25,824 nucleotides of DNA, taken from a virus. Location: the IMG/VR virus record IMGVR_UViG_3300038461_000380, positions 1 to 25,824 of that record; one strand, written 5' to 3'. The notes beneath the pieces are model-generated. The model worked only from the letters and a program-made list of their open reading frames with translations. It was not told where the DNA came from and made no database searches. A program made the translations under genes and the position numbers. Every line of letters begins with the position of its first letter. Positions within the stretch are counted from its first letter, which is position 1. This document shows positions 1 to 25,824 of this stretch, in pieces.

Positions 1-534
1 GAGGCAATATGCAGGGCTTACTCAAATACTTATGGTTTGCCCATAAATATAGTTAATTCAATGAATATAATAGGGGAACGTCAACATTCAGAAAAATTTA
101 TTCCTCTTTGTATAAAAAAGATATTAAATGATGAGATAATACAAGTTCATTCAAATGAAAACTTAACTAAGTCAGGAACAAGATTTTATCTTCATGCCAG
201 AAATATAGCTAAAGCATTACAATTTATACTGGAAAAAACAGATGAGAAGTTAAATAAAATTGATGCTTCATTGGGTTGTTGGAATGTAGTTGGGGATAAA
301 GAGATAGAAAATTCTGAATTAGCAAAAATAATAGGTTCCATTATTGGAAAAGATATTAAAATGGAAATGATAAATTTTCATTCCAGTCGTCCAGGACATG
401 ACCTTCGATATGCTTTGAGTGGGGAAAAATTGAAAAAAGCCGGATTTAATTATCCCAAGTCTTTTATGGACACCCTTAAAAAAACAGTGGAATGGTACTT
501 AAAGACGGAAAATAAAAAGTGGTTAAATATTTAA
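1..534 (+). CDS. NAD-dependent sugar-nucleotide epimerase/dehydratase, C-terminal part (5' truncated)
   Basis: The frame is open from base 1, so the gene continues upstream of the window; the first in-frame TTG at 37 is internal, not the start. The first visible residues (EAICRAYSNTYGLPINIV) match the stretch just after the YxxxK catalytic motif in extended short-chain dehydrogenases such as dTDP-glucose 4,6-dehydratase and UDP-glucose 4-epimerase. GERQHSEKFIPL and RFYLHARNIAKAL correspond to the family's GPxQxPEKxIP and R-[DF]-[WY]-[LI]-x-V-x-D-x-A segments. The Rossmann NAD site and catalytic Tyr/Lys lie outside the window. Expected role: making or converting a nucleotide sugar for the glycosyltransferases downstream. 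RmlB-like dehydratase is the closest fit by eye, but the exact reaction cannot be fixed from this fragment. Confidence 0.8.
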   Translation, partial: EAICRAYSNTYGLPINIVNSMNIIGERQHSEKFIPLCIKKILNDEIIQVHSNENLTKSGTRFYLHARNIAKALQFILEKTDEKLNKIDASLGCWNVVGDKEIENSELAKIIGSIIGKDIKMEMINFHSSRPGHDLRYALSGEKLKKAGFNYPKSFMDTLKKTVEWYLKTENKKWLNI

Positions 535-560
535 AAATAATAAAAATTAATTAAAATATT

Positions 561-1427
561 ATGAAAATTCTTATAACGGGAGGATTAGGTTATATAGGTT
601 CTAAGTTAGTTTTAAAATTGAAAGAGAGTGGGCACGAAGTAGAAGTATTTGATAGACCAAAAGACATCTTAAGTAAAGAGCAATTAGAAGAAGCGATTAT
701 AGGAAAAGATATTGTATATCACTTGGCTGCGTTGGCGGAGATAAAATATACAGATGCTCATCCAGAAGAAACATTCGAAACTAATATCGTAGGAACAAAC
801 AATATAGCACAGATATGTGCAGAAAAAGGCGTAATGTTAAATTTTGTTTCAACTTGTTGTATTTATGGAAACCCATTAGAAAATCCATCAGTTGAAGATA
901 GATTGATAAATCCTACTGATACTTACGCAATGTCAAAAGCTTCTGGTGAATATTTAGTTAAAATGTGGGGATTAGCAAAGGGTTTAAAATATAACATTTT
1001 AAGATTTGGGACGGTTTACGGACAGAGCTTAAGTAGAGAGATGAGATATGATATGTGCATACAAAAATTTCTTGATTCTGCCCATAAAAAAGAAGATATC
1101 TATATCACTGGAGATGGAAAACAGTCAAGAAACTTTATACATATAGATGATTTGGTTAGAGGTTTAGTTTTGATTACTGATAAAAATATAGTTGGAGAAA
1201 CAATAAATTTGGCTGGAAAAGATAAAATTTCTATCAATAAAATAGCTGAATATGCTCAAAGATTCGGGGCGGGAAGTATAACTTATATACCTTCAAGGAA
1301 AGATGATTTTGAAGACCAAAATGTATGTTTAAAAAAGGCAAAAAGGTTGCTTAGCTGGGAGCCAAAGATAAAATTTGAGGAAGGTATAAAAGATTTCTTT
1401 AATTGGATTTTAACATGTTATCAATAA
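561..1427 (+). CDS. NAD-dependent nucleotide-sugar epimerase/dehydratase (extended SDR)
   Basis: A complete 288-residue extended short-chain dehydrogenase/reductase. The N-terminal GGLGYIG (residues 7-13) is the glycine-rich NAD(P)-binding loop, YHLAALA (53-59) is the conserved second strand, STCCIYG (97-103) carries the catalytic Ser/Thr, and YAMSK (122-126) is the YxxxK catalytic pair. RNFIHIDDLVRGL in the C-terminal half matches the RxxxHVDDxA sugar-binding region. It probably epimerises or dehydrates a UDP- or dTDP-sugar in the cytoplasm. The ATG at 561 follows a 26-nt A/T-only gap with no Shine-Dalgarno sequence. The 3' end overlaps the next glycosyltransferase by 13 nt, so the two are probably co-translated. 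Substrate is not determinable by eye. Confidence 0.88.
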   Translation: MKILITGGLGYIGSKLVLKLKESGHEVEVFDRPKDILSKEQLEEAIIGKDIVYHLAALAEIKYTDAHPEETFETNIVGTNNIAQICAEKGVMLNFVSTCCIYGNPLENPSVEDRLINPTDTYAMSKASGEYLVKMWGLAKGLKYNILRFGTVYGQSLSREMRYDMCIQKFLDSAHKKEDIYITGDGKQSRNFIHIDDLVRGLVLITDKNIVGETINLAGKDKISINKIAEYAQRFGAGSITYIPSRKDDFEDQNVCLKKAKRLLSWEPKIKFEEGIKDFFNWILTCYQ

Positions 1428-2188
1428 TAATTCCGAGTTTTAAAGATGAATATTTGCATAATACGATTGATTCTCTTTTGAAAAATGCAAAAGGGGATAT
1501 TGAAATTATTCCAGTTTTAGATGGATGCTGGACAGAAAAACCGATAGCAGATGATGAGAGGATAAAAATAGTGCATTTAGGAAAATCAAGAGGCATGCGT
1601 GATGCTATAAATGCTGGCGTGGCTGTTGCGAAAGGTGAATTTTTAATGAGGGCTGATAGTCATTGTTCCTTTGGCGATGGATACGACGTGATACTTGAAA
1701 AGGATTGTCAGCCGAATTGGATAATGACACCGAGGAGATATTTTTTAGACCCTACAAAATGGCAACTTATGGATATCCCGCCTGTTGATTACATGAAACT
1801 TAAAATAGTTAACTATGAAAGAAGTCAAAAGTTTTCAGGTGTTAATTGGGAAAGGCCAGATAGAAAGGATATAATGGTTGATGAAACAATGGCAATGCAA
1901 GGTTCTTGCTGGTTTATGCCTCACAAGTGGTGGGATAATGTTATTGGGGAGTTGCAATCGGAGGGATATGATACCCATTATCAAGATAGTCACGAGATGG
2001 TTTTTAAAACTTGGAAGGCAGGTGGAAAGTTAATGGTTGATAAGAATACTTGGCACTCTCATAAGCATAGAGATTTTCCCAGAACTCATGGTTATGGCGG
2101 TGAGGCGGCGGATAAGTGCTTTGCTTACTCTTTAAGTGTTTGGAAAGATTATTACCAAAATGAAATTTTACCTCTTTGGAAGATATGA
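1415..2188 (+). CDS. Family 2 glycosyltransferase with polypeptide-GalNAc-transferase-like motifs
   Basis: 257 residues from the ATG at 1415; an in-frame TTG 12 nt upstream would add four residues and is less likely. The N-terminus LSIIIPSFKDEYLHNTIDSL is the classic GT2 (GT-A fold) start, VLDGCW (34-39) is the nucleotide-binding strand, and RADSHC (79-84) supplies a D81-S-H83 metal site in place of the usual DxD. The later DSHEMVFKTWKAGGKL and NTWHSH (211-216) align with the acceptor/metal region of GT27 polypeptide N-acetylgalactosaminyltransferases, where an invariant His follows a W-x-x-GG-x-L block. Known for that family: transfer of GalNAc to Ser/Thr. Whether this protein glycosylates a polypeptide or a glycan is open. 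The stop overlaps the next ATG as ATGA. Confidence 0.82.
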   Translation: MLSIIIPSFKDEYLHNTIDSLLKNAKGDIEIIPVLDGCWTEKPIADDERIKIVHLGKSRGMRDAINAGVAVAKGEFLMRADSHCSFGDGYDVILEKDCQPNWIMTPRRYFLDPTKWQLMDIPPVDYMKLKIVNYERSQKFSGVNWERPDRKDIMVDETMAMQGSCWFMPHKWWDNVIGELQSEGYDTHYQDSHEMVFKTWKAGGKLMVDKNTWHSHKHRDFPRTHGYGGEAADKCFAYSLSVWKDYYQNEILPLWKI

Positions 2189-2907
2189 AAAATTTATTGA
2201 TTTATTTAAGTCCGAATAAATGTTTTAGTAAAGAATGTGAAACTTTGGCTAAAATACAGATTGAAAATAGTATTGAATTGGGATGGAAAAAGGAAGACAT
2301 ATTGCTCGTTACCAATTTTGATTACAAGTATATGGGAGTTAAGTCCGAGGTTGTTGAAGATGACAATTATTGTGCCTTAAGACCAAGGTCGATAAATTCA
2401 ATAATTATTCCTCACTTGATAGAAAAGGGGATAATAAAAGATAGTTTTATTTACTGGGTTCATGATTTTGATGTTTATCAGATGAATTATTTTAGTGAAG
2501 ACATCCTTGGATTAGAAGAATTTGATGTTGGATTAACGGATTACGGTTGGAAGGAAAACTGGTGCATGGGTAGCTTTTTTGTAAAAAAGGGTTGCAAAGA
2601 AATTTTTATAGAGTTGAAAAAAATAGTTGAAAAGAACATAGAGGACGAGAAGGCAATGATGCAAATTACTTCGAAGTCTTGGGTTATGAACAGATGCAAA
2701 AGAATGAACATAACTTATGACTTCGGAATGAGAAATATTGTTTCTAATTATGGAAAAGCAGAAAAGCCTTTAAAAGTTTTACACTTTCATCCATATTATA
2801 GGTGGGTTAAAACTTTGGATATTTTTATGTATGGAAAGAATGAATTACAAATGCCTTTGATGGATAAAAGGTTAATAAAATTATTTAATAAATATGATAT
2901 CAGGTGA
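2185..2907 (+). CDS. Putative glycosyltransferase-like protein of unrecognised family
   Basis: 240 residues from the ATG at 2185, which overlaps the previous stop as ATGA (the frame is open further up from a TTG at 2176). I do not recognise the family. FIYWVHDFDVYQM (88-100) places D95-x-D97 after a hydrophobic strand, which is the usual position of the nucleotide-sugar/metal motif of GT-A glycosyltransferases. NWCMGSFFVKKG follows where an acceptor loop would be expected. The N-terminus LLIYLSPN is a first-strand-like segment. Position between a GT2 and another glycosyltransferase-like gene, with translational coupling on both sides, supports a role in glycan assembly. No signal peptide or membrane segment. 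Function is inference from context plus one motif. Confidence 0.5.
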   Translation: MKNLLIYLSPNKCFSKECETLAKIQIENSIELGWKKEDILLVTNFDYKYMGVKSEVVEDDNYCALRPRSINSIIIPHLIEKGIIKDSFIYWVHDFDVYQMNYFSEDILGLEEFDVGLTDYGWKENWCMGSFFVKKGCKEIFIELKKIVEKNIEDEKAMMQITSKSWVMNRCKRMNITYDFGMRNIVSNYGKAEKPLKVLHFHPYYRWVKTLDIFMYGKNELQMPLMDKRLIKLFNKYDIR

Positions 2908-3577
2908 TATTTGCATATTATTCCTTACGGTTAATAAAGTTCCAAAATACTGGTCTGAATTTCAAAGAAAAGTCTTGATGGAGGCCGCTGGAAAAATACC
3001 GATAATTACAGTTGCAAAAGAAAAACAGGATTGGGGTTCTGTTAATTTGATTCAAGAGGAGCCGATTTCCGTTTCTAATATTTATTGGCAAATGTTGAAG
3101 GTAGCTAAAACCGTTGATACAAAATATGTGGCAATAGCCGAAGACGATGTTTTATATCCTTATGAGCATTTTCACTCTTTCAGACCACCATTAGATACTT
3201 TTGCCTACAATTCAATCCGTTGGCAAGTTCATACATGGGAGCCGACATATTATTGGAGGTCGAAGATAGCTAATTATTCCCTTATTGCTCCGAGGGAGTT
3301 GATGATTGAGGCGTTGGAGGAAAGGTTTAAAAAGTATCCAGATGGTATCCCAGAAGAAAAGGCAGGGGAGCTTGGCAGGTGGACAGTTGAAAAAAGGTTG
3401 AAGGTTGAGGTCAGAAAGGCGATTGAATTTAGGACTACGATAGGATTGGTTTGTGTCCATCATGACTTTGGAATAGACCCATTAGAAAGAAATCATAGAA
3501 AGAGAATGGGAATGTTGAGAGCTTTTGATATTCCTTATTGGGGTCGTTCGGAGGATGTAATAAAAAAATTTATATGA
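2894..3577 (+). CDS. Glycosyltransferase-like protein, paralog A of a three-member family
   Basis: 227 residues, ATG at 2894 overlapping the preceding gene by 14 nt. A first strand (ICILFLTVNK) is followed by YVAIAEDDVLYPYEHF (78-93), whose EDDVLYP block recurs as ESDCLYP in the gene at 4865 and ENDVLYP in the gene at 6634. The C-terminal IPYWGRSEDVIKKF likewise matches IPYWGTAEEVRKKY at the end of the 4865 gene. The hydrophobic strand plus acidic [DE]xD-type motif fits a compact GT-A nucleotide-sugar transferase, but this is structural reasoning, not a family match. The stop overlaps the methyltransferase start as ATGA. Confidence 0.55.
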   Translation: MISGDICILFLTVNKVPKYWSEFQRKVLMEAAGKIPIITVAKEKQDWGSVNLIQEEPISVSNIYWQMLKVAKTVDTKYVAIAEDDVLYPYEHFHSFRPPLDTFAYNSIRWQVHTWEPTYYWRSKIANYSLIAPRELMIEALEERFKKYPDGIPEEKAGELGRWTVEKRLKVEVRKAIEFRTTIGLVCVHHDFGIDPLERNHRKRMGMLRAFDIPYWGRSEDVIKKFI

Positions 3578-4113
3578 CAATTAAGTTTTATAAATACGAC
3601 AAATACGGGGCTTATCACTGGCATTGGTATCAATATAAGAAGACATATATTGACCATGTAAACAAGGTTAAAGATTGGATTAAGGAAAAAAATGTTCTTG
3701 ATGTTGGGGCGGGAGATGGTTTAATAACAAGCATATTGGGAGCAAGAGGCATAGATAATGAGCCTGCTGGGGTTAAATTGGCTCGAGAAAGAGGTGTAGA
3801 TGTTATATTGGGAGATGCTCATAATCTACCCTTTAAAGATGAAGAATTTGAAGCTGTTTTTATGGGTGATACCTTAGAACATTTAGAATTTCCTGAAAAG
3901 GCAATAAAAGAGGCAAGAAGGGTTTTAAAGCATTATCTTTATTTGTCAACACCAATGAAGGGAGGCGGTTGGGATGTTTTACAATATAGAGAATGGAGCC
4001 CAGAGGAGTTAAAAGAAATGGTTGAAAATCAAGGTTTTAAAATGATTGGAGATATGGAAATGGTAGGTAAAAGAAGTTTTAGAAAATCTTATGCTAAATT
4101 TGAAAAAATATGA
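3574..4113 (+). CDS. Class I SAM-dependent methyltransferase
   Basis: 179 residues from the ATG at 3574 (ATGA overlap with the upstream stop; the frame stays open from a TTG at 3538, which I reject). VLDVGAGDG (41-49) is motif I of the class I S-adenosylmethionine fold, GIDNEP (59-64) supplies the acidic residue that binds the ribose, and GDAHNLPFKDEEF (80-92) with LEHLE (101-105) are motifs typical of the Methyltransf_11 group. Such small methyltransferases in glycan clusters usually O- or N-methylate a sugar. The acceptor is unknown. It is followed with an ATGA overlap by the radical SAM gene. Confidence 0.85.
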   Translation: MTIKFYKYDKYGAYHWHWYQYKKTYIDHVNKVKDWIKEKNVLDVGAGDGLITSILGARGIDNEPAGVKLARERGVDVILGDAHNLPFKDEEFEAVFMGDTLEHLEFPEKAIKEARRVLKHYLYLSTPMKGGGWDVLQYREWSPEELKEMVENQGFKMIGDMEMVGKRSFRKSYAKFEKI

Positions 4114-4892
4114 AGATACAAATGGAAAGTTCTACTTTTTGCAATGCGAGATGTTTATTTTGTCCGAGATATGAAATGAAAAGGAAAATGGGAGAGATGT
4201 CAGATGAGATATTTTATAAAGTAATAAAAGATGGAAAGGAAATAAACGCTAAATTTTATTCGCCCTTTCTTAATGGAGAACCTTTCGTTTTTCCGAGAAT
4301 ATGGGAGTGGCTTGATTATATGAAAAAGGAGGAAGTTCAGTTTTCTCTTTATACTAATGCTGAGTTTATGGACGTTGATAGATTGGTAAGTTATCCAAAT
4401 GTAAGATATGTTAATTGTTCTCTTAACGGAGCTACAAAAGAAACCTACGACAAGATTATGAGAGGACCTGACTATGAAAGGTCAAAGAAAAATATTGAAG
4501 AATTAATAAAAAAAGCAAATTTTAGGGTTCAAGTTTCAATGGTTGTTACAGAGGATAATGTTAAAGAGATTGACCAATTTAACAAAATGTGGGGTAAATA
4601 TTCAAAAATGAGGTCTTTTAAGAATTGGGGCGGAGATAGGCACTCTTCTTTTGAAGATAAAGGAGAGAAAAAACCTTGTTGGGCGGTTCTTAATACTATG
4701 GTTATACTTTGGGATGGCAGGGTTGTCCCTTGTTGTATGGACTATGATGGTAAATTAATACTTGGAGATATAAAAAAACAATCATTAAAAGAAATATGGC
4801 ACAATTCATATTGGCTGAGAGAAAAACATCGGAAACTGGATTTCAGTATGATTCCTTGCAAAGAATGCAACTACAACGCCGTTTGTCAATAA
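4110..4892 (+). CDS. Radical SAM protein with SPASM-type C-terminal cysteines
   Basis: 260 residues, ATG overlapping the upstream stop as ATGA. FCNARCLFC carries the CxxxCxxC [4Fe-4S] site (C11, C15, C18) that cleaves S-adenosylmethionine reductively. FLNGEPF (53-59) is the GGEP-like SAM-contacting motif and YTNAEF (81-86) the next core strand. The C-terminal region has C190, C208-C209, then C250-x2-C253-x5-C259, consistent with an auxiliary-cluster SPASM or twitch domain. SPASM enzymes modify peptides (including Ser oxidation in sulfatase maturation) or act in sugar and cofactor pathways. The location inside a glycan cassette does not distinguish these. The start lies three residues from the conserved region, as is common for short phage and surface-polysaccharide members. 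Confidence 0.85.
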   Translation: MKIQMESSTFCNARCLFCPRYEMKRKMGEMSDEIFYKVIKDGKEINAKFYSPFLNGEPFVFPRIWEWLDYMKKEEVQFSLYTNAEFMDVDRLVSYPNVRYVNCSLNGATKETYDKIMRGPDYERSKKNIEELIKKANFRVQVSMVVTEDNVKEIDQFNKMWGKYSKMRSFKNWGGDRHSSFEDKGEKKPCWAVLNTMVILWDGRVVPCCMDYDGKLILGDIKKQSLKEIWHNSYWLREKHRKLDFSMIPCKECNYNAVCQ

Positions 4893-5506
4893 TATACTAT
4901 ACAGCTAATGCAGAGAATATTGAATTTGAAAATAAAATTATTGATAATTTGAAATTGCAAGCAGGAGGAATAACGATTATAAGCGTTTCAAGAAAATCTA
5001 TTGATTTAGGAAAAAATATTTGTGTTGGAGAAAAACCCATATGTTATTCAAGCGAATTAAAGCAGATTTTAATAGGATTAAAAGAGGCTAAAACAGAATT
5101 TTGTTTGGCGGCAGAATCGGATTGTCTTTATCCGCCAGATTATTTCCAATTTATTCCAGAAATAAAAGATAGGGTTTATAGATATAATAATATCAAAATT
5201 CATTTTGAGGGCAGGGATAAATTCTGGAAGAAAAGTTGGGTAGAAGCAGGTCAAATTTGTGGAAGAGATTTTTGGATTAAAAGCATAGAAAAAGTTTTGT
5301 CTGGACAGAAAGATTGGGAGCCTATTAAAGTTAATCCCCCTTTTGTTTTCGATACAAAAGACAAATATGTTTTTTCAGGAGAAAATCCAATACTTTATTT
5401 TAAGACAAGACAGGGAATAGGTTTCAAGACAGGCTTTATACAGGGTTCATCAGAAGAAATTCCTTATTGGGGAACAGCAGAAGAAGTAAGGAAAAAATAT
5501 TTATGA
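4865..5506 (+). CDS. Glycosyltransferase-like protein, paralog B of a three-member family
   Basis: The open frame extends up to 4796, but that would overlap the radical SAM gene by nearly 100 nt, so I start at the ATG at 4865 (213 residues). A TTG at 4883 is an equally plausible start and would place LSIIYYTAN at the N-terminus, like GIIYYTDN in the paralog at 6634. Shared features of the family are a first strand IIYYT, the acidic motif ESDCLYP (84-90) after a hydrophobic strand, and IPYWGTAEEVRKKY at the C-terminus. The role is most likely transfer of a sugar by a GT-A-like fold, but the family is not one I can name. ATGA overlap with the next gene. Confidence 0.55.
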   Translation: MQLQRRLSIIYYTANAENIEFENKIIDNLKLQAGGITIISVSRKSIDLGKNICVGEKPICYSSELKQILIGLKEAKTEFCLAAESDCLYPPDYFQFIPEIKDRVYRYNNIKIHFEGRDKFWKKSWVEAGQICGRDFWIKSIEKVLSGQKDWEPIKVNPPFVFDTKDKYVFSGENPILYFKTRQGIGFKTGFIQGSSEEIPYWGTAEEVRKKYL

Positions 5507-6015
5507 ATATAAAATTAAATAAAACTGATTTATTTTTAGGAAAAAATTATACCACCCACATTCCAATGCTTTTAAAAGCAGTTCAAATGACCGATGGAGC
5601 AGTATTGGAACTTGGAGGAGGTTTATTTAGCACACCATTATTGCATTGGCTTTGCTCTGAAAGCAGAAGAAAATTAATCACTTATGAAAGCAACAGAGAT
5701 TTTGAAAAGTTTCTTAGAACATTTTTCAGTAGAACACATCGTATTATATTTATTGATGATTGGTATAAAATTGATTTAAGGGGTCATTGGAGCGTAGCTT
5801 TTATAGACCATTCTCGTGGAAACGAGGGGGTTGAGGGCAGGAAAAAAGATGCTTTAAGGTTGAAAGATATTGCCGATTTCATTGTTTTACACGATACAAA
5901 TGAAAAAGAATATGTTAGAGATAAGAAGTTTTGGTCGAACTTCAAGTATATTTATCACTGGACTTGGTGCACACCAAACACCAGTATAGTGAGCAATTTT
6001 TATGAAATTAAGTGA
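5503..6015 (+). CDS. Putative class I SAM-dependent methyltransferase
   Basis: 170 residues starting at the ATG that overlaps the upstream stop (ATGA). VLELGGGLFST (34-44) is a recognisable glycine-rich SAM-binding motif, E62 in LITYESN is the ribose-binding acid at the end of strand 2, and AFIDHSRGN (99-107) plus FIVLHDTNE (126-134) resemble motifs IV and the LHD segment seen in FkbM/Methyltransf_24-like enzymes. The protein is short, with no extra domain. A methylation step on a glycan is inferred from the neighbouring glycosyltransferases. Acceptor unknown. Confidence 0.65.
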   Translation: MNIKLNKTDLFLGKNYTTHIPMLLKAVQMTDGAVLELGGGLFSTPLLHWLCSESRRKLITYESNRDFEKFLRTFFSRTHRIIFIDDWYKIDLRGHWSVAFIDHSRGNEGVEGRKKDALRLKDIADFIVLHDTNEKEYVRDKKFWSNFKYIYHWTWCTPNTSIVSNFYEIK

Positions 6016-6631
6016 AGGAATAAACATTATAAGTGGAAGACCAGGGGAAATTCCCGATGCTTCCAGAAATGATTTCCCTGAATTTTTTAGGGAAATGGGT
6101 TTTAAGTCAGGTGCAGAAATAGGAGTTTATAAGGGAGAATATACGAAAATTTTAGCAAGTTCAGGATTGGAAATTTATGCAATTGACCCATGGCGTATTT
6201 ATAGGGATTATGGAAATCCAAGAGGTCAAAAAAGGTTAGACTTTCAATATGACCATACTTGTAGATATCTTTCCGATTGTCCAAATGTAAAAATTGTTCG
6301 AAAAACATCTTTAGAAGCATTAGAAGATTTTCCCGATGGTAGTTTGGACTTTGTTTATATAGACGGAAATCATCATTTTGAGTATGTTGCCCAAGATATA
6401 GTTGAATGGACAAGAAAAGTAAGGAAGGGTGGAATTGTTTCAGGACATGATTATATTTACACCAAGTCAAGGTCAGTTAATGGAGGTTGTGATGTTCATT
6501 ATATAGTTGATGCCTATGTAAAGGCAGCAAAGATAAGAAATTTTTGGGTAGTTGGAAGAAAAAAATACATTGAAGGGGAAAAAAGAGACAGATGGCGTTC
6601 TTGGTTTTGGATTAAAGAGAAAGATTGGTAA
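6002..6631 (+). CDS. Class I SAM-dependent methyltransferase (Methyltransf_24-like)
   Basis: 209 residues, ATG at 6002 overlapping the previous gene by 14 nt. AEIGVYKGEYTKIL (38-51) is the SAM-binding loop in the form usual for sugar O-methyltransferases, IYAIDPW (58-64) places acidic D62, FVYIDGNHHFEYV (117-129) supplies the metal/acceptor-side Asp-His cluster, and GGIVSGHDY (143-151) is the strand-5 motif of this group. It is distinct in sequence from the methyltransferase at 3574 and closer in pattern to the one at 5503. It probably methylates a sugar hydroxyl. The 3' end is 2 nt from the next ATG. Confidence 0.8.
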   Translation: MKLSEGINIISGRPGEIPDASRNDFPEFFREMGFKSGAEIGVYKGEYTKILASSGLEIYAIDPWRIYRDYGNPRGQKRLDFQYDHTCRYLSDCPNVKIVRKTSLEALEDFPDGSLDFVYIDGNHHFEYVAQDIVEWTRKVRKGGIVSGHDYIYTKSRSVNGGCDVHYIVDAYVKAAKIRNFWVVGRKKYIEGEKRDRWRSWFWIKEKDW

Positions 6632-6633
6632 TT

Positions 6634-7356
6634 ATGAAAAAAGGAATAATTTACTATACGGATAACAGGTTGGGGGAGCCATTATTTTCTATTGTTCAGA
6701 AAAATATTTTAAATTCAGGTCTTCCGATTGTTAGTTGTTCATTAAAACCGATAAATTTTGGAAAAAATATAGTTGTTGAAGGGGAAAGTAGTTATCCGAC
6801 AATGGTTAGGCAAATTATTACTGCCTTAGAGGCAAGTGATTCTGATTATGTGTTTTTTTGTGAAAATGATGTTTTATATCCAAAAACACACTTTGATTTT
6901 GAACCAAAAAGGGATGATATTTTTTATTATAATGGAAATGTTTGGAGGTGGTGGATTTATGGTGAGAAAGCAATTACATATGATAGGTTGATTTCTCTTT
7001 CTGGTCTTTGTGTAAATAGAAATTTGGCATTAGAAAATTATAAAATTAGATTAAAAAAAATAGAGGAATTGGAAAAAAAGGAATTTGAAACTCATGAACC
7101 AAGGATAATTAGAGTTTGGGGTTATGAGCCTGGAACCAAAAAGAAAAGAAGAGGAGGCATTACAGATGATGATTTTGAAATGTGGTATTCAGAAGAACCG
7201 ATTGTTGATTTAAGACACGATAAAACTTTCACCTGTTCAAAAGTATCATTAAGTAATTTTAAACATCAACCAATTGGTTGGATAGAAATAACAATAGATA
7301 AAATAAATTATTGGAATTTAAGAGAAATATATAATTCATGTAATTGGAAAAATTAA
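6634..7356 (+). CDS. Glycosyltransferase-like protein, paralog C of a three-member family
   Basis: 240 residues from ATG 6634, 2 nt after the upstream stop; the in-frame TTG at 6625 overlaps the previous gene and is less likely. GIIYYTDNR (4-12) and YVFFCENDVLYPKTHF (72-87) match the IIYYT and [DE]xDxLYP blocks of the genes at 2894 and 4865. The C-terminal IPYWG is degenerate here (INYWN). It has an extra charged, Lys/Glu-rich segment around residues 110-160 not seen in the other two. Same tentative role as its paralogs; divergence suggests a different donor or acceptor. Confidence 0.55.
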   Translation: MKKGIIYYTDNRLGEPLFSIVQKNILNSGLPIVSCSLKPINFGKNIVVEGESSYPTMVRQIITALEASDSDYVFFCENDVLYPKTHFDFEPKRDDIFYYNGNVWRWWIYGEKAITYDRLISLSGLCVNRNLALENYKIRLKKIEELEKKEFETHEPRIIRVWGYEPGTKKKRRGGITDDDFEMWYSEEPIVDLRHDKTFTCSKVSLSNFKHQPIGWIEITIDKINYWNLREIYNSCNWKN

Positions 7357-7365
7357 CAAAAAAAT

Positions 7366-8343
7366 ATGAAAAACAAATGTGATTTAAGCATTTTAATTCC
7401 AAGTCGAAATGAGGAGTTTTTAAAAAATACAATAGATGACGTTTTACTTAACATAGAAGCAGATACTGAAATTATTGTTGTTTTTGATGGTCAATGGCCC
7501 GTAGAACCGATACCGCAAAATGAGAGGGTAAATATAATTTATGTTAAAGATTCTATTGGTCAAAGGGCAGCGACAAATCTTGCTTGTAAGTTAGCAAGGG
7601 GAAAATATGTAATGAAGATTGACGCTCATTGTTCTTTTGATAAGGGTTTTGACAGAAAAATGATAGAAATGTTTAATATGGCTGGTGAAAATACAACTAT
7701 GGTTCCAATAATGCGTAATTTATGGGCATTTGATTGGAATTGTAGAAGATGCGGTTGGAAAAAGTATCAAGGTCCTACTCCTAAAAGATGCCCTCAATGT
7801 AATGATTCCCGCTATATTATTAAAAAGATTATGTGGGTTGGAAAACATAATCCTCAGTCAACTTCTTATTGTTTCGATTCAGAACCGCATTTCCAGTATT
7901 TTGAGGATTATAAACATAGACCGATTTATGAAAAAGATAAAAAAGAAAAAGGCTTAACAGAAACAATGAGTTTGCAGGGTTCTTGTTTCATGTGCACTCG
8001 TGAAAAATACTGGGAATTAAATATTTGTGATGAAAGTTTTGGTTCTTGGGGTAATCAGGGTATTGAAGTAGCTTGTAAAACTTGGTTATCGGGTGGTCAA
8101 GTATTAGTTAATCATAATACTTGGTATGCACATATGTTTCGCACGCAAGGAGGAGATTTCTCTTTTCCATACGAACAGTCAGGAAGAGAAGTTTTAAAAA
8201 CAAAAAATAAGGTTTGGAATTTTTTTCTTGATGGAAAATGGGATAAACAAAAATTTAAAATGAGTTGGCTTGTTGAAAAATTTAATCCTGTGCCTGGTTG
8301 GACACAGGAAAGTATAATAAAATTAAAAAATAATAAAAATTAA
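7366..8343 (+). CDS. Family 2 glycosyltransferase with inserted zinc ribbon, GalNAc-transferase-like motifs
   Basis: 325 residues. LSILIPSRNEEFLKNTIDDV (7-26) is the GT2 N-terminus, VVFDGQW (38-44) the next strand, and KIDAHCSF (84-91) the D86-A-H88 metal site. WGNQGIEVACKTWLSGGQVL (228-247) followed by NTWYAHMFR (251-259) closely mirrors the WGGEN...W-x-x-GG-x-L...GHxFR region of GT27 polypeptide GalNAc-transferases. Between the two halves there is CRRC (126-129) and CPQC (142-145), a four-cysteine zinc ribbon not present in the sibling enzyme at 1415. The ribbon may bind acceptor or stabilise the fold. The gene starts 9 nt after the previous stop and ends 1 nt before the next ATG. Confidence 0.82.
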   Translation: MKNKCDLSILIPSRNEEFLKNTIDDVLLNIEADTEIIVVFDGQWPVEPIPQNERVNIIYVKDSIGQRAATNLACKLARGKYVMKIDAHCSFDKGFDRKMIEMFNMAGENTTMVPIMRNLWAFDWNCRRCGWKKYQGPTPKRCPQCNDSRYIIKKIMWVGKHNPQSTSYCFDSEPHFQYFEDYKHRPIYEKDKKEKGLTETMSLQGSCFMCTREKYWELNICDESFGSWGNQGIEVACKTWLSGGQVLVNHNTWYAHMFRTQGGDFSFPYEQSGREVLKTKNKVWNFFLDGKWDKQKFKMSWLVEKFNPVPGWTQESIIKLKNNKN

Positions 8344-8344
8344 T

Positions 8345-8632
8345 ATGTTTCAATACACAATTTTAGACATCAGTTATAACATCAGTGAAATACAGGTTAG
8401 ATACAATATCTTAGAAAATGATGAAGTTTTACTGGAAAGAGCAAGGACATTTCAAGTCAAAGAAGATACAGATATTGACCAATTAAAAGCCGAAATAGAC
8501 TTCTATATTCAATCAGAAATTGACCAGCTGAAAATAGTTAAGAACATTGCAGACCAATTAGAAGATGTAAAAAATGTATCGGTAGAATTGGGAAAATCAT
8601 TAGTTAATCAAATAAATAAAGAAAAATTATAA
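8345..8632 (+). CDS. Small coiled-coil hypothetical protein
   Basis: 95 residues, not recognised. The first third is beta-like (FQYTILDISYN, EIQVRYNIL). From residue about 40 it is highly charged and helical (DIDQLKAEIDFYIQSEIDQL) with heptad-like spacing, so a coiled coil is likely. It has 1-nt gaps on both sides, coupling it to the zinc-ribbon glycosyltransferase and the beta-helix protein. No signal peptide or membrane segment. The position directly before a large putative virion surface protein would suit a small structural or assembly partner, but that is only context. Confidence 0.6.
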   Translation: MFQYTILDISYNISEIQVRYNILENDEVLLERARTFQVKEDTDIDQLKAEIDFYIQSEIDQLKIVKNIADQLEDVKNVSVELGKSLVNQINKEKL

Positions 8633-8633
8633 A

Positions 8634-11024
8634 ATGGCTACACTTTGTAACGATGGTAATATTAATTGGAATGGAAGTTGGCAGACAACTGGACAAGTTA
8701 AAACTTTGCATGCTTCTACCAATATTTCTGTTACTAATGCTTCTGCTGGGTTAACTGCCCCTTGGCAAGGAAATAGTGCTAATACGGATAGGGGAGTTTT
8801 AATCTATTTTAATTCTGCCACGGCAGGAGCCGATAGAACAATTACTGCTAATTTACAGAAATCGGTTAATGCAGATGGCACTGGTGGATTTGTTACGCAA
8901 GTTTCAGGAACTTTTAATTTGGTTCAAAGTGCTACAAAAACCTTATCTTGGATTTATTTAAAATATAGTTCTACCCATACTGAAACGACTGGAACAGGTA
9001 ATAATTATCAAATACAGATAACTAACTCCATCGCAACCGCTACTGCTTTCAGAGCAGATAATTCAGCTACAACTAAAGTAGCTTTTATTCAAGTATTAGA
9101 CGCAACCGCTACAATGGCGGATAACGATGTTGCCTTTATTGTGGGTCAATCAACTCAAACCTCTGGTAATCCTGATACGGCTACTGTTAATTATAATGTG
9201 GAAACTGGAGCTGGAACTACTGGAGATAATGGACATCCTGTGGGGAATGTAACTATATGCAATGCGGGTGTTTTAACCGCTTTAAGCACTTCCTCAAAGA
9301 ATTGGTATTTTGAAATTGCAGGTGATAGGGATATTCAAAATGGAGGAACTTGGAATTTTGGAACTACAGGAACGACTATTCATGCTACTTCTACTTTTAC
9401 TATTGAAGATAATTCAACTTCAGCAGCAAGGATTACAAATATTAGAATTGGCGGTAAATATAGCATTCAAGGTGCTCCTTTTACTGGCAATCTTTGGCGA
9501 ACGACTACTACTACTGCGGTAGACGCAGTCGGAACAAGAACAATTCAGTTGGCAGACAATGTTAGTGCCGCTGGTTGGGTGGGGCCAAATGATATTATAA
9601 TCTCTACTACTTCAACTACTGCAGGTCAAACGGAAGAAAAAATAATCAGTTCTGTAGGAACAAGTCCAAATTCTTTAACCATAACAACTGATTGGACAAA
9701 TACTCATTTATCTGGGGCGGAAGTTTGTAATCTTACAAGAAATGTAAGATATATAGGTTCAGGAACGAATGGGAGCTCAATTGTTTCTGCTTCTACGGTA
9801 ATAGATGATGTAAATTTTGATTGGATTAGATTTAGTGATTTATATGTTACTGTATCAACTTACTTTGTTATCACAAGTGGCTCAAGTTCGTTTTATTCTT
9901 TGGATTATTGCGTTTTTGACACTATTACTCCAAATACTACATCAAATGCAATCGTAGGTTTTACTAATGCTCAACTTACACAGTTATCTTTTACTTTTTC
10001 TAATTTATGCTTTTGGTTTAATAATATTTTGGCAGTTGGACTTTCTCTTAGTTCAACTATTAGTGGAACAACTGGAGCAGCTCAATCTATTCCCAGAATA
10101 AATATTACTTATTCTACTTTTGCTAAAAATTCTACCTTAGTAAGTCCGATGGCATATAATTCTGGCAATACAATGGTTAAATACTTAAATTGTAATTTTT
10201 ATGATTATGGTTCAGGAACTTTAACTGGATATGCTATGGCTAATAACCCAGGTAGTTTAGTAAAATTATATAATTGTAAATTTTGGGGATTGCGTGGAGG
10301 TTTTTCTTCAGCCGAATCAACAAATTCAGGGAATACACCTATAGGTGGATATGTTAATTGTAAAATTAAAAATTGTATTTTTGGAGGAGATGGAACTAAT
10401 ACCGTAGCCAATGCAATAGGTGATATATTTTTTGGTAATTCTTTAGGAATTATAGAATCATATAATAGTAAATTTTTATCTACTCCAGATATGACAATGC
10501 CCAGTGGATATGGCGGAGACCCACAAGAGAAATATGTTTCTTCTCACGACCACAATCAAGTTCAATATAGATATAAAACTTGGCAGGTTTATGGAATAAT
10601 ATCTGACCAGATAACTGGCGGGTATACCGCTGCCTATGCCAGAGGAGGAAGCGGATTGTGTGTTTGTTTGAATCCCGGTTCTTCAACAGCAGGCAATAGC
10701 TTAAATTGGGAGTTTTATATCCCAGTAACGGCTGCAACAGGAACAACTTTAAAATTCTATATTACCAGAACGACTGCCTTTACTGCAGGAACGGTTAATG
10801 TAGATATTTACGATAGCAATGATGACCTAACTCTTAAATTGGATAACGAATCCGTGCCCTTGGCAAGCATACCGTTGAATGATGGAGTTGGAGATGATTG
10901 GACATATCAATATACTTCCAGTTCTTTTAGTCCAACAGATACTGGTTTTTGCCGTGTAGTAGTTAAGGTTGTTGATGGTTCGACAACTGGCGATATTTTA
11001 ATAGATGACGTTAGTACTTCTTAA
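8634..11024 (+). CDS. Large beta-helix surface/virion protein with G8-like segment (candidate tail spike or host-glycan-binding protein)
   Basis: 796 residues, rich in Thr, Ser, Asn and Gly with few charges, typical of phage fibre or surface beta-structure. Residues about 290-380 read like a G8 domain (as in CEMIP/TMEM2-type proteins): GTRTIQLADNVSAAGW, then NDIIIS, EEKIISS, and LTRNVRYIGSG. Residues about 390-640 show recurrent short strands separated by Asn/Gly turns (LNCNFYDYG, LYNCKFWGLRGG, IKNCIFGGDG, YNSKFLST), the pattern of a right-handed parallel beta-helix. The C-terminal about 150 residues look like a beta-sandwich (LNWEFYIPV, TLKFYITR, VNVDIYD, CRVVVKVVDG). No signal peptide, which fits a virion protein rather than a secreted one. 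Binding or cleavage of host polysaccharide is inferred; no catalytic residues can be assigned. Confidence 0.65.
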   Translation: MATLCNDGNINWNGSWQTTGQVKTLHASTNISVTNASAGLTAPWQGNSANTDRGVLIYFNSATAGADRTITANLQKSVNADGTGGFVTQVSGTFNLVQSATKTLSWIYLKYSSTHTETTGTGNNYQIQITNSIATATAFRADNSATTKVAFIQVLDATATMADNDVAFIVGQSTQTSGNPDTATVNYNVETGAGTTGDNGHPVGNVTICNAGVLTALSTSSKNWYFEIAGDRDIQNGGTWNFGTTGTTIHATSTFTIEDNSTSAARITNIRIGGKYSIQGAPFTGNLWRTTTTTAVDAVGTRTIQLADNVSAAGWVGPNDIIISTTSTTAGQTEEKIISSVGTSPNSLTITTDWTNTHLSGAEVCNLTRNVRYIGSGTNGSSIVSASTVIDDVNFDWIRFSDLYVTVSTYFVITSGSSSFYSLDYCVFDTITPNTTSNAIVGFTNAQLTQLSFTFSNLCFWFNNILAVGLSLSSTISGTTGAAQSIPRINITYSTFAKNSTLVSPMAYNSGNTMVKYLNCNFYDYGSGTLTGYAMANNPGSLVKLYNCKFWGLRGGFSSAESTNSGNTPIGGYVNCKIKNCIFGGDGTNTVANAIGDIFFGNSLGIIESYNSKFLSTPDMTMPSGYGGDPQEKYVSSHDHNQVQYRYKTWQVYGIISDQITGGYTAAYARGGSGLCVCLNPGSSTAGNSLNWEFYIPVTAATGTTLKFYITRTTAFTAGTVNVDIYDSNDDLTLKLDNESVPLASIPLNDGVGDDWTYQYTSSSFSPTDTGFCRVVVKVVDGSTTGDILIDDVSTS

Positions 11025-11027
11025 TTT

Positions 11028-12182
11028 ATGGCAATAAATACTGGAGACCAATCAAGATGGCTAAAAGGAAATCCAGCCATTATTCAGTATAATTCTGATA
11101 ATTTTGATTTAGGCTCAGAAACTTATTGGCTAAATGGAAAACCAGTTATTATTCAGTATCAGAAAACTGGGGCTGTTTCTTTTTCACCATCTTTATCTCC
11201 AAGTATAAGTCCATCTATATCGCCTTCATTAAGCCCTTCAATCTCTCCGAGTATTTCTTTGAGTCCAAGTATCTCGCCAAGTATCAGTCCTTCCTTTTCA
11301 CCCTCTATAAGCCAAAGTATTAGTCCATCTTTTTCACAAAGTATTTCCCCTTCCATAAGTCCATCGGTTTCGTTAAGTCCGTCATTTTCTCCCTCTATTA
11401 GTTTTTCTTTTTCACCGAGTATCAGTCCATCGGCCAGTCCTTCGATTTCGCCTTCTTTCTCTTCTTCAGCATCTCCTTCGCTGTCTCCATCTATTAGTCA
11501 TTCAATAAGTCCATCTGTTTCCTTAAGTCCTTCTTTTTCTCCTTCCTTAAGTCAATCTTTAAGTCCTAGCTTTTCCCCATCATTAAGCCAATCAATTTCC
11601 CCAAGCGTTTCTTTATCACCGAGCTTATCTCCTTCATTAAGCTCATCAATCAGCCCATCTATTAGTCCCTCAGTATCTTTAAGCCCTTCTCTGTCTCCAA
11701 GTTTGAGTCCTTCATTGAGCCCCTCATTAAGTCCCAGCATTAGCTTATCTGTAAGCCCTTCTGTAAGCCCTTCAATTGTTTTTCCTGATTATACTCGGGG
11801 AGAATATGCTTCTCCTCCAATTAATAATAATGATTTATCTACCGCCTATTCTGCTCAAGATTATTCTGATGTTTCTGCTGATGATGATAAAAGAGTTGGT
11901 CAAACTGCTACCTCTGATTATGCAATACATCAATTTAAAGATTATATCAATTCAGCAGGGGCAAACTTTTATTGGAAGGGACAGACAAATTGTGCTCCTA
12001 CCTTAAGTGCGGTTTATCTTCAAATTTACAACAAGAACACTTCTTCTTGGGAAAATCTTGCTTTTGACAATTCTTCTACAAGAGATGTGGATTTTATATT
12101 GACTGCAAACAAGACGGATTTAACGAACTATAAAGATATTAATGGAGGTATAAGTTGTCGCGTATATCAATTAGACATATGA
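11028..12182 (+). CDS. Ser-Pro repeat protein with C-terminal beta-sandwich-like domain
   Basis: 384 residues in three parts. Residues 1-50 contain a duplicated motif, RWLKGNPAIIQY and YWLNGKPVIIQY, spaced about 23 residues apart. Residues 51-250 are an uninterrupted repeat in which Ser occupies essentially every second position and the alternate positions are Pro or Ile/Leu/Val/Phe (for example SPSISPSLSPS). Residues 252-384 are a normal-composition domain (YTRGEYASPPINNNDL, FYWKGQTNCAP, VYLQIYNKNTSSWENLAF) resembling discoidin/jelly-roll ligand-binding modules, and it may be a tip domain. The ATG is 3 nt after the upstream stop, and the 3' end overlaps the radical SAM gene as ATGA. It is probably a virion or cell-surface stalk with a terminal binding domain. 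Confidence 0.75.
   Translation: MAINTGDQSRWLKGNPAIIQYNSDNFDLGSETYWLNGKPVIIQYQKTGAVSFSPSLSPSISPSISPSLSPSISPSISLSPSISPSISPSFSPSISQSISPSFSQSISPSISPSVSLSPSFSPSISFSFSPSISPSASPSISPSFSSSASPSLSPSISHSISPSVSLSPSFSPSLSQSLSPSFSPSLSQSISPSVSLSPSLSPSLSSSISPSISPSVSLSPSLSPSLSPSLSPSLSPSISLSVSPSVSPSIVFPDYTRGEYASPPINNNDLSTAYSAQDYSDVSADDDKRVGQTATSDYAIHQFKDYINSAGANFYWKGQTNCAPTLSAVYLQIYNKNTSSWENLAFDNSSTRDVDFILTANKTDLTNYKDINGGISCRVYQLDI
11178..11777 (+). repeat. Ser-Pro repeat tract 1 (600 nt, in frame)
   Basis: Encodes 200 residues of strict Ser-X alternation. The DNA uses all six Ser codons in mixed order (tct, tca, tcg, tcc, agt, agc) and several codons for Pro and the hydrophobic residues, so the peptide is far more regular than the DNA. 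The coding strand is strongly pyrimidine-rich. Confidence 0.9.
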
Positions 12183-12793
12183 TTATAGAAAATTTGGAAA
12201 TATCAAGTTTATGTAATATGGATTGCGATTATTGTGGTCGGAAGTATATAACTCGAGAAAAAGGTATAATGAGTTTAGAAATGATTGATAAAATTGGTAG
12301 AAAAATTAAAGGAAAACAGAAAATTGTTTGGCTCCATGGTTGGGGCGAACCATTGACACATCCTTATTTAAAAGAAGTGATGTATATCTTGAAAAGTTAT
12401 GGGGTAAATAGTTGCTTTTATACCAACGGGAACCTACTAACCGAAGAAATGGTTGATATGCTTTCTAAAAGCCCAATCAAAACAATCTGTGTGACGATGA
12501 ACAATTGCACGAAAGAAAATTTAGTAGATAAATTGATTAAGAAATGTAAATTTCAAGTAAAAAAGGTTTGGGTAAATATAACAACAAGTCCGAAAAAAGA
12601 ATATTGTATAGAAGAATACAGCAATCCATTGTGGGGGACTAAAAAGAAGTGTTTCTATCAAAATGGAAAAGAATGTCAATTTAGGAAAGATGGAAAAGTT
12701 AATATTACAAGTAATGGAAGGGTAACCACCTGTGTAAAGGATTACGATTATTTTACAAGTAAGGTTTTAGATTTTAATTGTCCATTTATATGA
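12179..12793 (+). CDS. Radical SAM protein, short form
   Basis: 204 residues from the ATG that overlaps the upstream stop (ATGA); an in-frame TTG at 12155 is a poorer start. LCNMDCDYC supplies CxxxCxxC (C12, C16, C19), GWGEPL (54-59) is the GGEP motif, and CFYTNGNLL (79-87) the following core strand. The C-terminal part has C158, C166, C185 and C201, fewer and differently spaced than the SPASM cysteines of the enzyme at 4110, so an auxiliary cluster is uncertain. Lying between a Ser-Pro repeat protein and a nucleotide-sugar enzyme, it could act on peptide or on sugar. Neither is shown by the sequence. ATGA overlap with the next gene. Confidence 0.82.
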   Translation: MIIENLEISSLCNMDCDYCGRKYITREKGIMSLEMIDKIGRKIKGKQKIVWLHGWGEPLTHPYLKEVMYILKSYGVNSCFYTNGNLLTEEMVDMLSKSPIKTICVTMNNCTKENLVDKLIKKCKFQVKKVWVNITTSPKKEYCIEEYSNPLWGTKKKCFYQNGKECQFRKDGKVNITSNGRVTTCVKDYDYFTSKVLDFNCPFI

Positions 12794-13626
12794 AAATTTT
12801 GATAATTGGAGGATGTGGGTTTATTGGTAGTCATTTAGTTGAAAAATTGAAAGATAATAAATTGGTTGTTTTAGATAATAATTTTACTGGTAATTATAAA
12901 ATAAAGGGAGTGAAATACATTAAGGGAGAAAGTAAAGATATAGACAAATTGATTAAATTTAAGCCAGATATTATTTATCATTTAGGAGAATATTCAAGAT
13001 TAATAACAAGTTTTGAAGACATAGAAAGAGTGATTGAATATAACGCCATAGGAACATTAAGGGTGGTTGAATTTTGTAGAAAAAATAAAATAAGATTGAT
13101 TTATGCTGGTTCAAGTTCAAAATTTGGCAACAAAGAAAGTCCATATAGTTTTATTAAAAGTTTTAATTCAGAATTAATAAAAAGATACGGAAAATGGTTT
13201 GGGTTGAATTATGCAATAGCTTATTTTTATAGTGTTTATGGAGAAAGAGAAATAAAAAATGGAAAATATGCAACAGTAATTGGAATTTTTAGTGAAAATA
13301 TTAAAAATAAAAAGACACATATTGTAAATAATGGAAAACAAAAAAGACACTTTACTAATGTTTCAGATATCATAGATGGATTATTGTTGATTGGTAAAAA
13401 AGGAAAAGGGGAATATTGTTTAGGAAACAGAAAAGAATATTCAATATTAGAAGTCGCTAAAATGTTTGGAGGAAAAATTAAAATTCAAAAAGGAAAAATG
13501 GGAGATAGTAGTTTTATAAAATTATACGATAAAAGAATAAAAAAATTAGGATGGAAGCCAAAAGTAAACCTAAGGGATTATATTAAAAATGAAAAAGATA
13601 TTGGTCGTAGTCTTAACGCATATTGA
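12790..13626 (+). CDS. NAD-dependent nucleotide-sugar epimerase/dehydratase (extended SDR)
   Basis: 278 residues, ATG overlapping the preceding stop as ATGA. GGCGFIG (7-13) is the dinucleotide-binding loop, YHLGEYS (63-69) the usual HxA-type strand in a slightly altered form, AGSSSKFG (106-113) carries the catalytic Ser, and YSFIK (119-123) the YxxxK pair. KRHFTNVSDIIDGLL matches the R-x-F-x-x-V-x-D-x-x-x-G substrate region. Clearly related to but different from the enzyme at 561. It is more Lys-rich and AT-rich than its neighbours. It probably makes the donor for the glycosyltransferase-like domain encoded just downstream, with which it overlaps by 38 nt. Confidence 0.87.
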   Translation: MKILIIGGCGFIGSHLVEKLKDNKLVVLDNNFTGNYKIKGVKYIKGESKDIDKLIKFKPDIIYHLGEYSRLITSFEDIERVIEYNAIGTLRVVEFCRKNKIRLIYAGSSSKFGNKESPYSFIKSFNSELIKRYGKWFGLNYAIAYFYSVYGEREIKNGKYATVIGIFSENIKNKKTHIVNNGKQKRHFTNVSDIIDGLLLIGKKGKGEYCLGNRKEYSILEVAKMFGGKIKIQKGKMGDSSFIKLYDKRIKKLGWKPKVNLRDYIKNEKDIGRSLNAY

Positions 13627-16600
13627 TTATTTTGGATTATTTCCCAGAGTTTGGGAGAATATTTTAAAATTGGATAAACCTGAAGGATACCAGGTTGATT
13701 TTATTGCGGTTACAAATTTTACAAACGACCAATCGGAAGAATTTAAAAAATACATAGCAGATAATAATATTGATTTAAGAGTGCCAGTTATAGACATCGA
13801 AGCATATAGAAAACAAATGCCCGATGGTTGGAAAGAAATGGTTGGAGAATTTACCGAAGAAGCTATATTTAAACAAATTGAAACAAGGAATTATTATAGG
13901 CAGATAATGATTGATGGCGGTTATGATTATATGCTTAATGTGGATGGCGATATTTTGCCACCTAAAAATGCTCTTATAAAATTGCTTTCAGATAATAAAG
14001 ATATAGTTGGTGCGTGGACTTATAGTAAAAGACACTGGGGTTGTTTGGCGATGCCAGATAAAATTAAATATGGGAAAGTTTACGAAGTGATAATGAATGG
14101 AACATATTGTTTGTTGGAAAATAGAAAGATAACAATGAATTATCCATATAGTGTTTATCAAGAGAAAGGAGTAACCGGAACCGATGATCATAAAAGATAT
14201 ATAGATATAAGAAAAAATGGTGACAAAATGTATGTAGACCCATCTATATACTGTGAACATTTGATAGAATCAACTGGTGAAATTTATAAACCAACAGAAA
14301 AACAACTTAAGGAACAATTTGCGGTAACCGATATAGTTTCTCAAGAAAAGGAAAATTTAAATTCTACAACTTTTAAATATACTCAAAAAGATAGCAATAA
14401 TGATAAATTATGTGAAGTAGAAGTAGGAAACATTAATAGTAAAAATTTTGAACCACATATTAAAATTTCAAAATGGGATGGAGAGGTAAATTTAGAAATA
14501 TTTTCTGATGGAAATGGAGATTATATTTTTGAAGAAGAAAAGCATAAACTTATTAATAAAAAACTTGAATATCATTTTTATCCTAAAAAACCAGAAGAAA
14601 TTGGATTTGATAATTGGTATGAACCATATGAAACTTGTTTGGAAGGTGGATTTGAATTTGAAGTTATATTAAAAGAAAAGCCAGCAAGCAATATTATTTC
14701 CCTTAACATAGGTGGAGATATCGATGATTTAGACTTTTATTATCAGCCTTTTTTAACATCAGACGAAAGATTGTTGATGGAGGTTGAAGGAAAATTATTA
14801 AGAATTCCAGAAGTGGAAGGTTCTTATGTTATTTATCATAAAACTAAAAAAGATGATTATTCTCAGATAGGTGGTAAAAACTATGGAACGGGAAAAATAG
14901 GGGATATCTTAAGACCCAGGATGATTGATGCAAACGGAAAAGAAGCATGGGGAATAATAAATATAGATACTAAAAATAGAAAATTAACTATAGAAATACC
15001 GCAGGATTTTTTAGAAAATGCAGTTTATCCAATAAGACATGCTACTGGATTAACATTTGGATATGGGACAGCAGGTGCTTCTTCAACTAATCTATCATCT
15101 ACATCAGATATAGCAGGTTCTGTTTTTGTTGGTGCAATAGGAACATCTCAAAATATGACAGCCGTTTGTAGTGGGACAGGAAAAGCTACAATGTCTATTT
15201 ATCTTGATACTTTATACACCAAAACAGATGTTACGGCTGAATTCACACCGCCAGCAACTAAAAGTTCAATAACACAAAATTTAGGAGGTGTAATTTTATC
15301 GGCTGTGAATTATTGGCTTTTGATGAGAGCTTCTGGTGCTGGGGGATCGGGTGAAGATTTAACTACTTTTTATTATGATGTCGGAAGTGCCAATCAAGGT
15401 TGTATAGCCGATTCTGGTTCTGACGCTCAAGGATATACCTGGCCTGCAAGTTTGTCTTTTACTTCTAAGAATTCAAATAAATATTCAATTTACTGCACAT
15501 ATACTACTGGTGTTAGCTTTAGTCCTTCTATTTCTCCTTCAATCTCTCCCAGCGTAAGTCCATCATCTTCTATTTCTTCCTCTTTTTCACCGAGCGTCAG
15601 TCCCTCAGTTTCCCTATCAACTTCATTAAGTCCCTCGCTTTCAACATCAATTTCTCCAAGTATAAGTCCTTCTGTTTCGCCTTCAATATCTTTAAGTCCA
15701 TCAATCTCTCCGTCAATATCACCAAGCATATCTCCTTCGTTTTCGCCTTCTGCGAGTCCCTCCTTATCGCCATCAATTAGCCCATCGGTTTCACCGAGTG
15801 TTTCAAAGAGTCCATCAATCTCTCCGTCAATATCACCAAGCATATCTCCTTCGTTTTCGCCTTCTGCGAGTCCCTCCTTATCGCCATCAATTAGCCCATC
15901 GGTTTCACCGAGTGTTTCTTTGAGTCCAAGTATATCCCCAAGTGTAAGTCCTTCCATCTCGTCATCAATAAGTCCAAGTGTTAGCCCCTCGATTTCACCC
16001 AGTATTTCTCCTTCTGTAAGCCCTTCAATATCGTTAAGCCCTTCATTTTCTCCTTCAATAAGCCCCTCCCTTTCACCGAGCATTAGCCCATCGGTTTCAC
16101 CGAGCGTTTCAAAGAGTCCATCAATTTCCCCATCAATTAGTCTATCAATTTCGCCTTCATTGTCTCCATCAACCAGTTCTTCGATAAGTCCCTCCGTAAG
16201 TCCACCGATAACAACAAATCTCAAAGTAAATTATTGGCATATAACACCTTTGGGTGCTCCAAGTTTTTCACCGAGCATTAGCCCTTCGGTGTCTCCTTCG
16301 GTTTCAATTTCTCCTTCTCTGTCTCCGAGTCTTAGTCCTTCTTTTTCTCCAAGCGTCAGTCCTTCGGTTTCATTCAGTCCTTCGCTTTCACCATCGATAA
16401 GTCCAAGCATTAGTCCCTCAATTTCGTTCAGTATTTCGCCCTCTATAAGCCCATCGGTTTCATTGTCTCCATCTTTAAGTCCCAGTATCTCTCCCTCTTT
16501 TTCACCGAGTCTTAGTCTCTCTGTTAGTCCTTCTTTAAGCCCATCGGTATCTATTAGCCCTTCTATTAGTCCAAGTATCAGTCCTTCGGTTTCTCAATCT

Positions 16601-18082
16601 CCCTCTCTTAGCCCAAGCATTAGCCCATCTGTAAGCCCAAGCGTTTCCCTTTCTCCTTCTTTAAGTCCGAGCGTCAGTCCTTCTATTAGTCCATCAATTT
16701 CAATTTCTCCTTCTCTTTCTCCAAGTATCAGCCCTTCTTTTTCGCCAAGCGTTAGTCCTTCGGTATCAATTAGCTCTTCCTTTTCGCCTTCTTTGAGCCC
16801 AAGTGTCAGTCCTTCTCTGTCAATTAGTATTTCACCATCAGTTAGTCCTTCTGTTTCTATTAGTCCTTCGTTTAGCCCAAGTTTGAGCCCCTCAATATCA
16901 CCCTCAATATCGCCAAGTATCTCTCCTTCGGTATCTCCTTCGGTTTCTTTGAGTCCTTCTATTAGTCCCTCTCTTTCGCCATCTTTGTCGCCCTCTCTTT
17001 CTTTTAGCATTAGTCCATCTATTAGTCCCTCTATTTCACTAAGTCCTTCTCTTTCGCCTTCAATTAGTCCAAGTTTGAGTCCCTCAATCTCTATTTCTCC
17101 TTCTATAAGTCCAAGTATTAGTCCTTCTGGTTTTTCTAAAAGTCCTTCTATTAGTCCATCTATATCTTTTAGTCCGAGTTTAAGCCCATCAATAAGTCCT
17201 TCTATTTCTAAGTCTCCGAGTATCAGCCCCTCTGTTAGCCCGTCTGTTAGTTTAAGTCCTTCGTTTAGTCCATCTGTTAGTCAAAGCGTTAGCCCTTCCA
17301 TTTCTATATCGCCTTCTTTCAGCCCGAGCATTTCTTTCTCTGTAAGTCCTTCAGTTTCGGCTTCACCATCTCTAAGCCCATCTATCAGTCCATCGGTTTC
17401 ACAGTCCCCTTCCTTGAGTCCCAGTATTTCTCCTTCGGTTAGCCCATCGGTTTCAATTAGCCCAAGTTTTTCACCAAGTATTAGTATCTCTATAAGTTCA
17501 AGTATTTCCCCTAGTATCAGCCCTTCTTTATCGCCAAGCATTTCGAAAAGTCCTTCTTTTTCTCCAAGTATTTCACCTTCGCTAAGTCCATCAATATCTT
17601 TAAGCCCTTCATTTTCTTTAAGTATTTCTCCAAGTTTGAGTCCCTCGGTTTCAAAATCACCCAGTTTCAGCCCATCATTAAGTCCTTCTATCAGTCCTTC
17701 TGTTTCTTTATCGCCCAGCTTTAGCCCTTCTTTTTCGCTTTCAATCAGTCCTTCTGTTTCTCCAAGCATTTCAATATCGCCAAGTATCAGTCTTTCATTG
17801 TCGCCATCAATTAGTCCTTCGGTAAGTCCAACGCCTCCTCCATTTGTTTTGGAAACTTTGGCGGGAAATTCTGTCTTGGAATTAGTCAAAGAAAACACCC
17901 TGTCTGGGTTAACTATAGTAGAGAAAGGAAGGCCTTGCCCCGTTGAACTTGTTTCTGTGATTAGAACACCATTGGAAACAGAAATTATTGAAATTGAAAG
18001 GACGCCCTTAAAGACAGAGATAATTGAAATCAAAAGAACACCATCGGAAACAGAAATAAAAATAAAAGATTGTGGTTTTTAG
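13589..18082 (+). CDS. Giant fusion: glycosyltransferase-like domain + beta-rich domain + long Ser-Pro repeats
   Basis: 1497 residues in one open frame. Residues 1 to about 240 look like a GT-A glycosyltransferase: KKILVVVLTHIDYFGLFPRV, then YMLNVDGDILPP (114-125) with D119-G-D121, then CLAMP and YCEHLIE, where H224 is a candidate third metal ligand. Residues about 258-640 are beta-rich (FEPHIKISKWDGEVNLEIF, LEGGFEFEVILKEKP, LDFYYQPFLTSDE, EGSYVIYHKTKKDD, GWTY-free AVYPIRHATGLTFGYG) and resemble a domain I associate with phage structural proteins. Residues 645-1414 are the Ser-Pro repeat, broken once at 873-891. Residues 1459-1494 are three 12-residue repeats (RTPLETEIIEIE type), ending in a lone Cys. 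No ATG lies between the glycosyltransferase-like and beta-rich parts, so the fusion appears genuine. Probably a virion stalk or fibre. Confidence 0.7.
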   Translation: MKKILVVVLTHIDYFGLFPRVWENILKLDKPEGYQVDFIAVTNFTNDQSEEFKKYIADNNIDLRVPVIDIEAYRKQMPDGWKEMVGEFTEEAIFKQIETRNYYRQIMIDGGYDYMLNVDGDILPPKNALIKLLSDNKDIVGAWTYSKRHWGCLAMPDKIKYGKVYEVIMNGTYCLLENRKITMNYPYSVYQEKGVTGTDDHKRYIDIRKNGDKMYVDPSIYCEHLIESTGEIYKPTEKQLKEQFAVTDIVSQEKENLNSTTFKYTQKDSNNDKLCEVEVGNINSKNFEPHIKISKWDGEVNLEIFSDGNGDYIFEEEKHKLINKKLEYHFYPKKPEEIGFDNWYEPYETCLEGGFEFEVILKEKPASNIISLNIGGDIDDLDFYYQPFLTSDERLLMEVEGKLLRIPEVEGSYVIYHKTKKDDYSQIGGKNYGTGKIGDILRPRMIDANGKEAWGIINIDTKNRKLTIEIPQDFLENAVYPIRHATGLTFGYGTAGASSTNLSSTSDIAGSVFVGAIGTSQNMTAVCSGTGKATMSIYLDTLYTKTDVTAEFTPPATKSSITQNLGGVILSAVNYWLLMRASGAGGSGEDLTTFYYDVGSANQGCIADSGSDAQGYTWPASLSFTSKNSNKYSIYCTYTTGVSFSPSISPSISPSVSPSSSISSSFSPSVSPSVSLSTSLSPSLSTSISPSISPSVSPSISLSPSISPSISPSISPSFSPSASPSLSPSISPSVSPSVSKSPSISPSISPSISPSFSPSASPSLSPSISPSVSPSVSLSPSISPSVSPSISSSISPSVSPSISPSISPSVSPSISLSPSFSPSISPSLSPSISPSVSPSVSKSPSISPSISLSISPSLSPSTSSSISPSVSPPITTNLKVNYWHITPLGAPSFSPSISPSVSPSVSISPSLSPSLSPSFSPSVSPSVSFSPSLSPSISPSISPSISFSISPSISPSVSLSPSLSPSISPSFSPSLSLSVSPSLSPSVSISPSISPSISPSVSQSPSLSPSISPSVSPSVSLSPSLSPSVSPSISPSISISPSLSPSISPSFSPSVSPSVSISSSFSPSLSPSVSPSLSISISPSVSPSVSISPSFSPSLSPSISPSISPSISPSVSPSVSLSPSISPSLSPSLSPSLSFSISPSISPSISLSPSLSPSISPSLSPSISISPSISPSISPSGFSKSPSISPSISFSPSLSPSISPSISKSPSISPSVSPSVSLSPSFSPSVSQSVSPSISISPSFSPSISFSVSPSVSASPSLSPSISPSVSQSPSLSPSISPSVSPSVSISPSFSPSISISISSSISPSISPSLSPSISKSPSFSPSISPSLSPSISLSPSFSLSISPSLSPSVSKSPSFSPSLSPSISPSVSLSPSFSPSFSLSISPSVSPSISISPSISLSLSPSISPSVSPTPPPFVLETLAGNSVLELVKENTLSGLTIVEKGRPCPVELVSVIRTPLETEIIEIERTPLKTEIIEIKRTPSETEIKIKDCGF
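15521..17830 (+). repeat. Ser-Pro repeat tract 2 (2.3 kb, in frame)
   Basis: About 770 residues of Ser-X alternation, X being Pro or Ile/Val/Leu/Phe with occasional Lys, Gln, Ala or Thr. The dominant unit is the 4-residue SPSx, with 2-residue phase inserts such as SLSPS or SKSPS. A 19-residue non-repeat island (PPITTNLKVNYWHITPLGAP) is encoded at 16205-16261 and may mark the join of two once-separate tracts. Codon use is mixed except for the 114-nt duplication listed separately. Confidence 0.9.
15695..15918 (+). repeat. Perfect 110-bp direct duplication, 114-nt period, inside Ser-Pro tract 2
   Basis: Bases 15695-15804 and 15809-15918 are identical by direct reading. They are separated by the 4-nt aaag, giving a 114-nt (38-codon) tandem period that keeps the frame. 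A further near-copy of part of it, 42 of 43 bases, lies at 16083-16125 (compare 15777-15819). Most of the tract is diverged at the DNA level, so this looks like a recent expansion. Confidence 0.92.
17963..18070 (+). repeat. Three 36-nt repeats at the C-terminus of the giant fusion protein
   Basis: Encodes three consecutive 12-residue units, RTPLETEIIEIE, RTPLKTEIIEIK and RTPSETEIKIKD. Alternating charged and beta-branched residues suggest short amphipathic beta-strands, possibly a trimerisation or anchoring foot for the Ser-Pro stalk. DNA identity between the units is only partial. Confidence 0.8.
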
Positions 18083-18084
18083 TA

Positions 18085-18114
18085 TTGACAGAATATTATT
18101 TTAAATGGTTTAAT
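18085..18114 (+). promoter_or_regulatory. Candidate sigma70-type promoter ahead of the head-tail/tail module
   Basis: TTGACA (18085-18090) is a perfect -35 hexamer. TTTAAT (18109-18114), 5 of 6 to the -10 consensus, follows after 18 bp, immediately downstream of the stop of the giant fusion gene and in the only sizeable non-coding gap. Predicted transcription start is about 18121. AT-rich DNA gives chance matches, but position and -35 quality favour it. Confidence 0.5.
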
Positions 18115-18165
18115 GAAAGTAGTATAAGTTATTGAAAATTAAAGGGGAGTTAAAAATCCCATTTT

Positions 18166-18224
18166 AAAAGCCGAGAGAAAGGAACAACCTCAATCGGAGT
18201 ATTTGTTTTTTTCTCTCGGCTTTT
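18166..18224 (+). terminator. Strong hairpin in the gap before the tail module: terminator or structured leader
   Basis: aaaagccgagagaaa (18166-18180) pairs perfectly over 15 bp with tttctctcggctttt (18210-18224) around a 29-nt loop. The 3' arm ends in a T run, which suits an intrinsic terminator for the upstream 18-kb region. However, the loop is long, the U tract is mostly part of the stem, and the ATG at 18236 starts only 12 nt downstream. If the promoter at 18085 is real, the hairpin is in the 5' leader of the tail operon and could be an attenuator or RNA-protecting structure. A smaller GGGG/CCC hairpin precedes it near 18144-18160. Confidence 0.6.
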
Positions 18225-18235
18225 TATTAAAAAAT

Positions 18236-19195
18236 ATGTCAACTTTAACACCAATAGAAATAGAAATTTCTTGGTCAACAAAATCAGGTGCAGTTAATTA
18301 TAGAATTTATAAAAGACAACCTAATTCTTATTGGTCTTTGATTGCCACCGTTGATGCTCCAACAACAAGTTATATTTTTAATGGATATGAAAATACTCAA
18401 TATATGTTTGGAGTAAGAGTTTGGAATGGTTCTTATGAGTCGGATTTGGCTTTGCAAAATTATCCACAAGATGTTTCTGCAACTTGGCAAACACCCTCCA
18501 ACACTCCAAGCGGTCTTCCAATGGTGACTCCGTATGATATTCAGTATGTTACCAAAGATGAATTTTTAACCTCTCCAATAGCAAAAGGATTGGGATATAC
18601 AGTTGATTCTATTGATTATACTGATGGAACTATAGACCACGCCCTTTTAAAAGCTTCGAGTTATGTTAATAGATATTGCCGTAGATATTTTAATAAAATG
18701 ACGATAGATGAAATTTATCCGAATGTTACTATACAGGTTTCTAATCCAAGATTAACTACTGTTCCTTTACGATATGGTCCCGTTCAGAACATAAATTCAA
18801 TAACAATACAGGTCTTGAAATGGTTTATTCCTTTTACAAAAGATTATTTAATACAACACCCTGAGCAGAGATTTTATCAAATAGTTCCAATGATTTCTTC
18901 TTCTGGAACCACTGGAAGTCCTATCCCCTCTGTTTTGCTGGAGCAATCAGATTTAGGAATAATTTGGACAAATTATACTTTTGGATATGATGTTATCCCA
19001 GAGGATATAAAGCACGCCGTTGAAGTGATAGCAGGACAGGAATTGGCAATGTTGAAACAAAATCCGATGGGAGCAACTTCTTTAAAGACGGGAAACTTTG
19101 CTATTACATTTGGAAAAAATGAAGAAAATCCTGTATTGAATGAAGTTAAAAGCATTTTAAATCCTTGGGTGCTTCATACCCTTCGCATGACATAA
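18236..19195 (+). CDS. Head-tail adaptor (gp6-like connector) with N-terminal fibronectin type III domain
   Basis: 319 residues from ATG 18236; the frame extends to 18203 but that start would lie inside the hairpin. Residues about 1-80 form a fibronectin type III domain: TPIEIEISWSTKSGAVNYRI, then YTF-like strands TSYIFNGYENTQYMFGVRVW and the SYESDLAL end. Residues about 95-319 resemble the HK97 gp6-type head-tail connector: a first helix after TIDHALLKASSYVNRYCRRYF, a beta-rich middle (NSITIQVLKWFIP), and IPEDIKHAVEVIAGQELAML plus NPVLNEVKSILNPW near the end. This protein would form the ring docking under the portal. The gene order that follows supports the call. The fused Ig-like decoration is unusual. 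Confidence 0.68.
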   Translation: MSTLTPIEIEISWSTKSGAVNYRIYKRQPNSYWSLIATVDAPTTSYIFNGYENTQYMFGVRVWNGSYESDLALQNYPQDVSATWQTPSNTPSGLPMVTPYDIQYVTKDEFLTSPIAKGLGYTVDSIDYTDGTIDHALLKASSYVNRYCRRYFNKMTIDEIYPNVTIQVSNPRLTTVPLRYGPVQNINSITIQVLKWFIPFTKDYLIQHPEQRFYQIVPMISSSGTTGSPIPSVLLEQSDLGIIWTNYTFGYDVIPEDIKHAVEVIAGQELAMLKQNPMGATSLKTGNFAITFGKNEENPVLNEVKSILNPWVLHTLRMT

Positions 19196-19209
19196 TAATA
19201 ATTATTTTT

Positions 19210-19599
19210 ATGCCAGCAAATTTTTTAAATTATATACTTAATCAAGAGGTAGTTGTTAAAAGAAGAATTGCTTGGGATGATGCTTCTGCTACAAGAGATG
19301 CATTAAACGCTCCTTCTTATGGAACACCAGATAACTGGAAAACTATTTATTCTGCCTTAAAATGCCGAATAGAATATGTTGGAGGAACAAGGTCAGGTTC
19401 AAGGATTGAATTTAGACCTACAGGTGAAAGAGTAAAGCCAATAGCTATAATGTTTATTGACGATGATATGGATATACGTGCAGAAGATAGAATTATTGAT
19501 TCAGTCGGAGTTTTTAATTGGATAGTTGAAGGGAAGCAAATCTTGTATAATACGGTTGGTGGAATCCACCATTACGAATATCAATTGAATATACCGTAA
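19210..19599 (+). CDS. Head closure / head-tail joining protein
   Basis: 129 residues from ATG 19210, after a 14-nt A/T leader; the frame is open upstream to 19165 but would overlap the adaptor. Small mixed beta protein (VVVKRRIAWDDASATRDAL, IYSALKCRIEYVGG, AEDRIIDSVGVFNWIV, HHYEYQLNIP). The pattern of an early K-R strand, a central short loop, a D-R-I segment and a final antiparallel strand fits SPP1 gp16/HK97 gp7-type stoppers. The position between adaptor and gp10-like protein is where the head-closure gene normally lies. The family call rests mostly on synteny and size. Confidence 0.6.
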   Translation: MPANFLNYILNQEVVVKRRIAWDDASATRDALNAPSYGTPDNWKTIYSALKCRIEYVGGTRSGSRIEFRPTGERVKPIAIMFIDDDMDIRAEDRIIDSVGVFNWIVEGKQILYNTVGGIHHYEYQLNIP

Positions 19600-19601
19600 A
19601 T

Positions 19602-20021
19602 ATGAATTTATCTATTACAACAATAGGATTGCCAGAAACAAAAGCCTTATTATCAGCAAAGGCAGGATTAGCATTGAAGGCTTCTATTTCTGCAATTAAC
19701 TGGGCTTGTGCCAAGATAATGTCCGAAACAAGAGAAGCAATTTCAGTTGCGGGACCTCCTGCCAGTCAGCCAGGTGATTTTCCACGCAGAGAGTCGGGAG
19801 ATTTATTGAGGTCAATAGGAATTGGAAAAATGGAAACATCTTTGACAAAAATAAGTAGAAGTGTTGGAGCAAATCCTGATAGTGAAGATATCGGTTATGC
19901 TATGTATTTAGAATTTGGAACTTCCCGTATTTCTCCTCGTCCCTATCTTTCAGTTATTACAGAAAAAAACAGGGATTCTATTTTAAATAATTTTGCAAGT
20001 GAAATAAAAAAGATATGTTAG
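19602..20021 (+). CDS. HK97 gp10-like neck / tail-connector protein
   Basis: 139 residues, starting 2 nt after the head-closure stop. The diagnostic block is GYAMYLEFGTSRISPRPYLS near residues 105-124, the YxxxxEFGTxxxxPRPFL signature of the HK97 gp10-like family. Upstream are GDFPRRESGDLLRSI, also typical of the family (the PxxRTGxLxxSI region). In related siphophages this protein sits in the neck between head-closure ring and tail terminator. It overlaps the next gene by 7 nt. Confidence 0.85.
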   Translation: MNLSITTIGLPETKALLSAKAGLALKASISAINWACAKIMSETREAISVAGPPASQPGDFPRRESGDLLRSIGIGKMETSLTKISRSVGANPDSEDIGYAMYLEFGTSRISPRPYLSVITEKNRDSILNNFASEIKKIC

Positions 20022-20407
20022 AAGTTGTTGAATACATTGTAAATATTTTAAGCAACAACGCAGATATTCAAGGTTATGTAGGAACCAGAATTTTTCCTAC
20101 GGGGGTAGATATCACGCCCGAAGCTCCTGATTTATTTCCTCTTATAACTTTTCATTCTATTTCCGAGATAACCAGAACAGTTCCAAGAGGAGCAAGAGAG
20201 GCTATAATTCAGATAGATGTTTGGAGTATTTTGTCTCAACTTCAAGTAGAAGAAATTTCAGAAAAAATAATAAGTATTTTAAATTTTATTCAATTTAGAG
20301 ATGGAACTTGCTTAAGATGGAATAGGGAAGATGGTGCAGTTGATTTAACGGAAAGTGACCGTAGAATTTGGAGAAAATCTTTGCGATTTCGCTATTGGGC
20401 GAAATAA
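20015..20407 (+). CDS. Tail completion / tail terminator protein (DUF3168-like)
   Basis: 130 residues with 7-nt overlap upstream. The N-terminal helix (LEVVEYIVNILSNNADI) followed by GYVGTRIFP, then LFPLITFHSISEI, EAIIQIDVWS and the late helix EEISEKIISILNF, matches the layout of DUF3168 tail-completion proteins (alpha, then P-x-[IV]-x-F, then a hexamer-forming beta-sheet with [IV]-Q-[IV]-D-[IV]-[WY]-[SA]). It caps the tail tube at the neck. A 37-nt A/T leader with a GGTCGTAT element follows before the first tail-tube gene. Confidence 0.75.
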   Translation: MLEVVEYIVNILSNNADIQGYVGTRIFPTGVDITPEAPDLFPLITFHSISEITRTVPRGAREAIIQIDVWSILSQLQVEEISEKIISILNFIQFRDGTCLRWNREDGAVDLTESDRRIWRKSLRFRYWAK

Positions 20408-20444
20408 AGGTCGTATCTTTAAATAATTTTAAATAATAAAAATT

Positions 20445-21080
20445 ATGCCAGTAATTTCATCGGGGGTAGGAGTTTCAGAACGTTTAACTTTTAATTCAGG
20501 CTATCTTGATTTTGGCAATAGCAGTGATGGATATAAAAGATTGGTTGATGTGGAAAGCATTTCAGTTGATGTTTCTTTTGCCGAAAAGGAAGTTCGGCGT
20601 TTAAATTCAATAAAAATAGCAGCCCACAAAAGAGCTACTTTAAAAGTTAATTTAAAAGCTAAGACAAGGTCAGTAAATTGGGAGATACTTCTCAATGTTA
20701 TGGGAACGGATACTGTTGAGGCATCAGGCAGAACAGTTAGTATTTATAATGGACAAATTGCTACTGCCAATAATCCAGTTTTTACTTCTTATGTTGACGA
20801 TGATGTTGCGAATCCAGTTCAGTTTCAATTAACAGACGCCATAATAGTTTCTTCACCAACAACTTCTAATTTAGAGGATTTCGGGACAATGGATTTGGAA
20901 CTTTTCGCAAGGGATATAAAGATTTACACCGTCTCTACCTCGCCTTCAAAAAGTCCTTCTGCATCACCTTCTGTTAGTCCTTCTGTTTCAAAATCACCTT
21001 CGGCAAGTCCTTCAAAATCAACTTCAAAATCTCCTTCAAAATCACCTTCTGTTAGTCCTTCAGTTTCACCAAGTCCATAA
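20445..21080 (+). CDS. Tail tube protein paralog 1 with C-terminal Ser-Pro repeat tail
   Basis: 211 residues. Residues 1-163 are a tail-tube-like domain paralogous to the next gene: both begin MP-I, share ERL-FNSG-DFG, RRLNSIK-A-HKR, PVFT-YVDDDVA-P-QFQ and the final L-E-G--DL-L--RD motifs. Residues 164-211 are a perfectly alternating Ser-X tail (SPSKSPSASPSVSPS and similar) containing five Lys, unlike the more hydrophobic tracts elsewhere. If this is the major tube subunit, every ring would display a fringe of six such tails. Position between the tail terminator and the assembly chaperone fits a major tail protein. No Shine-Dalgarno sequence; A-rich leader. Confidence 0.75.
   Translation: MPVISSGVGVSERLTFNSGYLDFGNSSDGYKRLVDVESISVDVSFAEKEVRRLNSIKIAAHKRATLKVNLKAKTRSVNWEILLNVMGTDTVEASGRTVSIYNGQIATANNPVFTSYVDDDVANPVQFQLTDAIIVSSPTTSNLEDFGTMDLELFARDIKIYTVSTSPSKSPSASPSVSPSVSKSPSASPSKSTSKSPSKSPSVSPSVSPSP
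20934..21077 (+). repeat. Ser-Pro repeat tract 3 (144 nt) on the tail tube gene
   Basis: Encodes 48 residues with Ser at nearly every second position and Pro, Lys, Ala, Val or Thr between. Same architecture as tracts 1 and 2 but Lys-bearing and short, and it ends at the stop codon with no tip domain. Confidence 0.9.
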
Positions 21081-21111
21081 AATAAAAAGGTCGATATAAT
21101 TAAAAATAAAA

Positions 21112-21141
21112 TAGTTCAATTTTGATGGGAAAATTGAATTA
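21112..21141 (+). promoter_or_regulatory. Hairpin between the two tail tube paralogs
   Basis: ttcaatttt (21115-21123) pairs perfectly with aaaattgaa (21130-21138) around the 6-nt loop gatggg, extending with a G-U and two A-U pairs to 12 bp. It lies in the 69-nt gap just upstream of the second paralog. It has no T run, so it is more likely an mRNA processing/stability element or translational modulator than a terminator. Confidence 0.5.
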
Positions 21142-21149
21142 ATAAAAGT

Positions 21150-21626
21150 ATGCCTATTATAGCTGCTGGAACACCAGTCAATGAGCGTTTGATATTTAAT
21201 TCTGGATTCATTGATTTCGGTTCGAATCGTATAGTTGATGTTGATAATGCTGCGGTTGAAATTTCTTTTTCAGAGGGAGAGTTAAGGAGATTAAACTCCA
21301 TAAAACTTGCTTCTCATAAAAGAAAAACATTCAAATGCGGATTAAAAGCAAAGGTAAAAGCAATGAGCAAAGAAGTTTTTGGAACAATATTCGGAACTAC
21401 TGCTACTGATGGAAGCGGAACGTTAATTACGGTTAAGGATGGACAGCCAACCCAGTTAGACCCTGTTTTTACTGCTTATGTTGACGATGATGTTGCAAAG
21501 CCAATTCAATTCCAGTTTACGGATGCTGTTTGTATGTCAATGCCAGTCACTTCTTCCCTTGAAAATTATGGGGAGTATGACTTGGATTTGGCTTGCAGAG
21601 ATGTTCAAGTGTTCTACTACGAATAG
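21150..21626 (+). CDS. Tail tube protein paralog 2, without Ser-Pro tail
   Basis: 158 residues, collinear with residues 1-163 of the preceding gene and clearly homologous (NERLIFNSGFIDFG, RRLNSIKLASHKR, PVFTAYVDDDVAKPIQFQ, LENYGEYDLDLACRDVQVF). It ends where the Ser-Pro extension begins in paralog 1. One of the two is presumably the major tube subunit; the other may be a minor decorated or undecorated variant, analogous to phages that make a tube protein with and without an extra C-terminal domain. The sequence cannot tell which is more abundant. Confidence 0.75.
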   Translation: MPIIAAGTPVNERLIFNSGFIDFGSNRIVDVDNAAVEISFSEGELRRLNSIKLASHKRKTFKCGLKAKVKAMSKEVFGTIFGTTATDGSGTLITVKDGQPTQLDPVFTAYVDDDVAKPIQFQFTDAVCMSMPVTSSLENYGEYDLDLACRDVQVFYYE

Positions 21627-21672
21627 TAGTTCATTTTAGTGGCATATTATAAATTAGGACAACTAAAAATAT

Positions 21673-22002
21673 ATGTCAGATTTACCACAAATAGTTAATC
21701 TTCCCTTTGAAATAGAAATAGGGGAAAATAAATTGTTAGTAAAAAGAGCTGGTATTTTTGAGTTAGCTCAATTAAGGGATTTTTTAGAGAAGAATACAGG
21801 CAATCAAGATATAAAGGTTTTGCCTTATGCGATTTATCTTTGTGCTAAAAAAGTATATCCTGATATAACCGAAGATTATGTTAACGATATAATGCCAGCT
21901 ATTTTACTAATTGAAAAACCTGATTTGGTTTCTGAAATTATGCAAAAGTTGGGTTTTATTTTGCCTCCGAAGTCAAAGAGAACGGAGGAGGCGAAGAAAT
22001 AA
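21673..22002 (+). CDS. Tail assembly chaperone, upstream part (gpG-like)
   Basis: 109 residues, just before the tape measure gene, the invariant place of the tail chaperone pair. It has a beta N-terminus (INLPFEIEIGENKLLVKRAG pattern), then helices (ELAQLRDFLEK, YAIYLCAKKVYPDITEDYV) and a Lys/Glu-rich end. A canonical -1 slippery heptamer lies at codons 94-95 (see the separate entry). Slippage would replace the last 14 residues with a 77-residue extension, giving a 172-residue second product. In lambda the equivalent gpG/gpGT ratio is needed for tail assembly. Confidence 0.75.
   Translation: MSDLPQIVNLPFEIEIGENKLLVKRAGIFELAQLRDFLEKNTGNQDIKVLPYAIYLCAKKVYPDITEDYVNDIMPAILLIEKPDLVSEIMQKLGFILPPKSKRTEEAKK
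21951..21957 (+). promoter_or_regulatory. -1 ribosomal frameshift slippery heptamer G_GGT_TTT
   Basis: gggtttt with zero-frame codons ggt-ttt fits the X_XXY_YYZ rule exactly. The -1 frame is open from 21936 (after a TGA at 21933-21935) through 22190, so a slip here joins the two chaperone parts without meeting a stop. Compare G_GGA_AAG in lambda G-T. Confidence 0.75.
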
Positions 22003-22007
22003 GTTGG

Positions 22008-22190
22008 ATGGAGCTTTTCTGCCTTATAACAGAAAAAACTGGTTGGACGATTGAAGAGATAGGAAAACTTACACTTCTTAATATAAAAGATATGCTTGAT
22101 GTTTGGACAGGGAAGAAAAAAAGTAAAGAAAAATCTTCATCTTCTCAAAAGGTTAAGCAGTTTGTTGAAATGTTAAAAAAAACTAAATAA
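22008..22190 (+). CDS. Tail assembly chaperone, downstream part (gpT-like), probably read by -1 frameshift
   Basis: 60 residues from the ATG at 22008, but the frame extends back without a stop to 21936. The residues before the ATG (YFASEVKENGGGEEISW) run naturally into MELFCLITEKTGWTIEEIGK, so the Met is probably internal and the protein is made as a fusion to the upstream part after slippage at 21951-21957. TGWTIEEIGKLTL resembles the helical T-domain that binds the tape measure protein. It ends with a Lys/Ser-rich tail, 4 nt before the tape measure ATG. Confidence 0.7.
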   Translation: MELFCLITEKTGWTIEEIGKLTLLNIKDMLDVWTGKKKSKEKSSSSQKVKQFVEMLKKTK

Positions 22191-22194
22191 TAAA

Positions 22195-24252
22195 ATGGCA
22201 GGAGAAGTAGGAACAATAAAAACAAAAGTTGAAGCTGATTCTTCTCAGTTTGTTTTAGCAATGCAACAGTGTGTTAGTCAGTTGGGAAGTTTTAGCGGGG
22301 GAATCGGTAAGGTTATTTTATCATTGGGAGCGGCAGGGATAGCATTTGGGGTAATTACGAAATTCGTTGAAAGTTCTATTAGTTCTTTTGTAGATTTGGC
22401 TAATAAAACAAGAAATCTACAAACTATAACTGGGGCTTCAGCAGAGGAATCTTCAAAGTTTGCTCAAACAATGAATGTGGTAGGGATTGACACCAATTCT
22501 CTAACTCGTTCTTTCACTGGGATGTCGAAATCGATGGAAAAACACCCAGAATTATTTAATGCCCTTAACGTTGAATTAAAAAATACCAATGGGACACAAA
22601 GAGATTCTTTAAGCATATTTAAAGATGTTATTTCGGCAATACAAAATCAAGGGAGTGCCGTTACAAGGACACAAGTTGCCGTTGAAATGTTCGGAATGGG
22701 ATACAGAAGTCTTATACCCTTATTATCTTTGTCAAAAGAACAATTAGATGCAGTTGAATCTTCAATAAAGAATACTTTAACTGATGATGATTTAAAAAGG
22801 GCAAGAGAATATCAATCACAAATAGGTTTATTAAAGAATGAGTGGAGTGAATTAAAGGAATCTATGGGAAAAGTAGCTGTTCCATTTTTTACAAAAGAAA
22901 TAATAAGTATAAGAGGAATAATAGATTTAATAAAGGGAGTTCCATTGTCAGAAATAAGAAAACAAAATCAAGAATTAGAAAGTTCGGCTAAAAACGCAAC
23001 TACTGCAATTACAGATGAAAATAGTTCTTTGATTGATTTATTTGATACTTTGAAAAAGATAACCGATAGTGCCAAACAATTTACTCTTTCTGTGAGGGAA
23101 GGTTTAGAAAAACAAAAAGAGGAAGTTTCAGATTTAAAAAAGAGCTACGATAGGAATATTTCAAGCATAGAAGATGATTTTATTTCTTTAGAAAAGAAGA
23201 TATCAGATAGTAATAGTAAATTTATTGATAACCAAAAAAAATTAAAAGATGAATTAGATAAAACTAACGAAGATATAAATAGTTCTTTTGAAGATTCTTC
23301 AAGCTCAATAACTTCCAGTTATCAAGATTCTTTAGCTTCAATAGTTGAAAGCCATGAAAAAAATCTTGCCGATAAGAAAAAACAACTTTCCAACTCTTTA
23401 GCTTATGGACAAGATATAAATGAGGTAGAAATAGCCAACTTACAGAATGAAATAGCAACGGAAGAGGCATTTTTAGCAAAACACTCTTCAGAGGTATCTT
23501 CTGTTCAAGTAAAGGCGGGAGAAGATGAGATTGAGCAACTAAACGAAAAATATTCTAAAGAACAAGCAGATGCTCAGGCAAAACGCGATAAAGACATAGC
23601 AGATGCTCAAGCAAATTATAAACAGCAACTTTCTGATTTAAAAACATCTCATATAAATGAAATATCCGAATACAGTGATCAGGCAAAAAAGATAAAAGAA
23701 AGATTAGACCAGACAACCCAAGATTATCACGATAGTTTAAACAAAATGAAAACTGATTTTGCCAACCAAATGGCTGATATGTTGGCAAGTTCAACTATCA
23801 ATATAAATGATATTAAAAATAAATTATCGGAAATAGCTCCTGACGTTCTATCTACTTTTGAACAAGTTCTTCCACAAGTAAAGGATTTAACGAAATGTTT
23901 TGAAGATACAGTTGATGACAGTGTAAATAATATACAAAATAATTTATCAGGTATTTCAACGAAAAGTAGCGGGGCATCCATTCCTAAAAGTTTTTCTTTA
24001 AATGCTGGATTGTCTGGAGGGGTTTTGGATATTCCAGGTTTTCAGTCTGGTGGAATAGTTCCTAAAACAGGATTAATTTATGCTCACGAAGGAGAAACCG
24101 TAATACCAAAAGGTGGAAATTCTGCCAGTTTTTCAGTTAATTTTTATGGTGCACAGAGTTTTAATACAAAACAAGACCAAGATGATTTAGTAAATAAAAT
24201 AAGAAAAGTTTTAATGCGTGATTATGAATTAAGCAAACTTGGGGTTTATTAA
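22195..24252 (+). CDS. Tail tape measure protein
   Basis: 685 residues. The N-terminus (GTIKTKVEADSSQFVLAMQQ) is the usual start of phage tape measure proteins, followed by a hydrophobic segment (KVILSLGAAGIAFGVITKFV, about 38-58). Residues 75-210 hold the TMP/minor-tail helical domain (ITGASAEESSKFAQTM, VAVEMFGMGYRSLIPLL). Residues about 285-530 are long charged coiled coil with internal near-repeats (ADAQAKRDKDIADAQANY). Near the C-terminus FQSGGIVPKTGLIYAHEGET is the common TMP end motif (GGxxxxTGxxxxHxGExVIP). It sets tail length and is ejected with DNA. At the rule-of-thumb 0.15 nm per residue it implies a tail of roughly 100 nm. Confidence 0.88.
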   Translation: MAGEVGTIKTKVEADSSQFVLAMQQCVSQLGSFSGGIGKVILSLGAAGIAFGVITKFVESSISSFVDLANKTRNLQTITGASAEESSKFAQTMNVVGIDTNSLTRSFTGMSKSMEKHPELFNALNVELKNTNGTQRDSLSIFKDVISAIQNQGSAVTRTQVAVEMFGMGYRSLIPLLSLSKEQLDAVESSIKNTLTDDDLKRAREYQSQIGLLKNEWSELKESMGKVAVPFFTKEIISIRGIIDLIKGVPLSEIRKQNQELESSAKNATTAITDENSSLIDLFDTLKKITDSAKQFTLSVREGLEKQKEEVSDLKKSYDRNISSIEDDFISLEKKISDSNSKFIDNQKKLKDELDKTNEDINSSFEDSSSSITSSYQDSLASIVESHEKNLADKKKQLSNSLAYGQDINEVEIANLQNEIATEEAFLAKHSSEVSSVQVKAGEDEIEQLNEKYSKEQADAQAKRDKDIADAQANYKQQLSDLKTSHINEISEYSDQAKKIKERLDQTTQDYHDSLNKMKTDFANQMADMLASSTININDIKNKLSEIAPDVLSTFEQVLPQVKDLTKCFEDTVDDSVNNIQNNLSGISTKSSGASIPKSFSLNAGLSGGVLDIPGFQSGGIVPKTGLIYAHEGETVIPKGGNSASFSVNFYGAQSFNTKQDQDDLVNKIRKVLMRDYELSKLGVY

Positions 24253-24299
24253 AAAAAATAAAAACCATACTCAAAAAAATAAGAGTTTGGAAAAAATAA

Positions 24300-25346
24300 A
24301 TGGCAGACCCGATTAAAAATTTTTCAAAGTGTAGCGTTTCTACTGGATACAATAGTTCTGCAACCACTGTCGTTCTTTCTGGTGGAGAGGGAGCAAAACT
24401 TCCTCAGCCATCAACTGATGGGGCTTTCAATCTAATATGGTTTAATAGTCACGATTATGGCGACCCTACAGATGACCCATATGTAGAAATAGTCAGGTGC
24501 ACAGCCAGAAGCACTGATACTTTAACTATTACAAGGGCACAAGAAGGAACAACTGCCCATAATCATAATGCTTCCGATAAGAATTGGCAGATGATTTTAG
24601 GATTGACTAAAAAAACAATGGACGATATCGCTACTGAATTTTCTACAGATGAAGCATTACTTCCCAGTTCAGGACAGAAAAATGCTCTTGTGGGTAGTTC
24701 GGGAACGCCTGGGAGTGGAAATAAATATTTAACCGAAGATGACAAAACTAATAATATTGAAGTTTTAGCGAATAAGGATACTACTACTACACTTGGAACT
24801 TCTGATACAAAATATCCTTCACAAAAAGCGGTAAAAACTTATGTGGATAAGAAAACAGCAATGCTTTATACAATAGCTTCTGTCACGCCTGCAAATAATA
24901 CTAATGAAAATAGTGTTTTTTCTACTACGATAAGTGCTAATAGTTTATCTGCTACTGGATTATTGAAAGTTGAAATACCAATTTATTTAGGTGCACCAGA
25001 TACTGGTACAACATATACAATAAGATTAAAATTTGGAGGTTCAGCAGTCGCTACTGGCACGATAGAGTTTCCGAGTATTGGTGGGGGAAGTGGAAGTGCT
25101 ACTTATGGATTATTAACTGCTTATATAATAAACAATGGAGCTACCAATTCTCAAAATGTTTTTATTGGCTTTACTGTTGGAGGAACAATGGGAGCCACAA
25201 CTATTCAGGCTTATGTTGGTTCCATACAAACAACAACTTCTTCAGTTGATACGACATCAATCCAAACATTAGAAATAACTCAACAGAAAAGTGCTTCTCA
25301 TGGTTCTATTGCTTATCAGCTTGGAACAGTTATTTTAATAAATTAA
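24300..25346 (+). CDS. Tail-associated structural protein (putative distal tail/fibre attachment protein)
   Basis: 348 residues. Residues about 1-100 (TTVVLSGGEGAKLPQPSTDG, FNLIWFNSHDYGDPTDDPYV, EIVRCTARSTDTLTITRAQE, GTTAHNH) form a small beta module often found at the N-terminus of phage fibre or receptor-binding proteins, with an EIVRxT...RAQEGT signature. Residues 110-185 are a helical/linker segment (TKYPSQKAVKTYVDKKT is a typical short collar motif). The C-terminal half is Thr/Ser/Gly-rich beta (TYTIRLKFGGSAVATGTIEF, SATYGLLTAYIINNGATNSQ), like a fibre head. No Ser-Pro repeats. It starts after a 47-nt A-rich gap. Confidence 0.65.
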   Translation: MADPIKNFSKCSVSTGYNSSATTVVLSGGEGAKLPQPSTDGAFNLIWFNSHDYGDPTDDPYVEIVRCTARSTDTLTITRAQEGTTAHNHNASDKNWQMILGLTKKTMDDIATEFSTDEALLPSSGQKNALVGSSGTPGSGNKYLTEDDKTNNIEVLANKDTTTTLGTSDTKYPSQKAVKTYVDKKTAMLYTIASVTPANNTNENSVFSTTISANSLSATGLLKVEIPIYLGAPDTGTTYTIRLKFGGSAVATGTIEFPSIGGGSGSATYGLLTAYIINNGATNSQNVFIGFTVGGTMGATTIQAYVGSIQTTTSSVDTTSIQTLEITQQKSASHGSIAYQLGTVILIN

Positions 25347-25356
25347 ATCTTAATCA

Positions 25357-25824
25357 ATGTTATACGGCTCATCAACTTATGGTTCCTCACCCTATGCGGG
25401 AACTGTAAAATTCACGATATACTATACACTTGTTAATACCTTTTCGGGAAAGGCTTTTTTGGAGGGATTACCAGCTACCACATTGGCGGGAACAGTTGAT
25501 TTAAGATACATATTTACTACTGTTAATTTTGCTGGAATAAACTTGAATAATATCTATGAGATTACAGAAAAAGCAATACACGATTCCGCTCCGACAAGAA
25601 ATCTTGCTATATACAAGGTTGCCCGTAGAGATGGGGAGAAGCTTGTTTCCGCTTACTTTGCCAGAAAGGAAATAGATATTTCAGGATTTATACAAAAGTC
25701 AACTCAATGGGATTTAGAAGAGGAAATTGACAGGTTAAAATCCCTTGTCCAAGGAAAACAAGGTGCTCTTGATATTGAATATGGAATGGCAGGTGTTTAT
25801 AGGCGTTATTATGCCACTTTTTCA
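25357..25824 (+). CDS. Distal tail (Dit-like) protein, 3' truncated by the window
   Basis: Too far into the window edge to have been completed: open from ATG 25357 for 156 codons to the last base. It begins MLYGSSTYGSSPYAGTVKFT and then runs through NLAIYKVARRDGEKLVSAYF. The segment WDLEEEIDRLKSLVQGKQGA followed by LDIEYGMAGVYRRYYATF resembles the Dit/siphovirus tail component family, where an E-x2-x2-[IL]-x2-LK-x-x-L-x-G-x-x-x-L stretch precedes a [YR]-R-x-Y-x-A-x strand. Position after the tape measure and another tail protein agrees. Moderate confidence because only half the gene is seen. Confidence 0.55.
   Translation, partial: MLYGSSTYGSSPYAGTVKFTIYYTLVNTFSGKAFLEGLPATTLAGTVDLRYIFTTVNFAGINLNNIYEITEKAIHDSAPTRNLAIYKVARRDGEKLVSAYFARKEIDISGFIQKSTQWDLEEEIDRLKSLVQGKQGALDIEYGMAGVYRRYYATFS

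Follow-up and report, generated by a model that had tools for sequence, protein, structure and literature searches.

A putative mucin-type O-glycosylation cassette with a GT27-like enzyme accompanies Ser-Pro lattice proteins in a tailed phage probably infecting Patescibacteria

The window analysed here is a stretch of 25,824 nucleotides of viral DNA (positions 1 to 25,824 of IMG/VR record IMGVR_UViG_3300038461_000380), on which all genes described below, designated by their start positions, are encoded on the plus strand. Structural genes comprise a head-tail adaptor (18203..19195; phrog_442, 1e-14), two tandem tail tube paralogs (20445..21080 and 21150..21626) and a tape measure protein (22195..24252; phrog_339, 1e-11), the latter identifying the virus as a tailed phage; its hosts are probably ultra-small Patescibacteria. 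The tail tube assignment of 20445 has no direct library match and is based on gene order, on the paralog 21150 in tandem with it and on 11 related phages in which a homolog is present in single copy. These 11 relatives, which lack the cassette described below, possess one, bare tail tube, whereas the phage described here possesses two, of which 20445 ends in a Ser-Pro tract and 21150 carries none. Viral relatives were obtained with the connector as query, the tail tube query having returned none; 16 of the 17 connector relatives lack a tract and none of the 17 possesses an enzyme of the 7366 type described below.

Three proteins bear Ser-Pro tracts, at exactly the positions given in a preliminary description of this DNA: a lattice protein (11028..12182) with 200 lattice residues encoded at 11178-11777 (residues 51-250; Ser 102/200), a virion-type protein of 1497 aa (13589..18082) with 770 lattice residues encoded at 15521-17830 (residues 645-1414; Ser 381/770) and the tail tube copy 20445, whose 48 C-terminal residues are encoded at 20934-21077 (residues 164-211; Ser 24/48). 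In the tracts of 11028 and 20445 each second position is Ser, with zero exceptions, and in 13589 a few interruptions put the lattice out of phase. Lattice scores of 100, 145 and 24 were obtained for 11028, 13589 and 20445, as compared to maxima of 11, 11 and 8 among 500 shuffles of the same composition. As all six Ser codons are in use and the 38 SPSx units of 11028 correspond to 38 distinct DNA sequences encoding just five peptides, the tract is not a simple DNA repeat and an origin as plain microsatellite was ruled out. Hence, the Ser-x lattice is kept at the protein level with its DNA scrambled.

Outside the lattices, the C-terminal domain of 11028 is common to other tract phages, and in 13589 an N-terminal region is followed by a middle domain, also present in another phage, and then by the lattice. 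By eye this N-terminal region resembles a glycosyltransferase; the idea of a glycosyltransferase fused to its own substrate was rejected, and the resemblance stays an impression, since no significant match to the enzyme families A1 and A2 or to the PDB was obtained. The Pfam and PHROG libraries and phage records yielded little on the tract proteins. Due to the low-complexity filter the tract is invisible to BLAST, a search with it coming back empty, and a scan for the Ser-Pro DNA pattern was therefore used instead. Domains identified on tract-bearing proteins are of the virion, baseplate, tail-tube, lectin and CBM types.

The cassette encodes a nucleotide-sugar epimerase-like protein (561..1427), which clusters with the nucleotide-sugar epimerase/dehydratase 12778..13626 (1e-32), two methyltransferases (3538..4113, a SAM methyltransferase, Methyltransf_11, 5e-17; 6002..6631, Methyltransf_24, PF13578, 3e-16) and two radical SAM enzymes (4110..4892, of the radical SAM/SPASM type, 7e-18 and 7e-16; 12155..12793, 2e-14), whereby family matches and clustering bear out the preliminary annotation of these six genes. 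Among 80 loci with a GT2 relative of 7366, a protein of no confident family (2176..2907) recurs in 23 and a protein resembling methyltransferases by eye (5467..6015) in 35, while clustered homologs of the core methyltransferase 6002 are present in 66; profile matches to the latter were obtained in 73 of 92 enzyme loci. The second core gene, 6625..7356, encodes a predicted GT-A-fold glycosyltransferase (AlphaFold pLDDT 91); its PDB matches (best E 5e-6) are of the GT-A type, among them alpha-1,3-GalT and the capsid glycosyltransferase of PBCV-1. Two paralogs, 2894..3577 and 4796..5506, belong to the same family A2, the fold of 2894 being taken from the A2 model. In 33 homologous ORFs the 6625-type GT-A protein is fused to a 7366-type enzyme, and glycosyltransferase, GT-A protein and methyltransferase occur together in 69 of 92 loci.

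The proposed initiating polypeptide O-glycosyltransferase, 7366 (7366..8343; 325 aa), carries a zinc-ribbon insert and no ricin-type lectin domain, its fused forms possessing the GT-A domain. It belongs to a pair of GT2 genes in the window, 1403 (1403..2188) and 7366, which match PF00535 at 3e-13 and 5e-13, respectively. By sequence profile and predicted fold, 7366 is GT27-like: the top 14 sequences in the profile search are all GT27, with a match that includes the acceptor half of the domain, and for the high-confidence model (pLDDT 93) all 50 of the 50 PDB matches listed are polypeptide GalNAc-transferases (best E 2e-17), the closest fold thus being the GT27 catalytic domain, as the preliminary description had supposed. 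Both the D-x-H and the W-G..E..W..GG..H motifs are present. The metal triad D86, H88 and H256 is kept in 84 of 84 homologs, and F176, Y178 and F258 in 83, 84 and 83 of them; these three residues align with F280, W282 and F361 of GalNAc-T2, Trp being replaced by Tyr, which recognise Pro-x-Pro (PMC4432651). The other GT2 gene, starting with TTG at 1403 or ATG at 1415, is a homolog of 7366 (hhalign to family A1, E 5e-44). Both had been described as GT27-like; both are real genes and 1403 likewise shows the D-x-H and W..GG..H motifs, but it lacks the zinc-ribbon insert and equivalents of F176 and F258, i.e., two of the three peptide-pocket aromatics, and is therefore ill suited as a candidate for initiation. 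Probably 1403 extends the glycan or acts on another acceptor.

Enzyme and tracts are associated, as the preliminary description had anticipated for related genomes: in contigs picked solely by the Ser-Pro DNA pattern the enzyme was found in 27 of 50, as compared to 0 of 50 controls searched with the same strength, which were unmatched for host lineage (Fisher 1e-10). The co-occurrence depends on tract length in a dose-like manner, the enzyme being present in 26 of 31 viral contigs whose tracts are long but in only 1 of 19 whose tracts are short (3e-8). Where 5 kb of downstream room was available, a same-strand tract follows the enzyme in 41 of 48 loci, mostly within 400 bp, and in total 71 loci have tracts on the same strand and none on the opposite strand. 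Long tracts lacking such a glycosyltransferase, a case which would speak against the association, are rare (5/31): two of these contigs (L091, L046) have other GT2 genes nearby and three fragments (L040, L050, L052) gave no PF00535 match above the cut-off. Conversely, in three cellular loci (L292, L298, L303) the enzyme is present and no tract could be clearly made out within range.

Lattice, fold, catalytic and pocket residues, linkage, fusions and distribution were all computed here, and together they make it likely that this tailed phage possesses a self-contained O-glycosylation system for its own Ser-Pro lattice proteins. Transfer to Ser, donor sugar, order of steps and role of the coat are what we infer from them. 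In the infected cell, 7366 would place the first sugar on Ser residues of the lattices, i.e., on the phage's own appendage and tail tube proteins; in the manner of animal GalNAc-transferases, it would recognise a P-S-x-S-P context by means of its conserved aromatic pocket. The GT-A enzymes 6625, 4796 and 2894 may then lengthen the glycan and methyltransferases may cap or decorate it, whereby the lattice proteins would form rigid virion stalks with a sugar coat, similar to mucins. For immune evasion, one of the roles suggested earlier, there is no basis, given that the hosts inferred here are Patescibacteria from the environment.

The system, implied earlier to be specific to phages, is not confined to them; a scan of 84,980 prokaryote genomes yielded 54 loci, 46 of them in named Patescibacteria and six in unnamed bins, which rules out a phage-only system. 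TatC is encoded in 29 of 40 enzyme-bearing genomes as compared to 24 of 287 background genomes (8%). The gene order tract-domain-tatA-tatC was identified in L275, L279, L288 and L340, the last being a second contig of the genome of L295, a locus which itself has no nearby tract. Together with tatA and tatC, the same module may act on surface proteins encoded in Patescibacteria chromosomes. These data, and a cell clade placed as sister group of the main phage clade in the enzyme tree, are also what would be expected if the system mainly served Patescibacterial surface glycoproteins with a dedicated Tat exporter, the phage copies chiefly mimicking or modifying the host surface. That reading, which assumes the same chemistry with another main role and is compatible with the phage system preferred here, is less likely. 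In this phage the tail tube copy bears a tract and the tracts neighbour head-tail genes, and other phages have tracts attached to virion and baseplate domains; coating of the virion is therefore one role at the least.

Less probable is that the cassette makes or edits a lipid-linked or capsular host surface glycan, as in serotype conversion, the tracts being unmodified flexible linkers coincidentally common in the same phages. Epimerases, methyltransferases and GtrB-like glycosyltransferases in related loci fit such a role, and in a published survey the sugar genes carried by phages of Patescibacteria were interpreted as auxiliary metabolism (PMC12911398). However, the best matches of 7366 are peptide glycosyltransferases, neither lipid nor glycan ones, with the Pro pocket conserved; dose response and operon adjacency tie enzyme to tract, and a linker would not need strict Ser conservation with scrambled codons. 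That tract and cassette are hallmarks of one mobile lineage, co-travelling without mutual action, is the least probable reading: the viral enzymes do fall into few clades, unscattered, but the viral/cell label switches at least seven times on the tree, the major head proteins of the phages belong to several unrelated families, and the association is seen in viral and cellular settings alike. Were the two independent, one partner should often have been lost.

Since unrelated viruses as well as chromosomes of Patescibacteria combine tracts and enzyme, it is very likely that prokaryotes and their viruses make mucin-like glycoproteins of their own. Proposed more tentatively, at somewhat under an even chance, is one shared prokaryotic mucin-type O-glycosylation of Patescibacteria and phages, in which a GT27-like enzyme would glycosylate Ser-Pro lattices in the cytoplasm, cells exporting the product via a dedicated Tat channel and phages building it into the virion, with the module swapped repeatedly. 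GT27-catalysed mucin-type glycosylation of proteins rich in Ser and Pro is, to our knowledge, considered a trait of eukaryotes, and searches of the open-licence literature yielded no account of Ser-Pro tracts or of GT27-like enzymes for either phages or Patescibacteria. If the proposal is true, prokaryotes would have their own way to mucin-like polymers, based on a compact GT27-like enzyme that has no lectin domain and shares an operon with its acceptor, and this pair would also offer a simple means of producing such polymers. For surface building by Patescibacteria, their adhesion to other cells and recognition by their phages, specific genes and enzyme-substrate pairs open to testing are thereby named.

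With GT27 enzymes (GalNAc-T1, T2 and others) 7366 shares the GT-A fold, the D-x-H...H metal site, the W-G..E motif and the aromatic Pro-x-Pro pocket, the putative acceptor here being Ser-Pro-rich; unlike these, the 7366-type enzymes are prokaryotic and viral, only about 17% identical, often fused to a second glycosyltransferase and equipped with a zinc-ribbon insert in place of the ricin-type lectin domain. Serine-rich repeat glycoproteins of Gram-positive bacteria (Fap1, GspB, PsrP), which depend on GtfA/GtfB and accessory Sec, are alike in Ser at each second residue, glycosyltransferase genes beside the acceptor gene, stepwise extension and, for the cellular form, dedicated export (PMC5063993). 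They differ in being started by a GT4 GtfA/GtfB pair instead of a GT27-like enzyme and probably in SecA2/SecY2 instead of Tat genes, whereas here the lattice is Pro-rich and phages use the system too; a Pfam scan of 20 ORFs of the window gave no GT4 match, and no SecA2/SecY2 was found among the ORFs scanned, the cellular loci having TatA/TatC. The Tat link suggests a second solution, beside accessory Sec, for exporting an already sugar-covered protein. No homolog of 7366 was found by tblastn in 50,697 phage records. Mycobacteriophage virions, according to Freeman et al. 2023 as cited in PMC12619734, are glycosylated at the C-termini of capsid and tail tube subunits; virion proteins including a tail tube would be modified here as well, as judged from genes, but the putative acceptors differ in being long Ser-Pro lattices on several proteins. 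The chlorovirus PBCV-1 likewise encodes its own GT-A enzymes for its capsid, one of them being a fold match of the 6625 family, but it is an algal virus in which acceptor and enzymes are others.

The window, a 25.8-kb IMG/VR virus record, was assigned to a fragment of a tailed phage, as it carries head-tail adaptor, tape measure, Dit and tail-fibre genes, and between 561 and 13626 sugar-modifying genes are mixed with tract and virion-type genes, all of them on the + strand. Re-reading the Ser lattice in the translated ORFs (named by start position) confirmed the tract coordinates of the preliminary description for ORFs 11028, 13589 and 20445. Ser occupies every second residue in the ORF 11028 tract and at the C-terminus of ORF 20445, and the lattice of ORF 13589 extends over 770 residues with a few phase changes; shuffles of the same composition never approached the regularity of the tracts. 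All six Ser codons are in use within the tracts, and the 38 SPSx units of ORF 11028 (x being the residue between two Ser) are encoded by 38 DNA versions, yet yield 5 peptides, hence the lattice is held by selection at the protein level. Across 146 tracts, Pro accounts for 41% of the 26,312 x-positions, whereby it is almost absent from consecutive x-positions (observed/expected 0.09) and favoured at alternate ones (1.58). This spacing places many Ser in a P-S-x-S-P context, i.e., with Pro at -1 and +3, which is one of the contexts liked by animal GalNAc-transferases. In ORF 13589, the N-terminal part (13589-14300) possesses a GT-like 'NVDGDILPP' motif (phrog_1574, 2e-4) and is, judged from sequence, possibly a candidate GT fused to its own substrate.

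Both GT2 enzymes of the window had been described as GT27-like, which was supported for ORF 7366 (7366-8343, + strand) but less so for ORF 1403. The AlphaFold model of the GT2-type protein 7366 (pLDDT 93, built from 33 homologs) was compared with the PDB, whereby 50 of the 50 matches listed were polypeptide GalNAc-transferases, and GT27 enzymes made up the best 14 matches of its sequence profile, with the acceptor half of the domain matched too. Alignment with GalNAc-T1, whose positions we take to be equivalent to GalNAc-T2 Phe280, Trp282 and Phe361, identified F176, Y178 and F258 as counterparts of these residues, conserved in 83/84, 84/84 and 83/84 homologs, respectively. In GalNAc-T2, the three residues recognise Pro-x-Pro (PMC4432651). 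The metal ligands are conserved in 84/84 homologs, and residues 127-145 form a family-wide zinc-ribbon-like insert (C142 in 84/84), which sequence comparison found neither in GT27 nor in the 1403 paralog; the 7366 family has no lectin domain. ORF 1403 is a clear homolog of ORF 7366, and alignment with the 7366 homologs revealed the equivalents of F176 and F258 to be missing along with the insert, which makes a peptide less probable as its acceptor, i.e., peptide activity would be less likely for this protein. A 796-aa protein (8634-11024), encoded two genes downstream of ORF 7366 and directly upstream of the first tract gene, gave no family match and was not found in related loci.

Across the 80 loci in which a GT2 relative is present, the cassette core consists of the 7366-type enzyme, a Methyltransf_24 protein (66/80) and a GT-A family (61/80), represented in the window by ORFs 6625, 4796 and 2894; the model of ORF 6625 (pLDDT 91) matches GT-A enzymes including alpha-1,3-galactosyltransferase, TarP and the PBCV-1 capsid glycosyltransferase. 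In 33 ORFs, the GT27-like enzyme is fused to a GT-A enzyme, in locus L287 the methyltransferase is joined to this fusion as well, and reading of the sequences revealed a methyltransferase-like C-terminal domain also in L084, L089 and L097. These fusions suggest an ordered line, in which a glycan would be started, extended and methylated.

The association of enzyme and tracts put forward in the preliminary description was recovered in viral contigs from both sides. With the enzyme as bait, tracts were found in 21 of 26 viral loci, the other five being short or ending soon past the enzyme. In the reverse approach, contigs were picked solely by a DNA pattern for SPSxSPSxSP, which is biased toward TCN serine codons, and 50 from the matches listed were long enough. 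Among the matches listed, the enzyme was present at E < 1e-80 in 27/50 of these and in 26/31 long-tract vs 1/19 short-tract contigs, counts that are slightly too high, as L076 and L079 are near-identical, vs 0/50 controls picked by a Gly-Pro DNA pattern, whose best match to the enzyme was 3e-7. General GT2 genes as cause of the association were ruled out, as 17/50 controls carry one. Where the locus leaves room, the tract lies downstream of the enzyme on the same strand (41 of 48), often abutting its gene, and no opposite-strand tract was found at the enzyme loci scanned. Long Ser-Pro tracts with no GT2 match over the cut-off within the available fragment occur in L040, L050/L335 and L052, possibly exceptions or truncated genomes. 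L046 and L091 possess tracts mixed with Ser-Pro-Thr and other GT2 genes on their flanks, which may encode another type of enzyme acting on acceptors of this kind.

Outside the lattice, tract proteins match virion structural, baseplate wedge, internal virion and tail tube families as well as lectin-like, CBM96, glycine-rich and beta-helix domains, and the tract-bearing phages possess several unrelated major head protein families. Among 17 relatives of the window phage found via the head-tail adaptor, some of them short fragments, the enzyme was present in none and tracts in one. The tail tube is one bare gene in 11 relatives vs two tandem copies in the window (20445-21626), of which the first alone has a Ser-Pro tail (48 residues).

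Screening of 84,980 prokaryote genomes identified 54 loci, of which 46 belong to named Patescibacteria lineages and 6 to unnamed bins; the other two (one Planctomycetota, one Nitrosotalea bin) are possibly binning errors. Tracts are present in most of the closer cellular loci with enough flank, and their neighbours include dockerin, SH3 and surface proteins and, with a few exceptions, no phage genes. Tract gene, small protein, two tatA-like genes and tatC follow each other in L275 (12430-17635), L279 (13099-19040), L288 (12093-20489) and L340 (2-3029), whereby the small protein and the tract protein share a C-terminal domain ('RPK..GTxGFN..T..LEY..G..W'). This conserved order suggests a putative dedicated Tat exporter for the lattice glycoprotein; the cellular tract proteins have no obvious Tat signal, and TatC was found in 29/40 enzyme-bearing genomes vs 24/287 in the phylum and 29/233 in the class. 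In L268 and further chromosomal loci, the surroundings of the cassette repeatedly contain carbamoyltransferases and asparagine-synthase-like proteins, which may point to carbamoylated or amidated sugars. In the enzyme tree, viral and cellular branches are interleaved (at least 7 forced changes) and the window is placed among phages, adjoining Microgenomatia cells, a position from which we infer the putative host of its phage.

The mechanism regarded as most likely assumes that initially the GT27-like enzyme would O-glycosylate the Ser-Pro lattices. Next, the glycan would be extended and finally methylated, whereby the lattice proteins would become sugar-coated stalks. Mucin-type glycosylation is resembled in the enzyme, but its defining lectin domain is missing in the window system, and the serine-rich repeat glycoproteins of Gram-positives are resembled in layout, but their defining GtfA/GtfB were not found in the 20 window ORFs scanned with Pfam; the predicted system is like a cross of the two.

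Follow-up and report, generated by a model that had tools for sequence, protein, structure and literature searches.

A predicted glycosyltransferase fused to a serine-rich fibre-like protein in a metagenomic phage

In the stretch of DNA analysed here, a 25,824-base viral record in IMG/VR (hereafter the window), a predicted GT-A glycosyltransferase (GT), which is a separate protein in a relative, forms one chain with a long, serine-rich fibre-like protein, a sign that this phage may decorate its surface spikes with sugar itself. Our preferred reading, to which we give a probability of roughly one half, is that a fibre-like protein became joined to a formerly separate GT-A enzyme and that the fused GT helps locally to glycosylate serine stalks of the same phage. 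Few phages are known to glycosylate their virions, and pairing a modified protein with its enzyme is usually hard; here the fusion directly names a likely enzyme partner.

Layout of the fused reading frame

The ORF runs on the plus strand from an ATG at 13589 to a stop codon ending at 18082 and encodes 1497 residues. ORF call and translation agree on this single frame with an earlier note on the same DNA, whose order of a beta-rich domain followed by a repeat also holds; the beta-rich part, however, consists of two domains, and an 83-residue tail ends the protein (Table 1).

Table 1. Features of the window; assignments are predictions based on the evidence in the last column.
Feature	Position	Strand	Basis or remark
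Nucleotide-sugar epimerase-like SDR, start of cassette A	561..1427	+	phrog_540 E 4e-68
Cassette A	1403..8343	+	Pfam; synteny
GT2, cassette A	1403-2188	+	Pfam
Unassigned GT-like ORFs, cassette A	2176-2907, 2894-3577, 4796-5506, 6625-7356	+	
Methyltransferases, cassette A	3538-4113, 6002-6631	+	Pfam/synteny
Radical SAM/SPASM, cassette A	4110-4892	+	Pfam/synteny
Zinc-motif GT2, cassette A end	7366-8343	+	Pfam; synteny
Second Ser-Pro protein	11028..12182	+	C-terminal domain also in L017, L020, L025, L030, L033
Radical SAM protein, cassette B	12155..12793	+	Homologue two genes upstream of GT gene in L034
Nucleotide-sugar epimerase-like SDR	12778..13626	+	Epimerase E 1e-32; phrog_540 E 2e-51
GT-A glycosyltransferase domain, residues 1-234	13589..14290	+	AlphaFold model, VIA, profile matches, phrog_1574, conserved residues
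Junction, residues 235-258, without start codon	14291..14362	+	Site matching L034 GT stop/beta start, ATGA overlap
Beta-rich N domain of head, residues 259-486	14363..15046	+	hmmsearch family; model
Lectin-like jelly-roll, residues 487-642	15047..15514	+	VIA structural matches
Alternating-serine (S-P-S-[ILVF]) tract, residues 643-1414	15515..17830	+	Main interruption 872-891
C-terminal non-repeat tail, residues 1415-1497, and stop	17831..18082	+	Translation
Head-tail adaptor	18203..19195	+	phrog_442 E 1e-14
Tail-tube-like protein with C-terminal Ser-Pro tail	20445..21080	+	Between tail terminator and tape measure

Three lines of evidence, namely a structural model, its structural neighbours and a sequence profile, identify the N-terminal domain as a predicted GT-A enzyme. 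The AlphaFold model of the domain, based on an 11-sequence alignment, reaches a pLDDT of 81.8 and a pTM of 0.83 and takes up the GT-A fold that the earlier note had supposed, proposing such a model of residues 1-250 as a check. Foldseek of this model against the PDB returned 335 matches at E up to 0.001. In VIA-align, COLGALT1 (9evj) ranks first with a Z of 17.3 and an rmsd of 4.2 A over 217 residues, and LH3, Mnn9 and mimivirus R699 align to the model at Z about 16-17 (Foldseek, VIA-align). The closest folds are those of COLGALT1/LH3 and R699, at sequence identities of 9-17%, although fold likeness does not give specificity. COLGALT1 and LH3 are enzymes that glycosylate collagen, a repetitive rod protein, and that the top structural neighbours act on such rods is in favour of the preferred reading. 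On the sequence level, phmmer with the GT sequence alone against the PDB gave noise only, whereas the GT profile retrieved STIV A197 (2c0n) and Mnn9 at E 9.7e-8. The phrog_1574 profile matches at E 1.7e-5, limited to residues 111-170, and does so more strongly in relatives (1.4e-30 in L052). PF00535 (Glycos_transf_2) is absent from the fused domain in a Pfam search at E up to 0.1; its curated cut-off is reached by two neighbouring GT2 genes of cassette A, 1403-2188 and 7366-8343.

The fused GT has the DxD metal-binding motif D119/D121, the catalytic Asp D200 and the late His H224. Across the 11-sequence alignment of phage relatives, D121, P186, D200 and H224 never vary and D119 hardly does, which bears out the earlier identification of D119-G-D121 and H224 as well as the remark that, with its DxD intact, the domain is not obviously dead. 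All catalytic residues being present in the modelled fold, the domain is probably active as a glycosyltransferase.

Residues 259-486 are modelled with a mean pLDDT of 88.5 and have no match in Pfam, PHROG or NCBIfam. No convincing fold emerged for them: in a match list crowded by the jelly-roll, their best partial match is a galactose mutarotase-like protein (Z 7.8); a beta-head profile run against the PDB yielded weak antibody matches only, which we judged to be chance. The following jelly-roll aligns in VIA with the baseplate/central fibre of mycobacteriophage Douge (Z 15.1), the lectin-like domain of Cwp84 (Z 14.2), a capsid unit of cyanophage A4 (Z 13.5) and the Bxb1 tail tip (Z 13.1), its predicted fold resembling phage fibre/tail-tip, capsid-associated and Cwp84 lectin-like domains. 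The notion of a sugar-binding head on a stalk, raised in the earlier note, is plausible through this domain and not through the GT. That the GT itself, without turnover, should act as a sugar- or nucleotide-sugar-binding head on the stalk would suit its place at the N-terminal tip and the adjacent lectin-like jelly-roll. We consider it improbable, since its metal-binding and base residues are conserved in relatives and intact here, and a lectin-like domain is already present in the protein.

The repeat, put at 770 Ser-Pro residues before and at 772 by our measurement, contains 382 Ser and 157 Pro. Serine occupies alternate positions in three runs (115, 145 and 116 serines), broken mainly by the interruption listed in Table 1 and one short slip, and the residues in between are mostly Pro, Ile, Leu, Val or Phe. 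The serine codons swap freely between TCN and AGY without loss of the serine (codon positions 1 and 2 show 0.4-0.5 mismatches per pair), so the pattern is upheld at the level of the protein and not by recent DNA slippage. For SPSISPS-type motifs, nothing relevant was found in the literature. Long minus-strand ORFs lie antisense over the repeat (15490-16224, 16594-17010 and 17281-18033); as genes they were rejected because the repeat composition explains them. A short TRF array is located at 17963-18059, within the C-terminal tail region.

Origin of the fusion

The closest GT of two relatives, L034 and L035 (IMGVR_UViG_3300033388_006324 and 3300033145_001597), has a gene of its own immediately before the beta gene, whose start it overlaps by four bases (ATGA). 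It shares 42% identity with the fused GT over residues 1-241 (phmmer 1.7e-63), and further hunts for GT relatives by alignment and pattern scans led mainly to this pair again. GT homology stops at about residue 234, and that to the beta protein starts near residue 252-258. Since the two genes are separate and overlapping in L034/L035, the sequences point to the window ORF being a fusion of two translationally coupled neighbours whose stop/start junction was lost. The gap between GT and beta homology, 69 nt in the window versus 101 nt in L034 by hand count, looks like a deletion that removed stop and start and thereby merged the frames.

That the genes are separate in L034/L035, and that the fusion in the window rests on a single metagenomic contig, would also fit a sequencing or assembly error in which two L034-like genes were joined by a base error or a chimeric join. 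Several observations make this unlikely. The earlier note had seen no ATG between the two parts; in fact residues 225 to 340 contain no in-frame ATG, GTG or TTG, which makes a simple frame error improbable. Of 142 hypothetical single-base shifts, 35 leave the beta gene any start, and all 35 rely on one weak GTG at 14277, which lies in the conserved part of the GT. In addition, the GC content changes smoothly across the join, and the shortened gap has the appearance of a genuine deletion.

Relatives of the head and their glycan cassettes

Single-protein scans of viral contigs with the GT or the beta part found no relatives, nor did a first two-row alignment used as query, and the window has no close DNA relatives among phage records. 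The family was opened by a degenerate DNA motif for N-A-V-Y-P-[IV]-R-H-A, followed by an alignment search. Defined here as a beta domain (conserved W, GSY, K-P and YP motifs) followed by a jelly-roll ending in ..SIYxTYT, it comprises 56 non-redundant viral loci plus cellular ones (hmmsearch); the window scores 1e-88 in hmmsearch, and the family alignment has 53 rows. Large proteins of surface type from Omnitrophota and Patescibacteria genomes (phyla according to record titles) contain the beta domain too; on these cellular proteins no GT was found in the genome samples searched.

The earlier note had suggested looking for relatives whose beta part opens a gene by itself, and such relatives were found. 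This is the usual, though not essential, arrangement: in 52 viral relatives the beta domain starts a median of 35 and a maximum of 195 residues past the upstream stop, as against 281 residues in the window. The fused GT is absent from all others of the 56 non-redundant viral loci, which leaves the window as its sole carrier. The combination of beta part and serine tract, by comparison, is a recurrent architecture among metagenomic phages, and the jelly-roll often directly precedes a long low-complexity stalk, which is of S-P type in L012, L017, L020, L021, L029 and L062, of S-T type in L008, of S-F type in L040 and L057, and made of other repeats elsewhere. Because of the GT, the part before the tract has about 640 residues in the window and usually about 370-420 in the SP-tract relatives.

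Some relatives differ within or just upstream of the head. In L008, a second tandem beta-head protein (6768-9341) with a long STSTSS tract after the beta domain has a class-I methyltransferase (PF08241, E 6e-6) inserted within that domain at about 7236-7691, by its sequence probably another enzyme borne inside the same type of fibre-like head. A different unnamed domain of about 220 residues lies inside the beta domain of L081 (598-1254); its homologue in L074 (4231-4995; 25% identical) lies in a neighbouring gene that ends just before the remaining beta domain, as if split, and neither has a credible database match. Fusions of a GT with Methyltransf_24 stand directly upstream of beta-head genes in L022 (3403-4707), L052 (3592-4800) and L054 (3506-4744).

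The window itself has two glycan-type cassettes, 561-8343 and 12155-13626, besides structural genes. The first 38 bases of the fused ORF lie within the second SDR gene, and the head-tail adaptor downstream means that the fused gene adjoins the neck/tail module, which has the canonical order of head-tail adaptor, neck1, tail terminator, tail-tube-like paralogues, tape measure, tail-fibre-like gene and Dit. Three Ser-Pro proteins are encoded, one of them a tail-tube-like protein with a Ser-Pro tail at its C-terminus; the tandem paralogue of the latter (21150-21626) is 49% identical and lacks this tail. The second Ser-Pro protein ends in a domain (11787-12182; YTRGxxAxxP ... CRVYQ) that recurs after Ser-Pro tracts in several phages and for which no database name was found. 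Each glycan cassette includes a radical SAM gene, the first of them with SPASM. The GT2 at the end of cassette A bears a rubredoxin-like CxxC zinc motif, conserved in L012, L019, L020, L029, L033 and L041; in L029 and L041 its counterpart is joined to another GT-like domain.

SDR, GT2, MT24 and zinc-motif GT genes are kept in sequence and partly in order in five of these six loci, while L020 keeps the cassette end only. In all six the cassette immediately precedes the beta-head/Ser-tract region, with gene matches of 1e-55 to 1e-152. Ser tracts accompany 6/6 cassette loci versus 9/50 other loci, with a p of 1.5e-4, or 0.005 with L033, where the contig ends within the beta gene, scored as negative, both values being optimistic owing to shared descent and classes set post hoc. 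Taking whole records of 20 kb or more, PF00535 exceeds its cut-off in 6/7 Ser-tract records versus 6/23 without a tract (p 0.009, again optimistic). As ancestry is shared and the groups were seen before counting, these values are support and not proof. Judged by their sequences, the genes around the fused ORF argue for glycosylation of virion proteins.

Proposed function and comparison with known systems

According to the preferred reading, beta head, lectin-like jelly-roll and long alternating-Ser stalk would together form a phage fibre-like protein, onto whose gene a coupled GT-A gene would have merged through the lost stop/start junction. The GT domain would use a nucleotide sugar, partly from the supply of the cassette, and, being tethered, would help to glycosylate stalk serines of its own chain, of neighbouring copies or of sibling Ser-Pro proteins, either ahead of assembly or in the course of it. 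Cassette enzymes acting later might extend or methylate the glycan, and the end product would be a sugar-coated virion spike. This is favoured by the GT-A fold with its intact catalytic residues, the overlap of the closest separate GT with the beta-gene start, the zinc-motif cassette adjoining Ser-tract genes in six relatives, the greater frequency of PF00535 in Ser-tract records, the three Ser-Pro proteins in one window and the mycobacteriophage glycans at capsid and tail-tube C-termini (PMC12619734, PMC11256854). A more specific form, which we offer as a tentative hypothesis, is a self-glycosylating virion fibre, in which the N-terminal GT-A domain would modify the hundreds of alternating serines while the virion is assembled, either in cis on its own stalk or on adjacent copies. 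Such a fibre would be the phage counterpart of serine-rich-repeat glycoproteins, with enzyme and acceptor in one polypeptide.

Against the preferred reading stand the single fused example on one metagenomic contig and the fact that most Ser-tract relatives do without a fused GT, so the fusion is not required. Moreover, in L034 the beta protein next to the separate GT has a tail without an alternating-Ser tract, so the GT goes with the beta head, not with the tract itself, and may belong to the head. This pairing in L034, together with related GTs found close to beta genes both with and without tracts (L054, L052, L008), agrees with an active GT that has another target, be it the head (beta domain and jelly-roll), a different protein of the virion, or a glycan that is being built up or belongs to the host, the fusion being a tolerated consequence of adjacency. 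We regard this as possible but rather doubtful, as it leaves the strong association between cassette and Ser tract unexplained, although that association concerns the cassette and not the fused GT. If local glycosylation of the serine stalks is true, the single polypeptide, expressed alone, could serve to test GT, donor and acceptor together. The conserved cassette beside Ser-tract fibre genes is also a searchable metagenome signature for glycosylated phages.

Among the GTs, phrog_1574 proteins and the standalone GT of L034/L035 are homologous to the fused domain over their full length and have the same catalytic residues. Unlike the fused GT, that of L034/L035 has its own gene and stop, and in L034 it is likewise positioned just before the beta gene. 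STIV A197 is a small crenarchaeal viral GT-A like the fused domain, but it is a standalone 197-residue protein without a stalk; its suggested substrate is the major coat protein (PMC10551542).

No GT joined to both a fibre head and a Ser stalk turned up in the literature or sequences searched, and no fusion of GT and acceptor was seen in the excerpts of the mycobacteriophage glycosylation literature (PMC11256854, PMC12619734). Che8 and related mycobacteriophages encode GTs and carry glycans on capsid and tail-tube C-termini (PMC11256854, PMC12619734), which the Ser-Pro tail of the tail-tube-like protein recalls. Fap1-type streptococcal glycoproteins combine a long Ser-rich stalk and a head domain beside a glycosyltransferase cluster, and the window likewise has a long Ser-rich repeat next to such a cluster. 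In Fap1, Gtf12 places GlcNAc on stalk serines and other enzymes extend it (PMC5207161). Fap1 and its relatives differ in being bacterial cell-wall adhesins with accessory secretion and with glycosyltransferases unfused to the adhesin, and their repeat is unlike the S-P-S-[ILVF] of the window. By analogy, the locus would work like streptococcal serine-rich-repeat loci (PMC5207161) and like phage virion glycosylation, though it is not classed here as a member of either.

Follow-up and report, generated by a model that had tools for sequence, protein, structure and literature searches.

Decorated tail tubes and tail proteins have been described in several phages, and they are summarised here from the available parts of the sources cited. 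In SPP1, C-terminal Ig/FN3 domains stand outside the tube in a 3:1 mixture that arises by frameshift (PMC8718954), and frameshifted extensions of tail proteins occur in the lactococcal 936 phages (PMC6669499). The lambda protein gpV consists of a tube domain (residues 1–156) and an Ig domain (157–246) lying outside (PMC8718954). In mycobacteriophages, capsid and tail-tube proteins are glycosylated at their C-termini by phage glycosyltransferases (GTs) (PMC12363180, PMC12619734, citing Freeman et al. 2023).

The window studied here, by which we mean the whole stretch of DNA analysed, corresponds to a linear virus record of 25,824 bases. It contains two tandem genes, designated MTP1 and MTP2, of which only the first ends in a Ser-Pro-Ser-x (SPSx) tail. 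Like SPP1 gp17.1/gp17.1* and TpeX of the 936 phages, this arrangement would give a fraction of the tube subunits a C-terminal extension on the outside. In SPP1 and the 936 phages, however, a single gene yields the extension by programmed frameshifting at its end, and the added part is an FN3/Ig or carbohydrate-binding domain, whereas here there are two genes, no frameshift and a disordered SPSx array. In lambda gpV, T5 pb6 and YSD1_22 a tube domain is likewise followed by a C-terminal part, which lies outside the tube, but that part is a folded Ig domain present on each subunit and encoded in a single gene. The virus resembles the mycobacteriophages Che8, Corndog and Myrna, which bear C-terminal glycans on capsid and tail-tube proteins according to papers citing Freeman et al. 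2023, in encoding its own GTs. It differs from them in that glycosylation is inferred here, that a dedicated repetitive array would serve as the acceptor and that its GT at 7366–8343 lacks a match among 50,697 phage records at E 1e-10. Decorated tubes and glycosylated tube C-termini are thus known separately, and their combination is new here. No report of SPSx tails was found among the papers listed on tube paralogs with extensions, glycosylated tubes, O-glycosylation of phage capsid proteins, serine-rich repeats of phages and virion glycosylation, in a collection lacking most subscription papers.

We propose that the products of the two genes are paralogous subunits of a non-contractile tail tube and that they go back to one MTP gene, which duplicated in the lineage of this virus and of which one copy acquired the SPSx tail. 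Both proteins would most likely co-assemble in one tube as mixed hexamers or mixed rings, in which MTP1 subunits send out a flexible cationic bristle on the tube's outside and MTP2 subunits remain bare, so that the MTP1:MTP2 ratio would set the density of the brush. The bristle and two other SPSx arrays of the window would most likely be acceptors of O-linked sugars attached by the phage's own GT cassette, and the resulting sugar brush might serve for shielding, for weak reversible adhesion or for keeping virions apart. The complete picture of a mixed tube with outward MTP1 bristles, probably O-glycosylated by phage GTs, is in our estimate slightly favoured, a judgement that applies to the picture as a whole and allows for steps that are not independent of each other.

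The tail locus and its two tube paralogs

The tail genes follow the order head-tail adaptor, the ORF at 19210–19599, neck gene, tail terminator, MTP1, MTP2, two small ORFs, tape measure gene and a gene for a fibre-like protein (Table 1). Judged by synteny, MTP1 and MTP2, located between the terminator and the chaperone/tape measure genes, occupy exactly the place of the siphophage major tail protein. The same order of tail genes was found in two related loci, L003 and L008. The two small ORFs (21673–22190) look like a probable chaperone pair in the 0 and −1 frames and resemble lambda G/GT. The N-terminus of the adaptor (18236–18500) appears by eye to be an FN3-type domain, which is also present in L003 and L006 and absent in L007 and L008, and the tail terminator of L006 (10835–11494) has an added C-terminal part (219 aa vs about 130 aa in relatives).

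Table 1 Features of the window, their positions and the basis of their assignment
Feature	Positions	Strand	Basis
Rest of sugar cassette	1403..7356	+	GT2 (1403), methyltransferases (3538, 6002), radical SAM/SPASM (4110)
GT-like ORFs of sugar cassette without Pfam match	starts 2176, 2894, 4796, 6625	+	
GT2 glycosyltransferase, seed of alignment A7; relatives accompany SPSx arrays	7366..8343	+	PF00535 E 5.1e-13
Second SPSx-array protein	11028..12182	+	
1497-aa protein with GT-like N-terminus and an SPSx array of about 770 residues behind it	13589..18082	+	N-terminus by eye; weak phrog_1574
Head-tail adaptor	18236..19195	+	phrog_442 E 8.5e-15
ORF between head-tail adaptor and neck gene	19210-19599		
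Neck / tail completion protein	19602..20021	+	phrog_5 E 1.8e-6
Tail terminator	20015..20407	+	phrog_347 E 1.4e-6; PF11367 E 7e-5, just under cut-off
MTP1 leader, AGGTCG motif preceded by AA	20408..20444	+	
MTP1, 211 aa, tail-tube paralog with C-terminal SPSx tail	20445..21080	+	ORF, paralogy, fold, family alignment A6
Ser-X tail (MTP1 residues 164-211) with 5 Lys, predicted to be disordered	20934..21077	+	
MTP2 leader, same AGGTCG motif	21088..21149	+	
MTP2, 158 aa, tail-less tail-tube paralog	21150..21626	+	ORF, fold
Probable tail assembly chaperone (G-like)	21673..22002	+	position between MTP2 and tape measure; weak phrog_7947 (0.0048), family without function
Putative second chaperone ORF (T-like), -1 frame	22008..22190	+	ORF
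Tape measure protein	22195..24252	+	phrog_339 E 1.1e-11; PF10145 E 1.2e-7, just under cut-off

Neither copy matched a named MTP family in Pfam or PHROGs, nor did solved structures yield a useful match by sequence; the two proteins were recognised by fold and synteny. AlphaFold models of moderate confidence (pLDDT 67.7 for MTP1 and 70.6 for MTP2) showed the tube beta-sandwich with one helix in both proteins and an unstructured tail in MTP1. The matches obtained with both models by Foldseek and VIA were overwhelmingly phage tubes, tubes of contractile systems and Hcp. Fold and position in the locus agree, and both proteins almost certainly belong to the tube family, as an earlier note made from the DNA alone had assumed.

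The motifs that this note had seen in common between the two genes reflect true paralogy: a local alignment contains 79 identical positions out of 155 and scores 424, far above the best of 1000 shuffles (53). The identities at the three codon positions (0.58/0.74/0.38) indicate that both genes are under selection at the protein level. The motif AGGTCG has four forward copies, two of them in the leaders of MTP1 and MTP2 and the other two in the region of the GT cassette. Its presence in both leaders points to a duplication that took in the leader as well.

The extension of the first gene proved to have the coordinates, lengths and composition originally described. Its 48 residues comprise 24 Ser, 11 Pro, 5 Lys, 4 Val, 2 Thr and 2 Ala and no acidic residue, with Ser at alternate positions throughout. 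MTP2 has no C-terminal extension, and SPS-coding sequence was found in no frame behind its stop codon. The proposal that a separate gene is the source of the tail therefore stands, and programmed frameshifting is rejected, the tail being encoded in frame in MTP1. The Ser codons of the tail come from both codon boxes (TCT 6, TCG 2, TCA 11, AGT 5), a variety which rules out a recent origin by DNA slippage. Another possibility is that recombination with the genome's other arrays left the tail behind as a neutral low-complexity by-product. Three array genes are present in this one genome, and the long array (13589–18082) contains copies 114 bp apart, at 15695 and 15809. We nevertheless regard such an origin as improbable, since the Ser codons are diverse, the alternation is strict and similar tails recur on tube and cement proteins of other viruses. 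The choice of residues is also unlike that of the other arrays: among the variable residues, Lys accounts for 5 of 13 in the MTP1 tail vs 7 of 228 in the long array, and Ile/Leu/Phe for 0 of 13 vs 160 of 228.

Queries with single proteins revealed no close relatives, and relatives were found by alignment queries. The alignment-based scans gave viral contigs only; no relatives were found in bacterial or archaeal genome contigs, and MTP2 had no match in cultured phages. The 19 distinct MTPs of the relatives are 155–166 aa long and end 0–6 residues past the domain. Exactly one MTP is present in each of 19 of the 20 relative records, many of which are fragmentary, and none in the fragment L006; an SPSx-type tail occurs on none of the MTPs in these 20 records. 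The original remark that the tail is confined to the first copy is thus accurate. The single untailed MTPs of the relatives place the duplication and the tail in the lineage of this virus, although a second copy may lie outside the fragmentary records, and inheritance of the tail from a family ancestor was rejected on the same grounds. In the phylogenetic tree, MTP1 and MTP2 are sisters with weak support (89/42), and both group with L003 at 95/88. The duplication of one MTP gene probably took place within this lineage, and one of the copies gained the tail.

The two copies have not diverged equally. The branch of MTP1 is longer (0.62 vs 0.36), and MTP1 departs alone from residues common to L003 and L131 at 17 sites, MTP2 at 10, so MTP1 may have a specialised rather than a bulk role. 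Nineteen sites show conservation of 90% or more among the 19 relatives; the family residue is present at 18 of them in MTP1 and at all 19 in MTP2. At the 37 sites conserved to at least 80%, MTP1 keeps 29 and MTP2 33, compared with 31 each for the single-copy proteins of L003 and L131, two relatives that also went into the definition of these sites. By this measure, both copies look functional.

The greater divergence of MTP1 would also fit a special ring, the first or the last of the tube, beside the terminator or the baseplate, with the tail touching neighbouring tail parts. Contractile systems place tube paralogs at the ends of tubes, and baseplate chains of AFP/PVC were among the structural matches. 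Such a role seems unlikely to us because MTP1 retains 18 of the 19 family-conserved sites. Moreover, the tail does not need a special ring: the tubes of three other viruses (L172, L177 and L183) are tailed with no second copy seen, so that all of their subunits would bear the tail. The incorporation of both MTP1 and MTP2 along the tube, which we consider probable, has a structural parallel in the Hcp2–Hcp3 heterohexamer of a type VI secretion system (PDB 9vne). As far as the available description goes, it contains paralogs of this fold in one ring, which suggests that such paralogs can share a ring; it belongs to a secretion system and carries no bristle.

Direction of the MTP1 C-terminus

Residues 16–162 of MTP1 were aligned to residues 12–155 of lambda gpV over 123 residues with an rmsd of 4.5 and a Z score of 8.0, which is middling by the tool's own scale and denotes likeness of fold rather than a model of the hexamer. 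The alignment ends at gpV residue 155 and the Ig domain starts at 157; the MTP1 tail thus begins where the lambda chain leaves the tube outwards. On this model comparison, the C-terminus of MTP1 lies very probably outside the tube, in line with the outward fringe originally proposed.

Ser-Pro-Lys motifs occur in some DNA-binding proteins, and the MTP1 tail resembles them. With its five Lys and no acidic residues, the tail might therefore be thought to face the lumen and to bind DNA or the tape measure protein. We hold this to be very improbable. The tail starts at the point where gpV passes into its outward Ig domain, and the tailed tube of L177 has no Lys in its tail. A lumen that is negatively charged, as described for several phages (PMC8718954), could attract Lys, yet a tail held there leaves the passage of DNA unexplained. 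An outward bristle remains the preferred arrangement.

SPSx arrays and the associated GT family

The impression that the tail is peculiar to MTP1 did not hold. By sequence, it belongs to a type of module carried by several virion proteins, both in this genome and in those of other viruses. The window contains two further array proteins and a sugar cassette (Table 1), in which epimerases are also present. Two proteins of the window exceed the cut-off for PF00535, and there are other GT-like ORFs, so this phage genome carries GT genes. In the 1497-aa protein (13589–18082), a GT-like enzyme and its presumed acceptor are apparently joined in one chain.

The GT encoded at 7366–8343 has 303 relatives in viral contigs, of which the best 80 (L151–L230) were kept. 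An array ORF is present in 63 of these 80 loci, and all of the 89 array ORFs lie on the strand of the GT. In 42 of the 63 array loci, the array starts at most 1.5 kb downstream of the GT, and where at least 4 kb of downstream sequence is available, an array was found in 49 of 51 loci (for these distance counts, the GT end was set to 10940 in loci whose match starts at 10001). The background is low: arrays were present in 1 of 23 MTP-relative loci and in 2 of 78 Phage_tube_2 loci without GT. Near-duplicate loci occur in both the GT and the tube sets (e.g. L155/L156, L202–L204, L225/L227, L235–L242), so these counts are inflated, the loci are not independent events and Fisher tests overstate independence.

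The association was also approached from the side of the arrays. A DNA-pattern scan recovered at least 120 stretches, from which SPSx, TPSx and other loci were taken. Two or more homologs of the cassette accompany 9 of 21 SPSx loci, which were picked by hand, 1 of 8 TPSx loci and 0 of 92 others among the pattern loci listed, and 0 of 26 MTP-relative loci. An automatic classifier based on Ser only gave a weaker table (8/28 vs 2/92, Fisher p 1e-4). When whole records were compared with 25 control records, a hand-picked subset of the 92 other pattern loci, a GT matching the A7 profile was found in 13 of 21 SPSx records vs none of the 25 controls, and without the six seeds of the alignment in 7 of 15 vs none of 25. 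PF00535 proteins over the cut-off were present in 15 of 21 SPSx records vs 2 of 25 controls; five of the six remaining SPSx records are shorter than 17 kb. The window itself combines SPSx arrays and a member of the A7 GT family in one record. One exception is L148 (9856–12444; record G019, 23 kb), an MTP relative with SPSx arrays and no GT2 match. The link between GT and array is thus strong but not strict.

This association with one GT family gives substance to the remark that the tail is possibly glycosylated. Glycosylation by the cassette appears likely, somewhat less so than incorporation of both proteins along the tube. The presence of SPSx bristles on coat and tail proteins, usually beside one GT family, suggests a sugar-coated virus surface. 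The GT at 7366–8343, the only one used as query, had no match by tblastn at E 1e-10 among the 50,697 phage records and is in this search unrelated by sequence to GTs of cultured phages.

Tailed and tail-less proteins in other viruses

SPSx tails of 42 and 53 residues were found on the tubes of L172 and L177, which belong to Phage_tube_2 (PF18906, E 5.4e-40 and 3.5e-42). In L177, the tube gene is preceded by a terminator gene (phrog_179) and followed by small ORFs and a 985-aa tape-measure-like ORF, which had no match in PHROGs. A third case is the 418-aa protein of L183 with a tail of 22 residues, followed by a small ORF and a tape measure gene (phrog_1533) and assigned as a tube by position only. 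With these cases, tubes of two viral lineages besides that of the window bear SPSx tails. The tail sits on a single-copy gene in these viruses, so duplication is not required for it. Among the best 80 of the 288 loci found with the tube domain of L177 and L172, SPSx tube tails occur only in these two viruses, and the GT cassette is found in the same two loci; the other 78 have neither the GT nor an SPSx tube tail. This within-family comparison rests on two related viruses, whose tubes are 51% identical and whose tails may stem from one event. The tubes of L255 and L257 carry other C-terminal extensions, and two of the 78 GT-less loci have an array on another ORF.

These loci bear on the question of whether arrays and cassette are connected by function. 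They might be mere co-inherited neighbours in an exchange module of tail fibres, with no enzyme–substrate relation, and the MTP1 tail would then be an unmodified cationic fringe binding an anionic host surface. Many arrays do belong to long fibre-like ORFs situated close behind the GT (the 42 of 63 loci mentioned above), and a tail richer in Lys and devoid of Ile/Leu/Phe in comparison with the long array would suit an unmodified fringe. Against this, the arrays of the window, L177 and L183 on tube or cement proteins are kilobases away from the GT, and the arrays of L041 come with GT-like genes outside the A7 profile. The coincidence of tube tail and GT in the same two of the best 80 (of 288) Phage_tube_2 loci also argues for a closer relation. 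Simple co-inheritance appears unlikely to us.

Tandem copies with and without a tail are not limited to the window. Tandem paralogs were listed for the window together with L100–L230, and for 29 hand-chosen loci together with the window. L041 (6718–8834) encodes three tandem cement (decoration) proteins, 70–78% identical, of which two have SPSx tails and one has none. They precede a Mu-like capsid protein, and three GT-like genes, unmatched by the A7 profile, lie behind. Their assignment is based on phrog_1731 for the two tailed copies and on PF09956, for which the tailed first copy stays below the cut-off. In L108 (3517–4426), a 128-aa protein is followed by a 58%-identical copy of 165 aa with an SPSx tail and then directly by a GT-like/methyltransferase cassette homologous to that of the window. 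For ten further proteins with C-terminal tails, PHROGs searches on the N-terminal portions returned no function that could be used.

A broader reading can tentatively be derived from these cases. Many uncultured tailed viruses might share a transferable virion-brush system, consisting of a dedicated GT2-based cassette and SPSx acceptor arrays, which tube, cement or fibre proteins could acquire, and tandem duplication into tailed and tail-less copies (the tube of the window, the cement protein of L041, the protein of L108) would be a recurrent way of setting bristle density. If true, viruses of which no cultured member was found would have a general means of equipping selected virion proteins with a repetitive, probably sugar-bearing brush, the likely enzymes being encoded alongside. 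Phage GTs, commonly assumed to act on DNA or on sugars of the host surface, would thereby gain a specific predicted substrate, and the density of virion decoration, governed by pairs of tailed and tail-less genes, would become open to test. The wider GT–array system may prove a larger finding than the tube pair.

A different use of tandem tube genes was observed in L265 (9992–12404) and also in L266, L267, L268, L279 and L281. These loci resemble the window in having two tandem genes, here of Phage_tube_2, one of which has extra sequence. In contrast to the window, the addition is an insert of about 150 residues inside the second copy rather than a C-terminal array, and the GT cassette was not found there. 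Judged from the sequences, such pairs are another paralog-based way to decorate a tube.
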